Both the position numbers and the translations under genes were made by a program. From Aminobacter aminovorans (lineage in GTDB: Bacteria > Pseudomonadota > Alphaproteobacteria > Rhizobiales > Rhizobiaceae), in the NCBI RefSeq assembly GCF_900445235.1, contig NZ_UFSM01000001.1:3797501-3861500 (forward strand): a stretch of 64,000 nt of DNA, read 5' to 3'. Positions 1 through 64,000 of the stretch are shown here, piece after piece (within the stretch, counting starts at the first letter, position 1; each line of letters starts with the position of its first letter). Below the pieces are notes generated by a model, which did not search any database, had not been told where the DNA came from, and saw only the letters and a list, made by a program, of their open reading frames with translations.

Positions 1-28
1 GCATGACGCGGCAAGCGAGGCCTTGGCT

Positions 29-949
29 ATGCGTGCATTTATCGACAGCGGCCGGGGCTTCGCCTTCGGTGAAGCGATATATCCGGCAGGCGGCGTCTAC
101 GGGCCGCTGAAAGACCGTTATGTGACCTTGCTGATCATCCATGAAGGCAAGGCAAGGATCATCTGCGACGACGAAGAGACGGTGTTGAGCGCAAGAAGCT
201 GCGGCTTCTTCCGCAATGAGCGAAGCATCTCGATGGAGTACACCGAAGGACGGCACACGCGGGTGAGCTGGTGCGAAGGCTATGCCGGAGACGTCAGCGA
301 GGCACTCGCCTCGCGGTTGCGTTCATTGCCGGCCCGGATCCCCCTGCCGCAGCGCATCGAGAGCATTCAGCGTATCGGGGTGGAGCTTGGCGCAGGCTCG
401 GGTTCCAATCTCAACCAGCTTCGCAACGCACTGGGGGAGTCGATCTTTCTCGCCTACTTCCATGAAGCGCAGATGTCCGAGCAGGAGCGGCTGACGCCGC
501 GTTCCGTTCTGCGCGCCCGCTTCTACATCGACGAGAACTATGAAAAGGAAATTACCGTCGAACGCCTGGCCGCGCTTGTGGGTGTCACGCCGCAGCATCT
601 GGTTTCGTCGTTTCGCAAGCACATCGGCGTCACGCCGGTGCGCTATCTCTGGCAGGTCAGGGCCGCTCGCGGCCACTTCCTGCTGCTGCAGACCGGCCTG
701 CCGATCTCCGACATCGCCTATCAGTGCGGCTACAAGAACCCGTTCCATTTCTCCAGGCAGATATCCGAACAGTTCGGCATGTCGCCGCGCCAGGTTCGCG
801 AAAACAAGGGCTACCGCATGGCAAGCGACATCGCCGAAGGCGCTGGCGACACCGCCTATGGCATGGCGCTTCCCGACACGACGGTGCTCCAGCCCGCGCC
901 GTCACCGGCGATGGCGGTAGAAGATCCGGCCGGCTCGACGGCTCCCTGA
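29..949 (+). CDS. AraC-family transcriptional regulator
   Basis: A protein of about 306 residues. The C-terminal third, roughly residues 165-265, is a double helix-turn-helix AraC/XylS DNA-binding domain with the typical second-helix signature SDIAYQCGYKNPFHFSRQ followed by FGMSPRQVR. The N-terminal 150 residues look like a cupin-type sensor but show no diagnostic motif. ATG at 29 is preferred over TTG at 23 because GCGAGG lies about 8 bases upstream of it. The frame is open to the window edge, so an earlier start cannot be excluded. The C-terminus after residue 265 is a low-complexity Ala/Pro tail. The gene converges on the monooxygenase/peptide-transporter operon and may or may not control it; the inducer is unknown. 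Confidence 0.85.
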   Translation: MRAFIDSGRGFAFGEAIYPAGGVYGPLKDRYVTLLIIHEGKARIICDDEETVLSARSCGFFRNERSISMEYTEGRHTRVSWCEGYAGDVSEALASRLRSLPARIPLPQRIESIQRIGVELGAGSGSNLNQLRNALGESIFLAYFHEAQMSEQERLTPRSVLRARFYIDENYEKEITVERLAALVGVTPQHLVSSFRKHIGVTPVRYLWQVRAARGHFLLLQTGLPISDIAYQCGYKNPFHFSRQISEQFGMSPRQVRENKGYRMASDIAEGAGDTAYGMALPDTTVLQPAPSPAMAVEDPAGSTAP

Positions 950-1061
950 CCAAGCCTGGGAGGAGCCGACAGCGAACCTGCAGCTCCCAGACTCGAGTGC
1001 CCGACACTGACCTCCAGGCCCTGGGACCGCCGCTTGGCGGCAACCACCATTGTTCAGGGCT

Positions 1062-1691
1062 TCACGCTGCTGCGTCAGGCGGAGTGGGCTCGCCGAGCGA
1101 CAGCATCAGGCGGTTGGCCCAGTTGAAGAATGCCGCACCGTTGATCACGTCGACGATGGCCACGTCGTCAAGACCGGCGCGGCGAAGCTCGTCGATATGG
1201 CTTTCCGTGAGGCCGTGGGGCGTCCTGGTCAGGGCGGCGGAGGCGTCGATGATGGCATTCCAGCTCGGATCGATATCCGTGTAGATGCCCTCGTCGAGCA
1301 GTTTCTGGACATCTTCGCTGCGCTTGGAGTGCTGCCAGGCAAAGCGCGAATGCACGGAGGCGCAGAAGATGCAGCCATTGGTGCGCGACGCAGCGGTCGC
1401 TGCGATCTCGCGTTCGGCTCGCGGCAGGCCGCTTTTGGTGTTGTAGAAGATGTCCTTGTCGGTCCTGGTGCGTGCGCCGAGAATATCGGGATCGCGCGCC
1501 AGCAGCATGAAATAGGGCGACTTGGCGCGGGAGGGATCGACCAGGCCGGCATGGTGGCGGTCGGTCAGCTCGTCCTGGGCCAACGGCTGCAGCCAGGGAA
1601 CCCAGCCGAGTTCATCGCGGGTGAAGACATTCGGTTCGATGTTGTCGGGATAGGTGATTACTTGATCGGTCATGTCGTTGGTCCCTGTCAT
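1062..1691 (-). CDS. Alkylhydroperoxidase-domain protein (Avi_7169-like)
   Basis: A 209-residue AhpD/CMD-fold protein. The central motif GCIFCASVHSRFA provides the CxxC plus downstream His expected of the AhpD catalytic centre, so a peroxidase or thiol-disulfide role is plausible. Length, N-terminus and gene context match the TIGRFAM family named after Avi_7169, which always travels with a CMD partner and a luciferase-like monooxygenase. The start overlaps the stop of the upstream CMD gene by four bases (ATGA), so translation is coupled and this is the last gene of a seven-gene operon. The partner lacks the CxxC, so this subunit probably carries the redox chemistry. Substrate unknown. Confidence 0.8.
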   Translation of the reverse strand: MTGTNDMTDQVITYPDNIEPNVFTRDELGWVPWLQPLAQDELTDRHHAGLVDPSRAKSPYFMLLARDPDILGARTRTDKDIFYNTKSGLPRAEREIAATAASRTNGCIFCASVHSRFAWQHSKRSEDVQKLLDEGIYTDIDPSWNAIIDASAALTRTPHGLTESHIDELRRAGLDDVAIVDVINGAAFFNWANRLMLSLGEPTPPDAAA

Positions 1692-2311
1692 TCCGCCGCA
1701 TCGAGGCGGTCGGCGGCAAACTTCCTGTCGAGCACACGCAGACCGGCCACCACCCTGATCTGGAAGGCGAGGAAGGCGATGATCTGCGACAGCGTTACGA
1801 TGCCGGTCGTGCTCCAGCCGGCGTCGAGCAGCGCCTGAAGCGCTGCCGGACTGGCGTCACGTGGGTGCAGCACCAGCAGATGCGCATGTTCGAGCCCGGC
1901 CACGAGCTTCGGTCCCAGGACCTCGCGGCTCGCCTCGGCGACGCGATAGGACGGGCCGGTCACATTTTCCCGCGTCAGCGGCCCCTGGGGATAGGCACCG
2001 TAGGGACCGCTGGCCTTGCCCTGCCGCACCTCATGCGCGATGGCGCTTGCCAGCGCCTTGGACGGCTTTTCCTGGTCGAACTTGTCGAGATAGTGCTTCG
2101 TCACCCGGTCGTCGCCATGCAGTCCGACGACGAAGCTCGCGATCGCAAAGCGCTCGCGGACGGAAACCTGGCTCTGGTCGTCCGGGTCGAACAGCGCGAT
2201 ATAGCTCTTCTGTGCGTTGTCGCGGGCCTCGACGCGGTCATAGCGGATGAGGTCGAGCCTGGAGCCGACAACAATGCCGGCAAGCTCGTCGATGATATCG
2301 GGATTGCTCAT
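1688..2311 (-). CDS. CMD-domain protein (Avi_7170-like)
   Basis: A 207-residue protein of the carboxymuconolactone-decarboxylase/AhpD fold in the family named after Avi_7170. It has no CxxC motif, unlike the AhpD-like protein directly downstream, so it may be a non-catalytic or differently active partner. A good ribosome-binding site (GGAGG, spacing 8) precedes the ATG. It sits 15 bases after the luciferase-like monooxygenase and overlaps the next gene by four bases. The conserved three-gene neighbourhood suggests the two CMD proteins handle a product or by-product, such as a peroxide, of the flavin monooxygenase. That is inference; no substrate has been shown from sequence. Confidence 0.75.
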   Translation of the reverse strand: MSNPDIIDELAGIVVGSRLDLIRYDRVEARDNAQKSYIALFDPDDQSQVSVRERFAIASFVVGLHGDDRVTKHYLDKFDQEKPSKALASAIAHEVRQGKASGPYGAYPQGPLTRENVTGPSYRVAEASREVLGPKLVAGLEHAHLLVLHPRDASPAALQALLDAGWSTTGIVTLSQIIAFLAFQIRVVAGLRVLDRKFAADRLDAAE

Positions 2312-2326
2312 GGTTCTGGCCTCCGT

Positions 2327-3355
2327 TCAGGCAACGAGTTTCGGGGAGTGTGGTATCGACCTGCCCCAGCCGAGCGCAGGCGCAACCTTCTGGGCGGTGA
2401 GTTCGATCGAGCGCAGCGTGCGCTCATGGCCGGGGTCGACCGAATGGACCTGGAACACGACGTCGGTGGCACGCCTGAGGCTGGTGTCGGCCGCAAGACT
2501 GGCGATTACCGCATCGGGCGAGCCCGCATGGGTGTCGAATGCGGTCGCAAGCTGCTCGACACTGTCGCCCGGCGCGGTATGGCCGGTGGCGATGAAATGA
2601 TCGCGCACACGGCGCAGCCCCTTCTCCGCAAGCTGCAGGGCTTCCGAATGGCTGTCGGCCACAAACAGGCTGCGTGAGCCCAGGATGCGCGGGGCGACAT
2701 CCGCAGGCAGTGCCTTGAGATAGGCGTCGATGATCGGGTTCTGCACCTCGTCCAAGGCGGCGCTCGGATTGTCCTTGGGGCGTGGTTGCGTCCGCGACAG
2801 CATCAGGCCATCGCCGGCGAGACCGGCACGACGACCGCCTTCGATCGAGAAGGTCGCCTGCCAGATCCGGCCGGCAAGCGTTGGGGCGGCCGGATAGAGC
2901 GTGTCGTCACCGTCGAACGGCTTGCCGGCAAAGGCGCTGCGCAAAACTTGGAGATGCGCATCGAGCAGCTCGCCGCGCCTGATACTGTCCAGTCCGAAGG
3001 CGGTGAAGGACGACGGCGTTCCGCCCGAGCCGACGCCCAGTTCAAGCCGTCCGCCCGAGATGAGGTCGAGCACGGCGGCGTCCTCGGCGACACGCAGCGC
3101 ATTTTCCAGCGGCAGCGTAATGATCCCGGTGCCGAGCCGGATGGTGCGGGTGCGGGCGGCGACATTGGCAAGCAGGATCAGCGGCGACGGCAGCCCGCCT
3201 TCGGCGGCGCGGAAATGATGCTGCGCCACCCAGGCCGTGTCGAAACCCTGTCGCTCGGCGGTGAGGATCTGTTCGGTGGCGAAACGGTAGCGGTCGGCCG
3301 GCGATGCCTCCTCGAGCAGGCGGGTGAAAAATCCGAGTCTTTTCCTCTCGGTCAT
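2327..3355 (-). CDS. Luciferase-like flavin monooxygenase (KPN_01858-like)
   Basis: A 342-residue bacterial-luciferase-superfamily TIM barrel. The segments DTAWVAQHHFRAAEG near residue 40 and LGTGIITLPLENALRVAED near residue 95 are typical of FMNH2-dependent LLM monooxygenases. It most resembles the putative FMN-dependent monooxygenase family named after KPN_01858. The ATG at 3355 overlaps the stop of the ABC ATPase gene by one base (TGATG); a TTG three bases upstream is less likely. Co-transcription with a peptide-type importer suggests it oxidises an imported compound, possibly desulfurising or N-/S-oxidising it. No flavin reductase gene is visible nearby. Family confidence is high; reaction unknown. 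Confidence 0.85.
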   Translation of the reverse strand: MTERKRLGFFTRLLEEASPADRYRFATEQILTAERQGFDTAWVAQHHFRAAEGGLPSPLILLANVAARTRTIRLGTGIITLPLENALRVAEDAAVLDLISGGRLELGVGSGGTPSSFTAFGLDSIRRGELLDAHLQVLRSAFAGKPFDGDDTLYPAAPTLAGRIWQATFSIEGGRRAGLAGDGLMLSRTQPRPKDNPSAALDEVQNPIIDAYLKALPADVAPRILGSRSLFVADSHSEALQLAEKGLRRVRDHFIATGHTAPGDSVEQLATAFDTHAGSPDAVIASLAADTSLRRATDVVFQVHSVDPGHERTLRSIELTAQKVAPALGWGRSIPHSPKLVA

Positions 3356-5049
3356 CAAGCAGTTCCTTCAATTGGCTGGACTTTGCGCGCGAGGAAGCCT
3401 GCTCCAGACTTCAGCTTGCGGCCGGGGATCGCGGCGATGAGTTCGCGTGTGTAGTCATGCACCGGACGCTCGAAGACATCTTCGATGCTGCCCTGCTCGA
3501 CCTGCTTGCCGTCGCGCAGCACCGACACGGTGTCGGCAATCTGCCTGACCACGGCGAGGTCGTGCGAAACGAACAGATACGTCAGGCCGAGCGAGCATTG
3601 GAGTTCTTCGAGAAGCTCCAGGATCTGCGCCTGGACCGTGACGTCGAGCGCCGACACGGCTTCGTCAAGAACCAGGATTCCAGGGTTCAGGATGATCGCC
3701 CGGGCGATGGCCACACGCTGCCGCTGTCCGCCTGATAGTGCCGCAGGCAGCCGGGTCAGCGATGCCTCCGGCAGGCCGACCCGCTTGAGGATCGCGTGGA
3801 CGCGTTCCCGGCGCTCGGCCTTGGCCACGGGATCGAAGTTGAGCAAAGGCTCCTCGACGATGTCGAAGATGCTCTGGCGTGGATCGAGCGATGCGAACGG
3901 GTTCTGGTAGACGAGCTGGATGCGCCGTCGAAACTGGCGCAACTGCTCGCCGCGCAGCGACGACACATCCTGGCCATCGACGACGATGCGGCCGGCCTCA
4001 AGCTTCTGGAAGCCTGAAATGGCGCGCACCGTGGTCGTCTTGCCCGAGCCGGATTCGCCAACCAGGGCATGGGTGGTACCGCGCGCGACGTCGAAGGAAA
4101 CGCCATCGACGGCGCAGAGCCGCCGCCCACCCGACAACGGAAAATGCTGGACCAGCCCCTCGACCACGATTGCCGGCTCAGCGTTAGCCAGGGGCTGGTT
4201 CCGCGCGGTCTTCGGCGTGGCAAAAGCCGGCGCGTCGTTGAGCAACTGCCTCGTATAGGCCGACTTTGGCGCGGCGAGCACGTCGGCCACCGTCCCGGCT
4301 TCCTGGATCTGGCCGCCCTGCAGCACCACGATCCGGTCGGCCCTGTCGGCGGCAACGCCGAGGTCATGGGTGACAAGCAAAACCGATGTGCCGGACTCGG
4401 CCCGCAATTCGTCGATCAGGTCGAGCACGCGGCGCTGGACCGTGACGTCGAGCGCGCTCGTCGGTTCGTCGGCGATGATCAAAGCCGGCCGAAGTGCTAT
4501 CGCAATGGCGATCAGCACGCGCTGGCGCATGCCGCCCGAAAGCTGGTGCGGATATTGCCTGGCCCGGAGTTCCGGCTGCGGCAGCCCGACGCGATCGAGC
4601 AGTTCGATAACGCGCTCGTCGATCGCGCGCCGGTCGCCCCAACGATGCACCTTGAGGATTTCGCCGATCTGGTCGCCGATTGTCTTGACCGGATTGAGCG
4701 AACTGACCGGATCCTGCGAGATCAGGCTCACCACCTTGCCGCGGATCGTATCCAGGCGCTTGTCGGCCCAGCCTGAAATGCTGGTGCCGTTCAGCCTGAT
4801 GTCGCCGGCCTCGACGCGACCGTTTTCGGGTAATAGCCCGATCACCGCATGCGCCGTCGTCGACTTGCCGGAGCCGGATTCGCCGACCAGCGCCACCACT
4901 TCGCCCGGCTGCACCGAAAACGAGATGCCGTGGACGACAGTTTCGCGGCGCGTCCCATGGCCATAGGAAACGACCAGCTTGTCGACTTCGAGCACGGGAG
5001 CCGCAGCATCGGCAGGCGCTTTATTGTTGGCCAGTTTCAGTTCGGTCAT
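3355..5049 (-). CDS. Dipeptide/oligopeptide-type ABC transporter, two fused ATPase domains
   Basis: A 564-residue protein with two complete ABC domains, equivalent to DppD fused to DppF. Domain 1 has Walker A GESGSGKST, signature LSGGMRQR, Walker B ALIIADEP and switch His in LLVTHDLG. Domain 2 has GESGSGKTT, LSGGQRQR, ILVLDEA and FVSHDLA. Domain 2 has DEA instead of DEP after the catalytic Glu, which is common and should not abolish activity. The open frame extends 45 codons upstream into the permease gene; the ATG at 5049, overlapping the permease stop by four bases, is the likely start. It energises the permeases encoded immediately upstream. Confidence 0.93.
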   Translation of the reverse strand: MTELKLANNKAPADAAAPVLEVDKLVVSYGHGTRRETVVHGISFSVQPGEVVALVGESGSGKSTTAHAVIGLLPENGRVEAGDIRLNGTSISGWADKRLDTIRGKVVSLISQDPVSSLNPVKTIGDQIGEILKVHRWGDRRAIDERVIELLDRVGLPQPELRARQYPHQLSGGMRQRVLIAIAIALRPALIIADEPTSALDVTVQRRVLDLIDELRAESGTSVLLVTHDLGVAADRADRIVVLQGGQIQEAGTVADVLAAPKSAYTRQLLNDAPAFATPKTARNQPLANAEPAIVVEGLVQHFPLSGGRRLCAVDGVSFDVARGTTHALVGESGSGKTTTVRAISGFQKLEAGRIVVDGQDVSSLRGEQLRQFRRRIQLVYQNPFASLDPRQSIFDIVEEPLLNFDPVAKAERRERVHAILKRVGLPEASLTRLPAALSGGQRQRVAIARAIILNPGILVLDEAVSALDVTVQAQILELLEELQCSLGLTYLFVSHDLAVVRQIADTVSVLRDGKQVEQGSIEDVFERPVHDYTRELIAAIPGRKLKSGAGFLARKVQPIEGTA

Positions 5050-5933
5050 GCCCGGCTCCCGCCGAAGGAGCGGCTGATGCGATTGGCTGACAGCACGACC
5101 AGCACCACGACGATCCCGGGCGCCGTCGTCAGCCACCAGGCTGTCGACACGTAGTTGCGGCCCTCGGCAATCAGCAGGCCCCATTCCGGCGTGGGCGGCG
5201 GCGCGCCATACCCGAGGAAGCCAAGCGTCGAGATGTTGAGGATGGCGTTGCCGAACTGCAGCGCCGCAAAGGCAATGACCGAGGTCAGCGAGTTGGGCAG
5301 GACATGGCGGAACAGCACCGATGTGAAGCTTCCGCCGCTGCCGAAGGCGGCCTCGACATAGTCGCTGCGACGCACGCGGACCACTTCGGACCGAGCCAGC
5401 CGGGCGAAGCTGCCGATCGAGGCTGCGCCGACGGCAATGGCCGCGTTCACCGTGCCGAAGCCGAGCAGGATGATGATGGTGAGCGACAAAAGCAGGCTCG
5501 GGATCGACAGCAGCACATCGACGATGCGCATGACGACATCCTCGATACGCCCGCCGGCAGCGGCAGCGACCACGCCAAGGGCGGTGCCGATGACGAGGCC
5601 GACGCCGACAGCCGCAAAAGCGCCGCTGAGCGAATGGACCGCGCCATAGACGATGCGCGCATAGACGTCGCGACCGAGCGCATCCGTGCCAAGGATATGC
5701 AGCGCGCTGGGTCCGGTGAGCTTTTGGGCAGCCACGCCTTCGGTGCCGCTATGGCCGGTGAACAGCCCGGGCAGCAGCGCCCACATAACGACGATCGAGA
5801 TGACCAGCCAGGCCAGAACCAGGCTGGGCTGGAGTCGTTTCAGCCGTTCGGCGAAGTCTTCACGATCGTAGGCCGCATTTGCGTCCCGGGGCGCCAGGCC
5901 GCCTATGGCGCCCAGTGAATCGATGATGGTCAT
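5046..5933 (-). CDS. Peptide-type ABC permease, DppC-like
   Basis: A 295-residue inner-membrane permease with the DppC N-terminal membrane segment (around VLAWLVISIVVMWALLPGLF) and a BPD_transp_1 domain. The cytoplasmic EAA-type coupling loop reads EAAFGSGGSFTSVLFRHVLP near residue 190. The start at 5933 overlaps the DppB-like stop by four bases, and the stop overlaps the ATPase start by four bases, so the genes are tightly coupled. It forms the translocation pore with the DppB-like protein. The cargo is not necessarily a peptide; it is probably whatever the co-encoded monooxygenase processes. Confidence 0.92.
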   Translation of the reverse strand: MTIIDSLGAIGGLAPRDANAAYDREDFAERLKRLQPSLVLAWLVISIVVMWALLPGLFTGHSGTEGVAAQKLTGPSALHILGTDALGRDVYARIVYGAVHSLSGAFAAVGVGLVIGTALGVVAAAAGGRIEDVVMRIVDVLLSIPSLLLSLTIIILLGFGTVNAAIAVGAASIGSFARLARSEVVRVRRSDYVEAAFGSGGSFTSVLFRHVLPNSLTSVIAFAALQFGNAILNISTLGFLGYGAPPPTPEWGLLIAEGRNYVSTAWWLTTAPGIVVVLVVLSANRISRSFGGSRA

Positions 5934-6874
5934 GCGCTGGCTCCTGCGGGATTGCGAAGACGGGGATCGAAGACCGGGTAGAGAAGATCGACGATCAGAT
6001 TTGTGAGCACGAAGCCGGCAGCGGAAATCAGCACGATCGCCTGCAGGACAGTGACGTCCTGGGTGTTGACGGAAAGGTAGGTCAGCGCGCCGATGCCGTT
6101 GAGGCCGAACACGGTTTCGGTGATGACCGCACCTGCGACGAGCTCGCCGAACAGCACACCGCCGATGGTCAGAACGGGCAGGATGGCGTTGCCAGCGACA
6201 TGGCTCACCAGCACGCGCCTGTGGCTGGCACCCTTGGCCCGGGCCACAGCCACGAACGGACGCGTGCACACCTCGTCGATGCTGCGGATGAGGATCTGCG
6301 CCAGCGGCGCCGAGATCGGCACGGCGATGGCCAGCACCGGCAGCACCAGCATTTCCACTGGTCCGGGATTGATGACGGAGATCAGCTTCAGTCGGAAGGA
6401 AAAGACCTGGATCAGGGCAATGCCGAGCCAGAAGACGGGGATCGAGATGAAGAGCGACGGCAGCGAATGGAGTGTATTGCGCAACCACGCGCTCCGACTG
6501 ACCGTCGCAACATAGGCGATTGCCGCGGCGACCAGAACCGACACGACAAGGGCAATCGCTGCCAGCCGCAAGGTCGTCGGCAAAGTGGTTGCCAGCAGCG
6601 AGGTGACCGGCACGCCGGCGCGGACCGAATAACCGAAATCGCCTGACAGCACCGATTGGAGCGTTGACAGATATTGCTGCCAGGCGGGCACGTCGGCGCC
6701 GTAGGCGACACGAATTTCGGCAAGCTGCTCGGGGCTGAGGCCGAGTTCCGGATTGAGGAACTTGATCAGCACGCCGTCGGACGGCAGCAACTGCAGCAAC
6801 ACGAAGCTGACGGTGAACGCCGCCCAGAGGACGAGCACGGCCTGGCCTATCCGGCCAATGACATATCGCGACAT
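5930..6874 (-). CDS. Peptide-type ABC permease, DppB-like
   Basis: A 314-residue DppB-family permease. It begins with the classic N-terminal helix MSRYVIGRIGQAVLVLWAAF and has the DppB-type coupling loop ARAKGASHRRVLVSHVAGNA near residue 215. About six membrane segments are visible. It lies 66 bases downstream of the binding-protein gene, with a perfect 15-bp hairpin in the gap that probably sets binding protein above permease expression. It pairs with the DppC-like protein downstream. Confidence 0.92.
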   Translation of the reverse strand: MSRYVIGRIGQAVLVLWAAFTVSFVLLQLLPSDGVLIKFLNPELGLSPEQLAEIRVAYGADVPAWQQYLSTLQSVLSGDFGYSVRAGVPVTSLLATTLPTTLRLAAIALVVSVLVAAAIAYVATVSRSAWLRNTLHSLPSLFISIPVFWLGIALIQVFSFRLKLISVINPGPVEMLVLPVLAIAVPISAPLAQILIRSIDEVCTRPFVAVARAKGASHRRVLVSHVAGNAILPVLTIGGVLFGELVAGAVITETVFGLNGIGALTYLSVNTQDVTVLQAIVLISAAGFVLTNLIVDLLYPVFDPRLRNPAGASA

Positions 6875-6901
6875 GAAGGATCTCCGTCGAAGCGATCGGG
6901 A

Positions 6902-6935
6902 GAAAGGTCCCGTCTCACCGGAGACGGGACCTTTC
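6902..6935 (-). terminator. Intercistronic 15-bp perfect hairpin after the binding-protein gene
   Basis: A perfect 15-bp inverted repeat, GAAAGGTCCCGTCTC at 6902-6916 and its complement at 6921-6935, with a four-base loop. It lies in the 66-base gap between the solute-binding-protein stop and the permease start. There is no U-run on the transcribed strand, so it more likely stabilises the 3' end of the binding-protein mRNA, as the malE-malF hairpins do, or acts as a partial terminator. Confidence 0.75.
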
Positions 6936-6940
6936 GGACC

Positions 6941-8590
6941 TCAGTCGCGCGGCGACAGCCAGACGCGATAGAAGGACGGACGCCCGACCGCCTCGAAGGC
7001 GACGTCATGAACGTTGGGCGCGCCGGCAAAGGCCTGCGGTTCCTCGAAGATCGGGATCGCATAGGCCTGGTCGAGCACATAGGCCTGGACCTCGACTGCG
7101 ATCGCCAGCCGCTTGTCGCGGTTCGGCTCGGAGGAGAGCGCCTCGAGAAGGCCGTTGAGCTTGTCGTCGACGAAGCTCTGTACCTTGTCGCTGACGCCGC
7201 CCTTCTGCTGCAGCACGTTGCGGTTCTTCGGGTAATACTGGCTTTTGATGACATCGGGATCGGCGCGGCCGACCATTGCGGGTGCGACTGGGGTCTTCAG
7301 CGGATCGAGGTTGTCGGCAGCCGCACTGCCGGAGTCGCCGGCAAGCACGGAGAGCTTCACGCCGACCTTGTTCCACTGCTGGGCGATCAGCTGCAGCGTT
7401 TCCTTGTTCTGAGGTTGCGGCAGCGATTCATAGGCGGTCAGCACCAGTTCCTTGCCGTCCTTGGTGCGGATGCCGTTGGCGCCAAGCGTCCAGCCCGCCT
7501 CGTCGAGCAGCTTGCCGGCAAGGGTCGGATCATAGGCAAGCTTCGCCGACTGGTCGACATAACCCTGGGCCGCCTTGGCGATGATCGACGTCGCCTGCGG
7601 ATAATTGGCCGAGAAGAGCGTCTCGACGATCTCCTTGGCATTGGTGGCGTGCAGCAGAGCCTGGCGCACCTTGACGTCGGCCACCAACGGATTGTCCGGC
7701 CGGAAGACGACCGAATTGTTCACGCCGCGGGTGCCGGGTGCATAGATCTTGTACTCGGCTGCCTCGACCTGCTTTTCGTCATAGGCCTGGACCTGGCGGA
7801 TGAAATCGGCCTGGCCGGCGAGCAACGCGCCGATGCGCACGCTGTCCTCCGGCGTGATCAGGTACTTGATCTCGTCAAGCAATGCCCTGCCCTGGTGTTT
7901 CAGCTTGGGCGGTCCCCAGGCATAGTCGTCGCGTGCCTTGAGCACGAGTTCGCGGCCGAGCACTTCGCTTTCGACGACGAACGGCCCCGAACCGATGATC
8001 TTGGTCGCATCGCCCAGCTGCTCGAAGGGCAGTTCCAGCGTCTTCGGCGACACCAGGCCCGAGCCGATCACCGACGTGCCCTGCAGGAAGCCCGGCGACG
8101 GCGCCTTGAAGTGGAACTTGACCGTCAGCGGATCGACAACCTCGCTGCGGTCGTAATTGTTGATGACCTCCGAAACCGGCAGCTTCAGCTCCTTGTTGCC
8201 CTTGCCAAAGGTGTCGAAGTTCCTGGCCACGGCGGCAGCATCGAGCGGGGTGCCGTCGGAGAAGGTGACGCCAGGACGCAGCTTGAAGGTGTATTCGGTG
8301 GCAGTGTCGTTGACCGTCCAGGATTCGGCGACCCAGGGCTCGATCTCGAGGGTATTGGGGTTCTGGTAGGTCAGCTTGTCGGTGATCTGGTTCAGCACCC
8401 CGCCATTGGGGTAGAAGCCGCCCGCCGGCGGGTAGAGATTGGTGTGCGCCTGCTGCTCGAGATAGACCAGCGTGCCGCCCTTGACCGGCGTGTCCGACTG
8501 CGCGAAGCCGTTGGCGGCAAAGCCGAGCGACGTCGCCGCCATCAATCCGATCAGCGTGAGTTTGAGTGTCGAACGTCGTGTATGCGACAT
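6941..8590 (-). CDS. ABC solute-binding protein, family 5 (KPN_01854-like)
   Basis: A 549-residue periplasmic binding protein of the SBP_bac_5 (DppA/OppA) family. It opens with a signal peptide: basic MSHTRRSTLKLT, a hydrophobic core and cleavage near NGFAQS. The family pattern NTLEIEPWVAESWTVND followed by FKLRPGVTFSDGTPLDA near residue 100 is clear. Two starts are possible, 8596 and 8590; 8590 is preferred because AAGGGG lies about six bases upstream. It is the first gene of the operon and should deliver the substrate to the DppB/C-like permease. It matches the family that co-occurs with the KPN_01858 monooxygenase. Ligand unknown. Confidence 0.9.
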   Translation of the reverse strand: MSHTRRSTLKLTLIGLMAATSLGFAANGFAQSDTPVKGGTLVYLEQQAHTNLYPPAGGFYPNGGVLNQITDKLTYQNPNTLEIEPWVAESWTVNDTATEYTFKLRPGVTFSDGTPLDAAAVARNFDTFGKGNKELKLPVSEVINNYDRSEVVDPLTVKFHFKAPSPGFLQGTSVIGSGLVSPKTLELPFEQLGDATKIIGSGPFVVESEVLGRELVLKARDDYAWGPPKLKHQGRALLDEIKYLITPEDSVRIGALLAGQADFIRQVQAYDEKQVEAAEYKIYAPGTRGVNNSVVFRPDNPLVADVKVRQALLHATNAKEIVETLFSANYPQATSIIAKAAQGYVDQSAKLAYDPTLAGKLLDEAGWTLGANGIRTKDGKELVLTAYESLPQPQNKETLQLIAQQWNKVGVKLSVLAGDSGSAAADNLDPLKTPVAPAMVGRADPDVIKSQYYPKNRNVLQQKGGVSDKVQSFVDDKLNGLLEALSSEPNRDKRLAIAVEVQAYVLDQAYAIPIFEEPQAFAGAPNVHDVAFEAVGRPSFYRVWLSPRD

Positions 8591-8835
8591 GGCCATCCCC
8601 TTGATAAGGACCGGAAATCGACGCCCTTGGGAGGATCGGGATCGCGCGGTCTGCCTGTTTGCTGACAAAAGGATAGGCGTGGGTATGGGGTGTGTGACAG
8701 GAACTGAGTTCCATCATCGTCGCCGGACGGGAATTAATTCTACTTAGCTTATAGAATTTATGGAATTCGTTGAGTGGTGCCGTCTGAGCGACTGGCCGAG
8801 CCAGGACATGGAGCTGCCGACCTGAAGGCAAATAC

Positions 8836-8899
8836 TAAGGCAAGTACCTTATTTTCCTTGACCAATGCCTTAGACGCGATTACTAAGGCATATGCCTTA
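8836..8899. promoter_or_regulatory. ArsR operator-like palindromes
   Basis: TAAGGCATATGCCTTA at 8884-8899 is a perfect 16-bp palindrome that contains the ArsR start codon at 8892. A second, imperfect copy, TAAGGCAAGTACCTTA, is at 8836-8851. An inverted half-site, ATGCCTTA, lies between them at 8865-8872. Winged-helix ArsR repressors bind such dyads, so autorepression is the simplest reading. Confidence 0.65.
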
Positions 8900-9221
8900 C
8901 CATTCTACGCCGCTCGACCTCGCTTTTCACGCGCTCAGCGACCCGACCCGCCGTGCGGTGGTGTCGCGGCTGGCCGCGGGCGAGGTGCCGGTCAGCGCGC
9001 TCGCCGAACCCTTCGACATGGCGCTGCCCTCCTTCGCCCAGCATCTCAAGGTGCTGGAAGAGTGCGGGCTGATCGTCAGCGAAAAGCGCGGGCGCAGCCG
9101 CTGGTGCCGGCTGGTGCCGCAGCGTTTCGACGAGGCGGCGGACTGGATGGAAGCGGAGCGCCGGCGCTGGGCCGAGCGCCTGGATCGGCTGGAAACCTAT
9201 CTGGACAAGACGGAAGGATGA
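8892..9221 (+). CDS. ArsR-family transcriptional regulator
   Basis: A 109-residue winged-helix repressor beginning LDLAFHALSDPTRRAVVSRL, with recognition helix ALPSFAQHLKVLEECGLI and a wing SEKRGRSRWCRL. It lacks the CxC metal site of ArsR/SmtB, so it belongs to the subgroup that partners SRPBCC (AHSA1) proteins. The start lies inside a perfect palindrome, and its stop overlaps the next ATG (ATGA), so the two genes are translationally coupled. Likely autorepressed; ligand unknown. Confidence 0.9.
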   Translation: MPYHSTPLDLAFHALSDPTRRAVVSRLAAGEVPVSALAEPFDMALPSFAQHLKVLEECGLIVSEKRGRSRWCRLVPQRFDEAADWMEAERRRWAERLDRLETYLDKTEG

Positions 9222-9709
9222 AAAAGAACATGGAAAACCTGTTTGAAACCTGGTCGCTCGACCGCGAAATCGTGCTGGCCAAGCTGCTCGACCACCCGCG
9301 CGAAAAGGTCTTTGCCGCCTGGATGGACCCCAAGGCACTGGCCCAATGGTACGGGCCGGCCGGCCTCGCCATCGAGAGCCACGAAGCCGATATTCGCGCG
9401 GGCGGGGTCTGGCGCTTCGACATGGTCGGCGTCTTCGAGGGCAAGCAGCAGCGCTTCCCGAACTTGATGCGCTTTCTGGAGATCGTGCCGAACGAGCGCA
9501 TCGTGATGGACTACGGTACGCCCGCTTCAGAGGATCCCGACCGCTTCCGCGTCACGGTGACCTTCGACGAGCAGAGCGACGGCAAGACGGTGCTGACCAT
9601 GCGCCAGCTCCACCCCAGCGCCAAGCGGCGTCAGGAGGTCATCGGCTTCGGCGCGGTCGAATACGGGCTGCAGACGCTGGACGGCCTCGCCGCCTGGCTG
9701 GACGGCTGA
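9218..9709 (+). CDS. SRPBCC/AHSA1-domain protein
   Basis: A 163-residue START-like lipid- or ligand-binding fold of the AHSA1/CalC family. The signatures are VLAKLLDHPREKVFAAWMDP at the start, ALAQWYGP, then GGVWRFDM near residue 70. The second half carries a TVTFDEQSDGKTVLTMRQ strand pair and the terminal amphipathic helix. Such proteins encoded with an ArsR regulator are common in Actinobacteria and Rhizobiales; the enzymatic or sequestration role is undetermined. Translation is coupled to ArsR through a four-base overlap. Confidence 0.85.
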   Translation: MKKNMENLFETWSLDREIVLAKLLDHPREKVFAAWMDPKALAQWYGPAGLAIESHEADIRAGGVWRFDMVGVFEGKQQRFPNLMRFLEIVPNERIVMDYGTPASEDPDRFRVTVTFDEQSDGKTVLTMRQLHPSAKRRQEVIGFGAVEYGLQTLDGLAAWLDG

Positions 9710-9752
9710 GCCCTTGTCCGCTCTGCGCCGCGCGCCGGTGGCGACGGCGGAT

Positions 9753-9778
9753 GCGAGGTGATCCCGGCGTCACCTCGC
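9753..9778. terminator. Bidirectional hairpin between convergent SRPBCC and recQ genes
   Basis: GCGAGGTGA at 9753-9761 pairs perfectly with TCACCTCGC at 9770-9778 across an eight-base loop. It fills the short gap between convergent genes and can terminate in both directions, although there is no strong U-tract. Confidence 0.55.
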
Positions 9779-9782
9779 CTCG

Positions 9783-11582
9783 TCATTCGTATGCGGCGAT
9801 CACCTCGAGAAAGGCCGGGCCGTAGCGGTCGAGCTTGGCTTCGCCGACACCGGGCACGTTTGCCATATCAGCGCGTGACGCCGGTCTGGCTGCGGCCAGC
9901 TCGATCAACGTCTTGTCATGGAAGATGACATAGGGCGGCACGTTCTGTGCCCGCGCGATCTCGGTGCGTTTCCGCCTGAGCGCCTGGAACAGGTCCTGGT
10001 CCGCATCGCTGACAGCGGACTGGGCCGCGCTGCGTGCGACCTTGCCGCGCCTGGCCCGCGCCGGTGCCGGCACGCGCAGCATCAGCGTGGGCTTGTCGCG
10101 CAGGAATTCGCGGCCGGCGGGCGCAATCGACAGGCCACCATGGCCGGAAAGGTCGACGTCGACGAGGCGCAGCGCGATCAGCTGGCGCAGGATCGCCCGC
10201 CAGGTGCGGTTGTCATGTTCGGTGCCGATGCCGAAGGTGGAAATCCTGTCATGGCCGAACTGGGCGATGCGCTCGTTGTCGACGCCCAGAAGCACGTCGA
10301 CGACATAGGCCTGCCCAAAACGCTCGCCGGTGCGGTAGATGCATGACAGCGCCTTTTGCGCTGAAATGGCGCCGTCGAACAATTTGGGCGGCTCGGCACA
10401 GGTGTCGCAATTGCCGCACGGTTCGCACTCGTCGCCGAAATAGGACAACAGCACCTGGCGCCGGCAGCTTGCCGTCTCGGCCAGGCCCAATAGCGCATCG
10501 AGCTTCTGCCGCTCCATGCGCTTGCGCTGGTCGGGCGCGTCCGACTCCTCGATGAAGCGGCTGCGCAGGGCGATGTCGTCATAGCCATAGAGCATCAGCG
10601 TGTCGGACGGCAGGCCGTCGCGGCCGGCGCGACCGGTCTCCTGATAATAGGCCTCGATGCTGCCCGGCAGGTCGATATGGGCGACGAAGCGCACATCCGG
10701 CTTGTCGATGCCCATGCCGAAGGCAACGGTGGCGACCATGATCACCGCCTCGCCATGCTGGAAGCGCATCTGGTTGGCCTCGCGTGCCGCCTTGTCCATG
10801 CCGGCGTGATAGGCCAGCGCATCATAGCCGAGGCCCTTGAGCCAGGCGGCGGTTTCTTCGGTCCGGCGTTTCGACAGGCAATAGACGATGCCGCTCTCGC
10901 CCTCGTAGCGCTTGAGGAACTCCTTGAGTTGGGCGCGCGGATTGTCCTTTTCCTCGATGGCGTAGCGGATGTTGGGCCGGTCGAAACCGGCGATGAAGGC
11001 GTCGACCTCGTCGATTTCGAGATGCGACAGGATTTCCGCGCGCGTCGGCTCATCTGCGGTGGCGGTCAGCGCCATGCGCGGGGTGCCGGCAAAGCGCGAG
11101 ACGATGGCGTCGAGCTGGCGATAGGACGGACGGAAGTCGTGCCCCCACTGCGACAGGCAGTGCGCCTCGTCGATGGCGATCAGCGACAGCTTCACGCTCT
11201 CCAGCAGTTCCAGCACATCGGGCCGCAACAAGGTTTCAGGCGAGACATAGAGCAGGTCGAGCGCACCGGAACGGATATCGCGCCACAGCGCGCGGCGGTC
11301 GTCGGGCGACAGGTCGGAGTTCAGCCCGGCCGCCCGCACCCCTGCCTGCCTGAGTGCTGTCACCTGGTCGGCCATCAGTGCCAGCAGCGGCGAGACGACG
11401 AGCCCCATGCCCGGACGGACGATCGCGGGAATCTGGTAGCAGAGCGACTTGCCGCCGCCTGTCGGCATCAGCACGAAGGCATTGTTGCCGGCAATGACAT
11501 GCTCGACGATCCGCGCCTGCGGTCCCCTGAACGCATCATAGCCGTAGACGGTCTTGAGGATGTCGAGAGCGGTGGCGGTCAT
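9783..11582 (-). CDS. recQ: ATP-dependent DNA helicase RecQ
   Basis: A 599-residue 3'-5' SF2 helicase involved in recombination and repair. Walker A is TGGGKS at residues 41-46 and the DEAH box sits in IDEAHCLSQWGHDFRPSY near residue 137. The helicase C domain ends with YYQETGRAGRDGLPSDTLMLY. The RecQ zinc-binding domain contributes CRRQVLLSYFGDECEPCGNC and a further Cys near residue 390. A winged helix follows, and an HRDC domain occupies about the last 80 residues. Length and domain order match bacterial RecQ. The gene stands alone, converging on the SRPBCC gene. Confidence 0.97.
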   Translation of the reverse strand: MTATALDILKTVYGYDAFRGPQARIVEHVIAGNNAFVLMPTGGGKSLCYQIPAIVRPGMGLVVSPLLALMADQVTALRQAGVRAAGLNSDLSPDDRRALWRDIRSGALDLLYVSPETLLRPDVLELLESVKLSLIAIDEAHCLSQWGHDFRPSYRQLDAIVSRFAGTPRMALTATADEPTRAEILSHLEIDEVDAFIAGFDRPNIRYAIEEKDNPRAQLKEFLKRYEGESGIVYCLSKRRTEETAAWLKGLGYDALAYHAGMDKAAREANQMRFQHGEAVIMVATVAFGMGIDKPDVRFVAHIDLPGSIEAYYQETGRAGRDGLPSDTLMLYGYDDIALRSRFIEESDAPDQRKRMERQKLDALLGLAETASCRRQVLLSYFGDECEPCGNCDTCAEPPKLFDGAISAQKALSCIYRTGERFGQAYVVDVLLGVDNERIAQFGHDRISTFGIGTEHDNRTWRAILRQLIALRLVDVDLSGHGGLSIAPAGREFLRDKPTLMLRVPAPARARRGKVARSAAQSAVSDADQDLFQALRRKRTEIARAQNVPPYVIFHDKTLIELAAARPASRADMANVPGVGEAKLDRYGPAFLEVIAAYE

Positions 11583-12062
11583 CGGGCAGCACGGAGAATC
11601 ATCTTGACCTCGTTCATAGCAGCTTCGCCGCCCTGGCGATCACCGCTGCGCCTTTTTGTCGGTCTGCCTGCAAGAGCTCGCTCGGGACGACTCCTGCCCG
11701 CACAGGCACAGCCATTCCGCTCAGGAATGCCATTAGTCTCAGTGGCTATGCGCGACGTGTGCGCTGCAATGATAATGTCTCCTGACCCGAACTTTACCGA
11801 TGCAGCCAGATGCCAAAGACCCATAGACTGCTCGCCCTGAAGCGGATCTTCGCCGAATTGATCGGCGCCTGGACGCGCGGACAGTATCATCCGGAAAGGC
11901 ACTATATGCGTGGCCCCGGTCCAGCCACGCTGAGCAAGACGATGCCGCACAACACGCATCCTCGACATGGCGGGCGCCATCCCGAACAGGCGTAGCAGCA
12001 GCCGGTGATATCGAGGGCCTCCAGTTGGGTCCCGAGCAGCCATTTCATGAGAAGTATCGCGG
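11583..12062. other. 480-bp gap with no confident gene
   Basis: The region between the divergent recQ and TauE/SafE genes has no recognised gene. A 163-codon open frame on the minus strand (11579-12070) lacks family motifs, and its predicted protein is Arg/Gly-rich like a GC-driven shadow frame. Promoters for both flanking genes must lie here, but I see no clear dyad or terminator. Confidence 0.5.
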
Positions 12063-12989
12063 GTGGGCATTTATCTCCCGATTGCTGAGATGTCGGTCAA
12101 TGTGTTCGTGCTCCTTGCGATGGGTGCGGCGGTCGGCTTCCTGTCGGGCATGTTCGGGGTCGGCGGCGGTTTCCTGATCACGCCGCTTCTGATCTTCTAC
12201 AACATCCCGCCCGCCATCGCTGTCGCCACCGGCGCCAACCAGGTCATCGCCTCGTCCTTCTCCGGCGCGCTCGCCCATCTCAAGCGCGGCACGCTCGACT
12301 TCAAGCTCGGCACGGTGCTGCTTGTCGGTGGCATCGCCGGCTCGGCGGCCGGCGGCTTCGTCTTTGCGCTGCTGCGCGCTATCGGCCAGCTCGACCTGTT
12401 CATCTCTTTGCTCTACGTCGTTTTCCTCGGCACCGTCGGCGGGCTGATGCTGATCGAAAGCGTCAATGCGCTGCGCCTGACCAAGGGCGGCGTGCCGCCG
12501 GCCTTGAAGAAGTCGGGCCAGCACAACTGGATCCACCGCCTGCCCTTCAAGATGCGCTTCCGCACCTCGAAGCTGTTCGTCTCGGTCATCCCGGTGCTCG
12601 GCATCGGCGCCGGCATCGGCTTCCTCTCCGCCATCATGGGCGTCGGCGGCGGCTTCATCATGGTGCCGGCGCTGATCTACCTGCTCAAGGTGCCGACCAA
12701 CGTCGTCGTCGGCACCTCGTTGTTCCAGATCGTCGTCGTTTCGGCCTTCACCACCTTGGTGCACGCCTCGACCAACCAGACCGTCGACATCATCCTGGCG
12801 CTGGTGCTGATGGTCGGCGGCGTTGCCGGCGCCCAATACGGCGCCAAGGCCGGCCAGAAGCTGCGCGGCGAACAGCTGCGCGCGCTGCTCGCACTGCTGG
12901 TGCTTGCCGTTGCCTTGCGCCTCGGCTTCGACCTGTTCGTCAAGCCGCAGAACCTCTATTCGCTGACCGGCGTGAGCGGGCTTCTGTGA
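12063..12989 (+). CDS. TauE/SafE-family permease (sulfite/anion exporter type)
   Basis: A 308-residue integral membrane protein with two homologous halves, each carrying the family glycine-rich motif: GMFGVGGGFLITPLLIF near residue 30 and AIMGVGGGFIMVPALIYL near residue 195. About eight membrane segments are expected. Start is GTG at 12063, with GAGAAG about eight bases upstream; an internal ATG at 12090 is possible. Family members export sulfite, sulfoacetate or other small anions, or act in cysteine and metal metabolism. The next gene overlaps by one base and encodes the usual alphaproteobacterial partner. Substrate not inferable here. Confidence 0.88.
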   Translation: MGIYLPIAEMSVNVFVLLAMGAAVGFLSGMFGVGGGFLITPLLIFYNIPPAIAVATGANQVIASSFSGALAHLKRGTLDFKLGTVLLVGGIAGSAAGGFVFALLRAIGQLDLFISLLYVVFLGTVGGLMLIESVNALRLTKGGVPPALKKSGQHNWIHRLPFKMRFRTSKLFVSVIPVLGIGAGIGFLSAIMGVGGGFIMVPALIYLLKVPTNVVVGTSLFQIVVVSAFTTLVHASTNQTVDIILALVLMVGGVAGAQYGAKAGQKLRGEQLRALLALLVLAVALRLGFDLFVKPQNLYSLTGVSGLL

Positions 12990-13771
12990 TGCGGGTCGCG
13001 GCATGTCTCGCAGCCCTGATGCTGGCGGCAGCCCTTCCGGCCCGCGCCCAGGAGCCGGCGCATCCCGAAAGCATCCAGATCGGGCTCTCGACCGACCGCG
13101 TCGCCATCACCGCCGACTTCGCCGGTGCCGACCTCACCATCTTCGGGGCGCTCGAAAACGCCGACCCGCTGATCAACCGCCAGGGCCGCTACGACGTCTA
13201 TGTCGTGCTCGAGGGTCCGGCACGGCCGGTGGTGGTGCGGCGCAAGAGCCGCGTGCTCGGCATGTGGATCAACACCCAGTCCGAAACCTTCGTCAACGTG
13301 CCGATGTCCTATTCGGTGGCGACCACCCGCCAGCCGCAGGACATCACCGATCCCAACAACTACCGCCAGCTCTCGCTCGGCGCCAACAACATCTACATGG
13401 AGCCCGAGGACAAGCGCGACAGCCCGCTGACCATCCAGGAGTTCACCGACGCGCTGCGCGAGCGCAAGCTGGCGACCGGGCTCTACTCCGACAATATCGG
13501 CGGCGTGCAGTTCCTGTCGCAGAGCCTGTTCCGCGCCACGCTGCACCTTGCCCCCAACGTTCCGGTCGGCACCCACAAGGCGCGTGCCTTCCTGTTTCGC
13601 AACGGCATCTTCATCAAGGAAACCTCGGCCCAGCTGGCCATCGTGAAGTCGGGCTTCGAGCAGACCATCTTTCGCTTCGCCACCGACCACGGCTTCGGCT
13701 ACGGCCTCTTCGCCATCGGTCTCGCCATGCTCACCGGTTGGCTCGGCAGGATCATCTTCAGGAAGGATTGA
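12989..13771 (+). CDS. TIGR02186-family (Alph_Pro_TM) membrane-anchored protein
   Basis: A 260-residue protein with an N-terminal signal peptide (MRVAACLAALMLAAALPARA), an extracytoplasmic beta-rich domain and a C-terminal membrane helix near residues 234-254 (FGYGLFAIGLAMLTGWLGRI). The opening ESIQIGLSTDRVAITADFAG and its position directly after a TauE permease match the Alph_Pro_TM family. ATG at 12989 overlaps the permease stop (TGATG), so expression is coupled. It may be an accessory periplasmic subunit of the exporter. Molecular function unknown. Confidence 0.75.
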   Translation: MRVAACLAALMLAAALPARAQEPAHPESIQIGLSTDRVAITADFAGADLTIFGALENADPLINRQGRYDVYVVLEGPARPVVVRRKSRVLGMWINTQSETFVNVPMSYSVATTRQPQDITDPNNYRQLSLGANNIYMEPEDKRDSPLTIQEFTDALRERKLATGLYSDNIGGVQFLSQSLFRATLHLAPNVPVGTHKARAFLFRNGIFIKETSAQLAIVKSGFEQTIFRFATDHGFGYGLFAIGLAMLTGWLGRIIFRKD

Positions 13772-13989
13772 AGCGGGGCGTCGCAGGGATTGAGTGGCGT
13801 TGGACTGCAGCGAGCGGCCACCCGTCCTTCGTCATCCCAGAGGCTTGCCCCCGGAGATCCATGCCGTGAAACGGTGGCGAGGGCCTGCGGCGGTCAAAGA
13901 CTGGTCGATAGCATGGCGACGGCGGGGTGGGACATCAGGTCCGGCCCGCACCAGGCTTTCAGCCGGCACCGACGATGGCGGGATCGGCC

Positions 13990-14922
13990 CTAACCGTTGG
14001 CGCGGATGAAGGCTTCGATTTCGGCCCGCGTCGGCATAGAAGGGGCTGTGCCCGGCTTCTGCACCGAAAGTGCGGCCACCGCCGCGCCGAAGCGGACGGC
14101 ATCGACCGGGCTGCGGCCTTCGGCAATCGCAACGGCGAAGCCGCCGTTGAACGCGTCTCCCGCCCCCGTCGTGTCGACGACCTTGGTTACCTTGAAAGCC
14201 GGGACGAAATGCGTGCCGGCCTCGCCGTGCAGCAGCGCGCCCTTGGCGCCCAGTGTGATGAGCGCATTGCGGGCGCCACGCCTGACCAGGCTGGCTGCCG
14301 CCTGCAGCGCGCCCTCGTCCGTTGCCGTATCGATCCCGGTCAAAGTCGCGGCTTCGGTTTCGTTGGGGGTGACGTAATCGCAATTGACGTAGATGGCGTC
14401 GTCGACCGGCAGCGCGGGCGCCGGATTGAGGATGGTGGTGACGCCGTGGCTGCGTGCCAGGCGAAGGCCTTCGATGGCCGTCTCGATGGGCTGCTCGAAC
14501 TGGGTGACGAAGACCCTGGCGCCGCTGATCAGCCCTTCCGCGGCGCGGACATCGGCGGGGCTCAGATTGGCCGCAGCGCCGCTCTCGATGATGATCGCGT
14601 TGTCGCCTGTCTTCGAGGAGACGAAGATGAACGCCGCCCCCGTCGGGGCGACCTCGTCGATCAGCACGCGCGAGGTGTTCACCCCATCCCGTGACCAGGC
14701 CTGCATGGCCATGTCACCGAAAGAATCCTGCCCGACACGGGTGATCATGGCGGAACGCGCGCCGGCGCGTGCGGCTGCGATCACCTGGTTGGAGCCCTTG
14801 CCGCCGGGACCCATGGCAAAACCCTGGCCAAGCAGTGTCTCGCCGACAACCGGCAGCCGCTCGGCCTTGAAGGCCAGGTCGGCGACAAAGGTTCCAAGCA
14901 CGACGATATCGGCACGATCCAT
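13990..14922 (-). CDS. PfkB-family sugar kinase, ribokinase-like
   Basis: A 310-residue ribokinase-fold kinase. Motif 1 is GPGGKGSNQVIAAARAGA near residue 35. Motif 2 is DTTGAGDAFNGGFAVA near residue 245, with the anion hole GAGD and the catalytic Asp. ATG at 14922 has GGGAGA six bases upstream; the upstream ATG at 14937 is less well placed. It ends the deoC-ALDH16-deoxyribosyltransferase operon, so ribose or deoxyribose released from nucleosides is the probable substrate, yielding the 5-phosphate that DeoC cleaves if the sugar is deoxyribose. Ribokinase versus deoxyribokinase cannot be settled by reading. Confidence 0.87.
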   Translation of the reverse strand: MDRADIVVLGTFVADLAFKAERLPVVGETLLGQGFAMGPGGKGSNQVIAAARAGARSAMITRVGQDSFGDMAMQAWSRDGVNTSRVLIDEVAPTGAAFIFVSSKTGDNAIIIESGAAANLSPADVRAAEGLISGARVFVTQFEQPIETAIEGLRLARSHGVTTILNPAPALPVDDAIYVNCDYVTPNETEAATLTGIDTATDEGALQAAASLVRRGARNALITLGAKGALLHGEAGTHFVPAFKVTKVVDTTGAGDAFNGGFAVAIAEGRSPVDAVRFGAAVAALSVQKPGTAPSMPTRAEIEAFIRANG

Positions 14923-14951
14923 CACATTGTCTCCCATTCCGAACATGAAAA

Positions 14952-15518
14952 TCAGCGCGGGAACCTGGCCGCAGCCAGCCGCAGGCATTGCTCGAAGGCC
15001 TGATGGTCGGTGTACAGCGCCTCGGCCGCAACCTCGCGCGTGACGATCGTGCCGCCACGCGCCTCGATGCCGCCGTCGAGCATGAGATTGTCGATCATCT
15101 CGAAATCTTCGACGGCCAGTCCATCCGGCCCCCGCGGCCTGCCCTGCGCGTCGGCCTCGATGCGCCCGTCATAGAGCACAGCTACCCGAGCATAGTGATC
15201 GCCAACCGTGTTGGAAAACGCATAGGCGGGGCAGCCGCGGGCACACATGAAGCCGAGTTCGAATGCCGTACCGATATCCGCCGCGATGCCACGGAATGGC
15301 GTCAGATTGGCGATGATCATGTCCGCGCTCATCATCAGGCGTTCGTTGATCGAGCTGATGGCAAGCCCTTTCGCCCTTTTGGTATCGGTCGCCGGCACCT
15401 CGAGATCGCCGGGAGAGACCGGAACGAAGCCGTAGCGCCTGGTCAATTCGATCTTGCGATCAAGCACCTCGCGCGCATTAGGCAGAAAGACTTCGGGGCC
15501 GGCAAGATAGATTTTCAT
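14952..15518 (-). CDS. Nucleoside 2-deoxyribosyltransferase-family protein
   Basis: A 188-residue protein starting with the family signature MKIYLAGPEVFLP. The active-site region ADIGTAFELGFMCARG supplies the nucleophilic Glu (E87) and an acidic residue (D81). Family members cleave or transfer the deoxyribosyl group of 2'-deoxynucleosides; some relatives are plain N-hydrolases. At 188 residues it is longer than the ~160-residue Lactobacillus enzymes, with an insert near residues 115-140. It lies 114 bases downstream of ALDH16, separated by an octamer repeat array, and 29 bases upstream of the kinase. Its place with DeoC supports deoxynucleoside breakdown. Confidence 0.82.
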   Translation of the reverse strand: MKIYLAGPEVFLPNAREVLDRKIELTRRYGFVPVSPGDLEVPATDTKRAKGLAISSINERLMMSADMIIANLTPFRGIAADIGTAFELGFMCARGCPAYAFSNTVGDHYARVAVLYDGRIEADAQGRPRGPDGLAVEDFEMIDNLMLDGGIEARGGTIVTREVAAEALYTDHQAFEQCLRLAAARFPR

Positions 15519-15570
15519 GAATACGTGCTCTCGGACTGGACGTTGTTTGCGGAAGGCCCGGGGCCGCAGG

Positions 15571-15636
15571 GGAGTAAGGGAGTAAGGGAAGAAGATAACC
15601 CTATTCCCCTATTCCCCTATTCCCCTATTCCCCTAG
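15571..15636 (-). repeat. Octamer tandem array, G-quadruplex-capable on the mRNA strand
   Basis: On the plus strand CCC at 15599 is followed by four units of TATTCCCC to 15633, preceded at 15571-15590 by two GGGAGTAA-type octamers. On the transcribed minus strand this reads as four GGGG runs and one GGG run, each separated by AATA. The array begins at the ALDH16 stop codon (TAG at 15633-15635) and, because the unit is eight bases, places TAG in every frame. Confidence 0.8.
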
Positions 15637-18002
15637 TCGCCGTATGGGACCCAGACGTTCTTGATCTCGATGGCGCGGCGGAGGAAGGCTTCGCCCTGGG
15701 CGGTCGGCCAGTCGAGGCTGCGGCCGTGGCCGGTCCAGACGCGCTTGAGATTGCCCGTCGATTCAGCTTCCGCTTTGGCGCAGATCTCGGCTTCGGCAAC
15801 GACCCAGAGGCCGTCGACGTCGTCGTGCTTGGCAAGCACGGCTGTGAGTTCGGCGGTATGCCCGGTGACGATGTTGATCGCGCCTGCAGGGACATCTGAG
15901 TACTCGAGCACCTGGTAGAGGTCGGTGGCAACGAGCGGGGCAGTGGTCGAGGGCACCACGACCGTGGTGTTGCCCATGGCAAGTGCCGGAGCGATCAGCG
16001 AGATCAGGCCGAGCAGCGGGGCTTCGTCAGGGGCGACGATGCCGATCACGCCGACCGGTTCGTGCAGGGCAAGGGTGACTGTGCGTGCCGGCGGCTGGTG
16101 CACCCTGCCCTCGAACTTGTCGGCCATGCCGGCGTAGTAGAACAGCCGCTCGATCGAGGCTTCGACTTCTGCCTTGGCAGCCTTGTGGGCAGCACCGGTC
16201 AGTTCGACGATGCGGGCAGCGAACTCTTCCGTGCGGCCCGACAGGTTCTCGGCGAGGTAATAGAGCACCTGCGCCCGGTTGTAGGCGGTCGCCTCCGGCC
16301 AGGCCTTGCAGGCACGCGCCGCCGAGACCGCGTCGCGGATGTCCTTGCGGCTGCCCAAGCCGACCTCGCCCGCGAGTTTGCCCTTGGAAGTCAGAACCGG
16401 CAGCGAATAGTTGCCGTCGGGGCGCACCTGCTTGCCTGCGATGAACAGCTTTGCGGTGCGGTCGATGCCATGGCTTTCGCCATTGTCCCGCGCTGCCTGC
16501 CTGGGCGCCGTCGACGGCTTGATGACAGGGCCATGCGGCTCGCTCGGCGCCAGATATTCCTCCAGCCCCTCGCGCCCGCCCTCGCGGCCAAAGCCACTCT
16601 CGCGGTAGCCGCCGAAGCCACAGGCGGCATCGAACATGTTGGTGCCGTTGATCCAGACCACTCCGGCCTTGAGCTGCGGGGCGACATGCAAGGCGAGATT
16701 GACGTTCTCGCTCCACACCGAGGCGGCAAGGCCAAAACGGGTGTTGTTGGCAAGTTCGACCGCCTCCTCGGTGTTGCGGAAGCTCATGGTGGCGAGCACC
16801 GGACCGAACACCTCCTCCTGGGCGAGGATGTTGGCAGGTGCGACACCGGTCGCCAGCGTCGGCAGGTGATAATAGCCTTGTGATGGCACATCCTGGTCGG
16901 GCTGCCAGCAGACAGCACCTTGTCTTGCACCTTCCTCGACAAGGCGCCTGACGCGGTCGAGCTGGGTCTTGTCGACCAGCGGGCCGATGTCGGTGTTCTT
17001 GTCCAGGGGGGAACCAACGCGCAGCCGGCTCATCCGTGTCTTGACCTTGGCGATGAAGGCCTCGGCAACGCTCTCCTGCACCAGAAGCCGCGAGCCGGCG
17101 CAGCAGACCTGGCCCTGGTTGAACCAGATGCCGTCGACAAGCCCTTCGACGGCGCTGTCGAGATCGGCGTCCTCAAAGACGATGAAGGCCGACTTGCCGC
17201 CGAGTTCCAGCGACAGTTTCTTGCCCGAGCCGGCGGTTGCCTTGCGGATGATCTTGCCGACTTCCGACGAGCCGGTGAACGCGATCTTGTCGATGCCGGG
17301 GTGGTTGACGATCGCAACCCCTGTCTCGGGTCCGCCCTGGACGATGTTGACCACGCCCTTGGGCACACCTGCACGTTCGCAGATCTCGGCGAAGAGAATG
17401 GCCGTCAGCGGCGTGAACTCGGCCGGCTTCAGGACAACGGTGCAGCCGGTGGCAAGAGCGGGTGCGATCTTCCAGGCCAGCATCAAAAGCGGAAAGTTCC
17501 ACGGGATGATCTGGCCGACGACACCGGCTGCCTTGCGGCCAGGGAACTCCCGGTCGAGCGACTGGGCCCAGCCGGCATGGTGGATGAAGTGGCGGATCGC
17601 CAATGGCACGTCGATGTCGCGGCTCTCGCGGATCGGCTTGCCGTTGTCGAGGCTTTCCAGCACCGCAAACAGGCGCTGGTGGCGCTGCATGGCGCGGCCG
17701 ATGGCATAAAGCACCTTGGCCCGCTCATAACCCGAGGCAGCACTCCATTTGGGCAACGCCTTGCGCGCTGCTGCCACCGCCGTCTCGATGTCGGCGGCGG
17801 AGGCATCGGAGACCTTGGCCAGAAGCTTGCCATCAGAGGGATCGGATGTGTCGAAGCTCTTGCCGTCGATGCCGGCGCGCCAGTCGCCCGCGATGAACAG
17901 CGCCTTCGAGAAGTCGCGGGCCGCAAGCCAGGCATCGGCTTCGCTGCGGGCCTCGGGGGCTGGGGCATAATCCATGGCGTGGTATCGTTCGAGGATGTTC
18001 AT
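15633..18002 (-). CDS. ALDH16-type two-domain aldehyde dehydrogenase
   Basis: A 789-residue protein with two ALDH domains. The first, about residues 40-490, is complete: VVGQIIPWNFPLLM, TGSSEVGK, the general-base Glu in LELGG (E266) and the catalytic Cys in NQGQVCC (C300). The second begins near residue 510 and repeats the NAD-binding half (VIGIVAPDEAPLLG), but has no catalytic Cys segment and ends after only about 280 residues. This arrangement is characteristic of the ALDH16 family, whose second domain is a non-catalytic pseudo-domain. Downstream of deoC it probably oxidises acetaldehyde from deoxyribose-5-phosphate cleavage. The stop codon is embedded in an octamer repeat. Confidence 0.88.
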   Translation of the reverse strand: MNILERYHAMDYAPAPEARSEADAWLAARDFSKALFIAGDWRAGIDGKSFDTSDPSDGKLLAKVSDASAADIETAVAAARKALPKWSAASGYERAKVLYAIGRAMQRHQRLFAVLESLDNGKPIRESRDIDVPLAIRHFIHHAGWAQSLDREFPGRKAAGVVGQIIPWNFPLLMLAWKIAPALATGCTVVLKPAEFTPLTAILFAEICERAGVPKGVVNIVQGGPETGVAIVNHPGIDKIAFTGSSEVGKIIRKATAGSGKKLSLELGGKSAFIVFEDADLDSAVEGLVDGIWFNQGQVCCAGSRLLVQESVAEAFIAKVKTRMSRLRVGSPLDKNTDIGPLVDKTQLDRVRRLVEEGARQGAVCWQPDQDVPSQGYYHLPTLATGVAPANILAQEEVFGPVLATMSFRNTEEAVELANNTRFGLAASVWSENVNLALHVAPQLKAGVVWINGTNMFDAACGFGGYRESGFGREGGREGLEEYLAPSEPHGPVIKPSTAPRQAARDNGESHGIDRTAKLFIAGKQVRPDGNYSLPVLTSKGKLAGEVGLGSRKDIRDAVSAARACKAWPEATAYNRAQVLYYLAENLSGRTEEFAARIVELTGAAHKAAKAEVEASIERLFYYAGMADKFEGRVHQPPARTVTLALHEPVGVIGIVAPDEAPLLGLISLIAPALAMGNTTVVVPSTTAPLVATDLYQVLEYSDVPAGAINIVTGHTAELTAVLAKHDDVDGLWVVAEAEICAKAEAESTGNLKRVWTGHGRSLDWPTAQGEAFLRRAIEIKNVWVPYGD

Positions 18003-18075
18003 GAGGGGCTCCGGACTTTGCGGCGCGAGGATCGGGCGGGGGGCGCGAAGGAACGCGGCATGGCCAGGTCGCCCC

Positions 18076-19095
18076 TCACGCCATGGCGTGGCGGTGGTTG
18101 GCCGAGTAGCGGCCGCTGATGTGGTGTTCGAGCTGGCGTTCGATGTCGGTCAACAGGCTCGACGCGCCGAAGCGGAACAGCTCAGGCTCGAGCCAGGGCC
18201 GGCCAAGCTCTTCCTTCATCAGCACCAGCCAGTCGAGCGAGACCTTGGCCGTCGAGATGCCGCCGGCCGGCTTGAAGCCAATGAGATAGCCGGTCTGCTC
18301 GTGATAGGCGCGGATCGCCCTGACCATGGCGAGGCCGACGGGCAGCGTCGCGTTGACGCTTTCCTTGCCGGTCGAGGTCTTGATGAAATCGGCACCCGCC
18401 ATCATCGCCACCATCGAGGCGAGCGTGACATTGCGCAAAGTCGCCAGATCGCCGGTGCCGAGGATGACCTTGAGATGGGCCGCGCCGCAGGCAGCGCGCA
18501 TCTGCCTGATCTCGTCATAAAGCTCCTGCCACTTCGCACCGAACACCAGTCCGCGCGGAATGACGACGTCGATCTCGTCGGCGCCGTCGGCAACCGATGC
18601 CTCGATCTCGGCGAGACGTGTCGACAACGGCGCCAGGCCATGCGGAAAGGCCGTCGACACCGCAGCGACATGGATGCCCGACCCCTTCACCGCCTCGACA
18701 GCCGCCGCCACGAACGGATGATAGACGCAGACCGCCGCCGGCCGGATCAGCACCTCGCCCAGTCCCAGCGCCTCGGTCAGATCGCGGCGCAGCGGGTTCA
18801 GCGCCTTGGCACAGAGCCGGCGCACACGCTCGTCGGTGTCGTTGGAGTTGAGCGTCGTCAGGTCCATCAGCGAGATCGACCTGAGCAACCAGGCAGCCTG
18901 ATTGTCGGCCTTGATCGAGCGCCTCTTGGTCAGCGTGCCGACCCGCCGCTCCAGCGCCGAACGGTTGACACTGCGCATCGATTCCAGAAATCCCAAATCC
19001 AGCGCCATGCCGGGGTTGCGCGGCGGGCCGACATCGGCATCTGACGCAGCACGCACCACGCGCATGACCGCGCCGCTGCCCTCATTCATTTCCAT
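18076..19095 (-). CDS. deoC: Deoxyribose-phosphate aldolase
   Basis: About 339 residues, a class I aldolase that cleaves 2-deoxyribose-5-phosphate to glyceraldehyde-3-phosphate and acetaldehyde. The Schiff-base Lys lies in GADFIKTSTGKESVNATL and the second active-site Lys in YLIGFKPAGGIS. The length and N-terminal extension are those of the longer (eukaryote-like) DERA subgroup rather than the ~220-250 residue short bacterial form. ATG at 19095 is chosen for the upstream GGGA; the frame extends 14 codons further. It is the first gene of the deoxynucleoside operon and is divergent from a DeoR-type regulator, with operator repeats between them. Confidence 0.92.
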   Translation of the reverse strand: MEMNEGSGAVMRVVRAASDADVGPPRNPGMALDLGFLESMRSVNRSALERRVGTLTKRRSIKADNQAAWLLRSISLMDLTTLNSNDTDERVRRLCAKALNPLRRDLTEALGLGEVLIRPAAVCVYHPFVAAAVEAVKGSGIHVAAVSTAFPHGLAPLSTRLAEIEASVADGADEIDVVIPRGLVFGAKWQELYDEIRQMRAACGAAHLKVILGTGDLATLRNVTLASMVAMMAGADFIKTSTGKESVNATLPVGLAMVRAIRAYHEQTGYLIGFKPAGGISTAKVSLDWLVLMKEELGRPWLEPELFRFGASSLLTDIERQLEHHISGRYSANHRHAMA

Positions 19096-19203
19096 TGCCA
19101 ATCCCACGACAAGATCCATCAAAGCGCTACCGGACAAGCAGCCACCACGATGTTTGTGCTTCGATCGAGAGCACGATCATGGAGCCGCCGCGACTGAAAA
19201 AGG

Positions 19204-19242
19204 CATTATACCTGTTATAATGTCAACATCATATTGTTATAA
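19204..19242. promoter_or_regulatory. DeoR-type operator repeats in the deoC/deoR divergent promoter
   Basis: CATTATA at 19204-19210 and TATAATG at 19216-19222 form a perfect inverted repeat with a five-base spacer. TGTTATAA occurs twice, at 19213-19220 and 19235-19242, exactly 22 bases (two helical turns) apart. TATAAT hexamers usable as -10 boxes lie inside these repeats on both strands. The local AT-rich composition is unlike the flanking genes. Confidence 0.6.
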
Positions 19243-19331
19243 TTCTCACAAAAAGTCCGACGATATCCTGCAAACTTGTACTGCCTGGACCAACTTGTTA
19301 CGTCTCTGACATTCAACGATGGGAGTCTCCC

Positions 19332-20078
19332 GTGGCGAAAGCCGGCTCAGCAAAAGCGCAGCGCATGGAGCGCCTCCAGGCAGAGCTGGCACAAGGCCGG
19401 GCGCTGCACATCAGCGCCGTCGCGAAACTCCTTGACGTCTCCGAAATGACAGTGCGTCGCGACATCCAGCAGAACCCGGACAAACTGGGCTATCTCGGCG
19501 GTTATGTCGTGCCGCGCGGCATGTTCGAACCGGAGAACTCCTACACTCTCGATATGGCTGCCGATCAGCAGCGCGACGCCAAACGACGCGCCTGTGAAGC
19601 CGCCCTGCGTTACGTCAGGGCCGAAGAGACAATCTTCATCGACTGCGGCACGACGCTCATCGAATTGGTCGACCTCATCCCCAACGACATGCCGCTTACC
19701 GTTGTCTGTTACGCGCTCAACGTTGCCGAGCGGCTGGCACACAAACCGAACGTGACGCTGGTGATGCTCGGCGGCGTCTATTATCCCGCTTCGGCCACCT
19801 TCTTCGGCCCAGAGGCGCTGGCCACCATCGCATCGCTGGGCATCAACGTGGCCTTGTTGTCGGCCGCCGGTTTCGACTGGGCGCGAGGCGCGACCTGCGC
19901 ACATTTCCACGAGGCCGAGATAAAGCGAAAGGTCATGGCCACTGCCAGCCGCAACATACTCGTGATCGACACCAGCAAGGTAGGCAGACTGCGCTCCGTC
20001 CTGTTCGCCGAAAGCAGCAGCTTCGACGCGGTTGTCACAGAACGCAGTGAGGATGAGACCTCCCAGCGCTCCACATGA
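19332..20078 (+). CDS. DeoR/GlpR-family transcriptional repressor
   Basis: A 248-residue regulator. The N-terminal DeoR helix-turn-helix reads LHISAVAKLLDVSEMTVRRD (residues 26-45). It is followed by a DeoRC sugar-phosphate sensor domain with FIDCGTTLIELVDLIP near residue 100 and VALLSAAGFDWARG near residue 175. Start is GTG at 19332, with GGGAG seven bases upstream. It is divergent from deoC; a role as repressor of the deoxynucleoside operon, relieved by deoxyribose-5-phosphate or a similar effector, is likely by position and family. Confidence 0.9.
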   Translation: MAKAGSAKAQRMERLQAELAQGRALHISAVAKLLDVSEMTVRRDIQQNPDKLGYLGGYVVPRGMFEPENSYTLDMAADQQRDAKRRACEAALRYVRAEETIFIDCGTTLIELVDLIPNDMPLTVVCYALNVAERLAHKPNVTLVMLGGVYYPASATFFGPEALATIASLGINVALLSAAGFDWARGATCAHFHEAEIKRKVMATASRNILVIDTSKVGRLRSVLFAESSSFDAVVTERSEDETSQRST

Positions 20079-20145
20079 GACAGCCGGGCTCGTGCCGGCG
20101 CCGGCCATTGCCCTGGCACGGGGATTGCGCCGACTATCTGCACCG

Positions 20146-21123
20146 TCAGCGTCCAGAGCTGCCCAGGATCGTGCGGCGGAACAGCTGCGCAAGACGGGCG
20201 CCATCGACCGCAAGCGCGACATCGACAGGTTGCCCCAGGCTTGCGCCACTCAGCTCGGATTCGCCGCGATGGGAACGACGGTCGACGATCGTCTGGCCGC
20301 GCGACCGCGATCCATCCGTGCAGACGCTGACCGGAAACCTGTGCGTCGTCAGGCCGGCGGGGTCGACAACGGCGCAGACCGTGCCGGCATCGCCCAGGGC
20401 TGCGATGGTACCGGCAGGGATGCGTTTCTGGTCGGAATCCTTGACCGCCATGTGCCGGAACAGCTTGGCGCACAACTGCGCCACCGGCCGGCTCGACCTT
20501 TCGAGTGCCGCGACATCATCCTCCGACACGGCCGCGCTGTAGAAGACGTCGAGCCCGTACATGACAGTCGGGATGCCGCTGTCGACGACGATCGCCGCCG
20601 CTTCCGGGTCGGCCCAGCTGTTGAATTCGGCGACCGGCGTTGCATTGCCTATGCTGGCGCTGCCGCCCATGAAGACGATCCGCTCGAGCCGGGCCGCCAC
20701 CTCAGGATACATGCGCACCAGGAGCGCCACATTGGTGAGCGGTGCCAGCGCGATCAGTGTCGGCGGTGTCGGGCTGGCCAGTATCTGTTGGCGCATGAGC
20801 TCGACGGCATGGATGTCGCTGCCGCCCTCCTCCGGGACGTCGAGCTCAAGCCCGGCGAGACCGTTATGGCCGTGGACATGGGCGGCGTCGCGCGGGGCGG
20901 CGATCAGCGGACGCGAGGCACCGCGGGCGACGGGGACGTGTCCTGCGCCGGCAATGGAAAGGACGGTACGGGTGTTGCGGTAGACGTTGTCGAGCGAGGC
21001 GTTGCCGGCAACGCAGGTCACTGCCCGCAGGTTGATATCAGGGTGGAGTGCCGCAAATGACAGCGCCAGCGCGTCATCGACGCCGGTATCGACATCGATC
21101 AGAACTTCGACGAGATGTGCCAT
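20146..21123 (-). CDS. Nucleoside hydrolase (IunH-type)
   Basis: A 325-residue inosine-uridine-preferring-type nucleoside hydrolase that splits N-ribosides into base and ribose. The calcium-binding signature DVDTGVDDALAL occupies residues 10-21. Further landmarks are RNTRTVLSIAGAGHVPVARG and VHGHNGLAG near residue 85, then ILASPTPPTLIALAPLTN. ATG at 21123 overlaps the sulfatase stop by one base (TGATG), making it the third gene of an FGE-sulfatase-hydrolase operon. The usual C-terminal His motif is not obvious, and the last 25 residues are low-complexity. The pairing with a sulfatase is unusual and hints at a sulfated nucleoside substrate (inference). Confidence 0.87.
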   Translation of the reverse strand: MAHLVEVLIDVDTGVDDALALSFAALHPDINLRAVTCVAGNASLDNVYRNTRTVLSIAGAGHVPVARGASRPLIAAPRDAAHVHGHNGLAGLELDVPEEGGSDIHAVELMRQQILASPTPPTLIALAPLTNVALLVRMYPEVAARLERIVFMGGSASIGNATPVAEFNSWADPEAAAIVVDSGIPTVMYGLDVFYSAAVSEDDVAALERSSRPVAQLCAKLFRHMAVKDSDQKRIPAGTIAALGDAGTVCAVVDPAGLTTHRFPVSVCTDGSRSRGQTIVDRRSHRGESELSGASLGQPVDVALAVDGARLAQLFRRTILGSSGR

Positions 21124-23342
21124 CACTCAGTGCTTTCCATTGCTTCAGCTACGTCCTCGATCAGCGGCTGGTCGAGGAAGTCTATGGTCAAGGTCTCAAA
21201 CGACCGCTTGGGGTAAGCGAAGTCGGCGGGATAGGCGCTGGAGACCCTGTCCGCCGCATCTGTGCCGACATCGATCCCCCAGAACGACAGATGTGCGGCG
21301 GTCACCGGAATACGTGCCGACCCTACCCTCCGGCGGCCGTGCAGCAAGACGATTTCGGCAGAATGGCCGTTTCGGTTGTGGAGAGCAAATCCGGCCTCGC
21401 ATGTTCCCGAGGGCAGCACGGCATCGGCGACGCAGACGACACGGTGGCCGAGTTGCACATGTTCGAAGCTCAGGCGCCCGTCCATGACATAAAGCACGTA
21501 GCCGCCTTGCGCGTCGCCACTCGAGACCAGCACGCCATCTTCGCCGGCGGCGCGATCGCGAAACGATGCAGTGACGACCATGGATCGTTCCGAACCCGCG
21601 ATCATGCTGCTGATCGGCACATGGCTCTGGCCCGGGCGGAAGACCAACCTGTCGCGTGACATCAACCCAATGGGCGGCCGCGCGCGCAGCAATTGCACCA
21701 GCGTACGGTCATCTAGCGGCAGCACGTTGTTGGCCTCAGCTTCCTGCCACCAGCGGCCGATCATTTCCTTGAGCAGGTCCGGCTCCTGCCCGGCACAATC
21801 CTGCGATTCCGAAAAATCGCCCTCGGTGTCGTAGAGCCGCCAATTGTCGTCCTCATAGGCATCGCCCTGGCGATGCTCGGTGACCGCCCGCCAACCTTCA
21901 TGCCAAATCGCGCGATGACCGAGGTTCTCCCAATATTGCGTGGCCCGCGGCGCCGGTGCATCGGCAGCATCAAAGGTCGATGCGATGCTGCGGCCGTCAC
22001 AGGGCAACGGATGGTCGAGACCCGCCAGCGACATGATTGTCGGCGCGAGGTCGATGACATGGGAGAACTGCGTCCTGACTTCGCCTGTCGAGGCGATGCC
22101 GCCGGGCCACGACACCACCATCGGCGAGCGCACGCCGCCAAGATCGACATGCTGCTTGTAGCGGCGGAAGGGCGTGTTGCCCGCCATGGCCCAGCCTTGC
22201 GGATAGTGTGCGCCGCCGTGACGGGTGCCTATATGGTCGAGGCGCTTGAGCTGTTCGTCGACGCTCTGCGGCAGGCCGCTATAAGGCGCGTTGGTGTCGA
22301 CTGCGCCATCCTTGCCGCCTTCGCGGCTGGCGCCGTTGTCGGAGAGCACGATGATCAGCGTGTTGTCGAGTTCGTCAAGTCTTGCCAGCTCATCGACCAG
22401 GCGGCCGAGATGCAGGTCGGTGTGCTCGAGGAAACCGGCATAGGCCGCCTGAAGATGCGTGTAGAGCAGTTTCTGCTCGTCGGAGAGCGTGTTCCAGGCC
22501 GAAACCTCTTCGTTGCGCGGCGCGAGTTCGGTCTCTTCAGGTGCGATGCCAAGCGCCTTCTGGCGCAGCAAGCGGTCCTCCCGCGTCACGTCCCAGCCCT
22601 TGGCGAAGACATCGACATAGGGTTCGATGAAGGAGCGCGGCGCCTGGAACGGTGCATGGGTTGCGCCGAAGGCCAGCTGCAGGAAAAACGGCTCCTCGTC
22701 GCGGAAGACGGTGTGGTCGCGGACATAAGAAATCGCCCGGTCGACCAGATCCTCGGTGAGGTGGTAATCCTGGGGAAATTCGCGGTCGACCTGGTGGTTG
22801 TCCTCGCACAGCTCGGGCGTCATCTGATCGGTGCATCCGGGAAGGAAGCCATAGAACCGGTCGAAGCCCCGGCCGAGCGGCCAGTTGTGATAGGGTCCAG
22901 CCGGCGAAATCTCATGCGACGGCGTCAGGTGCCACTTGCCGACCAGATAGCTGCCATAACCCTGCTCGCGCAGCATGGCCGGCAGCAGCGCCACGTCGCG
23001 GTCGATGCAGCCGCGCGAATTCGGGAAGCCGGTGTCGGTGTCGGACAGAAAACGCATGCCGACGGCATGGTGGTTGCGTCCGGTCAGCAGACAGGTGCGC
23101 GTCGGCGAGCAGAGCGGCGTGACGTGGAAATTGGTGTAGCGCAGCCCGCGCGCAGCCAGCCGGTCGATTGTCGGGGTCGCAATTTCCGAACCGAAGCAGC
23201 CAAAGTCAGCCCAGCCGGTGTCGTCCAGGACGACAACGACGATATTGGGTTTCTGTTGCTTGTGGTTGCGGCTCGTCGGCCACCAGGGCGTCGACTCCGC
23301 GACGGTGCGGCCGACATGGCCCGGAAACTTGTCATGTTTCAT
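21123..23342 (-). CDS. Cys-type arylsulfatase (type I, formylglycine-dependent), copy 1
   Basis: A 739-residue sulfatase hydrolysing sulfate esters. The formylglycine motif is CSPTR starting at Cys78. Calcium ligands come from VVVVLDDTGWADFG (Asp40-Asp41) and VLSDNGAS near residue 335; LVGKWHL supplies the conserved Lys and His. Residues after about 560 form a beta-rich C-terminal domain shared with the two other sulfatases here. No signal peptide is visible, so it is probably cytoplasmic. A GAGGAA ribosome-binding site is seven bases upstream. It follows an FGE gene by 15 bases and overlaps the nucleoside hydrolase. It is the most divergent of the three paralogues. Confidence 0.92.
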   Translation of the reverse strand: MKHDKFPGHVGRTVAESTPWWPTSRNHKQQKPNIVVVVLDDTGWADFGCFGSEIATPTIDRLAARGLRYTNFHVTPLCSPTRTCLLTGRNHHAVGMRFLSDTDTGFPNSRGCIDRDVALLPAMLREQGYGSYLVGKWHLTPSHEISPAGPYHNWPLGRGFDRFYGFLPGCTDQMTPELCEDNHQVDREFPQDYHLTEDLVDRAISYVRDHTVFRDEEPFFLQLAFGATHAPFQAPRSFIEPYVDVFAKGWDVTREDRLLRQKALGIAPEETELAPRNEEVSAWNTLSDEQKLLYTHLQAAYAGFLEHTDLHLGRLVDELARLDELDNTLIIVLSDNGASREGGKDGAVDTNAPYSGLPQSVDEQLKRLDHIGTRHGGAHYPQGWAMAGNTPFRRYKQHVDLGGVRSPMVVSWPGGIASTGEVRTQFSHVIDLAPTIMSLAGLDHPLPCDGRSIASTFDAADAPAPRATQYWENLGHRAIWHEGWRAVTEHRQGDAYEDDNWRLYDTEGDFSESQDCAGQEPDLLKEMIGRWWQEAEANNVLPLDDRTLVQLLRARPPIGLMSRDRLVFRPGQSHVPISSMIAGSERSMVVTASFRDRAAGEDGVLVSSGDAQGGYVLYVMDGRLSFEHVQLGHRVVCVADAVLPSGTCEAGFALHNRNGHSAEIVLLHGRRRVGSARIPVTAAHLSFWGIDVGTDAADRVSSAYPADFAYPKRSFETLTIDFLDQPLIEDVAEAMESTE

Positions 23343-23357
23343 TGCAGTTCCTCGAAA

Positions 23358-24281
23358 TCAGAAAGATCCGGCTGATGGCGCCGGCAGGTCGGCCGTGCAT
23401 CGAAAGCCAAGGTGGCTCGAGGCTGCGTCGACGGAGTTGGAGGTGCGCGCCGAGACGCGATAACGATTGCAGTGGCTGCGGTGGCAGAGATAGGAGCCGC
23501 CGCGCATGGCCTTCAGTCGAGGCTGGCTCTGCGACCAGCTGTCCGACGTCCATTCCCAGACATTGCCCACCATGTTGAACAGGCCGTAGCCATTTGGCTC
23601 GAAGGCATCGGCAGGCGCTGTCGAGAGGAAGCCGTCCGCGGCCGTATTCTCCCGGGGAAAGCGCCCCTGCCAGATGTTGCAGCGGTGCCTGCCCTGCTCC
23701 AGCAGCTCGTTGCCCCAGGGATAGATCTTGTCTTCAAGCCCGCCTCTGGCAGCGATCTCCCATTCGCTCTCAGTCGGCAGCCGCTTGCCGCTCCAGAGTG
23801 CGTAGGCCACGGCGTCGTTCCAGGAAATGTGCACGACCGGATGGTCGTCGCGGTCGCGCCAATCGGTACCGGCGCCGTCGGGCTTCGACCAGTTTGCCCC
23901 GCGCACCGGCAACCACCATTCCCGCGATCCGGTCTGCAGCGAAAGCACGTCCTTTTCGGCACGGGGATGAAGCTGGGCGTAAAAGACGAAGGACCAGCCG
24001 ATCCGTTCCGCCTCAGTGGCATAACCGGTCGCCTCAACGAAGCGGGCGAAAGCGCTGTTGGTCACCGTCGTCCTGTCGATCAGAAAGCCCGGGCTCGCGA
24101 CCATCCGCCGGGGACCCTCGCGATCCTCGGGATAGGCTTCGGAGCCGTCATGGCCGATGCGCCAGATGCCGGCGGGGACAGCGGCCATGCCGGAGATGTC
24201 TGCGCGACGAGGCGCTGGCGTGGCGGCATATGAAGGCGCCGGTTGCAGCTCGCTTTCCCGGACGGGTGAACAACACGACAT
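23358..24281 (-). CDS. Formylglycine-generating enzyme (SUMF1-type), copy 1
   Basis: A 307-residue FGE-sulfatase-domain protein that oxidises the sulfatase active-site Cys to formylglycine. The catalytic Cys pair lies in SYLCHRSHCNRYR (C266 and C271), followed by SSHLGFRC, matching authentic FGEs. GNVWEWTSD and RLPTESEWEIAARGG mark the C-type-lectin-like fold. ATG at 24281 has AGGAAA eight bases upstream and gives an N-terminus MSCCSPVR that parallels the other FGE in this window. It is the first gene of the operon with sulfatase copy 1, and divergent from a LysR regulator. Confidence 0.92.
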   Translation of the reverse strand: MSCCSPVRESELQPAPSYAATPAPRRADISGMAAVPAGIWRIGHDGSEAYPEDREGPRRMVASPGFLIDRTTVTNSAFARFVEATGYATEAERIGWSFVFYAQLHPRAEKDVLSLQTGSREWWLPVRGANWSKPDGAGTDWRDRDDHPVVHISWNDAVAYALWSGKRLPTESEWEIAARGGLEDKIYPWGNELLEQGRHRCNIWQGRFPRENTAADGFLSTAPADAFEPNGYGLFNMVGNVWEWTSDSWSQSQPRLKAMRGGSYLCHRSHCNRYRVSARTSNSVDAASSHLGFRCTADLPAPSAGSF

Positions 24282-24394
24282 CGAGGCATTTCCTGGTGAT
24301 GCCCGGATTTTCAACTCCCGGCGACAACAGGATTATTTGACAAAGCCCTGTCCGGAGCCAATACATTTAGGCTTGAAGGCAATTCCAATAGGTT

Positions 24395-25357
24395 ATGAGT
24401 CAGGCGCCCGCGATGTCGTTCGAAGTCCCCAATCTGACGCTGCTCAAGCACTTCGTCACGGTCGCCGAGGACAAGGGAATATCAAAGGCCGCAAAGCGGC
24501 TGCGCATTTCCCAGCCGGCGCTCTCCAAGAACATCAAGCGGCTGGAGGAGATGCTCGGCACGCGCCTGTTCGAGCGTCATTCCGGCGGCGCGGACCTGAC
24601 GCCGACCGGTCAGGCCTTCTTCAACCGGGCCCAGATCATCGGGCTCGAATACGAGCATGCGGTGCAGGAAATACGCAACCTTCTGTCCGAGCAGGATGCC
24701 ACCATCAGGGTGGCGGCGGGCCCGATCTGGTCGTCGACGATCCTGCCGCCGGCCGCCTCACGCTTTCACCGGCGTTTTCCCAGGCATCGGCTTTCGGTGC
24801 AGACGGGACCCGTCGACCAGCTGATCGAGGATCTGCGGCTTGGCCGGGTCGACATCTTCGCCGGCGCGGTGATTGCAAAGAGCAGGCTGCCTGGCTTCAC
24901 GTCGCGCCGCGTCGCCAAGGCGCAGATCGGCATCATGTGCGCCGAGCATCATCCTCTCGCCAAGGTAGAGGGACCGGTCGACCCGATGGAGCTGGTCAAA
25001 TACCCGTTCGTCTCGTTCAACCTGAACAGGGACGTGCTGAAGATGCTGTCCGACTGGCTGAAGGACCGGGGGGCTCCGCCTGCCCGCTACCTGCTCGAAA
25101 CCAGCTCGATCTTCACCTGCGCCGAGCTGGCGCGCTCGGGCGACTATCTGTTCTTCGAGTCGACGATGGTGGCCAGCAGCCCGATCGGACACGGATTGAA
25201 GGTGCTCAAGACCGACAAGGAGATCTTCCAGTACGATCTGGGCTTCGTGTTCCGGGAGGGAATGGACCGTCTGCCCGCCCATAGCGGACTGATGAAGGCG
25301 ATGGTCGAGGTGTTCGAAAACAGGGGCTTGCGCACCCCGCAGAGCGCCGCCGAATAG
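24395..25357 (+). CDS. LysR-family transcriptional regulator
   Basis: A 320-residue LysR-type regulator. The N-terminal winged helix reads LLKHFVTVAEDKGISKAAKR, then LRISQPALSKNIKRLEEMLG and LFERHSGGADLTPTGQAFF (residues 11-75). A periplasmic-binding-protein-like effector domain follows from about residue 95. It is divergent from the FGE-sulfatase-nucleoside hydrolase operon with a 113-base intergenic region, so it probably controls that operon. Sulfatase genes are often governed by LysR regulators responding to sulfur status, but the effector here is unknown. Confidence 0.9.
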   Translation: MSQAPAMSFEVPNLTLLKHFVTVAEDKGISKAAKRLRISQPALSKNIKRLEEMLGTRLFERHSGGADLTPTGQAFFNRAQIIGLEYEHAVQEIRNLLSEQDATIRVAAGPIWSSTILPPAASRFHRRFPRHRLSVQTGPVDQLIEDLRLGRVDIFAGAVIAKSRLPGFTSRRVAKAQIGIMCAEHHPLAKVEGPVDPMELVKYPFVSFNLNRDVLKMLSDWLKDRGAPPARYLLETSSIFTCAELARSGDYLFFESTMVASSPIGHGLKVLKTDKEIFQYDLGFVFREGMDRLPAHSGLMKAMVEVFENRGLRTPQSAAE

Positions 25358-25370
25358 GCGGCGCCCTGGT

Positions 25371-25416
25371 GCAATTCCAGTAAGACCGTACAGCGGCTTC
25401 CCCAAGGGAATTGCGC
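25371..25416. repeat. Dispersed palindromic element, copy B
   Basis: A 46-base imperfect palindrome with end arms GCAATTCC and GGAATTGC, lying between convergent LysR and sulfatase genes. It aligns without gaps over 46 bases to the reverse complement of the element at 63849-63896; both 10-base ends and the central CAGCGG are identical. It probably belongs to a family of rhizobial intergenic repeats and may form a hairpin that ends both transcripts. Confidence 0.7.
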
Positions 25417-25470
25417 AAAAACAAGAAGATAGAGCGTTCAGCGAATAAATCGGAAACACTCTGTCAGGCG

Positions 25471-27702
25471 TCAGTCGATTTCGCCGCTGGGCGGCACGAT
25501 CTCGCGGTCATCGCCAAGTTCGATCACCAGCCGGTGCAATTTGCCGGTAAAGCGGAATTCACCGGAGATGCCGTCGCAGACCGGCGGCAAACCGCTTCGG
25601 CCGATGAACATCGGTGCCAGCGATATGCGCAACAGGGTCTGGTGCTCGCGCTCGCCGGCTTGCAGCTCGCCGTTGACGAAAAGGGCACCGATGCCCTTGA
25701 GCAGACCGGTCTTGCGGTACTCGAAGCCGAGGGAAATCGAGCCGAATGCGGTCAGCGGCGCGGATGCCAGACGCATGATCTCGCCGACGTGGTTGTAGCT
25801 GTAGTTCAGCCTGCCGTCCTTGAGGGAGAGCACGTAGCCGCTGCAATTGTTGCCATAGCTGACAAGCGTGCCTTCCGAACGTTGATCGATCGTCACCTCG
25901 GCGGTGATCCGATGCGAGGTGTCCTGGGTCAGCGGCGCCGCTGACGACGGGATGGATTCGAGCTGCGGATAAAAGACGTAGCGGCTGCGCGAACGGATGG
26001 AGTCGGGCTTCGCCTTGGCGCGGAAACGCACCTCGCGGTCGTCGAGAGGCATGACGTCGTACCGGCCGGCTTCCGCCCACCAGCGTTCCGTCATCTCGCG
26101 GAGCTTTGCCGGGTTCTCCCTGGCCAGATCGCGGGTCTCGTTGAAATCCTCGTCGAGCTTGTAGAGCTCCCAGTCGTCGAGCTCGAAGTCGTCGCCGCGC
26201 CGGTGCTTGGTGACGGCCTTCCAGCCCTTGTGCCAGATGCCGCGGTGGCCGAACATCTCGAAATATTGCGCGTCCTTGCGCGTATCTGCGTCAGGCGCGT
26301 CGAATGTGTAGGCAAAACTGGTGCCATGCACCGGCATCTGGGCGACGCCCCGGTAGACGTCGGGGGCGGTGACGCCACAGACCTCGAGCACCGTCGGCGT
26401 GATGTCGACGACGTGATGGAACTGATGACGGATGCTGCCCTTGTCGGCGATGCGCCTCGGCCACGACACGATCATCGGGTCGCGCACGCCGCCGCCATGG
26501 GTGAAGGACTTGAACAGGCGCAGCGGCGTGTTGCTGGCCTGGGCCCAGCCCCAGGAGTAGTTGCTGTTGCTCCTGGGGCCGCCGATCTCGTCGATTTCGG
26601 CCAGGTTGCGTTCGAATGATTCCGGGATCTGGTTGAAGCGCCTGAGCACGTTGGTCGTGCCCTCCGGGCCGCAGTCGATCGATGCGCCATTGTCGGAGAT
26701 GACGACGATCAGCGTGTCGTCCAGCTTGCCTGTCGTCTCGAGGAGATCGAGCAGCCGGCCCAGCTGCTCGTCGGTGTATTCGAGGAAGCCGGCATAGGCC
26801 TGCTGCAACCTGACGGCGACCTTCTTCCGGTCGGCAGAGAGCAGGTCCCAGTTCTCGACGCCGGGGGCGTCGGGCGGCAGTTCGGTCGTTTCAGGCACCA
26901 GGCCCATCGCCTTCTGGCGTTCGAGCCGCCGCTGCCTGATGACGTCCCAGCCGCAGTCCCAGACGCCGTCATAGCGGTCCATATAGGCCCGGGGCACCTG
27001 ATGGGGAAAATGGCCTGATGAAAAGGCCAGGTTCAGGAAAAACGGCGTCTCCGGTGCCAGCGAGACATGGGCACCGAGCATCGCCATCGCCTTGTCCACC
27101 AGATCGGCGGTCAGGTGGTAGCCGTCTTCGGGGGACTTCGGCTGGGCGACCGGGTGATTGTCCTCGACGAGCTCGGGATGATACTGATCGGTGCTGCCAT
27201 TCATGAAACCGTAGAAGCGATGGAAGCCACGGCCGAGCGGCCACTGGTCGAACGGTCCGACGGCGGTGATCTCGTCGGTCTGCGCGACATGCCACTTGCC
27301 GACGGCGAAGTTGGCGTAGCCGGCACTGCCGAGCATTTCCGCGACCGTCGCTGCCCGATGCGAGATCGAGCCGCGGCCATTGCGGTAGCCGAAATCGAAA
27401 TTGGCCAGGCAGCGCATGCCGACGGCGTGATGGTTGCGCCCGGTCAGCAGGCTGGCCCGCGTCGGCGAGCACATGGTGGTGGTGTGGAAGTTGCTGTAGC
27501 GCAACCCCGCCTGGGCAAGCCGGTCGAAATTGGGCGTGCGGATCTCCGAACCGAAGCAGCCCAGGTCGGCGAAACCGACATCGTCGAGAATGACATAGAT
27601 GACGTTGGGGCTGCCCGGCGCCGGCCTGGGCCTGGTTTCAAACCAGCTGTCTGACTCGTGATAGGTGCGGCCGATACGGCCTGAAACAGGGTCGTTGGAC
27701 AT
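25471..27702 (-). CDS. Cys-type arylsulfatase, copy 2
   Basis: A 743-residue formylglycine-dependent sulfatase with CSPTR at Cys78, metal ligands in IYVILDDVGFADLG (Asp40-Asp41) and VVISDNGAS, and the Lys/His pair in AVGKWHVA. The C-terminal 180 residues form the same beta-rich domain as the other copies, including SYGNNCSGYVLSLKDGRLNY. There is no signal peptide. It is last in an operon transcribed FGE, binding protein, ATPase, permease, sulfatase. It is closer to copy 3 than to copy 1, both in sequence and in gene order, suggesting duplication of a whole transporter-sulfatase set. It likely acts on an imported sulfate ester. Confidence 0.92.
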   Translation of the reverse strand: MSNDPVSGRIGRTYHESDSWFETRPRPAPGSPNVIYVILDDVGFADLGCFGSEIRTPNFDRLAQAGLRYSNFHTTTMCSPTRASLLTGRNHHAVGMRCLANFDFGYRNGRGSISHRAATVAEMLGSAGYANFAVGKWHVAQTDEITAVGPFDQWPLGRGFHRFYGFMNGSTDQYHPELVEDNHPVAQPKSPEDGYHLTADLVDKAMAMLGAHVSLAPETPFFLNLAFSSGHFPHQVPRAYMDRYDGVWDCGWDVIRQRRLERQKAMGLVPETTELPPDAPGVENWDLLSADRKKVAVRLQQAYAGFLEYTDEQLGRLLDLLETTGKLDDTLIVVISDNGASIDCGPEGTTNVLRRFNQIPESFERNLAEIDEIGGPRSNSNYSWGWAQASNTPLRLFKSFTHGGGVRDPMIVSWPRRIADKGSIRHQFHHVVDITPTVLEVCGVTAPDVYRGVAQMPVHGTSFAYTFDAPDADTRKDAQYFEMFGHRGIWHKGWKAVTKHRRGDDFELDDWELYKLDEDFNETRDLARENPAKLREMTERWWAEAGRYDVMPLDDREVRFRAKAKPDSIRSRSRYVFYPQLESIPSSAAPLTQDTSHRITAEVTIDQRSEGTLVSYGNNCSGYVLSLKDGRLNYSYNHVGEIMRLASAPLTAFGSISLGFEYRKTGLLKGIGALFVNGELQAGEREHQTLLRISLAPMFIGRSGLPPVCDGISGEFRFTGKLHRLVIELGDDREIVPPSGEID

Positions 27703-27810
27703 TGGGGCGCCTCGGATTTCGGATAAACCGGAGATGCCGCATCTCGCTCACCGACCATGCCGCATCGATCGGAACCCGGCCGGCCCTGGGGCAGGCCGGG
27801 TCTGTGGAGA

Positions 27811-28635
27811 CTACATTGCCGCGCCGGGATCCCAGCGGATGATCCACTTCTCGAGCATCGAGACGATCGCAAAGCCGGTGATTGCGATGACCGACGCCGT
27901 CAGGATCGTCGCGAACAGCCGCGGCGCGTTGAAGTCGAACATGCTCTGCAGCAGGAGATAGCCGATGCCCTGGTTGGAGCCGATCCATTCGCCGACGATC
28001 GCGCCGAGCACGCACATCGTCACCGAAATCTTGAGCGCCGAGAAGATGTAGGGCAGCGCGCTGTAGATGCGGATCCGCAGGAAGACCTCGGTCTTGGAAG
28101 CGGACAGGACATGCATCAGTTCGAGCAGCTGCGGATTGACCGAGCGGAAACCGCGGACCGAATTGACCAGCGTCGGGAAGAAGCAGATCAGCGCCGCGAT
28201 CACGATCTTGGGCTCGATGCCGTTGCCGAGGATGATCTTGAGCACCGGTGCAATCGCCACGATCGGGATCGTCTTGATCAGGATCGCGACGGGATAGAAC
28301 ATCTCCTCGACGACCTTGTTGTAGACGAAGGACACCGCCACCAGCAGCGCTATGGTGTTGCCCAGCAGAAAGCCCAGGAAGGCTTCGGTGATTGTCGGAA
28401 CGGCTGCGTCCAGAAGCAGCGGCAGATCCCGGGAAAGCGCGCCGGCAACGTCGGTCGGCGCAGGCACCAGATAGGACGGCACGCCGAAGAGGGTGACGAT
28501 GAGCTGCCACAGGACCAAGGTGAGCGAGAGACCAAGCACTGCCATGCCGAGCGTACGCATCACTTCGGGGCTTGGGAGGATGCTCCAGATGCGCGGCAAA
28601 GGCGCGGCGGTTTCGATGGAACGATCAACGCTCAT
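27811..28635 (-). CDS. ABC permease, SsuC/TauC-like
   Basis: A 274-residue inner-membrane permease of the taurine/nitrate/sulfonate type with about six helices. The cytoplasmic coupling loop reads LMHVLSASKTEVFLRIRIYS near residue 165, and the region around MCVLGAIVGEWIGSNQGIGYL near residue 210 is typical of SsuC/TauC/ThiX permeases. It lies three bases downstream of the ATPase gene and about 108 bases upstream of sulfatase copy 2. It probably imports the organosulfur substrate of that sulfatase. Confidence 0.9.
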   Translation of the reverse strand: MSVDRSIETAAPLPRIWSILPSPEVMRTLGMAVLGLSLTLVLWQLIVTLFGVPSYLVPAPTDVAGALSRDLPLLLDAAVPTITEAFLGFLLGNTIALLVAVSFVYNKVVEEMFYPVAILIKTIPIVAIAPVLKIILGNGIEPKIVIAALICFFPTLVNSVRGFRSVNPQLLELMHVLSASKTEVFLRIRIYSALPYIFSALKISVTMCVLGAIVGEWIGSNQGIGYLLLQSMFDFNAPRLFATILTASVIAITGFAIVSMLEKWIIRWDPGAAM

Positions 28636-28638
28636 GGC

Positions 28639-29466
28639 TTATCCAGCTCCCAGCATGTCGCGCAGCCTGGCGACGTGACGGCCCAGTTCCGGGGCATCCT
28701 TCAGGGCAAGGTCGCGCTCTTCAGGAAGGTCGATTTCGAGAATCCCGCCGATCCTCGAGGGCCTTCGGCTCATCACGACGACGCGCTGCGACAGGAACAC
28801 GGCCTCGTGCAGCGAGTGGGTGACGAAAACGATCGTCATCCCGCTCTGTTTCCAGATCCGCAACAGCTCGACATTCAGCGTGTCGCGCACAAGCTCATCG
28901 AGCGCGCCGAAAGGCTCGTCCATGAGCAGGACCTTCGGTCGGGTGACCAGGGCACGGGCGATCGACACACGCTGGCGCATGCCACCCGACAGTTCCGACG
29001 GCAGTGAGTCCTCGAAACCTTCGAGCTCGACCAGCTTGAGCGCCTCATGCGGGTCCATGAAATTGCCAGCCTTGGGATTGGCCCCGCCGACCTCGAAAGG
29101 GAGGCGGACATTGTCGATCACCTTGGCCCATGGCATCAGCACCGATTGCTGGAAGACCATGGAGAATGTGCGCGCGGCACGTGCTGCCGAGGGCGTTCCG
29201 CCGAAAATGGCGATCTTGCCCTCGGTCGGCGCGATAATGTCGGCGATGGTGCGCAGCAAGGTGGATTTGCCGCAGCCGGAATGCCCGATCAGGGAGACGA
29301 ACTCGCCTTCGCGCACCGTCAGCGAGACGTTGTCGATGGCGCGCACCGCCCGCGAACTGCCGCCAAACGTCACCGCGACGTTGTCGATCTCGATGGCGTT
29401 GCGCGCCGAGGAGACACCGATGTCGCCGGAGTGGGCGGCCCCGGAAGGAGCCATTGTCGCCATCAT
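28639..29466 (-). CDS. ABC ATPase, SsuB/TauB-like
   Basis: A 275-residue ATPase energising the adjacent permease. Walker A is GHSGCGKST, signature LSGGMRQRVSIA, Walker B VLLMDEPFGALD, and the switch His lies in FVTHSLHEA. The open frame extends 39 codons upstream into the binding-protein gene; ATG at 29466, two bases after that gene's stop, is the likely start. All catalytic motifs are intact. It is a paralogue of the ATPase at 33340-34164 in the mirror-image operon. Confidence 0.92.
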   Translation of the reverse strand: MMATMAPSGAAHSGDIGVSSARNAIEIDNVAVTFGGSSRAVRAIDNVSLTVREGEFVSLIGHSGCGKSTLLRTIADIIAPTEGKIAIFGGTPSAARAARTFSMVFQQSVLMPWAKVIDNVRLPFEVGGANPKAGNFMDPHEALKLVELEGFEDSLPSELSGGMRQRVSIARALVTRPKVLLMDEPFGALDELVRDTLNVELLRIWKQSGMTIVFVTHSLHEAVFLSQRVVVMSRRPSRIGGILEIDLPEERDLALKDAPELGRHVARLRDMLGAG

Positions 29467-29468
29467 GT

Positions 29469-30473
29469 TCACCGCTTCGTCCTCTGTGCTGCTGCGAGGA
29501 TGCTGCCGTCGAAGACGTCGTCCGCAGACAGCTCGGATTTGATCTCGCCGATTTTGGCGTAGGTCTGCAGCGTCGCGTCCCAACGGTCCTTGCTGATATT
29601 GGCAAAACCGTGCTCGCGCGTTTCGTCGGTGTAGACGAAGTCGGCCACGATCACCTTGAGCGAGGCGAGTTCCTTGTCCTTTTCAATCGCGCTCGACATC
29701 GAGGCAACCATGTCGATCGCTTCTTCGGGATGGTCGGCGGCATAGGCCCAGCCCTTGTCGCAGGCCTCGAGGAACTTCACCAGCATGTCGCTGTCGGAGC
29801 CGATCAGGTCGGTGCGGGCGATGTAGTAGTTGGACTGGAACTGCAGCCCGTTGTCCCAGATGCTCTGTGTGTTGTAGCCGCTGGGATGCTGCAGGATCGG
29901 CTGGTTCTGGGCGACATTGGTCGGCCAGGAGGCAACGACGTCGACCTGATCCTGCAGAAGGCCGGGAATCTGGGCCTGGATGAAGGTGATGTCCTCGAAC
30001 TTCAGGCCATTATGGTCGAGCACGGCCTTGACCTGGGCGGTGGCGCCCTGACCGGCACCGATGCGCTTGCCCTTCCAGTCGGCAATCGACTTGATGTTGG
30101 CTTCGCCAAGCGAATAGAAGGTCAGCGGCGCCTTCTGAAACGCCGCGCCGAAGGTCTTGATCGGCAGCCCCTGGTTCGCGGCATACATGATCTCGGGCGC
30201 GTAGGCGGTGGCGATCTGCGCTACCCCGGAGAGCGTTTCCTGCACCGTATTGGAATTCGGTCCGCCGGGAAGGATCTCGACCTCAAGGCCCTTTTCAGCG
30301 AAAAACCCCTTCTTCAAGGCGACGATTTCGCCAGCGGCGGCTCCGTTGTAGAGCCAGGCGAGTTGCAGTTTGACCTGCTTCTGCTGCGCATAAGCGGGAA
30401 CCACGCCTCCAAGCCCCAGCGAGGCGAGCGACATGATGCTGGCTGCTGCCAGAAATGAACGTCGGCTGACCAT
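29469..30473 (-). CDS. ABC solute-binding protein, SsuA/TauA/NMT1-like
   Basis: A 334-residue periplasmic protein with a Tat-like leader, MVSRRSFLAAASIMSLASLG, and probable cleavage after AYAQ. The mature part opens VKLQLAWLYNGAAAGEIVAL and then KKGFFAEKGLEVEILPGG, the family pattern. These proteins bind taurine, alkanesulfonates, sulfate esters, nitrate or pyrimidine precursors. In an operon with a sulfatase and FGE, a sulfate ester or sulfonate is the best guess. It lies 105 bases after the FGE stop, and a hairpin occupies the gap. Confidence 0.9.
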   Translation of the reverse strand: MVSRRSFLAAASIMSLASLGLGGVVPAYAQQKQVKLQLAWLYNGAAAGEIVALKKGFFAEKGLEVEILPGGPNSNTVQETLSGVAQIATAYAPEIMYAANQGLPIKTFGAAFQKAPLTFYSLGEANIKSIADWKGKRIGAGQGATAQVKAVLDHNGLKFEDITFIQAQIPGLLQDQVDVVASWPTNVAQNQPILQHPSGYNTQSIWDNGLQFQSNYYIARTDLIGSDSDMLVKFLEACDKGWAYAADHPEEAIDMVASMSSAIEKDKELASLKVIVADFVYTDETREHGFANISKDRWDATLQTYAKIGEIKSELSADDVFDGSILAAAQRTKR

Positions 30474-30544
30474 CTATATCCTCCAATCAGACAAGCCCAA
30501 CGACCTAATTGCGATGAGGATAGACCGCATGCAGCGGGTCCACA

Positions 30545-30585
30545 CCATAACATGCTTCTGCGAACTCATTCCATGTGGTTATGGA
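30545..30585 (-). promoter_or_regulatory. Inverted repeat between FGE and the binding-protein gene
   Basis: CCATAA followed by CATG at 30545-30554 faces CATGTGGTTATGG at 30573-30585, allowing a hairpin with one small bulge and an 18-base loop. It lies in the 105-base gap between the FGE stop and the downstream binding-protein start on the minus strand. It could be a processing hairpin, an attenuator, or an operator for an internal promoter. Confidence 0.4.
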
Positions 30586-31517
30586 CCCCCATGCAGAACG
30601 GGCATGGTCGGCAGCTCACCTGCGAGGTCGCCGGCGCAGCGAAAACCGAGATGGCTCGAGGTGGCGCCATGATGGTTGCCGGTCCGGGCCGCAACCCGGT
30701 AGCGGTTGCAGTAACTTGCATGGCACAGGTAAGAGCCGCCACGCATGGCCATCAATCCGCTCGGCTCGTCTGACCAGGGCGACGCGGTCCATTCCCAGAC
30801 ATTGCCGAGCATGTTGTAGAGGCCGAAGCCATTGGGCGGAAAGCTGCGCGCCGGCGCGGTTGCGAGATAGCCGTCTTCGGCGGTGTTGCTGAGCGGAAAG
30901 CGCCCTTGCCAGATGTTGCACATATGACGGCCGTCGGGGTGCAGCTCGTCGCCCCAGGCATAGAGCGCCCGCTGCAGCCCGCCACGTGCTGCTGCTTCCC
31001 ATTCGGCTTCGGTCGGCAATCGCTTGCCGGCGAAGCTCGCGAAAGCGACGGCATCGTTCCATGAGACATGGACAACCGGATGGTCGTGCCGGTCACGCCA
31101 GGTGGAACCTCTGCCATCAGGCTTGCGCCAGCAGGCGTCGCGAACCGGAGCCCACCAGTCCGGCGCGCGCGCATCGGCGTCCATTGCGATCACTGCCTCA
31201 GGATGGAGCTGGGCCAAAAAGACGAAAGACCAGCCCAGGCGTTCGGCCTCCGTCACGTAGCCGGTGGCACCGACAAATGACGCGAAGGCCTGATTGGTCA
31301 CCGCGGTCTTGTCGAGCAGGAACGCCGGAAGTTCGACCGGGCGCACCGGACCTTCGCCGTCCTCAGGATTGGCGATCGAACGATCCTCCCCCAGAAGCCA
31401 GCGCCCAGCCGGTATCAGCGCCATTTCAGGCTGGCTGCCGGCATCGAGCAATGCGGGCGCCGCCACCGGCCTGGTGACATGGTCGTTCTGTGATCGGCCC
31501 GGAGAACAACACGTCAT
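30579..31517 (-). CDS. Formylglycine-generating enzyme (SUMF1-type), copy 2
   Basis: A 312-residue FGE. The catalytic Cys pair is in SYLCHASYCNRYR (C265 and C270), followed by SSHLGFRC, matching the active-site segment known from characterised FGEs including the human enzyme. GNVWEWTASPW and RLPTEAEWEAAARGG mark the fold. The open frame runs far upstream, but ATG at 31517 with AGGAAC seven bases before it is the plausible start, giving MTCCSPGR. It is the first gene of the FGE-transporter-sulfatase operon, 60 bases from an 18-bp palindrome shared with the divergent GntR gene. Confidence 0.93.
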   Translation of the reverse strand: MTCCSPGRSQNDHVTRPVAAPALLDAGSQPEMALIPAGRWLLGEDRSIANPEDGEGPVRPVELPAFLLDKTAVTNQAFASFVGATGYVTEAERLGWSFVFLAQLHPEAVIAMDADARAPDWWAPVRDACWRKPDGRGSTWRDRHDHPVVHVSWNDAVAFASFAGKRLPTEAEWEAAARGGLQRALYAWGDELHPDGRHMCNIWQGRFPLSNTAEDGYLATAPARSFPPNGFGLYNMLGNVWEWTASPWSDEPSGLMAMRGGSYLCHASYCNRYRVAARTGNHHGATSSHLGFRCAGDLAGELPTMPVLHGGP

Positions 31518-31576
31518 GGCGCGTTCCTGTCGAAAAATGGATCGACCGAGTTTGACTCTTTCATGATCCTGCGTAA

Positions 31577-31594
31577 AGGTAGGACGTCCTACCT
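31577..31594. promoter_or_regulatory. 18-bp perfect palindrome, probable GntR operator
   Basis: AGGTAGGACGTCCTACCT is a perfect 18-bp palindrome located between divergent FGE (start 31517) and GntR (start 31611), 17 bases upstream of the GntR start. It contains GT and AC half-site cores as expected for GntR-family dimers, so it can control both operons at once. Confidence 0.7.
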
Positions 31595-31610
31595 CTTGGA
31601 GGAGAGAGCG

Positions 31611-32360
31611 ATGTCGGGAACTGCCGCCGAACGCGTCATGCAGTATATTCGCCAGCAGAAGCTGGTCGCCGGCGACCGTTTGCCGGCGGAAATCGACATT
31701 TCCCGGATGCTCGGCCTCAGCCGCAATTCGCTGCGCGAGGCCTATGCCGACCTGATGGCCAAGGGGCTGCTCAAGAACAAGCATGGCGTCGGCACCTTCA
31801 TCGCCAACCCGCCGATCCTCAACGCCTTGACCGGCTCCGCAGGCTTCTGGAACCTGATCGAAAATGCCGGAATGAAGGCATCGTTCCGCGAGATCCAGCG
31901 CGACCAGGTCATCGCGCCAAAAGAGATCGCCGTCATCCTGGGCCTGGCAGCCGAGAAGCCAACCCATCGTTTGCGCTGGCTGTTCCTCGCCAACAATCAG
32001 CCCTGCATTCTCGTCGACCACTTTCTCGCGCGCAGCGTACCGCCGGGCGCCTTCAACCAGAGCACGGAACACGACGCGCTCGCCGCTATCGCTCCGTTCA
32101 CCGTCATCGATGGCGCATCACTCTCGACCCGCACGTCGGCGATCAACGCCACGGCCGACGTCGCCGAGCTGCTCGAAGTCAGCGAGGGCGACGCGCTTCT
32201 CTGGAGTACGGCGCTCGTGCACTCGGGCAATGGCAGCGTGCCGCTGGCCTCGCGCTCCTGGATGGTGCCGCAACTTCTCGCCAGCCATCAGATGATGGCC
32301 CTCGCACCCGTTCATTTTCAGGGCAGCTCAGCCCTTTCGCCGGAGGACGAACCGAAATGA
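31611..32360 (+). CDS. GntR-family regulator (HutC/UTRA type)
   Basis: A 249-residue regulator. The N-terminal winged helix reads RVMQYIRQQKLVAGDRLPAE and then LGLSRNSLREAYADLMAKGL (residues 7-57). The C-terminal half is an UTRA-like effector domain with RLRWLFLANNQPCILVDHFL near residue 125. ATG at 31611 follows a GGAGGAGAG site; the frame is open 16 codons upstream, but that would place the operator within the coding region. Its stop overlaps the binding-protein start (ATGA), so the regulator is encoded at the head of the operon it likely autoregulates. Confidence 0.88.
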   Translation: MSGTAAERVMQYIRQQKLVAGDRLPAEIDISRMLGLSRNSLREAYADLMAKGLLKNKHGVGTFIANPPILNALTGSAGFWNLIENAGMKASFREIQRDQVIAPKEIAVILGLAAEKPTHRLRWLFLANNQPCILVDHFLARSVPPGAFNQSTEHDALAAIAPFTVIDGASLSTRTSAINATADVAELLEVSEGDALLWSTALVHSGNGSVPLASRSWMVPQLLASHQMMALAPVHFQGSSALSPEDEPK

Positions 32361-33328
32361 CCCGCTTCACCAAAATTGTCCTGAGTCTCGCATCGGGCCT
32401 CATGCTCTTCTCGGCGCAACTGGCCGGGGCACAGACCCTCGAGCCGGTACGCTTCGGCGTCGACGCCTATACGACCGGCTCCCAGATCTGGGTCGCCAAG
32501 GAAAAGGGCTTCTTCGAAAAGGAAGGCATCGACGCCCAGATCACCACCTTCGCCACCGGTGTCGAGGCCATCGATGCGCTGCTGATCGGCCGTGCCGACA
32601 TGGCGGTCGGGCTCGACTTCCCGATCGTCTCGCGCATCCAGGGCGGCAAGCTGACGGTGCTTGCCGGCATCTTCCATTCCAAGCCCGGCTTCCACAAGCT
32701 GGTGGTCAGCAACGACATCAAGGACGCCAAGGACCTTGTCGGCAAGAAGATCGGCATTGCCACCGGCACCGCCCAGCACCTGATCACCATGAAATATCTC
32801 GAGGAAAACGGTATAGCCGAGGACAAGGTCGAGATCGTCGGCTTCACCAGCCTGCTCGAGATCGTCGCTTCGCTCCGCTCCGGCCGCATCGACGCGGCCT
32901 TCGTCTGGGCCGACGGCACGCAGAAATCGACCGACGGCGGCAACCACTACGTGCTGACCGACGATGCGGCAGCCAAGCGCAACAGCAGCGCCTACATTGC
33001 CGCGCAGACCGAGTTCACCGAAAAGCATCCGGAACTGACAGTTTCAACGCTGCGCGCGCTGAACGCGGCCAGCCAGTTCATCGCAACCAACAAGGACGAA
33101 GCGGCAGCCCTCATCGCCAAGAACACCCGTGCGCCGCGCGACACGGTGCGCGACCTGCTCAACTACAATGAATTCGCCCTGGCGCTGACCGACTATGAGC
33201 GCGCCGGCTTCAAGGAAGTCGCTGACTTCCTGGCCAAGACGAAAGCACAGCCGGTCAGCTTCGAAACGGGCGTCAATCCGAAATTTCTTGGGCAAGCTGC
33301 CCCCGACCTGGTCAAGCTGGGCAACTGA
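32357..33328 (+). CDS. ABC solute-binding protein, TauA/SsuA-like (second set)
   Basis: A 323-residue periplasmic binding protein with a Sec signal peptide, basic MTRFTKIV then hydrophobic, with cleavage near LAGAQT. Family landmarks are SQIWVAKEKGFFEKEGIDAQ and the segment GVEAIDALLIGRADMAVG near residue 70. Translation is coupled to GntR. It is paralogous in role to the protein at 29469-30473 but clearly divergent, so the two transporters may import different organosulfur compounds. Confidence 0.9.
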   Translation: MTRFTKIVLSLASGLMLFSAQLAGAQTLEPVRFGVDAYTTGSQIWVAKEKGFFEKEGIDAQITTFATGVEAIDALLIGRADMAVGLDFPIVSRIQGGKLTVLAGIFHSKPGFHKLVVSNDIKDAKDLVGKKIGIATGTAQHLITMKYLEENGIAEDKVEIVGFTSLLEIVASLRSGRIDAAFVWADGTQKSTDGGNHYVLTDDAAAKRNSSAYIAAQTEFTEKHPELTVSTLRALNAASQFIATNKDEAAALIAKNTRAPRDTVRDLLNYNEFALALTDYERAGFKEVADFLAKTKAQPVSFETGVNPKFLGQAAPDLVKLGN

Positions 33329-33339
33329 GCGGACCTGCG

Positions 33340-34164
33340 ATGACAAACAATCAAACACGCGAGGCGGCATCTCCGGGCGCCATGCCTGCGGTCGTCTTCG
33401 ACAAGGTCGGCATGGCCTATCCCGGCCAGAAGGCGGGCAGCGAGCTTATCCTGGCCGACCTGTCCGTGACCGTCGCGCAAGGCGAATTCTTCGTCCTCGT
33501 CGGCCCCAGCGGCTCGGGCAAGTCGACATTGCTCAAGATCGTCGCCGGGACCGAGAAGCAGACCGAAGGCCGCGTGCTCGCCAATGGCGAGACGATCGCC
33601 GGCCCCGACCGGCGGCGCGGCATGGTGTTCCAATCGATCGAGGAGCCGCTGTTCCAGTGGCTCACCGTGGCCGAGAATATCGGCTTCGGCCCCAGCGTCG
33701 CGGGCAAGGCTCGCGCCGAATCCCGCGAAATGGCACAGCGCTATATCGACCTCGTCGGCCTTCGCGGCCACGAGCAGAAATTTCCGCATGAGCTTTCCGG
33801 CGGCATGAAGCAGCGCGTGCAGATCGCGCGTACGCTGGCCGCCGAACCTGAACTGATCCTGTTCGACGAACCGTTTGCGGCCCTCGACGCACTGACGCGC
33901 CGCGTCCTGCAGAAGGAGCTGACGCGGATCTGGCGCGAGACCGCCTGCACCATGGTCTATGTCACCCACGACATTCGCGAGGCCGTGCTGCTTGGCCAGC
34001 GCGTTGCAGTGATGAGCCGGGGGCCCCGCGCCAACATCACGCGCATCTACGACATCGACCTGCCCTATCCGCGCGACGACCTCGACAGCCGTTTCGCCGA
34101 TGCCGTGAAGGCGATCGAGGGCGACATCGAAAGGGAGGCGGCTTCGCAATGGGAGCAAAACTGA
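33340..34164 (+). CDS. ABC ATPase, SsuB/TauB-like (second set)
   Basis: A 274-residue ATPase with intact motifs: Walker A GPSGSGKST, signature LSGGMKQRVQIA, Walker B LILFDEPFAALD and switch His in YVTHDIREA. It starts 11 bases after the binding-protein stop and overlaps the permease gene by 16 bases. It drives import through the permease encoded next. Confidence 0.92.
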   Translation: MTNNQTREAASPGAMPAVVFDKVGMAYPGQKAGSELILADLSVTVAQGEFFVLVGPSGSGKSTLLKIVAGTEKQTEGRVLANGETIAGPDRRRGMVFQSIEEPLFQWLTVAENIGFGPSVAGKARAESREMAQRYIDLVGLRGHEQKFPHELSGGMKQRVQIARTLAAEPELILFDEPFAALDALTRRVLQKELTRIWRETACTMVYVTHDIREAVLLGQRVAVMSRGPRANITRIYDIDLPYPRDDLDSRFADAVKAIEGDIEREAASQWEQN

Positions 34165-34922
34165 TGCCATCCTACGCCTGGTCGGCGCTCAGCGTCGCTG
34201 TCGTCGTGATCTTCTGGCAAATGGCCTCGACCTGGCTGGTCGATCCCATGTTCCTGCCCGCACCGCTCGCCGTGCTCAACGGCGCCGGACAGATGCTGGC
34301 GGAGGGTACCCTCACTCAGTCCATTCTGGTGTCGATGATGCGTATTCTCTCGGGCTGGTTTCTCGGCAGCGCCATTGCCATTCCGATCGGGCTCGCCGTC
34401 GGCGTCTCGCCGGTGGCGCGTCACCTGGTCGACCCGTTCATCCACTTCTTCCGCTTCGTTCCGGCCATCGCGCTGGTGACCTTGTTCATCATCTGGTTCG
34501 GCGTAGGCGAGATGTCGAAGATCATCCTGATCGCCTATGCGACGGCCTTCATCGTGATGGTCAACACGGCCAGCGGCGTGTCCTCGATCTCGCAGGACAA
34601 GCTGAATGCCGCCCGCTGCCTCGGCGCCAACGAGCGGCAGGTGTTCTTCAAGGTGATGATCCCGGCCTCCCTGCCCTCGATCTATGTCGGCATGCGGCTG
34701 GCGCTCGCCTCGTCCTTCCTCGTCATCGCGGCCGCCGAAATGCTCGCCGCCGATGCCGGGCTCGGCTACATCATCTGGACCTCGCGCCTCTACTTCCAGG
34801 TCGACTGGATGTTCGCGGCAATCATCGCGCTCGGCCTTCTCGGCTTTGCCACCGATCGGCTGTGGCGGCTGCTCGGGCGGACGCTGCTCAAGCGCTATTT
34901 GCGCGGCGTCACCGGCTACTGA
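34149..34922 (+). CDS. ABC permease, SsuC/TauC-like (second set)
   Basis: A 257-residue membrane permease with about six helices. The coupling loop reads AARCLGANERQVFFKVMIPA near residue 155, and ASSFLVIAAAEMLAADAGLGY matches the SsuC family. It overlaps the ATPase gene by 16 bases. Sulfatase copy 3 follows after 65 bases, completing the same order (binding protein, ATPase, permease, sulfatase) as the mirror operon. Confidence 0.9.
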   Translation: MGAKLMPSYAWSALSVAVVVIFWQMASTWLVDPMFLPAPLAVLNGAGQMLAEGTLTQSILVSMMRILSGWFLGSAIAIPIGLAVGVSPVARHLVDPFIHFFRFVPAIALVTLFIIWFGVGEMSKIILIAYATAFIVMVNTASGVSSISQDKLNAARCLGANERQVFFKVMIPASLPSIYVGMRLALASSFLVIAAAEMLAADAGLGYIIWTSRLYFQVDWMFAAIIALGLLGFATDRLWRLLGRTLLKRYLRGVTGY

Positions 34923-34987
34923 TCCATCGGCCGGGCCGTCCCCTCCTGAAGCGGCCCGGCGACCATCTCACATGATCGGGGTAGAGC

Positions 34988-37222
34988 ATGACTTCCGAAT
35001 TTCGCGGACATATCGGCCGCACGCACCATGAATCCGAGCGCGACTATGCCGACATTCCGGTCGGCCCGGCCGGCAAGCCGAATGTCATCTATGTCGTGCT
35101 CGACGACGTCGGCTACTCCGACCTCGGTTGTTTCGGCTCGTCCATCGACACGCCGAACTTCGATTCACTCGCCGATAACGGACTGCGCTACAGCAATTTC
35201 CACACCACCACGCTGTGCTCGCCGACACGTGCCTGCCTGCTGACCGGGCGCAACCACCACTCGGTCGGCATGCGCTATCTGGCCAATGCCGACATGGGCT
35301 GGCCCTCGGGCCGCGGCGCGATCAGCCACCGCGCCGGCACGCTCGCCGAAATGCTCAAGCTGCAGGGTTATGCGACCTATGCGGTCGGCAAATGGCACCT
35401 TGCGCCGACCGAAAACGCCAATGCGGCCGGCCCCTTCGATCAGTGGCCGCTCGGCCGCGGCTTCGAGCGCTTCTATGGCTTCATGAATGGCAGCACCGAC
35501 CAGTTCCACCCGGAACTCTGCCAGGACAACCAGCAGGTTCCGCCGCCGGCGACACCCGAACAGGGCTACCATTTGTCCGACGACCTTTCGGACCGCGCGG
35601 TGCGCTACATCGCCGACAAGATGGCGATCTGGCCAGACAAGCCGTTCTTCCTCTATCTCTGCTACGGCGCCGGGCATTTCCCGCACCAGGCGCCGGAGTC
35701 CGCACTGGCCCGATATCGCGGCCGCTTCGGCCATGGCTGGGACGAAGAACGCGTGCAGAGGCTGGCCAAGCAGAAGGCGATGGGCCTCGTTCCGGAAAGC
35801 ACCGAACTGCCGCCGCCAAATCCCGGAGTGCGTGCCTGGGCCGAACTCTCGCCGGAAGAACGCGAGGTGTCTGAGCATATGCAGGAGGCCTATGCCGCGC
35901 TTTTGGGCCATACCGACGCCGCCTTCGGCAAGCTGCTGGACTTCCTCGACCGCACCGGCATTCGCGACAACACGATCATCGTGCTGATATCCGACAATGG
36001 CGCGTCCACCGATTGCGATCCTGACGGCACGACCAATGTGCTGCGCTGGTTCAACCGCCTGCCTGAGGACTATGCCGTGTCGCGCGAGCGCATGGCGGAA
36101 ATCGGCACGGCACGCAGCTCGGGCAACTATCCCTGGGGCTGGGCGCAGGCGTCGAACACGCCGCTCAAGCTCTACAAGAGCTTCACCCATGGCGGCGGCG
36201 TGCGCGACCCGATGATCTTTTCGTGGCCTTCAGGCATATCAGACAAGGGCGAGGTGCGCAGCCAATTCACCCATGTCACCGACATTACGCCGACAATCAT
36301 GCAGCTCTGCGGCGTCACCCCGCCCGAAAGCATCAACGGCGTGGCACAGATGCCGATCCATGGCGAGAGCTTCGCCTATTCCTTCGACGCGCCGGATGCG
36401 GCAACCGCCAAGCAGTCGCAATATTTCGAGATGTACGGACATCGCAGCATCTGGCATCGCGGCTGGAAAGCCGTGACGCAGCACAAGGCCGGCAGCGATT
36501 TCGACAGCGAGCGCTGGGAGCTCTACCACCTCGACGAGGATTTCTCCGAGCTGCGCGACCTCTCCCAGGAAAGGCCGGAAAAGCTCGCCGAGATGAAGGA
36601 ACGCTGGTGGGCGGAAGCCGGCCGCTACGGCGTCATGCCTCTCGACGACAGCGACGTGCTGTTCAAGCCGCCCTACAGGCCCGGCGCACCACGCTGGCGC
36701 AACGAGTGCAGCTACTTCCCGCCGATCTCCTCGATACCTGCGGAAGCCGCGCCGATGACGCAGGACGTCTCGCACCGCATAACCGTCGAGATCGAGCGCA
36801 GCGATGCGAGCCAGGGCGGCGCGCTCGTCTGCTTCGGCAGCTGCCATGGTGGCTACGCGCTCGACGTCATCGAGAACCGGCTGGTCTACACCTACAACTA
36901 TGCCGGCTTCGAAGTCAGCCGCCTCATCTCGGACCGGGACCTGCCGCTCGGCAAGACGACTGTCGCCTTCGAATTCGATAAGACCGGCACGCTCAAGGGA
37001 CGCGGCCGCCTGACGGTCGACGGCCAGCCGGCCGGCGAACATGTGTTCGAACGCACCCTGCTCAGGCTGTCGCTGTCGCCGCTGATGTTCGGGCGCAGCA
37101 ACGCCGAACCGGTCGATCCGGACAGGCAGACGAACCCGGATTTTTCGGGCCGTATCCTGCGCATCGACTACGCCATCGCAGATGATCGCGAGGTCGGCCC
37201 GCCCAGCCTCGACGTGGACTGA
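34988..37222 (+). CDS. Cys-type arylsulfatase, copy 3
   Basis: A 744-residue formylglycine-dependent sulfatase with CSPTR at Cys77, metal ligands in IYVVLDDVGYSDLG (Asp39-Asp40) and VLISDNGAS, and Lys/His in AVGKWHLA. The C-terminal beta-rich domain includes VCFGSCHGGYALDVIENRLVY. No signal peptide is evident. It is last in the GntR-led operon, which has no FGE of its own; formylglycine formation must come from the FGEs of the neighbouring operons. It shares the terminal REVGPPS/REIVPPS region with copy 2, supporting common descent. Confidence 0.92.
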   Translation: MTSEFRGHIGRTHHESERDYADIPVGPAGKPNVIYVVLDDVGYSDLGCFGSSIDTPNFDSLADNGLRYSNFHTTTLCSPTRACLLTGRNHHSVGMRYLANADMGWPSGRGAISHRAGTLAEMLKLQGYATYAVGKWHLAPTENANAAGPFDQWPLGRGFERFYGFMNGSTDQFHPELCQDNQQVPPPATPEQGYHLSDDLSDRAVRYIADKMAIWPDKPFFLYLCYGAGHFPHQAPESALARYRGRFGHGWDEERVQRLAKQKAMGLVPESTELPPPNPGVRAWAELSPEEREVSEHMQEAYAALLGHTDAAFGKLLDFLDRTGIRDNTIIVLISDNGASTDCDPDGTTNVLRWFNRLPEDYAVSRERMAEIGTARSSGNYPWGWAQASNTPLKLYKSFTHGGGVRDPMIFSWPSGISDKGEVRSQFTHVTDITPTIMQLCGVTPPESINGVAQMPIHGESFAYSFDAPDAATAKQSQYFEMYGHRSIWHRGWKAVTQHKAGSDFDSERWELYHLDEDFSELRDLSQERPEKLAEMKERWWAEAGRYGVMPLDDSDVLFKPPYRPGAPRWRNECSYFPPISSIPAEAAPMTQDVSHRITVEIERSDASQGGALVCFGSCHGGYALDVIENRLVYTYNYAGFEVSRLISDRDLPLGKTTVAFEFDKTGTLKGRGRLTVDGQPAGEHVFERTLLRLSLSPLMFGRSNAEPVDPDRQTNPDFSGRILRIDYAIADDREVGPPSLDVD

Positions 37223-37311
37223 CCAGCATGTCGCGCAGACCGGTCGAAGGACTATCGCTCCGTTGACCAGCGACATCCGTTTCGACTGTCGCCGCTCGTT
37301 CCGGCGGTTGA

Positions 37312-37377
37312 TCAAACGCCGGCTTCGATCAGATGCATATGTGCGTCCTGAAAGCCCGGTAGCAGCGCGGCATCACC
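37312..37377 (-). pseudogene. Relic of an amidohydrolase (YtcJ-like) N-terminal metal motif
   Basis: On the minus strand a short stretch translates as GDAALLPGFQDAHMHLIEAG followed by one residue and a stop. LPGFxDAHxHL is the metal-binding signature of YtcJ/imidazolonepropionase-type amidohydrolases and normally lies about 60 residues into a protein of roughly 500. No matching upstream or downstream coding continues, so this looks like a decayed fragment between the sulfatase and LysR genes. Confidence 0.4.
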
Positions 37378-37407
37378 GGGCTGCTGGGTCCTTCTTTCGC
37401 GTATGGT

Positions 37408-38340
37408 TCAAAGCGTCGGGCCGACAGCTCCAGTTGCTGCCGACTTATCGCTGGAAGGTGCTGCGGCAGCCTCCGATCGCATCAATTCGCCGGCCAGCCA
37501 GTCATGCAGCTTGCGGATCGCCCTGTCCTTGCGGCGGGCCGGTGCGGCGATGAAATAATAGGCGCCGAGCCGGATGTCGGTGTCGAACAGCTCGACGAGG
37601 CGGCCCCTGGCCATTTCGTTGCCTGTCGTCAGCCGTGTCGCCAGTGCGACGCCCTGCCCGGCCAGAGCGGCTTCGAAGCCAAGGCTGGCGTCCCAAAGGC
37701 GCGGACCCTGCAGCGCGTCATGCGCCACGCCGGCCTTGCGAAACCAGTCGGCCCATTGCTGGCGGTTTTCCTCGTGGATCAGCGGTGCCCGCACAAGTGC
37801 AGCAATGCTTTCCAGGGGACCTGCCGCATCCAGCCATTGCCGGCTGGCCACCGGAAACATCCTGGGATGAACGAGCAAGGTCGCTCCGACAGGAAGGTCG
37901 TCGGGGTCGCCGAAGCCGACCATCACATCGGCCTCGCCGACCGAGAAATCCGGCAGCCGGTCGATGGCGCGAAACACCAGTTCCGTGTCGCCGAGCAGAT
38001 GCTGCATCTCAGGCAGCCTCGGCCCCAGCCAGCGCGTCGCCAGGCCAGGCATGCACCACAGCCTGAGCGTCCGCCGATGCGAGGGCGGACGAAGTTCGGC
38101 CGTCGTTGCAGCGATCAGTTCGAAGGCCGTCGAGATGGCGGCATGGAAAATCTCGCCTTCGCGGGTGAGCCTGAGGCCCCGGGGACTGGACGCGACGAGT
38201 TTCACCGCCATCCAGAATTCGAGGTTCTTGACATGGCGGCTGACCACCGAATGGCTGACGCCGAGATCGTTGGCCGCCTTGCGCATCGAGCCCATGCGCC
38301 CCGCCGCCTCGAAGGCGCGGATCATCTGCAGCGGCGGCAT
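37408..38340 (-). CDS. LysR-family regulator, GcvA-like, of gabTD
   Basis: About 310 residues. The DNA-binding domain reads LQMIRAFEAAGRMGSMRKAA and then LGVSHSVVSRHVKNLEFWMA. The effector domain has features of the GcvA/AmpR branch, such as LRLWCMPGLATRWLGPRLPE near residue 95 and a GQGVALATRL segment near residue 235. ATG at 38340 is the probable start; the frame is open 33 codons upstream without a better-placed ATG. It is divergent from gabT with a dyad in between, so it probably regulates GABA catabolism. Confidence 0.85.
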   Translation of the reverse strand: MPPLQMIRAFEAAGRMGSMRKAANDLGVSHSVVSRHVKNLEFWMAVKLVASSPRGLRLTREGEIFHAAISTAFELIAATTAELRPPSHRRTLRLWCMPGLATRWLGPRLPEMQHLLGDTELVFRAIDRLPDFSVGEADVMVGFGDPDDLPVGATLLVHPRMFPVASRQWLDAAGPLESIAALVRAPLIHEENRQQWADWFRKAGVAHDALQGPRLWDASLGFEAALAGQGVALATRLTTGNEMARGRLVELFDTDIRLGAYYFIAAPARRKDRAIRKLHDWLAGELMRSEAAAAPSSDKSAATGAVGPTL

Positions 38341-38418
38341 CGCCTGATGCGGCTGGTCTTTCTCGACGGACCGGCGTCTTCGAATGTCGGTGTTCAAGCA
38401 GAGGCCCCTGGACAGTCT

Positions 38419-38439
38419 GTGGTGCACTGGAGGCACCAC
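38419..38439. promoter_or_regulatory. LysR-type dyad upstream of gabT
   Basis: GTGGTGC at 38419-38425 and GCACCAC at 38433-38439 form a perfect 7-bp inverted repeat with a seven-base spacer, in the 177-base divergent promoter between the LysR gene and gabT. Size and position fit a LysR recognition box. Confidence 0.5.
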
Positions 38440-38517
38440 CGCATCTAAATCAATCGCGCACTGCTTGCCAAGGATTGCCGCTAGGTTGCCGCCAGAATCT
38501 TACGGAGCACCTCCCCC

Positions 38518-39804
38518 ATGACCACCAACACCACCTTGCTGGCCCGCCGGTCGGCGGCAGTCGCACGCGGCGTCGCAACGGCCTTCCCCGTCTTTGCCGG
38601 CAAGGCGGAAGGCGCCGAGATCTGGGACGTCGAGGGGCGCCGCTACATCGATTTTGCCGCCGGAATCGCGGTTCTCAATACCGGCCACCGTCACCCCAAG
38701 GTGATCGCCGCCGCGAAGCAGCAGCTCGACGCCTACACCCATACCGCCTTCCAGGTGCTGCCCTACGAACCCTATGTCGCGCTGTGCGAGCGCCTGAACG
38801 CGCTGGCGCCCTTCTCCGGCGAGGCAAAGTCGATCCTGTTTTCGACCGGCGCGGAAGCTGTCGAAAACGCCATCAAGATCGCCAAGGCAGCGACCGGCCG
38901 GCCCGGCATCATCGCCTTTGCCGGCGGTTTCCACGGCCGCACGGCGATGACCATGGCGCTGACCGGCAAGGTCGCGCCCTATAAGCATAAATTCGGCCTG
39001 TCGCCCGCCGGCGTCTTTCACGTGCCGTTCCCGGCGACGCCACTGGATGTCGACGTCTCGGATGCGCTGCACGCGCTGCAGCTTCTGTTCCGCGCCGACA
39101 TCGCGCCGTCTGACGTCGCTGCGATCATCATCGAGCCGGTCCAGGGTGAAGGCGGCTTCTGGCCCGCCCCTGTCGAGCTTCTCAAGGCGCTCAGGGAAAT
39201 CTGCAACAGCCACGGCATCGTGCTGATCGCCGACGAGGTGCAGACGGGGTTCGCGCGCACCGGCAGCATGTTCGGCATCGAACATTCCGGCGTCGAGCCC
39301 GACATCATCACCGTCGCCAAGGCGCTCGGCGGCGGCTTCCCGCTGGCTGGCGTCGTCGGGCGCGCGGCGATCATGGACGCTGCCGAACCGGGCGGGCTGG
39401 GCGGCACCTATGCCGGCAATCCGGTCGCCTGTGCGGCCGCCCTCGCCGTGCTCGACATCATCAAGGACGAAGGCCTTGTCGCCCGTGCCAATGAGATCGG
39501 GGCGACGATGCGCACTGCCCTGGACCGGATTGCGCAGCGCAACGACGCAGTGCCGATGTCGTCGATCCGCGGCCCAGGCGCCATGGTCGCCTTCGACATC
39601 GTCGCCGAGCGTGGCACCAACACCCCTGACGCCGAGACGACAAGGAAGGTGGTGCAGGCGGCACTCGGCCATGGGCTGGTGCTTCTGTCCTGCGGCGTAT
39701 TCGGCAACACCGTCCGCCTGCTCTGCCCGCTGACGATTTCCGATGCGCTGCTTGGGGAAGGACTGGACCTCCTCGAGCGCGCGCTCGTCTCCGCCAACGC
39801 CTAG
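38518..39804 (+). CDS. gabT: 4-aminobutyrate aminotransferase
   Basis: A 428-residue class III PLP aminotransferase converting GABA and 2-oxoglutarate to succinate semialdehyde and glutamate. LFSTGAEAVENAIKIAKAAT and FAGGFHGRTAMTMALTGK are family landmarks. The PLP-site Asp is in LIADEVQTGFARTG and the Schiff-base Lys in ITVAKALGGGFPLAG. It lies eight bases upstream of the semialdehyde dehydrogenase gene, completing the GABA shunt, and downstream of a divergent LysR gene. Closely related 5-aminovalerate aminotransferases are the main alternative. Confidence 0.93.
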   Translation: MTTNTTLLARRSAAVARGVATAFPVFAGKAEGAEIWDVEGRRYIDFAAGIAVLNTGHRHPKVIAAAKQQLDAYTHTAFQVLPYEPYVALCERLNALAPFSGEAKSILFSTGAEAVENAIKIAKAATGRPGIIAFAGGFHGRTAMTMALTGKVAPYKHKFGLSPAGVFHVPFPATPLDVDVSDALHALQLLFRADIAPSDVAAIIIEPVQGEGGFWPAPVELLKALREICNSHGIVLIADEVQTGFARTGSMFGIEHSGVEPDIITVAKALGGGFPLAGVVGRAAIMDAAEPGGLGGTYAGNPVACAAALAVLDIIKDEGLVARANEIGATMRTALDRIAQRNDAVPMSSIRGPGAMVAFDIVAERGTNTPDAETTRKVVQAALGHGLVLLSCGVFGNTVRLLCPLTISDALLGEGLDLLERALVSANA

Positions 39805-39812
39805 GAGCCGTC

Positions 39813-41279
39813 ATGCGCACGCTCGAAGACAATGGCCTCATGAAGACGCAGGCCTTCATCGACGGCTGCTTTGTCGGGTCTGCCGACACGCCTGTCACCG
39901 ATCCGGCCTCTGGCGCAGTCATCGCCCATGTCCCCAACCTTGGCGAGGACGCAGCCACCCAAGCCGTCGAGGCGGCTTCCAGGGCGTTCCGGCCCTGGGC
40001 GGCGAAGACGGCGAAGGAGCGCTCGGCAACGCTGCGGCGCTGGTTCGAGCTGATCGTTGCGGCACGCAGCGACCTTGCCACCATCCTGACCAGCGAACAG
40101 GGCAAGCCCTTCGCCGAAGCACTCGGCGAGATCGACTATGCCGCCTCCTATGTCGAGTTCTATGCCGAGGAGGCCAAGCGTATTGCCGGCGAGATCCTGC
40201 CGTCACACCGCCCCGACGCCCGTATCCTGGTGCAGCGGCAGCCGCTCGGCGTGGTGGCGGCGATCACGCCATGGAACTTCCCGGCGGCGATGATCACCCG
40301 CAAGGTCGCGCCCGCCCTCGCCGCAGGCTGCACCGTCGTGGTCAAGCCGGCGCCCGAGACGCCGCTGACCGCTCTCGCTCTGGCCGAACTGGCACGGCGC
40401 GCCGGCTTCCCGGCCGGCAGCTTCAATGTCGTCACCGGCGATGCGATCGCCATAGGCGGCGTGCTGACATCGCATCCGGCGGTGCGGCTCGTCGGCTTCA
40501 CCGGCTCGACGCCGACAGGCAAGCTGCTGATGCGGCAGGCGGCCGGCACGGTCAAACGTGTCGCCCTCGAGCTTGGCGGCAATGCCCCTTTCATCGTCTT
40601 CGACGACGCCGATGTCGACGCAGCGGTCGAAGGGGCGATGGCTTCCAAATTCAGGAACTCCGGCCAGACCTGCGTCTGCACCAACCGCATCTACGTCCAG
40701 TCGGCCGTCCATGACGTCTTCGTCGCCAGGCTGACGGAGCGGGTGAAGCAGTTGCGGGTCGGCTGCGGCTTCGACGACGGCGTCGTCCAGGGGCCGCTGA
40801 TCTCGGAACGCGCCATAGCCAAGGTCGAAGCGCATATCGCGGACGCGCTCGGCAAGGGCGCCGAGATTGCCGCCGGCGGCAAGCGCCACGCGCTTGGCGG
40901 CACCTTCTTCGAACCGACAGTCATCACCGGCGCTGCGGCCGACATGCTGTTGGCGCAGGACGAAACCTTTGGGCCGCTGGCACCCATATTCCGCTTCGAG
41001 ACAGAGGCCGAGGTGCTGCAGGCGGCGAATGCGACCGAGACCGGGCTCGCCGCTTATTTCTTCACGCGCGATTCGGCGCGGGTGTTCCGGATGATGGAGC
41101 GGCTCGAATTCGGCATGGTCGGCGTCAACACCGGGCTGATCTCGACCGAACTGGCGCCCTTCGGCGGCGTCAAGGAAAGCGGCAATTCGCGCGAGGGCTC
41201 CCATCACGGCATCCTCGAATTCACCGAGCTCAAATATGCCTGCATCGGCGGCATCGATGCGGCGGGCCGAGATGGATAG
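39813..41279 (+). CDS. gabD: Succinate-semialdehyde dehydrogenase
   Basis: A 488-residue NAD(P)-dependent ALDH oxidising succinate semialdehyde to succinate. Landmarks are VVAAITPWNFPAAMITRKVA, the GSTPTGKLL NAD loop, the general base in LELGGNAPF and the catalytic Cys in NSGQTCVCTN near residue 288. The paired Cys two residues after the nucleophile is characteristic of GabD. ATG at 39813 has AGGAG five bases upstream; the internal ATG at 39840 is an alternative. It forms a two-gene operon with gabT. Confidence 0.93.
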   Translation: MRTLEDNGLMKTQAFIDGCFVGSADTPVTDPASGAVIAHVPNLGEDAATQAVEAASRAFRPWAAKTAKERSATLRRWFELIVAARSDLATILTSEQGKPFAEALGEIDYAASYVEFYAEEAKRIAGEILPSHRPDARILVQRQPLGVVAAITPWNFPAAMITRKVAPALAAGCTVVVKPAPETPLTALALAELARRAGFPAGSFNVVTGDAIAIGGVLTSHPAVRLVGFTGSTPTGKLLMRQAAGTVKRVALELGGNAPFIVFDDADVDAAVEGAMASKFRNSGQTCVCTNRIYVQSAVHDVFVARLTERVKQLRVGCGFDDGVVQGPLISERAIAKVEAHIADALGKGAEIAAGGKRHALGGTFFEPTVITGAAADMLLAQDETFGPLAPIFRFETEAEVLQAANATETGLAAYFFTRDSARVFRMMERLEFGMVGVNTGLISTELAPFGGVKESGNSREGSHHGILEFTELKYACIGGIDAAGRDG

Positions 41280-41562
41280 CGCCGCGACCATGCCCAAGCT
41301 GATGGCGACGGCGACCACCTGCGGCCGTCGCCGATGAGACGGCCCAGATCGGCGGCACCCGCCCGCTGATGCTGGTCAACCGGATCCATGAGGAAGTCGC
41401 GCGCTTCAGCCCGGCAATGCTCGGCTGACACTCCGAACGCGTCCTTGGGGTCGCCGAACGGCGTGGGCCGATCGCGCTCGGCGTCAGCGCCGAGCGCGAG
41501 TCCATCGCCGCGTCCATGTCCCAGCCGATCGACGCCGGATCCTCGGCCCGGCTGCTCCTGTT
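41280..41562. other. 283-bp gap with coding-like remnant but no assignable gene
   Basis: The region between convergent gabD and the NCS2 permease gene has no recognisable gene. On the plus strand a short stretch at about 41325-41427 translates without stops as a plausible protein tail, including RPLMLVNRIHEEVARFSPAM and a stop, without a start or a family match. It may be the 3' remnant of a lost gene, or noise. Confidence 0.3.
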
Positions 41563-42897
41563 TCAGCGCGAGCGCAGGAACTCGGGAAGGCGAACCAGGA
41601 CGATCTCGGCGACCATGACGGTCACCGCGCCGACCACGATGGAATGTGCGAGCATCTCGCCAAGGATCTGCGGCAGCCCGCCCGACAGGGCCCCGGCCAG
41701 CGCAGGAATGCCCAGCCCGGCCATCAGGCCGAGCGGGGCCACCATGTTCTTGACAGGTGAACCCCGGTCCTGGCTCGCCATCTGGATGCCGGTCATGACC
41801 ACGGTTGCCGCCGCCGGCAGGAACAGCCCGCCGACAACCGCCGCCGGTGTCGCCACCAGCACCGCTGCGACCTTGGGCAGGAATGCCAGGGCGATGAAGA
41901 TGAGGCCGGCGACGCGGACGACATGTCGGCTGGCGACGCCGGTCAGCCTGATGACGCCGAGATTCTGCGCGTATGCCGTGGTGCCGAAACCGCCGATCAG
42001 TGCTGCCAGCATCGAACCACCGGCTTCACCGGCAATGCCGGCATTGACGCGGCGGTCGTCGAGTTCGACGCCTGTAAGCCGCGCCGTCGCCTCATACATG
42101 CCCATGGCCTCGACGACGGCAACGACGAAGACGATGCACATGGTGATGGTGATCGCCGGGTCGAAGGTCAGCGCGCCATAGGGCAGCAGTTTCGGGAAGG
42201 CCAGCCAGGGCGCCTGGCCGACGCTGGAGAAGTCGAGCAGTCCAAGGCCCAGCGCCAGAACATCGCCGACGATGAGCGCTGTCAGGAAGCCGAACATGCG
42301 CAAGGTACCGCCGAAGGCGGCGCTGAGCAGCACGACCGCCGTCGTCACACAGGCCAGGAACAGGCTCGATCCCGTGGCAAAGCTTGGCGAGCCGATGCCG
42401 CCGAAGAACTCCATGAAGGTGAACCCCGCCAGTGCGACCCCCACAAGCGTGATGATCGTTCCGGAGACGGCCGGCGACAGCAGGCGCCGGAGCTTGGCAA
42501 ACTGGCCGCAGACGGAGGCAAGGAAGACGAGTGCCGCGCCGATGATCAGGCCGAGGCTTGCCGCGGAGATCGTCCCTGCCTTGTAATATCCGATGGCCAG
42601 TGGCGAAAAGGCCGAGGACGGCCCCTGCACCACCGGCAAGCGGACCAGCCTGGTGCTCTGCACGACGGTGACCACGCCTGCAGCGAGGAATGTGGCGGTC
42701 ACCAGATTTGTCGCCAGCGTGGCGGAGAACCCCGCCACCGAAGCGATGAAGATGGGATCGAGCCAGGCGTTGGACACGAGCGCCTGCTGAAGTCCCAATG
42801 CGAAGCGACGCTTGGCGGGGATGACCTCCTCGACATCCCCGACCATGCCATCGACCGCTTCAAGCTCGCCCATATGGGCATGAACATGATCAGTCAT
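41563..42897 (-). CDS. NCS2-family nucleobase permease (xanthine/uracil type)
   Basis: A 444-residue nucleobase:cation symporter-2 with about 14 membrane segments. Family landmarks are LPVVQGPSSAFSPLAIGY near residue 90 and, in transmembrane segment 10, GEAGGSMLAALIGGFGTTAYAQNLGVI with the substrate-site acidic residue. The central cytoplasmic loop includes VVAVVEAMGMYEATARLTG. ATG at 42897 has GGAGGAGG nine bases upstream. It is encoded 71 bases after the 8-oxoguanine-deaminase-like gene, so it probably imports a purine such as xanthine, urate or an oxidised guanine. Confidence 0.88.
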   Translation of the reverse strand: MTDHVHAHMGELEAVDGMVGDVEEVIPAKRRFALGLQQALVSNAWLDPIFIASVAGFSATLATNLVTATFLAAGVVTVVQSTRLVRLPVVQGPSSAFSPLAIGYYKAGTISAASLGLIIGAALVFLASVCGQFAKLRRLLSPAVSGTIITLVGVALAGFTFMEFFGGIGSPSFATGSSLFLACVTTAVVLLSAAFGGTLRMFGFLTALIVGDVLALGLGLLDFSSVGQAPWLAFPKLLPYGALTFDPAITITMCIVFVVAVVEAMGMYEATARLTGVELDDRRVNAGIAGEAGGSMLAALIGGFGTTAYAQNLGVIRLTGVASRHVVRVAGLIFIALAFLPKVAAVLVATPAAVVGGLFLPAAATVVMTGIQMASQDRGSPVKNMVAPLGLMAGLGIPALAGALSGGLPQILGEMLAHSIVVGAVTVMVAEIVLVRLPEFLRSR

Positions 42898-42968
42898 TGA
42901 TATACGACCTCCTCCCAGAAGTATGAGCCGCCTCCGCGGCAATAGATGAAATTGGGCCGATGGCCCGG

Positions 42969-44321
42969 TCAGGCCTCGAGGCACTGCATGCGGCGTGAAT
43001 GGCGGGCATGCTCGCGCAACACGTCGCCGAGTTCGGTCATCACCGGACGGCAGTCCTCGACGAGCACCTTGCCTGAGACCACAGTGGTGCCGGCGACCGC
43101 GGGGCCACAGCGCAGCCAGGCCTCGACCGGATCACTATGGGCGCCGGCAAGCGCCACATCCGACATGCTCCAGACGACAAGGTCGGCGCAGGCACCCGGC
43201 CTCAGATGGCCGATCTCATCCTCCCAGCCGAGACAGGCGGCACCGCCCCGCGTGGCGATGTCGAGCGCATCGCGCGCCGACATCGAATGCGGGCCGTTGC
43301 GATAGCGTCCGAGCAACAGCGCCGTGCGCGCCTCCAGCCACATCGACGCATGGTCGGTCGAAGCCGAGCCATCGCAGCCAAGGCCGACGCGCATGCCGCG
43401 GGCGCGAAGCCCCATGGCGTCGGCCGAGCCGCCGCCGATCAGCATGTTCGAACAGGGGCACTGGGTGGCGCAGACGCCGGCATGTGCGAGGCGTCCGATC
43501 TCGGCATCGGTCGGATAGATGAAATGCGCGACCCAGGAGCGCTTGCTGGCCCAGCCGACACGCTCGAAATATTCGGTCGGCGTACAGCCATAGACCTCGG
43601 CGCAATATCTGTCCTCCTCGGGGTCCTCGGCGAGGTGGGTGTGCAGCCTGAGATCATATTTGTCGGCCAGCCGCGCCGATTCCGACATGATCCGCTCGGT
43701 CACGGAGAACAACGAGCAAGGCGCGAGCGCCACGCGCGTCATCGCGCCCGGCCCGGCATCGTGGTAGCTCTCCACCAGCCGGACGCTGTCTTCGAGGATG
43801 TCGTCCTCGCGCTGCACCACCGAGGCAGGCGGCAGGCCGCCATCCTCGACCGAGCGCGTCATCGACCCGCGTGTCGCATAGAAACGGAAGCCGATGTCGG
43901 TGCTGGCGCGGATCTGGGCATCGATCAGCCTGGGCCTGGGATGGACATACATGTGGTCCATCGAGGTGGTGCAGCCGCCCATCAAAAGCTCGGTCATTGC
44001 GACATAGGTGGAGGCATAGACCGATTCCTCGGTCAGCCCGGCCCACATCGGGTAGAGCCCGGTCAGCCATTCGAACAGCGAACCGTTGGTCACCGGCGCG
44101 TAGGACCGCGTCAGGTTCTGGTACATGTGGTGGTGGGCGTTTATCAGGCCCGGCGTGACCAGCCGGCCACGCGCCGAGATGGTCTTTGCGGCGACCGGCT
44201 CGTCGCCGGCCTTGCCCACGGAATGGACTCTCTTGTCTTTGACGGCGATCCAGCCGTCGGCGATTTCCCAGCCGCGATCGACATACACATATGCATCACG
44301 GACGAGCAGGTCTACGGACAT
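42969..44321 (-). CDS. Amidohydrolase, 8-oxoguanine deaminase-like
   Basis: A 450-residue amidohydrolase of the TrzN/AtzB/guanine-deaminase branch. The first metal motif is NAHHHMYQNLTRSYAP (His63, His65); the QNLTR continuation is characteristic of 8-oxoguanine deaminase relatives. Later metal ligands are in LHTHLAEDPEED and FIYPTD, and the Asp in LGCDGSASTDHA. The product would be urate from 8-oxoguanine, but the s-triazine and hydroxyatrazine hydrolases are close relatives. Operon position with an NCS2 nucleobase permease supports purine-base catabolism. It is transcribed before the permease. Confidence 0.82.
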   Translation of the reverse strand: MSVDLLVRDAYVYVDRGWEIADGWIAVKDKRVHSVGKAGDEPVAAKTISARGRLVTPGLINAHHHMYQNLTRSYAPVTNGSLFEWLTGLYPMWAGLTEESVYASTYVAMTELLMGGCTTSMDHMYVHPRPRLIDAQIRASTDIGFRFYATRGSMTRSVEDGGLPPASVVQREDDILEDSVRLVESYHDAGPGAMTRVALAPCSLFSVTERIMSESARLADKYDLRLHTHLAEDPEEDRYCAEVYGCTPTEYFERVGWASKRSWVAHFIYPTDAEIGRLAHAGVCATQCPCSNMLIGGGSADAMGLRARGMRVGLGCDGSASTDHASMWLEARTALLLGRYRNGPHSMSARDALDIATRGGAACLGWEDEIGHLRPGACADLVVWSMSDVALAGAHSDPVEAWLRCGPAVAGTTVVSGKVLVEDCRPVMTELGDVLREHARHSRRMQCLEA

Positions 44322-44600
44322 GCAGCTTCTCCAGGTCGGTTCTCATTCACTCCGACGAAGCTGACATTCAGCTTCGACGCGCTATGAGCCCTGTCCCTGG
44401 AATTGCGAGTTCCGGATCGTCATCGACTGGTAGGTTGAGCGGGCTGCTCTGATCATGCACTGCGGGAGATCGGCCCTGTTGCGGCATCTCTCCCCGCCTG
44501 AGCGAAAGCTCGCGCATTCGCATCATCAGGCATGCCGATGCAAACGCAGATTTGCCTTCCTGTCAAATTATTTTCACATCAGGAACCGACACGCAAATCC

Positions 44601-45815
44601 CTAGCCGCCCGAACGCGTCTTGAGGATCGCCGAAAAGCGCGGGTCGAATGCGCGGCCGATCGGCTCGGCGGCAGCGCCAAGGGCGATCGACCAGGGGTCG
44701 GCGATGCCGAGTTGCAGCCGCGGCAAGCTCCGCTGCGGGCGGTCGGCGATCGACGACGGCAGCGGCAGCATCGCTTCAAGGATCAGCCGCGCCAGGGCCT
44801 CGGGCGCGCCGCTGGTCAGGATCACCGTCTGCGGGTCAAAAAGCGTTTCTATGAGCTGGACGCTCCAGCGCAGGTCCATCGCCGCGTCCCTGACCCAGGC
44901 GAGCAACGCCGGATCTTCGGCAAGGGCCAACGCCTCGACATGTTCGTATAGGCCCGGTTCGGACGGGTCGAGCTCCAGATGCTGGTAGAGCGAGGCAAGC
45001 GAGGCGCGGTGCTCGAGCACCGCGCCGTCGCTGCTGCGCGGCGAGAGCAGCGCCATGCCGATTTCGCCGGCGTTACCGTTGCCGCCCCGGTAGCTTTCGC
45101 CATTGAGGATGAGGCCGGCGCCGATGCCGTAGCCGACATAGAGGCAGACGGCGTGATCGAGCCCATGCGCGGCACCCACCATGCGCTCGGCGATGGCGCA
45201 GGCGGCAGCGTCGTTCTGCAGGCTGACGTCGAGGCCGGTGCCGGCGGCAAGCGTCTCCAGCAGCGGATATTTCTGCCAGGCCGGCATCATCCACTTGTTG
45301 TCGCCGAACTCTTCCAGCCCGAACGGGCCGGGCATGGCCACGCCCAGGCCGACGATGCGCCTTTCGGATTGCGCCGAGATCGCGGCGAGATCGCGCCTGA
45401 TGCCCTCGATGACGCCGAGAATGATCCTGACGCCGCCATGCGGATCGTCAGGCGGCAGATTGGCCTCGGCACGTACCAGTACGGTGCCGACGAGGTCGAC
45501 GGCGACGGCGCGGGTCAGATGGCGGTCGATCTGCAGGCCGATGGCAAAGGCCCCTTCTGGGACCAGCCTGTAGGGCGTCGAGGGCTGGCCCCTGCCCTTT
45601 CTAACCGCGTCGAGCGAGACGACGAAGCCGTCGCGCTCCAGCTCCTCGACGATGTTGGAAACGGCCTGCTTGGTCAGCTGCGTCGCCCGCGCCAGATCGG
45701 CCCGCGACAGCGCCCCGTTGAGCCGCAACGCATCCATCATGACACGGCGATTATGGGCGCTCGTGCCCTCCTGGTTGGTGCCGCTGGTGGCTCTGATCGG
45801 ACTGCTGTCGCGCAA
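44601..45815 (-). CDS. ROK-family (NagC/XylR-like) repressor
   Basis: About 404 residues. The N-terminal winged helix reads LSRADLARATQLTKQAVSNI and VEELERDGFVVS. A ROK kinase-fold effector domain follows, with IVGLGVAMPGPF, the phosphate-site-like QNDAAACAIAERMVGAA and GYGIGAGLILNGESYRGGNG. The open frame reaches 45893, but that start lies in a perfect operator; TTG at 45815 with GAGGGG eight bases upstream gives a normal ROK length. The zinc-site CxCGxxGC of sugar-kinase ROK members is absent. It is divergent from the sugar transporter operon and probably represses it. Confidence 0.87.
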   Translation of the reverse strand: MRDSSPIRATSGTNQEGTSAHNRRVMMDALRLNGALSRADLARATQLTKQAVSNIVEELERDGFVVSLDAVRKGRGQPSTPYRLVPEGAFAIGLQIDRHLTRAVAVDLVGTVLVRAEANLPPDDPHGGVRIILGVIEGIRRDLAAISAQSERRIVGLGVAMPGPFGLEEFGDNKWMMPAWQKYPLLETLAAGTGLDVSLQNDAAACAIAERMVGAAHGLDHAVCLYVGYGIGAGLILNGESYRGGNGNAGEIGMALLSPRSSDGAVLEHRASLASLYQHLELDPSEPGLYEHVEALALAEDPALLAWVRDAAMDLRWSVQLIETLFDPQTVILTSGAPEALARLILEAMLPLPSSIADRPQRSLPRLQLGIADPWSIALGAAAEPIGRAFDPRFSAILKTRSGG

Positions 45816-45855
45816 CTCTCTTTCCCCTCTTGACTCAAATAGATAATTGCAGAAG

Positions 45856-45882
45856 TAATAAGTCAAGTCAGTTGACTTATTA
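45856..45882. promoter_or_regulatory. ROK operator: 11-bp perfect inverted repeat
   Basis: TAATAAGTCAA and TTGACTTATTA flank a five-base spacer, a perfect 27-base dyad 41 bases upstream of the ROK start. A nine-base half-site, ATAAGTCAA, recurs at 46034-46042 directly upstream of the binding-protein ribosome-binding site, suggesting looping control of both promoters. Confidence 0.7.
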
Positions 45883-46056
45883 AGGAACCGCAAGAGTTCC
45901 GGGGAATGAACTGGCGGCTGGAGCCGCCGCGGCTTTCGACCAGGACACCCGCTTGCGACAGATCGCGAGGCCGAGGCCCAGCGTCCTTCCCAAGCGAGAC
46001 GGCTGCGTGAAGCGCGCCGTCGAACGGCTTTGCATAAGTCAAAAATGGAGGATCAA

Positions 46057-47292
46057 ATGTTGAAATCGATTAGCAGGACATTGCTCGGCGCGGCTTTCGT
46101 CAGCGGCGCCTTCATGCCCCATGCCTTCGCCGAAACCGCGATCAATGCGCTGTTCATGGCCCAGGCCGCCTATAGCGAGGCCGACGTGCGGGCGATGACC
46201 GAGGCCTTCAGCAAGGCCAATCCCGACATCAAGGTGAACCTCGAATTCGTGCCCTACGAAGGTCTGCACGACAAGACCGTGCTGGCGCAGGGTTCGGGCG
46301 GCTACGACGTGGTGCTGTTCGACGTCATCTGGCCGGCCGAGTATGCGTCCAACAACGTGCTCGTCGACGTTTCCTCGCGCATCACCGACGACATGAAGAA
46401 GGGCGTGCTTCCAGGCGCCTGGACCACCGTCGCCTATGACGGCAAGTCTTATGGCATGCCCTGGATTCTTGATACCAAGTACCTGTTCTACAACAAGGAA
46501 ATCCTTGAGAAGGCCGGCATCAAGAGCCCGCCCAAGACCTGGGACGAACTGGCCGAGCAGGCCAAGATCATCAAGGACAAGGGCATCCTGGCAACGCCGA
46601 TCTCGTGGAGCTGGTCGCAGGCGGAGGCCGCGATCTGCGACTACACCACTTTGGTCAGCGCCTATGGCGGCGAGTTCCTCAAGGACGGCAAGCCGGCCTT
46701 CCAGAGCGGCGGCGGTCTCGATGCGCTGAACTACATGGTGACGAGCTACAGCTCGGGCCTGACCAACCCGAACTCCAAGGAGTTCCTCGAGGAAGACGTG
46801 CGCAAGGTGTTCCAGAACGGCGAAGCCGCCTTCGCACTCAACTGGACCTACATGTACAACATGGCCAACGACCCCAAGGACAGCAAGGTCGCGGGGAAGG
46901 TCGGTGTCGTGCCGGCACCAGGCGTTGCGGGCAAGAGCGAGGTCTCGGCGGTCAACGGCTCGATGGGCCTCGGCATCACCACCGCCAGCAAGCATCCCGA
47001 GGAAGCCTGGAAGTTCATCACCTTCATGACCTCGCAGGAAACGCAGAACCAGTATGCCAAGCTGAGCCTGCCGATCTGGGCCTCGTCCTATGACGATCCG
47101 GCGGTCACCAAGGGCCAGGAAGAGCTGATCGCCGCGGCCAAGCTCGGCCTTGCCGCGATGTATCCGCGCCCGACGACGCCGAAATACCAGGAGCTGTCGA
47201 CGGCGCTGCAGCATGCGATCCAGGAAGCGCTGCTCGGCCAGGCAAAGCCCGAAGACGCACTCAAAGGTGCTGCCGAAAACAGCGGCCTCTAA
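46057..47292 (+). CDS. Sugar ABC solute-binding protein (MalE/UgpB-like)
   Basis: A 411-residue family-1 binding protein with a signal peptide (MLKSISRTLLGAAFVSGAF, cleavage near AFAET). YSEADVRAMTEAFSKANPDI, then KVNLEFVPYEGLHDK and YDVVLFDVIWPAEYA are family landmarks. ATG at 46057 follows GGAGGA by five bases. It is the first gene of the operon with two permeases, a SIS protein, a PfkB kinase and an ATPase. Three hairpins follow its stop. Ligand unknown; gene context favours a modified sugar such as an Amadori compound. Confidence 0.9.
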   Translation: MLKSISRTLLGAAFVSGAFMPHAFAETAINALFMAQAAYSEADVRAMTEAFSKANPDIKVNLEFVPYEGLHDKTVLAQGSGGYDVVLFDVIWPAEYASNNVLVDVSSRITDDMKKGVLPGAWTTVAYDGKSYGMPWILDTKYLFYNKEILEKAGIKSPPKTWDELAEQAKIIKDKGILATPISWSWSQAEAAICDYTTLVSAYGGEFLKDGKPAFQSGGGLDALNYMVTSYSSGLTNPNSKEFLEEDVRKVFQNGEAAFALNWTYMYNMANDPKDSKVAGKVGVVPAPGVAGKSEVSAVNGSMGLGITTASKHPEEAWKFITFMTSQETQNQYAKLSLPIWASSYDDPAVTKGQEELIAAAKLGLAAMYPRPTTPKYQELSTALQHAIQEALLGQAKPEDALKGAAENSGL

Positions 47293-47310
47293 GGTTTCTG
47301 CCCCAAATTT

Positions 47311-47419
47311 CCGGGCGGCTCCGACCGCCCGGCCCTTTCGTTTCAAGTGACTTCTGGGCGGCTGCCGCCGCCCAGCCCGTTCGTTTCAAGTAGACTTCCG
47401 GGCGGCTCCGACCGCCCGG
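47311..47419 (+). repeat. Triple tandem hairpin array after the binding-protein gene
   Basis: Three copies of an 8-bp stem and 6-base loop occur 43-44 bases apart: CCGGGCGG/CCGCCCGG at 47311-47332, CTGGGCGG/CCGCCCAG at 47354-47375 and CCGGGCGG/CCGCCCGG at 47398-47419. The middle stem has changed on both sides, so pairing is conserved. Linkers share TTTCAAGT and ACTTC. The array separates the binding-protein and permease genes and probably stabilises the upstream mRNA or attenuates read-through. Confidence 0.85.
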
Positions 47420-47448
47420 CCCCGCCGTATCAAGTAAAAAGGCGCCTC

Positions 47449-48333
47449 ATGTCGGGCTCATGGATGACGACCCGGGCATGGCTGCTGATGCTGCCGCTGC
47501 TCACGGTCATGATATCAGTCATCGGCTGGCCCCTCGTCGACACGGTTCGCCTGTCCTTCACCGATGCCAAGCTCGTCGGCACCGAGGGCAGCTTCGTCGG
47601 CCTCGACAACTACGCCAGGATGCTGTCCGGCGCGAACTTCCAGCGCACGCTCGTCACCACGACATGGTTCGCGGTCATCTCGGTGGCGGCGGAGATGGTG
47701 CTCGGCGTGCTCGCCGCTCTGCTGCTGAACCAGCAGTTTTACGGCCGCACCGTCCTGCGCGCGCTGATGATCCTGCCCTGGGCGTTGCCGACAGTGGTCA
47801 ACGCGACGCTGTGGCGGCTGATCTACAATCCCGAATATGGCGCGTTGAACGCAGCCCTGACCCAGGCAGGTCTGCTCGACGCCTACCGCTCATGGCTTGG
47901 CGAGCCCAACACCGCGCTGGCAGCGCTGATCGTCGCCGACTGCTGGAAGAACTTTCCGCTCGTCGCGCTCATTGCCCTTGCTGCCTTGCAGGCCGTGCCG
48001 CGCGACATCACCGCCGCATCGATGGTCGACGGTGCCGGGCCGATCGCGCGGTTCCGCTTCGTCATCCTGCCCTATCTCGTCGGCCCGCTTCTGGTGGCAC
48101 TGGTGCTGCGCACCATCGAGGCGTTCAAGGTGTTCGACATCATCTGGGTGATGACGCGCGGCGGTCCGGCCAATTCGACCAGAACGCTGTCGATCCTGGT
48201 CTACCAGGAGGCCTTCTCGTTCCAGCGCGCCGGCTCGGGCGCGTCACTGGCTCTGATCGTCACCTTGCTGGTCACCGTGCTGGCGGTCGCCTATGCGGCC
48301 CTTGTCAGGAAAGCAGCGGGGAGTGCAAGCTGA
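47449..48333 (+). CDS. Sugar ABC permease 1 (MalF/UgpA-like)
   Basis: A 294-residue permease with about six helices. The N-terminal helix is TRAWLLMLPLLTVMISVIGW. The coupling loop reads AASMVDGAGPIARFRFVILP near residue 200, and VMTRGGPANSTRTLSILVYQ is the MalF/UgpA C-terminal landmark. The open frame extends through the hairpin array, but ATG at 47449 with AAGG seven bases upstream is the sensible start. Its stop overlaps permease 2 by one base. Confidence 0.92.
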   Translation: MSGSWMTTRAWLLMLPLLTVMISVIGWPLVDTVRLSFTDAKLVGTEGSFVGLDNYARMLSGANFQRTLVTTTWFAVISVAAEMVLGVLAALLLNQQFYGRTVLRALMILPWALPTVVNATLWRLIYNPEYGALNAALTQAGLLDAYRSWLGEPNTALAALIVADCWKNFPLVALIALAALQAVPRDITAASMVDGAGPIARFRFVILPYLVGPLLVALVLRTIEAFKVFDIIWVMTRGGPANSTRTLSILVYQEAFSFQRAGSGASLALIVTLLVTVLAVAYAALVRKAAGSAS

Positions 48334-49178
48334 TGGAACGCAGGAGGCTGCCCTTCACCATCTTCATCCATGCCTCGGCGCTGCTTTTGGCGATCGTCAT
48401 CCTGGCGCCGGTGCTGTGGCTGTTCGTAATGAGCATCTCGCCGGCGGCCGACCTGTCGGCCAAGCCGTTGCGCTGGTGGCCGCAACAGGTCGACTTCTCC
48501 CGCTACGCCTTGCTGCTTTCATCAGTCGAAAACAGCGCCGGTGCTGCCTTCGTCGCCTCCCTCTGGAACAGCCTGAGGATCGCCGGCATGGCGACGATTG
48601 CAGCGATTGCGCTTGCCATCCCGGCCGGCTGGGCGGTGTCGCGCACGCCAGCCGTCGGCTGGTCGCTGTCGGTGGTGATCGCCACCTACATGCTGCCGCC
48701 GGTCGCGCTCGCCGTGCCGCTCTATATGGGCCTGGCCTATTTCGGCATGCTCAACAACATCTTCGGCCTGGCGCTTGTCTATCTCACCATCCTCGCCCCC
48801 TTCACCACCTGGCTGATGAAATCGGGTTTCGACGCGATCCCGCGCGAGATCGAAGCAGCGGCGATGATCGACGGCGCCAGCCTGTTCCAGACGCTGCGCA
48901 TCATCACCTTGCCGCTGGCGGCACCGGTTGTCGCCACTTCGGCCCTGTTTGCGCTGCTCCTGGCCTGGGACGAGTTCTTCTATGCGCTGCTGTTTACCTC
49001 CGACCTGCGCGCCAAGACGCTGACTGTCGCCATCGCCGACCTCGCCGGCGGCCGCGTCTCGGATTACGGTCTGATTGCCACTGCAGGCGTGCTGGCGGCC
49101 TTGCCGCCGGTGCTGATCGGGCTCGTCATGCAGCGTGCCCTGATTTCGGGCCTGACCAGCGGCGGCGTGAAAGGATGA
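48333..49178 (+). CDS. Sugar ABC permease 2 (MalG/UgpE-like)
   Basis: A 281-residue permease with the EAA loop EIEAAAMIDGASLFQTLRII near residue 190 and LLAWDEFFYALLFTSDLRAK near residue 215, both standard for MalG/UgpE partners. It opens with a membrane segment, FTIFIHASALLLAIVILAPV. It overlaps permease 1 by one base and the SIS gene by four bases (ATGA), so expression is tightly coupled. Confidence 0.92.
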   Translation: MERRRLPFTIFIHASALLLAIVILAPVLWLFVMSISPAADLSAKPLRWWPQQVDFSRYALLLSSVENSAGAAFVASLWNSLRIAGMATIAAIALAIPAGWAVSRTPAVGWSLSVVIATYMLPPVALAVPLYMGLAYFGMLNNIFGLALVYLTILAPFTTWLMKSGFDAIPREIEAAAMIDGASLFQTLRIITLPLAAPVVATSALFALLLAWDEFFYALLFTSDLRAKTLTVAIADLAGGRVSDYGLIATAGVLAALPPVLIGLVMQRALISGLTSGGVKG

Positions 49179-50200
49179 CGACCATGACCTCACCGAAGCC
49201 CAGACCGGACGGCCTCTTGGCCATCGACCGCGAAATGGCGCGCCAGCATGGCGACGCGCTGGCGTCCTTCGCCGAAAACGCCGGGATGGCAGCCCGGGTC
49301 GCCGCTTCCCTTGAAAAGACCGGCCAGTTGCTGCTGCTCGGCATGGGCGGCTCGCACGCCGTCGGCCGCGCGGTCGAGCCGCTCTATCGCGCGCTCGGCA
49401 TCGATGCCATCGCCCTGCCCCTGTCCGAGCAGCTCGGCCAGGGGCTTTCGCTCGATGGCCGCACGGTGATCATGACGTCGCAGTCGGGCGAAAGCGCCGA
49501 GGTGCTGCGCTGGTTCACCGAGACGGGCGGCAATACCGAGACTTTCGGGCTGACGCTGGAAGGCGCCTCGTTCCTCGCCCGGACAGCGCCGTCGCTGGTC
49601 GGCGTCGGTGGCAGCGAGGTCGCTTTTGCCGCGACCCGCAGCCTGACGGTGACGCTTTCGCTTCACCTCGCCATCCTCGCCGCCCTGGGCGAGCATCCGA
49701 GCGGCGCGCTGGTCGCTCTGCAGATGCCTGAGATCGTCGATGTCGGCGCAGCACTCAAGGCTTTGGCCAACGTCGATACCGTCGTCACCTCGGGGCGACG
49801 CCTGCAGGGCGTTGCCGAGGCGCTGGCGCTCGGGCTGACCGAGCTGTCGCGGCGGCCGTGCTTTTCGCTCGAAGGCGGACAGTTGCGGCACGGGCCGATG
49901 GAAATGCTGGGACCTGACATCGGCGTGGTGCTGTTCCGTGGCAAGGACCCGACGGCGGCGCTGGTCACCGCCATGGCGATCTCGGCCGTCGAGACCGGTG
50001 CGCCCGTCGTGATCTTCGATTCCTCTGGTGAGCAGCCGGCGGCGGGCGCGACAACGCTCGCCTTCAAGCCGGCAACCGGCATGGACGCCATTTTTGCCAT
50101 GCTGCCAACGGCACAGCGCCTGATGATCGCCTTTGCCGATGCCCGTGTCGAGGACGCCGGCACGCCGGTGCGTTCGACCAAGATCACACGGAGCGAATGA
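49175..50200 (+). CDS. Double-SIS sugar isomerase/deglycase (FrlB/AgaS-like)
   Basis: A 341-residue protein with two SIS domains. Phosphosugar-binding segments are LLGMGGSHAVGRAVEPLY near residue 50 and MTSQSGESAEVLRWF near residue 90. The C-terminal GlmS-like elements are EGGQLRHGPMEML and the tail GTPVRSTKITRSE, which keeps the Lys of GlmS-type isomerases. Being encoded between permease and PfkB kinase genes, it best fits a fructosamine-6-phosphate deglycase as in Amadori-compound operons. AgaS-type deaminase or ketose isomerase are alternatives. Confidence 0.75.
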   Translation: MTTMTSPKPRPDGLLAIDREMARQHGDALASFAENAGMAARVAASLEKTGQLLLLGMGGSHAVGRAVEPLYRALGIDAIALPLSEQLGQGLSLDGRTVIMTSQSGESAEVLRWFTETGGNTETFGLTLEGASFLARTAPSLVGVGGSEVAFAATRSLTVTLSLHLAILAALGEHPSGALVALQMPEIVDVGAALKALANVDTVVTSGRRLQGVAEALALGLTELSRRPCFSLEGGQLRHGPMEMLGPDIGVVLFRGKDPTAALVTAMAISAVETGAPVVIFDSSGEQPAAGATTLAFKPATGMDAIFAMLPTAQRLMIAFADARVEDAGTPVRSTKITRSE

Positions 50201-51126
50201 ATGCGGCCGCTTGCTGTGATCGGCAACGTCAATGTCGACCTCATCCTGGGGCCAACCGCACCTTGGCCGAGGGCGGGCACCGAGATCATCGTCGACCACG
50301 ACGAGTTGCGCGTCGGCGGCCAGGCCGGGAACTCAGCGCTCGCCTGGGAAGCGCTTGGGGTCGATTTCGAGATCGCGGCCAATGTCGGCAACGACCAGTT
50401 CGGCCTGTGGCTGCGCGACGCCTTCGGCGACCGGGCGGCCAAATGGCCGGTCAGCCAGGAGCGCACGACGCTTTCTGTCGGCATCACCCATCCCGATGGC
50501 GAGCGCACCTTCTTCACCACCCATGGACACCTGCCCCGGTTCAGCCTGGCCGATGTGCGTTCGGTGCTCGATGGCGAACGCCTTGCCGGTGGCTACGCCT
50601 TGCTGTGCGGCGCGTTCCTGACCACCGACCTGATGCGCGAATACGACGCCTTCTTCGATTGGGCGCATGGCCATGGCATCTCGGTCGTTCTCGATACCGG
50701 CTGGCCGCCCGATGGCTGGACCGAACACAACTGCGCCTTGACACGCGCCTGGCTTTCGCATTGCGACTGCGCGCTGCTGAACGAAGTCGAGGCAACGACG
50801 CTGGCAGGCCTCGCCCATCCTGCCGAGGCTGCCGCCGCCTTGTGGCCGAGCATGCCCAAGGGCGCGATCCTGGTCGTCAAATGCGGGCCGGACGGCGCCA
50901 TCGCGATCGGTCCGGACGGCAAGCTGGTGTCGGTTGCAGCGCCTGTCGTCACGGTCATCGACACGATCGGGGCCGGCGACGTCTTCAATGCCGCCTTCCT
51001 GGCAGCCCTTGCCAAGGACCAGCCGCTCGCCGCCTGCCTCGCTGCGGGCGTTCAGGTCGCCTCGCGCGCCATTTCCACCTTGCCCCGCAGCTATGGCGGA
51101 TTGCCCGAGATCAGGGACGACGTTGC

Positions 51127-51130
<4 letters not shown>
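50201..51130 (+). CDS. PfkB-family carbohydrate kinase (FrlD-like)
   Basis: A 309-residue ribokinase-fold kinase. Motif 1 is RVGGQAGNSALAWEALG near residue 40; motif 2 is DTIGAGDVFNAAFLAALA near residue 255 with the catalytic Asp in GAGD. It starts immediately after the SIS stop and overlaps the ATPase by four bases. Together with the SIS protein it would first phosphorylate, then cleave or isomerise, an imported sugar derivative. The combination kinase, SIS, ABC matches frl-type operons, but fructokinase-like substrates are possible. Confidence 0.83.
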
Positions 51131-52212
<1,082 letters not shown>

Positions 52213-52515
52213 GGCATCGTCCGAACGGATCGGATTCATCAACAAAAACGCGAAACTGCTTCTAGCAACTGCCACTTGTGCGATGAGCGCAACGGGCAGA
52301 ATTTAGGCCATGTTTGCGCAGGCAATCGTGCCTTGCGCCATTTGTTGGCGGAAGCCGGTCCGGGGTGGAGACGCATGACGCGTCCTGGGTCGGCTTGAGA
52401 GGGTAGCAGGAGTTCGGCAGGAAAATCGCTGCGGCCATGCGGGGAAAGCATGGTTGCGTCGGCGAAACTGCGCCAGGACCAGGCTGCCCCCTAGCCGTCT
52501 GGGAGGAAGCAAAGA
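52213..52515 (+). promoter_or_regulatory. 303-bp leader upstream of the NCS2 purine permease with a candidate RNA switch
   Basis: No gene is seen here. Just before the permease start a nested structure can form: CCAG (52473-52476) with CTGG (52499-52502), enclosing GGCT (52482-52485) with AGCC (52493-52496) around a seven-base loop. The outer stem overlaps the GGGAGG ribosome-binding site (52501-52506), so folding could block translation. A purine-sensing riboswitch is one possibility, but CTGGGAGGA is a common ribosome-binding site in this genome, so the match may be chance. Confidence 0.3.
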
Positions 52516-53808
52516 GTGCTCGAGAAGTATTTCAACCTGAAGGAACAGGGTACATCGGTCCGGACCGAAGTGATCGCCGGTGTCACGACCTTCCTGACGA
52601 TGGCCTACATCATCTTCGTCAATCCGGAGATCCTGTCGTCGACGGGCATGGACCGCAATGCCGTGTTCGTCGCCACCTGTCTCGCCGCGGCAATCGGCTC
52701 GCTGATCATGGGCCTGGTGGCGAAATGGCCGATCGGCATGGCGCCGGGCATGGGCCTGAACGCCTTCTTTGCCTTCACCGTCGTCGGCGCCATGGGCTTT
52801 TCCTGGCAGCAGGCGCTGGGCGCCGTCTTCATTTCGGGCGTCATCTTCCTGTTTTTGACGATCAGCGGCATCCGCAGCTGGCTCATTGCCGGCATCCCGC
52901 ATTCGATGCGCAGCGCGATTGCAGCCGGTATCGGCCTGTTCCTCGGCATCATCGCACTGAAAAGCTCTGGCATCGTCGTTGCCAGCCCGGCGACCCTGGT
53001 GACGCTCGGCGACCTCAGCCAGACCGGAACGCTGCTTGCCGTCGCCGGCTTCTTCATCATCGCAGCACTCGACGCGCTCAAGGTGCGCGGCGCCATCCTG
53101 ATCGGCATCCTGGTCATCACCATCGCCTCGATGGCGCTCGGCGTCAGCCAGTTCAACGGCATCGTCTCGATGCCGCCATCGATCCTGCCGACCTTCCTGC
53201 AGCTCGACGTCATGGGCGCGCTGCATGCCGGCCTGGTGCATGTCATCCTGGTGTTCGTGCTGGTCGAGGTCTTCGACGCCACCGGCACGCTGATCGGCGT
53301 TGCCAAGCGTGCCGGGCTGATCGAGCCGGGCAAACCCAACCGGCTCGGTCGCGCACTTCTGGCCGACAGCACGGCCATCGTCGCCGGCTCGCTGCTCGGC
53401 ACCTCGAGCACAACAGCCTATGTCGAAAGCGCCTCGGGCGTGCAGGCCGGCGGCCGCACCGGCCTGACCGCCCTGGTCATCGGCGTGCTGTTTCTTGCTG
53501 CATTGTTCTTCTCGCCGCTGGCGGGGTCGGTGCCGGCCTATGCGACGGCACCTGCCCTGCTCTATGTCGCCTGCCTGATGATGCGCGAACTGGTCGAGGT
53601 CGAATGGGCCGATATCACCGAGGCAGCACCGGCGGCGCTGACCGCGCTGATGATGCCCTTCACCTACTCGATCGCCAACGGCCTGGCCTTCGGCTTCGTC
53701 AGCTACGCCGCACTCAAGCTGCTCACCGGCCGTCCCGGCGAGGTTCATGCAGCGACGTGGTTGGTGGCGGCACTGTTCATCATCCGCTTCGCCTTCTTCG
53801 CTCACTGA
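52516..53808 (+). CDS. NCS2/AzgA-type purine permease
   Basis: A 430-residue transporter of the AzgA/GhxP adenine-guanine-hypoxanthine branch. It begins MLEKYFNLKEQGTSVRTEVI, then GVTTFLTMAYIIFVNPEIL near residue 25; the segment LADSTAIVAGSLLGTSSTTA and YVESASGVQAGGRTGL near residue 305 is diagnostic for this family. About 12-14 membrane helices are expected. Start is GTG at 52516 with GGGAGGAAG about eight bases upstream. It is a single-gene unit closed by a strong terminator. It imports purine bases, probably with proton coupling. Confidence 0.92.
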   Translation: MLEKYFNLKEQGTSVRTEVIAGVTTFLTMAYIIFVNPEILSSTGMDRNAVFVATCLAAAIGSLIMGLVAKWPIGMAPGMGLNAFFAFTVVGAMGFSWQQALGAVFISGVIFLFLTISGIRSWLIAGIPHSMRSAIAAGIGLFLGIIALKSSGIVVASPATLVTLGDLSQTGTLLAVAGFFIIAALDALKVRGAILIGILVITIASMALGVSQFNGIVSMPPSILPTFLQLDVMGALHAGLVHVILVFVLVEVFDATGTLIGVAKRAGLIEPGKPNRLGRALLADSTAIVAGSLLGTSSTTAYVESASGVQAGGRTGLTALVIGVLFLAALFFSPLAGSVPAYATAPALLYVACLMMRELVEVEWADITEAAPAALTALMMPFTYSIANGLAFGFVSYAALKLLTGRPGEVHAATWLVAALFIIRFAFFAH

Positions 53809-53828
53809 CTTTCCCGAACCCCATCTGC

Positions 53829-53861
53829 AGCCGGGGCCGCCGATGCGGCCCCGGCTTTTTG
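53829..53861 (+). terminator. Rho-independent terminator after the purine permease
   Basis: A perfect 12-bp stem (AGCCGGGGCCGC with its complement) around the loop CGAT at 53841-53844 is followed by TTTTTG, starting 21 bases after the permease stop. It is the most canonical intrinsic terminator in the window. Confidence 0.92.
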
Positions 53862-54214
53862 TTGTCCACAGCCGGCCGCACAGACGCCGCCTGCAGCCGC
53901 AACATGCACCGGAAATTCCGCTTTCGTTTTGGTCAATGAAGGCTAAAAACGAATATCACAACCGGGAATTGTCCTGCATTGCCCGAGAGCAACAGTGTTT
54001 CGCCTGCCAAAAAACAGAAGATTCCGCCCATTTATAGGCTTTTAGCCGTCTAAACTGACGGATACACGCCAAGCCCCTGCCCCTGACACAACGTCAGCAT
54101 GTCAGCCTGCGATCAGCGCTATATTTCGTTTGACATTCATTTTCAGTTCGAAATAATCCAAATCGAGCTTCGAATGGTGCTTAAATTGCTGCAGTGCGAA
54201 AAGGCGGCGAAGGC
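53862..54214 (+). promoter_or_regulatory. glp promoter region with TTTCG/CGAAA repeat boxes
   Basis: An AT-rich, non-coding stretch upstream of glpD. TTTCGTTTT (53922), AAAACGAATAT (53946), ATATTTCGTTTG (54121), TTCGAAATAA (54147) and TTCGAAT (54169) recur; ATTTCG at 54123-54128 and CGAAAT at 54149-54154 form an inverted pair. DeoR-type GlpR repressors bind comparable TTCG-containing dyads in other bacteria, so glycerol-3-phosphate control is likely. No glpR gene lies in this window near the operon. Confidence 0.5.
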
Positions 54215-55744
54215 GTGAGCAGACCCGAAATCCACGACATCTTCGTTATCGGCGGCGGCATCAATGGCTGCGGAATCGCCCGCGACGCGGTCGGCCGCGG
54301 CTACTCCGTCTACCTCGCCGAAATGAACGACCTCGCCTCCGGCACGTCGTCCTATTCGACCAAGCTGATCCATGGCGGCCTGCGCTATCTCGAACACTAC
54401 GAGTTCCGCCTGGTGCGCGAAGCGCTGATGGAGCGCGAGGTGCTGTGGAAAAACGCGCCGCACATCATCTGGCCGATGCGCTTCGTACTGCCTTACGCCA
54501 AGGGCCTGCGCCCGGCATGGCTGATCCGGCTCGGCCTGTTCCTCTACGACCACATTGGCGGCCGCAAGCTGCTGCCGCCGACGCGCACGCTCGACATGCA
54601 CAGCGACGCCGCCGGCAAGCCGCTCAAGCCGATGTTTTCGCGCGCCTTCGAATATTCCGACGGCTGGGTCAACGATGCGCGGCTGGTCGTGCTCAATGCC
54701 CGCGACGCCGCCGACAAGGGCGCCGTCATCCGCACCCGCGCCAAGGTGACGAGCGCGCGCCGCGACAACGGCCATTGGAACATCCGCGTCGAGGACCTGC
54801 GCAGCGGCCAGGTCGAAGAGGTCCAGGCGCGGCTCATCGTCAATGCCGCCGGCCCCTGGATCGACCATGTGCTGACCCAGACCGTCGGACAGAACAACGT
54901 CCACAATGTGCGCCTTGTCCAGGGCAGCCACATCGTGGTGACAAAGAAGTTCGACGATCCGCGCGCCTATTTCTTCCAGAACAAGGACGGGCGCATCATC
55001 TTCGCCATTCCTTACGAGGAAGACTTCACCCTCATCGGCACCACCGACCAGGATTATGAAGGCGATCCCCACACCGCCAGGATCAGCCAGGCCGAAATCA
55101 CCTATCTCTGCGACGCGGCAAGCGAATATTTTGCCGAGCCGGTGCGCCCCGACGACATCGTCTGGACCTATTCCGGCGTCCGCCCGCTCTATGACGACGG
55201 CGCCAGCAAGGCCCAGGAAGCGACGCGCGACTATGTGCTGAAGGCCGATGCCGGCGAAGGCCGCGCGCCGATCGTCAACATCTTCGGCGGCAAGATCACC
55301 ACCTATCGCCGCCTTGCCGAGTCCATGCTCGAGATCATCGAAAAGCATTTGGGCAAGAAGGGAAAGCCCTGGACGGCAAACGCTGCCCTGCCCGGTGGCG
55401 AGTTCGATGCGACGGGCTTCGACGCCGAAGTGGTGAAACTCAAGTCTGCCTATCCGTTCCTCGACATGCGCCTCGCCCGCCGGCTGACCAGGCTCTACGG
55501 CACGCGCGCCAAGGCCCTTCTCGGCCTGGCGAAGTCGGAGGCCGATCTGGGGCGCAATTTCGGCGCCGATCTCTACGAGGCCGAGGTCCGCTATCTCGTC
55601 GCCCATGAATGGGCGGTAAGCGGCGAAGACGTTTTATGGCGGCGCACCAAGCGGGGCCTGAAGCTCAGCAAGGAGCAGGCCGCATCTCTCGACGAATTTC
55701 TGCAAGGAATGAGCCCAGGCGTGCACAACGCCGCGGCGGAATAG
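54215..55744 (+). CDS. glpD: Aerobic glycerol-3-phosphate dehydrogenase
   Basis: A 509-residue membrane-associated FAD enzyme oxidising glycerol-3-phosphate to dihydroxyacetone phosphate and passing electrons to quinone. The FAD-binding motif DIFVIGGGINGCGIARDAVG is at residues 7-26, followed by LASGTSSYSTKLIHGGLRYLE. NIFGGKITTYRRLAESML near residue 355 is a GlpD landmark. GTG at 54215 with AAGGCGG eight bases upstream fits family length better than GTG at 54194. It heads the glycerol operon, 37 bases before glpS. Confidence 0.95.
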   Translation: MSRPEIHDIFVIGGGINGCGIARDAVGRGYSVYLAEMNDLASGTSSYSTKLIHGGLRYLEHYEFRLVREALMEREVLWKNAPHIIWPMRFVLPYAKGLRPAWLIRLGLFLYDHIGGRKLLPPTRTLDMHSDAAGKPLKPMFSRAFEYSDGWVNDARLVVLNARDAADKGAVIRTRAKVTSARRDNGHWNIRVEDLRSGQVEEVQARLIVNAAGPWIDHVLTQTVGQNNVHNVRLVQGSHIVVTKKFDDPRAYFFQNKDGRIIFAIPYEEDFTLIGTTDQDYEGDPHTARISQAEITYLCDAASEYFAEPVRPDDIVWTYSGVRPLYDDGASKAQEATRDYVLKADAGEGRAPIVNIFGGKITTYRRLAESMLEIIEKHLGKKGKPWTANAALPGGEFDATGFDAEVVKLKSAYPFLDMRLARRLTRLYGTRAKALLGLAKSEADLGRNFGADLYEAEVRYLVAHEWAVSGEDVLWRRTKRGLKLSKEQAASLDEFLQGMSPGVHNAAAE

Positions 55745-55781
55745 GCCTGCCCGCCTGCGTCTGCCTCTGGGAGGAGGATTT

Positions 55782-56864
55782 ATGCTCGAACTGCGCAACG
55801 TTACCAAGACGGTGGCCGGCACGGATCATATCCGTGACGTCTCGCTGACGCTTCAGCATGGCAGCCTCAATGTCCTGCTTGGGCCGACCCTGTCGGGCAA
55901 GACCAGCCTGATGCGGCTGATGGCCGGGCTCGACAGGCCGACTTCAGGCTCGGTCTGGTTCGACGGCACCGATGTCACCGGCGTACCGGTGCAGAAGCGC
56001 AAAATCGCCATGGTCTACCAGCAGTTCATCAACTACCCGGCGATGACGGTCTACGAGAACATCGCTTCGCCGCTGCGTGTCGCCGGCGCCGACAAGGCCA
56101 GGATCGAACAAGAGGTCAAGCGCGCCGCCGACCTGCTCAGGCTGACGCCTTATCTCGACCGCACCCCCCTCAATCTTTCCGGCGGCCAGCAGCAGCGCAC
56201 GGCACTCGCCCGCGCCATCGTCAAGAATGCCAAGCTGGTACTCCTCGACGAGCCGCTGGCCAATCTCGACTACAAGCTGCGCGAGGAACTGCGCGCCGAA
56301 TTGCCCAGGATCTTCGCCGAAACCGGCGCGATCTTCGTCTATGCCACGACCGAACCGCATGAAGCACTTTTGCTCGGCGGCAATGTCGCAACGCTGTCGG
56401 AGGGCCGCATCACCCAGTTCGGCCCGACGATCGAGGTGTTCCGCAAGCCGAACGACCTGATCACGGCGCGGACCTTCGCCGACCCGCCGCTCAACACCAT
56501 CGTGTTGAAGAAGAGCGGCCGCAGTTTCCAGCTTGATGGTGGGGTGGACCTCCCGGTGCCGGCGGACCTCGCCGGCATTGCCGACGCCAGCTATACGATC
56601 GGCTTCCAGCCCCACCATCTTTCTTTTGAGAAACGCACCGCGGACGCCGTCGGCGTCAAGGCGAAGGTCTCGGTGACCGAAATCACCGGCTCGGAAAGCT
56701 TCGTCCATCTCAATTACGCAGACGCGCGCTGGGTGATGCTGTCGCACGGCATCCACCAGTTCGAGCCGGATGAGGTCATCGAGGTCTTCATCGATCCGCG
56801 CCACATCATGGTTTTCGACGCGAATGGCCATTCGGCCGCTTCGCCTTCGCAACTGGCAGCATAG
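55782..56864 (+). CDS. glpS: Glycerol ABC transporter ATPase GlpS
   Basis: A 360-residue ATPase of the rhizobial glycerol importer. Walker A is GPTLSGKT (34-41), signature LSGGQQQ (132-138), Walker B LVLLDE (152-157). The switch-loop sequence usually YVTHDQ reads YATTEP (187-192), so the catalytic His is replaced by Thr190. A TOBE-like C-terminal domain follows. It is thought to pair with GlpT; the lesion and the intact signature fit an asymmetric heterodimer. The ribosome-binding site is GGGAGGAGG. Operon position after glpD and before glpT is conserved in rhizobia. Confidence 0.93.
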   Translation: MLELRNVTKTVAGTDHIRDVSLTLQHGSLNVLLGPTLSGKTSLMRLMAGLDRPTSGSVWFDGTDVTGVPVQKRKIAMVYQQFINYPAMTVYENIASPLRVAGADKARIEQEVKRAADLLRLTPYLDRTPLNLSGGQQQRTALARAIVKNAKLVLLDEPLANLDYKLREELRAELPRIFAETGAIFVYATTEPHEALLLGGNVATLSEGRITQFGPTIEVFRKPNDLITARTFADPPLNTIVLKKSGRSFQLDGGVDLPVPADLAGIADASYTIGFQPHHLSFEKRTADAVGVKAKVSVTEITGSESFVHLNYADARWVMLSHGIHQFEPDEVIEVFIDPRHIMVFDANGHSAASPSQLAA

Positions 56865-56873
56865 GAGGGCGAG

Positions 56874-57941
<1,068 letters not shown>

Positions 57942-57943
57942 CC

Positions 57944-58810
57944 ATGGAAAAGACCTGGAACAACAAGGCCTGGTTCATGGTGCTGCCGGTGCTCGTGCTG
58001 GTGGCGTTCTCGGCGGTCATCCCGCTGATGACAGTGGTCAATTACTCGGTGCAGGACACCTTCGGCGGCAACCAGTTCTTCTGGGCCGGCGCCGAATGGT
58101 TCGAGGAGATGCTGCACTCCGACCGCTTCTGGGCGGCGATGGGCCGTAACCTGATCTTCTCGGCGATCATCCTGGCGATCCAGATTCCGCTCGGCATCTT
58201 CATTGCGCTCAACATGCCGAGGAAAGGCTGGGGCGTACCCGTCTGCCTGGTGCTGATGGCGCTGCCGCTGCTCATTCCGTGGAATGTCGTCGGCACCATC
58301 TGGCAGGTTTTCGGGCGCATCGACATCGGCCTGCTCGGCTATACGCTGCATGCGCTCGGCTTCGACTACAACTACGTCAACGACCCGTTCGACGCCTGGG
58401 TGACGGTCATCATCATGGATGTCTGGCACTGGACCAGCCTGGTCGTGTTGCTCTGCTATGCCGGCCTGGTGTCGATCCCCGATGCCTTCTACCAGGCGGC
58501 CAAGATCGACGGCGCCTCGCGCTGGGCGGTGTTCCGCTACATCCAGCTGCCCAAGATGCAGCGCGTCCTGCTGATCGCCGTGCTGCTGCGCTTCATGGAC
58601 AGTTTCATGATCTACACCGAGCCTTTCGTCGTCACCGGCGGCGGCCCCGGCAATTCCACGACCTTCCTGTCGATCGACCTCGTCAAGATGGCTGTCGGCC
58701 AGTTCGACCTCGGCCCGGCGGCGGCGATGTCGATCATCTACTTCCTGATCGTGCTGCTGCTGTCATGGGTCTTCTACACCGTCATGACAAACTATGACGT
58801 GGAGAAGTGA
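57944..58810 (+). CDS. glpP: Glycerol ABC permease GlpP
   Basis: A 288-residue MalF-type permease. The N-terminal helix is AWFMVLPVLVLVAFSAVIPL. The EAA-type loop YQAAKIDGASRWAVFRYIQL near residue 185 and TEPFVVTGGGPGNSTTFLSI near residue 225 mark the family. It starts two bases after glpT and ends one base before the glpQ start. With GlpQ it forms the glycerol channel. The name follows the rhizobial glpSTPQUV operon and is unrelated to the Gram-positive antiterminator GlpP. Confidence 0.93.
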   Translation: MEKTWNNKAWFMVLPVLVLVAFSAVIPLMTVVNYSVQDTFGGNQFFWAGAEWFEEMLHSDRFWAAMGRNLIFSAIILAIQIPLGIFIALNMPRKGWGVPVCLVLMALPLLIPWNVVGTIWQVFGRIDIGLLGYTLHALGFDYNYVNDPFDAWVTVIIMDVWHWTSLVVLLCYAGLVSIPDAFYQAAKIDGASRWAVFRYIQLPKMQRVLLIAVLLRFMDSFMIYTEPFVVTGGGPGNSTTFLSIDLVKMAVGQFDLGPAAAMSIIYFLIVLLLSWVFYTVMTNYDVEK

Positions 58811-58811
58811 G

Positions 58812-59747
<936 letters not shown>

Positions 59748-59760
59748 GGGAGCGTTTGTG

Positions 59761-60042
59761 ATGGACTTCTCATGGATGGCCTGGACGCTGCCGACGGCCG
59801 CGTTCTTCATCACCATCTTCCTGATGCTCGTGGGCATGGGGGTATGGGAATACTTCTCGCCGGGCGGCAATCCGCGCGTCGGCATCCTCCGCTTCGAAAC
59901 GACCCGGGGCGACAGGCTTTTCGTTTCGCTGCTCGGCAGCGCCTTCATTCATCTCGCATGGTTGGGTCTGATCGGACCCAACCTGTGGTGGGCTCTCGCT
60001 CTCGCAGTGGTCTACGCGATCGGCGTATTCCGCTTCGTCTAG
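59761..60042 (+). CDS. glpU: Small membrane protein GlpU (DUF2160)
   Basis: A 93-residue integral membrane protein with about three helices: LPTAAFFITIFLMLVGMGVW, a middle segment SAFIHLAWLGLIGPNLWWAL and a terminal helix. PGGNPRVGILRFETTRGDRL forms the loop. It matches the DUF2160 family that lies between glpQ and glpV in rhizobial glycerol operons. ATG at 59761 has GAGGGAG about nine bases upstream. Its role in transport is not established; an accessory or stabilising subunit is plausible. Confidence 0.9.
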   Translation: MDFSWMAWTLPTAAFFITIFLMLVGMGVWEYFSPGGNPRVGILRFETTRGDRLFVSLLGSAFIHLAWLGLIGPNLWWALALAVVYAIGVFRFV

Positions 60043-60116
60043 AGGGGGAAATGTTGGGCCGCCGCAAGCCCGCGGCGGAGCCAAATGGCAATGCAACCTT
60101 GTTTGGGAGGAAATTA

Positions 60117-61841
60117 ATGCGACGCCATATTCTAGCATCAACAAGCGTGATCGCCCTGCTTTTGGGATCAAGCAGCGCCTTTGCCGGCATGGACGAGGCG
60201 AAAGCCTTCCTCGATGCCGAGATCAAGGACATGTCGGCGCTCGACCGCGCCGGCCAGGAAGCCGAAATGCAGTGGTTCGTCGATGCGGCGAAGCCTTTCG
60301 CCGGCATGGAAATCAAGGTCGTCTCGGAAACCATCACCACGCATGAGTATGAATCGAAGACACTCGCCAAGGCGTTCTCCGACATCACCGGCATCAAGAT
60401 CACGCATGACCTGATCGGTGAAGGCGACGTCATCGAAAAGCTGCAGACGCAGATGCAGTCGGGCGAAAACATCTATGACGCCTATGTCAACGATTCCGAC
60501 CTGATCGGCACGCATTGGCGCTACCAGCAGGCACGCAGCCTGACCGACTGGATGGCCAATGAGGGCAAGGACGTCACCAATCCGAACCTCGACATCGCCG
60601 ACTATATCGGCACCAAGTTCACGACCGCGCCAGACGGCAAGCTCTACCAGCTTCCCGACCAGCAGTTCGCCAACCTCTACTGGTTCCGCTACGACTGGTT
60701 CAACGACGAGAAGAACAAGGCCGACTTCAAGGCGAAGTACGGCTACGACCTCGGCGTTCCGGTCAACTGGTCGGCTTATGAGGACATTGCCGAGTTCTTC
60801 ACCGGTCGCGACGTCAACGGCCAGAAAGTCTATGGCCACATGGACTATGGCAAGAAGGACCCCTCGCTCGGCTGGCGCTTCACCGACGCCTGGCTGTCGA
60901 TGGCCGGCAACGGCGACAAGGGCCTGCCGAACGGCCTGCCGGTCGATGAATGGGGCATCAAGGTCAATGAAAAGTCGCAGCCCGTCGGCTCCTGCGTCGC
61001 ACGCGGCGGCGACACCAACGGACCAGCCTCGGTCTATTCGATCGTCAAGTATCTCGACTGGCTGAAGGCTTACGCGCCGCCGGAAGCCCAGGGCATGACC
61101 TTCTCCGAATCCGGCCCGGTGCCGGCCCAGGGCGCGATTGCCCAGCAGATCTTCTGGTACACCGCCTTCACCGCCGACATGGTCAAGCCCGGCCTGCCTG
61201 TGATGAACGAGGACGGCACGCCGAAGTGGCGCATGGCCCCTTCGCCGCATGGCGTCTACTGGAAGGACGGCATGAAGCTCGGCTACCAGGACGTCGGTTC
61301 GTGGACGATCCTGAAGTCGACGCCTGACGACCGCGCCAAGGCCGCATGGCTCTATGCGCAGTTCGTGACCTCGAAGACTGTCGACGTGAAGAAGAGCCAT
61401 GTCGGCCTGACCTTCATCCGCCAGTCGACGCTCGACCACAAGAGCTTCACCGACCGTGCCCCGCAGCTCGGTGGCCTGATCGAGTTCTACCGTTCGCCGG
61501 CCCGCGTTCAGTGGTCGCCGACGGGCACCAACGTGCCTGACTATCCGAAGCTGGCTCAGCTCTGGTGGCAGGCGATCGGTGATGCGTCCTCGGGCGCCAA
61601 GACGGCCCAGGAAGCCATGGACTCGCTGTGCGCCGAGCAGGAAAAGGTGCTCGAACGCCTCGAACGCGCCGGCATCCAGGGCGACATCGGCCCGAAGATG
61701 GCGGAAGAGCACGATCTCGCCTACTGGAATGCCGAAGCGGTCAAGGCCGGCAATCTCGCGCCGCAGCTGAAGATCGAAAACGAGAAGGAAAAGCCTGTCA
61801 CCATCAACTACGATGAGCTGGTGAAGAGCTGGAGCAAGTAA
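60117..61841 (+). CDS. glpV: Glycerol ABC solute-binding protein GlpV
   Basis: A 574-residue periplasmic binding protein, longer than typical family-1 sugar binders, as in other GlpV proteins. The signal peptide is MRRHILASTSVIALLLGSSS with cleavage near AFAG. The mature protein has MQSGENIYDAYVNDSDLIGT near residue 125 and LPDQQFANLYWFRYDWFNDE near residue 185. ATG at 60117 follows GGGAGG. It binds glycerol for the GlpPQ channel. Two strong hairpins follow before glpK. Confidence 0.93.
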   Translation: MRRHILASTSVIALLLGSSSAFAGMDEAKAFLDAEIKDMSALDRAGQEAEMQWFVDAAKPFAGMEIKVVSETITTHEYESKTLAKAFSDITGIKITHDLIGEGDVIEKLQTQMQSGENIYDAYVNDSDLIGTHWRYQQARSLTDWMANEGKDVTNPNLDIADYIGTKFTTAPDGKLYQLPDQQFANLYWFRYDWFNDEKNKADFKAKYGYDLGVPVNWSAYEDIAEFFTGRDVNGQKVYGHMDYGKKDPSLGWRFTDAWLSMAGNGDKGLPNGLPVDEWGIKVNEKSQPVGSCVARGGDTNGPASVYSIVKYLDWLKAYAPPEAQGMTFSESGPVPAQGAIAQQIFWYTAFTADMVKPGLPVMNEDGTPKWRMAPSPHGVYWKDGMKLGYQDVGSWTILKSTPDDRAKAAWLYAQFVTSKTVDVKKSHVGLTFIRQSTLDHKSFTDRAPQLGGLIEFYRSPARVQWSPTGTNVPDYPKLAQLWWQAIGDASSGAKTAQEAMDSLCAEQEKVLERLERAGIQGDIGPKMAEEHDLAYWNAEAVKAGNLAPQLKIENEKEKPVTINYDELVKSWSK

Positions 61842-61846
61842 GCGTT

Positions 61847-61903
61847 CGGGCGGTTGATCCGCCCGGCCAACTATCCGGGGAGGCGGCACAGCGCCGTCTC
61901 CCC
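61847..61903 (+). terminator. Two hairpins between glpV and glpK
   Basis: CGGGCGG/CCGCCCG (61847-61865, five-base loop) is followed by GGGGAGGCGGC/GCCGTCTCCCC (61877-61903, one mismatch). Neither has a U-run. Together they probably stabilise the binding-protein mRNA and reduce read-through into glpK. Confidence 0.75.
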
Positions 61904-61932
61904 TATTCATGCAAGTAACTGCGGAGGGCAAG

Positions 61933-63426
61933 ATGAGCGGCTTCATTCTGGCGATCGATCAAGGCACGACATCCAGCCGTGCCATCGTCTTCGACGCGGC
62001 GATGAAGGTCGCAGGTGTCGGCCAGAAGGAATTCACCCAGCACTTTCCCGCCTCCGGCTGGGTCGAGCACGACCCGGAAGAGATCTGGGACAGCGTGGTT
62101 TCGACCTGCAAGACGGCACTGAAGAAGGCAGGCAAGGACGCCGCCGACATTTCGGCGATCGGCATCACCAACCAGCGCGAAACGGTCGTCATCTGGGACA
62201 GGGCGACAGGCAAGCCGATCCACAACGCTATCGTCTGGCAGGACCGGCGCACAGCATCCCTCTGCGCCAAGCTGAAGAAGCAAGGGCTGGAGCCGAAATT
62301 CACCCGCAAGACCGGGCTTTTGCTCGATCCCTATTTTTCCGGCACCAAGATCGCCTGGCTGCTCGACAAGGTGAAGGGCGCGCGCAAGCGGGCCGAGCGC
62401 GGCGAGCTGCTCGCCGGCACCATCGATTCCTTCCTGATCTGGCGCCTGACCGGCGGCAAGGTGCATGCGACCGACGCCACCAACGCCTCGCGCACTTTGG
62501 TCTACAACATCGAGAAGAACGCCTGGGATGCCGAGTTGCTCGACATTCTGAAAATCCCTGCCGCCATGCTTCCCGAGGTGAAGGATTGCGCCGCCGATTT
62601 TGGCGTGACCGACAAATCGCTGTTCGGCGCGACAATCCCGATCCTCGGTGTTGCCGGCGACCAGCAGGCGGCGACCATCGGCCAGGCCTGTTTCGAACCA
62701 GGCATGATGAAATCCACCTATGGCACCGGCTGCTTTGCCATCCTCAACACCGGCAGCGACATGGTGCGTTCGAAGAACCGGCTGTTGACCACCATTGCCT
62801 ATCGGCTCGACGGCAAGACCACCTATGCGCTGGAAGGCTCGATCTTCGTTGCCGGTGCTGCCGTGCAGTGGCTGCGCGACGGCATCAAGGTGATCGGCAA
62901 GGCCGAGCAGAGCGGCAAGCTGGCGGCTGACGCCGACGACACCCAGGACGTCTATCTCGTGCCGGCCTTTGTCGGGCTCGGCGCGCCGCATTGGGATGCC
63001 GAGGCGCGTGGCGCCATCTACGGCCTCACCCGCAACACAGGGCCAGCCGAATTTGCCCGCGCAGCGCTCGAATCCGTCGCCTATCAGACCCGCGACCTGC
63101 TCGACGCGATGAAGAAGGACTGGAAGGGCGGCAACGGCAAGACCGTGCTGCGCGTCGACGGCGGCATGGTCGCCTCCGACTGGACCATGCAGCGCCTGGC
63201 CGACATTCTCGACGCACCGGTCGACCGGCCGACAGTGCTCGAAACCACGGCACTGGGTGCCGCCTGGCTCGCCGGCTCGCGCGCCGGCGTCTGGCCGAAA
63301 GCCAAGGCATTTTCCAAGGCCTGGGCGCTCGACCGCCAGTTCAAGCCGGCGATGGAACCGGCCCTGCGCAACGCCAAGCTGAAGGGCTGGCACGACGCCG
63401 TGCGCCGGACGCTGACACCGAAATAG
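61933..63426 (+). CDS. glpK: Glycerol kinase
   Basis: A 497-residue FGGY-family kinase phosphorylating glycerol to glycerol-3-phosphate. The N-terminal ATP motif is [17 protein letters not shown] (residues 5-21); [20 protein letters not shown] and [11 protein letters not shown] near residue 100 are glycerol kinase signatures, and [11 protein letters not shown] plus [10 protein letters not shown] mark the C-terminal half. ATG at 61933 has GGAGGG just upstream. It completes the operon: import, phosphorylation, then oxidation by GlpD. Confidence 0.97.
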
Positions 63427-63493
63427 CCCGGTTCAGTGCGACGATAGCTGGTCGTTTGTCGGCGCGAAGAAGAAGAACGTTCGGCGTGGAATA

Positions 63494-63784
63494 ATGAACA
63501 TAGCAGCAAGACTTGCAAAAGAGACACAGGACTGCTTGGACCGCATTACATCCTTTCCGTGGGATGTTCATGCTGCGGCAATTCGACGGCGGGCTCCCTT
63601 CCCCGTCGGCGATACATTCGGCTTCTCGGAAGATGGTGTCTACTTCGACGTCGGGGATAGCGCCGAATGGCTAAACGAGCCAGACGGAGACATTCTTCTC
63701 AAGGCTTTTGTAGTCGCATTTCCGGACCCGTCTGCCGATGACGGAATTAGGGAAGAGCGGTCAGTGATCCTCAAACGCCGGTAG
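63494..63784 (+). CDS. Small hypothetical protein
   Basis: A 96-residue acidic protein I do not recognise. It has no signal peptide, membrane helix, Cys pair or known motif; the mid-part TFGFSEDGVYFDVGDSAEWL suggests a small beta-rich fold. Codon use is more AT-rich than the neighbours, and the ribosome-binding site is weak, so transfer or an orphan immunity-like gene is possible. It stands alone between glpK and a convergent partial gene. Confidence 0.45.
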   Translation: MNIAARLAKETQDCLDRITSFPWDVHAAAIRRRAPFPVGDTFGFSEDGVYFDVGDSAEWLNEPDGDILLKAFVVAFPDPSADDGIREERSVILKRR

Positions 63785-63848
63785 CTTGATCTCCAACTGC
63801 CGCAATGAAGGCTTCGCTTTTGCAGCGGAGCTTCTATCTTTTTGTTTT

Positions 63849-63896
63849 GCGCAATTCCGGACGGAACACCGCTGCACACTTTTCCTGGAATTGCGC
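63849..63896. repeat. Dispersed palindromic element, copy A
   Basis: A 48-base element with perfect 10-base terminal inverted repeats (GCGCAATTCC and GGAATTGCGC). It corresponds, in opposite orientation, to the copy at 25371-25416. It sits between convergent genes and touches the stop codon of the final partial gene, so it can act as a shared terminator. Confidence 0.75.
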
Positions 63897-64000
63897 TAGC
63901 GGCCGAAGCGCGAAAGCAGAGCTTGTGTTTCCGCGGCAAGGGCGCGCGTCAGGTCGGCCGCCGGCATGTCGCGGCCCAGCCGCGCCGCCTGCCCCGACCA
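63896..64000 (-). CDS. C-terminal fragment of a probable nitronate monooxygenase
   Basis: The minus strand encodes an open C-terminus running off the window, 34 residues ending in a TAG at 63896-63898. The tail begins WSGQAARLGRDMPAADLTRA and continues with an Ala-rich helix. WSGQAARL near the end is typical of nitronate monooxygenases (2-nitropropane dioxygenase family), flavoenzymes that oxidise alkyl nitronates. The active site is outside the window, so the identification rests on a short tail. Confidence 0.5.
   Translation of the reverse strand, partial: WSGQAARLGRDMPAADLTRALAAETQALLSRFGR

Follow-up and report, generated by a model that had tools for sequence, protein, structure and literature searches.

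Sulfur in aerobic soils is mostly organic, sulfate esters being among its main forms, and the question raised by the present locus is how Aminobacter aminovorans might use a gene island with three sulfatases, two formylglycine-generating enzymes (FGEs) and two ABC importers, and how these genes are switched. The island occupies positions 20146..37222 of the window, i.e. of the whole 64,000-nt stretch of DNA that was analysed, and it most likely imports sulfated organic molecules, the sulfate of which would be removed inside the cell. It probably consists of two interleaved regulatory circuits, A (GntR) and B (LysR), under separate switches. Organosulfur scavenging by these circuits, with the GntR and LysR mechanisms proposed below, is in our judgement a likely explanation, held with good confidence. 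The sulfatases, FGEs, importers and palindrome listed in the original prediction were all recovered (Table 1), but that inventory omitted the nucleoside hydrolase (NH) at 20146 and the lysR gene (24395-25357).

Table 1. Features of the island, in window coordinates
Feature	Position	Strand	Evidence
NH, nucleoside hydrolase (IU-NH family, GDAG subfamily)	20146..21126	-	PF01156 E 9.7e-82
S1, sulfatase 1, 739 aa, CSPTR	21123..23342	-	PF00884 E 8e-64
FGE1, formylglycine-generating enzyme, 307 aa	23358..24281	-	PF03781 E 4e-73; CHRSHC; PDB 6s07 E 9e-100
Candidate LysR-type box ATTCCAATAGGTTATG, between lysR and FGE1	24382..24397	+	exact motif match
lysR, LysR-type regulator (alternative start 24413)	24395..25357	+	NCBIfam LysR models, best TF_pcaQ below cut-off
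S2, sulfatase 2, 743 aa, CSPTR	25471..27702	-	PF00884 E 3e-61
P2, ABC permease	27811..28635	-	PF00528 E 8e-27
A2, ABC ATPase (start inferred by eye)	28639..29466	-	PF00005 E 1e-33 on longer ORF 28639-29583
B2, binding protein, ThiY/NMT1-like, hydrophobic leader	29469..30473	-	PF09084 E 7e-46
Candidate LysR-type box ATTCCATGTGGTTATG, overlapping FGE2 stop	30568..30583	+	exact motif match
FGE2, 312 aa	30579..31517	-	PF03781 E 2e-75; CHASYC pair
Candidate operator palindrome AGGTAGGACGTCCTACCT, 18 bp	31577..31594	no strand	conserved before gntR
gntR, GntR-UTRA regulator	31611..32360	+	PF00392 and PF07702 on longer ORF
B3, binding protein, SsuA/TauA-like, hydrophobic leader	32357..33328	+	PF09084; TIGR01728 E 9e-35, below cut-off
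A3, ABC ATPase	33340..34164	+	PF00005 E 6e-32
P3, ABC permease	34149..34922	+	PF00528 E 1e-28
S3, sulfatase 3, 744 aa, CSPTR	34988..37222	+	PF00884 E 5e-63

The three proteins of about 740 residues are indeed sulfatases of the CxPxR type: all of them carry CSPTR, and C77, S78, T80 and R81 are invariant among the 19 aligned sulfatases. They are paralogues, with 58% identity between S2 and S3 and 45-46% between S1 and either of these. Ten positions of S3 (D39, D40, C77, R81, K135, H137, H230, D336, N337 and K397), which in an alignment to 1hdh correspond to the catalytic residues of Pseudomonas aeruginosa AtsA, are invariant in 19 of 19 aligned sulfatases. The list of these residues comes in part from PMC5066984, in which AtsA (PAS) is assigned to SulfAtlas S1_4. 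S3 has 33% identity with AtsA (PDB 1hdh) and shares its fold over the catalytic part, with the catalytic positions kept; it differs in about 200 extra C-terminal residues, which are modelled as an all-beta domain. The predicted model of S3 (mean pLDDT 80, built on an alignment depth of 19) had AtsA as its top PDB matches, and the best 50 Foldseek matches listed were sulfatases only. By sequence, the closest solved structure is the P. aeruginosa arylsulfatase for both S2 and S3, and the arylsulfatase 7all, followed by AtsA, for S1.

In a tree with 35 fetched sulfatases, S1 grouped with its counterparts in L010 and L041 (support 100/100), and the S2 and S3 clades formed one group of 14 rows (100/100), the split between S2 and S3 preceding the divergence of the Aminobacter copies. 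S1 is a separate clade; a long-branch warning applies to its placement beside L049/L050 and leaves its own clade unaffected. Judged by this tree, the sulfatases represent three clades that would be older than the copies within the genus.

Both predicted FGEs proved authentic. The two active-site cysteines are present in each, within GGSYLCHRSHC in FGE1 and GGSYLCHASYC in FGE2, i.e. with the CHxSxC pair of aerobic FGEs, and the two proteins form a single clade (support 100/99) in a tree of 24 rows, two of which are one gene (L105), where matches with fewer than 200 aligned residues, including L007, were dropped. The description of the module as self-contained needs a limit: FGE1 and FGE2 are the only PF03781 matches in the whole genome at E 1e-3, yet two more CxPxR sulfatase-fold enzymes are encoded outside the island.

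Domain searches established the same order, binding protein, ATPase, permease and sulfatase, in both importer operons (B2-A2-P2-S2 and B3-A3-P3-S3). These are two importers as was proposed; their supposed likeness to SsuABC holds only for B3, and there below the cut-off, since against the SsuA model B3 scored 120 bits and B2 51 bits with a cut-off of 163.5, which neither reaches. The structure match of B3 was PDB 2x26 (E 2e-13), whereas B2 matched 4nmy (E 2e-18) and 3ix1 (E 2e-14) and is nearer to ThiY-type proteins, with a weak likeness to pyrimidine-binding proteins. S1-S3 and both FGEs lack the N-terminal hydrophobic stretch of B2 and B3, in agreement with the claim that the sulfatases have no signal peptide: the best 15-residue hydropathy means were 0.67-1.41 for sulfatases and FGEs and 1.77 and 1.92 for the binding proteins, on a plain hydropathy measure that is crude, as DeoC, surely a cytosolic protein, scores 1.67 with the start used. 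The GntR-importer-sulfatase set was present in 9 of the 18 related contigs found with sulfatase 3. This co-conservation of importer and sulfatase, together with the hydropathy, supports the predicted import of organosulfur compounds followed by desulfation in the cytosol.

As for circuit A, the perfect 18-bp palindrome AGGTAGGACGTCCTACCT lies between FGE2 and gntR, as had been noticed, and ends 16 bp upstream of the gntR ATG; the gene start was set at 31611 because a start at 31563 would place the operator within the gene. That the palindrome is improbable by chance alone was rejected as an argument, since the window holds three perfect palindromes of at least 18 nt, where 30 Markov sequences averaged 0.63. 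We take it as real because a form of it precedes gntR in 9 of 9 other contigs with GntR, binding protein, ATPase, permease and sulfatase, as expected of a putative GntR operator before the gene of its regulator. It is a single site in its own genome with up to 3 mismatches allowed (with the pattern reversed, as a control, each strand had one match at 3 mismatches), and its two-N form was found in this genome only, among 385 genomes. A TTGAC box stands upstream of it in 10 of 11 aligned sequences, L020 having TTGCT.

The same contigs bear on the FGE. It had been suggested that the GntR-led operon relies on an FGE encoded in trans; this was not supported, for six of the nine other contigs with the module (L003-L008) have an FGE gene divergent to gntR, therefore no FGE in trans is needed. 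This FGE is FGE2-like in L003-L007 (in L007 by a partial match only), and in L008 it falls outside the FGE1/FGE2 clade. Since in L005-L008 FGE and gntR are paired with no second importer in the stretch examined, FGE2 can be regarded as circuit A's own FGE. A local FGE is not essential: the GntR modules of L009, L010 and L020 have none in the stretch examined, and an FGE is encoded elsewhere in these genomes. We propose that GntR binds the palindrome and represses gntR-B3-A3-P3-S3 as well as FGE2 until an imported ligand relieves the repression. B3-A3-P3 would import an anionic sulfate ester, formylglycine would be formed by FGE2 from the cysteine of CSPTR in freshly synthesised S3, and this sulfatase could then free sulfate in the cytosol.

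The view that both importer operons diverge from this one palindrome was not upheld, for it is flanked by FGE2 and gntR only, and the B2 operon has a LysR-type box of its own. LysR-type boxes follow the T-N11-A rule, and a second motif of this kind, ATTCCANNNGGTTATG, has exactly two sites in the 5.9 Mb genome, in common orientation, one before FGE1-S1-NH (ATTCCAATAGGTTATG, some 100 bp 5' of the FGE1 start codon) and one before B2-A2-P2-S2 (ATTCCATGTGGTTATG, 95 bp 5' of the start codon of B2). With its partial dyad before these genes it is a putative LysR site. Two copies were found in each of L043, L045 and L046, where the distance to B2 is identical. L010 and L041 have a single exact copy each; in these two the box before B2 has, by eye, 3 mismatches and 1 mismatch, respectively, and a LysR relative adjoins S1. 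When the window was shuffled 100 times, two matches with at most 2 mismatches turned up in 5 cases, so the case depends on both sites being exact and alike in placement. Further targets elsewhere were considered and rejected; the genome has two sites with 1 mismatch, one beside trpB and an AraC-type gene, the other beside a trimethylamine-methyltransferase-like gene (neighbours named by eye from translations).

Thus B2-A2-P2-S2 is probably not fired from the palindrome, although there may be read-through from FGE2 into B2, and S2, separated from P2 by a gap of 108 bp, could have its own promoter. In the proposed circuit B, LysR would act at the two box copies and drive FGE1-S1-NH and B2-A2-P2-S2; B2-A2-P2, an importer of another type, would bring in other sulfate esters to be desulfated by S1 and S2, and NH might then cleave an N-riboside that S1 has released. 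Of the island genes, the stretch examined has only B2-A2-P2, LysR and S1 in L041, which belongs to another genus, and only the GntR set in L005-L009 and L020, therefore the two sets travel separately.

The presence of NH allows a more specific reading of circuit B, unlikely in our opinion, as a dedicated route by which sulfated nucleosides, or sulfated N-ribosides of other kinds, would supply carbon, nitrogen and sulfur. B2-A2-P2, with its weak likeness noted above, would import them, S1 and S2, with their own FGE, would desulfate them, NH would split the base from the ribose, and breakdown of the sugar would be completed by the neighbouring DeoC, aldehyde dehydrogenase, NDT-family and PfkB proteins. 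The last gene of FGE1-S1-NH is NH, which shares 4 nt with S1 at the S1 stop, or 1 nt if NH starts at its second codon; the overlap is of 4 nt in G006 as well. NH follows S1 in 5 of 5 Aminobacter genomes with S1 or part of it (at least 81% identity; 10 genomes in the genus). On an Arthrobacter plasmid the group around an NH relative (49%) comprises a CSPAR sulfatase, GntR, a ribokinase and an MFS transporter, and in Alloyangia another NH (33%) stands directly 3' of S3. Nevertheless, S1 occurs without NH in L010 and L041, no sulfatase is annotated in the 17 kb examined with another NH relative from Arthrobacter, and NH may belong instead to the deo-type, nucleoside-type cluster that adjoins the island. 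When 394 genomes from the family of Alloyangia were searched for S3 modules, 3 matched, namely Alloyangia itself and two at 48-49% with no NH match in their 1.5-kb flanks. Instead of LHDP, the usual His motif, NH carries GDAG, a type mostly actinobacterial by pattern count in the best 120 of 3439 matches. No His occupies the position that normally serves the leaving group, and the substrate of NH may therefore be out of the ordinary. Its scores stayed below the equivalog cut-offs (RihA 231 of 433 bits, RihC 242 of 382, ribosylpyrimidine nucleosidase 161 of 459), and an order-wide search for close relatives gave 43% as the best identity in other genomes among the matches listed. To our knowledge natural sulfated nucleosides are known only from spider venoms; judged by title and the start of the abstract, no paper on point was found that links a nucleoside hydrolase with a sulfatase, or that deals with Aminobacter sulfatases.

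The original prediction also regarded the module as duplicated and diverged. That one transporter-sulfatase cassette was doubled, both copies being fired from the common palindrome and the GntR copy being served by an FGE in trans, we consider very improbable, although both arms have an identical gene order, no two of the sulfatases are closer than S2 and S3, and FGE2 lies directly 5' of B2. Cassette duplication was rejected on importer identities of 23% (B2 and B3) and 24% (P2 and P3), on closer relatives of B2 (35%) and P2 (54%) in plasmid records, and on the sulfatase tree with its pre-Aminobacter split; the FGE that accompanies gntR without the B2 set in L005-L008, the separate LysR box before B2 and a Mesorhizobium GntR module whose enzyme groups with S2 (92/89) speak against it as well. 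The parts of the island are of different origin. B2 relatives at E 1e-60 were found in 0 of 296 other genomes of the order. Hardly credible, finally, is a supply of phosphorus instead of sulfur by phosphonate or phosphate ester hydrolases of the sulfatase fold. In its favour are a weak match to the PehA-type hydrolase model and the best score of GntR-UTRA on the phosphonate regulator PhnF, below cut-off; against it, the PehA scores are 75-86 bits with a cut-off of 900, the best solved relatives of S1-S3 are arylsulfatases, the predicted S3 fold is best on AtsA and B3 is SsuA/TauA-like.

With two circuits for sulfate esters as the preferred reading, the island would be a compact and testable example of separate, substrate-tuned circuits, each with its own maturation enzyme; the two putative operator motifs make both regulators directly assayable, and the coupling of a sulfatase with a nucleoside hydrolase hints at a possibly overlooked natural sulfate ester. 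By analogy, the island would work like the sulfate-ester cluster atsACBR-sftR-atsK-sftP, as given for Pseudomonas sp. UW4 in PMC3596284, in rearranged order, and its FGE-containing form appears to be new. Both have a LysR regulator and an arylsulfatase gene to which an ABC importer of sulfonate type belongs (ATPase, permease and binding protein). The island differs in having two unlike importers, three long sulfatases, FGE genes within the cluster, a GntR circuit with its own predicted operator and a nucleoside hydrolase, and the alkylsulfatase atsK and the TonB receptor sftP are absent among its annotated genes. The bet operon of Sinorhizobium meliloti with the choline sulfatase BetC (PMC5870055) is another case of a rhizobial CxPxR sulfatase acting on a small sulfate ester; S1-S3 belong to another sulfatase subfamily, scoring 59-79 bits on the choline-sulfatase model with its cut-off of 433.

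All three sulfatases of the island (S1-S3) carry CSPTR, and the two active-site cysteines are present in both formylglycine-generating enzymes (FGE1 and FGE2), which gave the only PF03781 matches genome-wide at E 1e-3. PF00884 was matched seven times in the genome: by S1-S3, by two other CxPxR enzymes outside the island (CSPAR, 556 aa; CAPGR, 508 aa, BetC-like by eye), which FGE1 and FGE2 may also serve, and by two proteins without the motif.

Genes of the sulfatase island (window positions)
Feature	Position	Strand	Placement
NH (nucleoside hydrolase)	20146-21126	minus	after S1
S1 sulfatase	21123-23342	minus	between FGE1 and NH
FGE1	23358-24281	minus	ahead of S1
lysR	24395-25357	plus	between S2 and FGE1; divergent
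S2 sulfatase	25471-27702	minus	after P2
B2	29469-30473	minus	after FGE2; A2, P2 next
FGE2	30579-31517	minus	first of the minus-strand genes reading from the right
gntR	31611-32360	plus	first from the FGE2 side; B3, A3, P3 next
S3 sulfatase	34988-37222	plus	after P3

The original prediction derived the mirror-image layout from a duplicated cassette; this was rejected, since the two ABC importers share only 23% identity between their binding proteins (B2/B3) and 24% between their permeases (P2/P3), the ATPases (A2/A3) sharing 43%. B2 matches pyrimidine-type binding proteins (4nmy, E 2e-18, which we take to be thiamin-binding; 3ix1, E 2e-14), and B3 matches SsuA and TauA. The two importers thus differ in stock, and the mirror image was assembled from parts. 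In the sulfatase tree (35 rows) the S2 and S3 clades form a single group (100/100); S2 is joined by the S2-like enzyme of contig L010 (100/99) and, less firmly (92/89), by the sulfatase of a Mesorhizobium GntR module (L020, 6403-12214). Because of this last grouping, S2 may have derived from a GntR-type module and later become part of the LysR set. S1 and its counterparts in L010 and L041 make up one clade (100/100), whose position in the tree is less sure, and one clade of the FGE tree (100/99) holds FGE1 and FGE2.

Two regulatory circuits can be proposed. The palindrome AGGTAGGACGTCCTACCT ends 16 bp ahead of the gntR ATG; it is unaltered in L003, L004, L005, L007 and L046 (genome G009), L006, L008 and L009 each have a version with a single change, L010 carries it doubled, and in L020 the palindrome at the operator site is longer with changed half-sites. 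The remaining intergenic DNA before gntR has diverged between genera, except an upstream TTGAC kept in 10 of 11 sequences. A genome scan tolerating 3 mismatches found no second site and gave one match per strand for the reversed control pattern; the two-N form of the palindrome occurred in this genome only among 385 of the class. Comparison of the DNA upstream of lysR/S1 with that upstream of B2 revealed a LysR-type box, ATTCCANNNGGTTATG, exact only at 24382-24397 and 30568-30583 across 5.9 Mb (a control pattern had no genome match at 1 mismatch), about 100 bp ahead of FGE1 and 95 bp ahead of B2 in identical orientation. Each stretch from the three other whole-island genomes has two copies; in L010 and L041 a single exact copy lies between lysR and S1, and the site ahead of B2 differs by 1 change in L041 and by 3 in L010 (by eye). 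The simplest reading would put FGE1-S1-NH and B2-A2-P2-S2 under LysR, and FGE2 together with the gntR operon under GntR; each circuit would therefore have its own FGE.

The complete island was found in 4 of the 10 Aminobacter genomes searched (this one, G002, G006 and G009), and G007 has a remnant at a contig end (L048, 7944-9847), in which only the final 313 residues of S1 and, after them, NH are left. Among named relatives, Aminobacter ciceronei and A. aganoensis come closest; their records and G002/G006 were counted once, not separately. The gntR-B3-A3-P3-sulfatase set is present in 9 of the 18 contigs with S3 (L003-L010 and L020), from Aminobacter (two), Alloyangia, Aquamicrobium, Pseudooceanicola, Rhizobium, Devosia, Mesorhizobium and a Hyphomicrobiales MAG. 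An FGE gene is divergent to gntR in six of these nine, FGE2-like in L003-L007 (the L007 match being partial) and more distant in L008; L009, L010 and L020 had no FGE within the contig stretch examined, and an FGE with the cysteine pair was located elsewhere in each of these genomes. The other nine (L011-L019) are without the set, although in L011-L013 an FGE adjoins the sulfatase. The GntR set occurs sporadically: of the 297 genomes searched in the order, 13, this one included, hold an S3 relative at E 1e-150 or better, and this one alone holds B2 at 1e-60.

By a crude measure a hydrophobic leader is present in B2 and B3 and absent from S1-S3 and both FGEs; a cytosolic location is given as typical of Cys-type sulfatases in the cited part of PMC3920027. 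Among solved enzymes, the sequences of S2 and S3 and the fold of the S3 model all come closest to the P. aeruginosa arylsulfatase AtsA (PDB 1hdh), S1 being nearest to another arylsulfatase, 7all; the catalytic positions are kept (10/10). Residues ~570-735 of S3 form a C-terminal beta domain outside the AtsA-matching part, with a weak Laminin_G_3 match (E 2e-4, below the cut-off). S3, the bearer of this domain, is probably cytosolic.

The S1 stop and NH overlap by 4 nt, and a nucleoside reading of this coupling, in which nucleoside breakdown would be tied to the sulfatase, is possible. On an Arthrobacter plasmid (L057, 4079-9922) a CSPAR sulfatase is divergent from an MFS transporter, a GntR-UTRA regulator, a 49% NH relative and a ribokinase, and in Alloyangia a dissimilar NH (33%) lies 5 nt after S3; however, S1 occurs without NH in L010 and L041, and a second Arthrobacter NH relative has no annotated sulfatase nearby. 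Outside Aminobacter, the named NH relatives among the 120 database matches listed belong to Actinomycetota (54-61% identity), and the best identity in other genomes of the order is 43% among the matches listed. NH carries GDAG, as do 117 of the best 120 of 3439 database matches, where two solved nucleoside hydrolases carry LHDP. Past NH stand a DeoR-type regulator, deoC, an aldehyde dehydrogenase, an NDT-family protein and a PfkB kinase. The deoC gene with the two-domain aldehyde dehydrogenase (15570-19022) is a 99.2% copy of C1:391741-395176 on the same contig; among the 10 Aminobacter genomes searched, three of the four whole-island ones gave two full deoC matches, and in the fourth, G006, a contig end cuts the island-side copy. 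The kinase and the nucleoside 2-deoxyribosyltransferase-family gene (13990-15518) adjoin deoC, also in G009. A TauE/SafE exporter and then an Alph_Pro_TM protein lie at 12063-13771.

Among known sulfur-scavenging systems, atsA of P. aeruginosa rises more than 95-fold under sulfur starvation, as stated in the cited part of PMC12581299, and atsACBR-sftR-atsK-sftP of Pseudomonas sp. UW4 combines an arylsulfatase, a sulfonate-type importer and a LysR regulator in the passages cited from PMC3596284. The Aminobacter island would work like this ats-type cluster, to which it adds the FGE genes, the second importer, the GntR circuit and NH. A Paracoccus plasmid (L059, 4476-10235) has two permeases, an ATPase, a binding protein and an arylsulfatase consecutively, adjoined by a mannonate dehydratase and a glycoside hydrolase.
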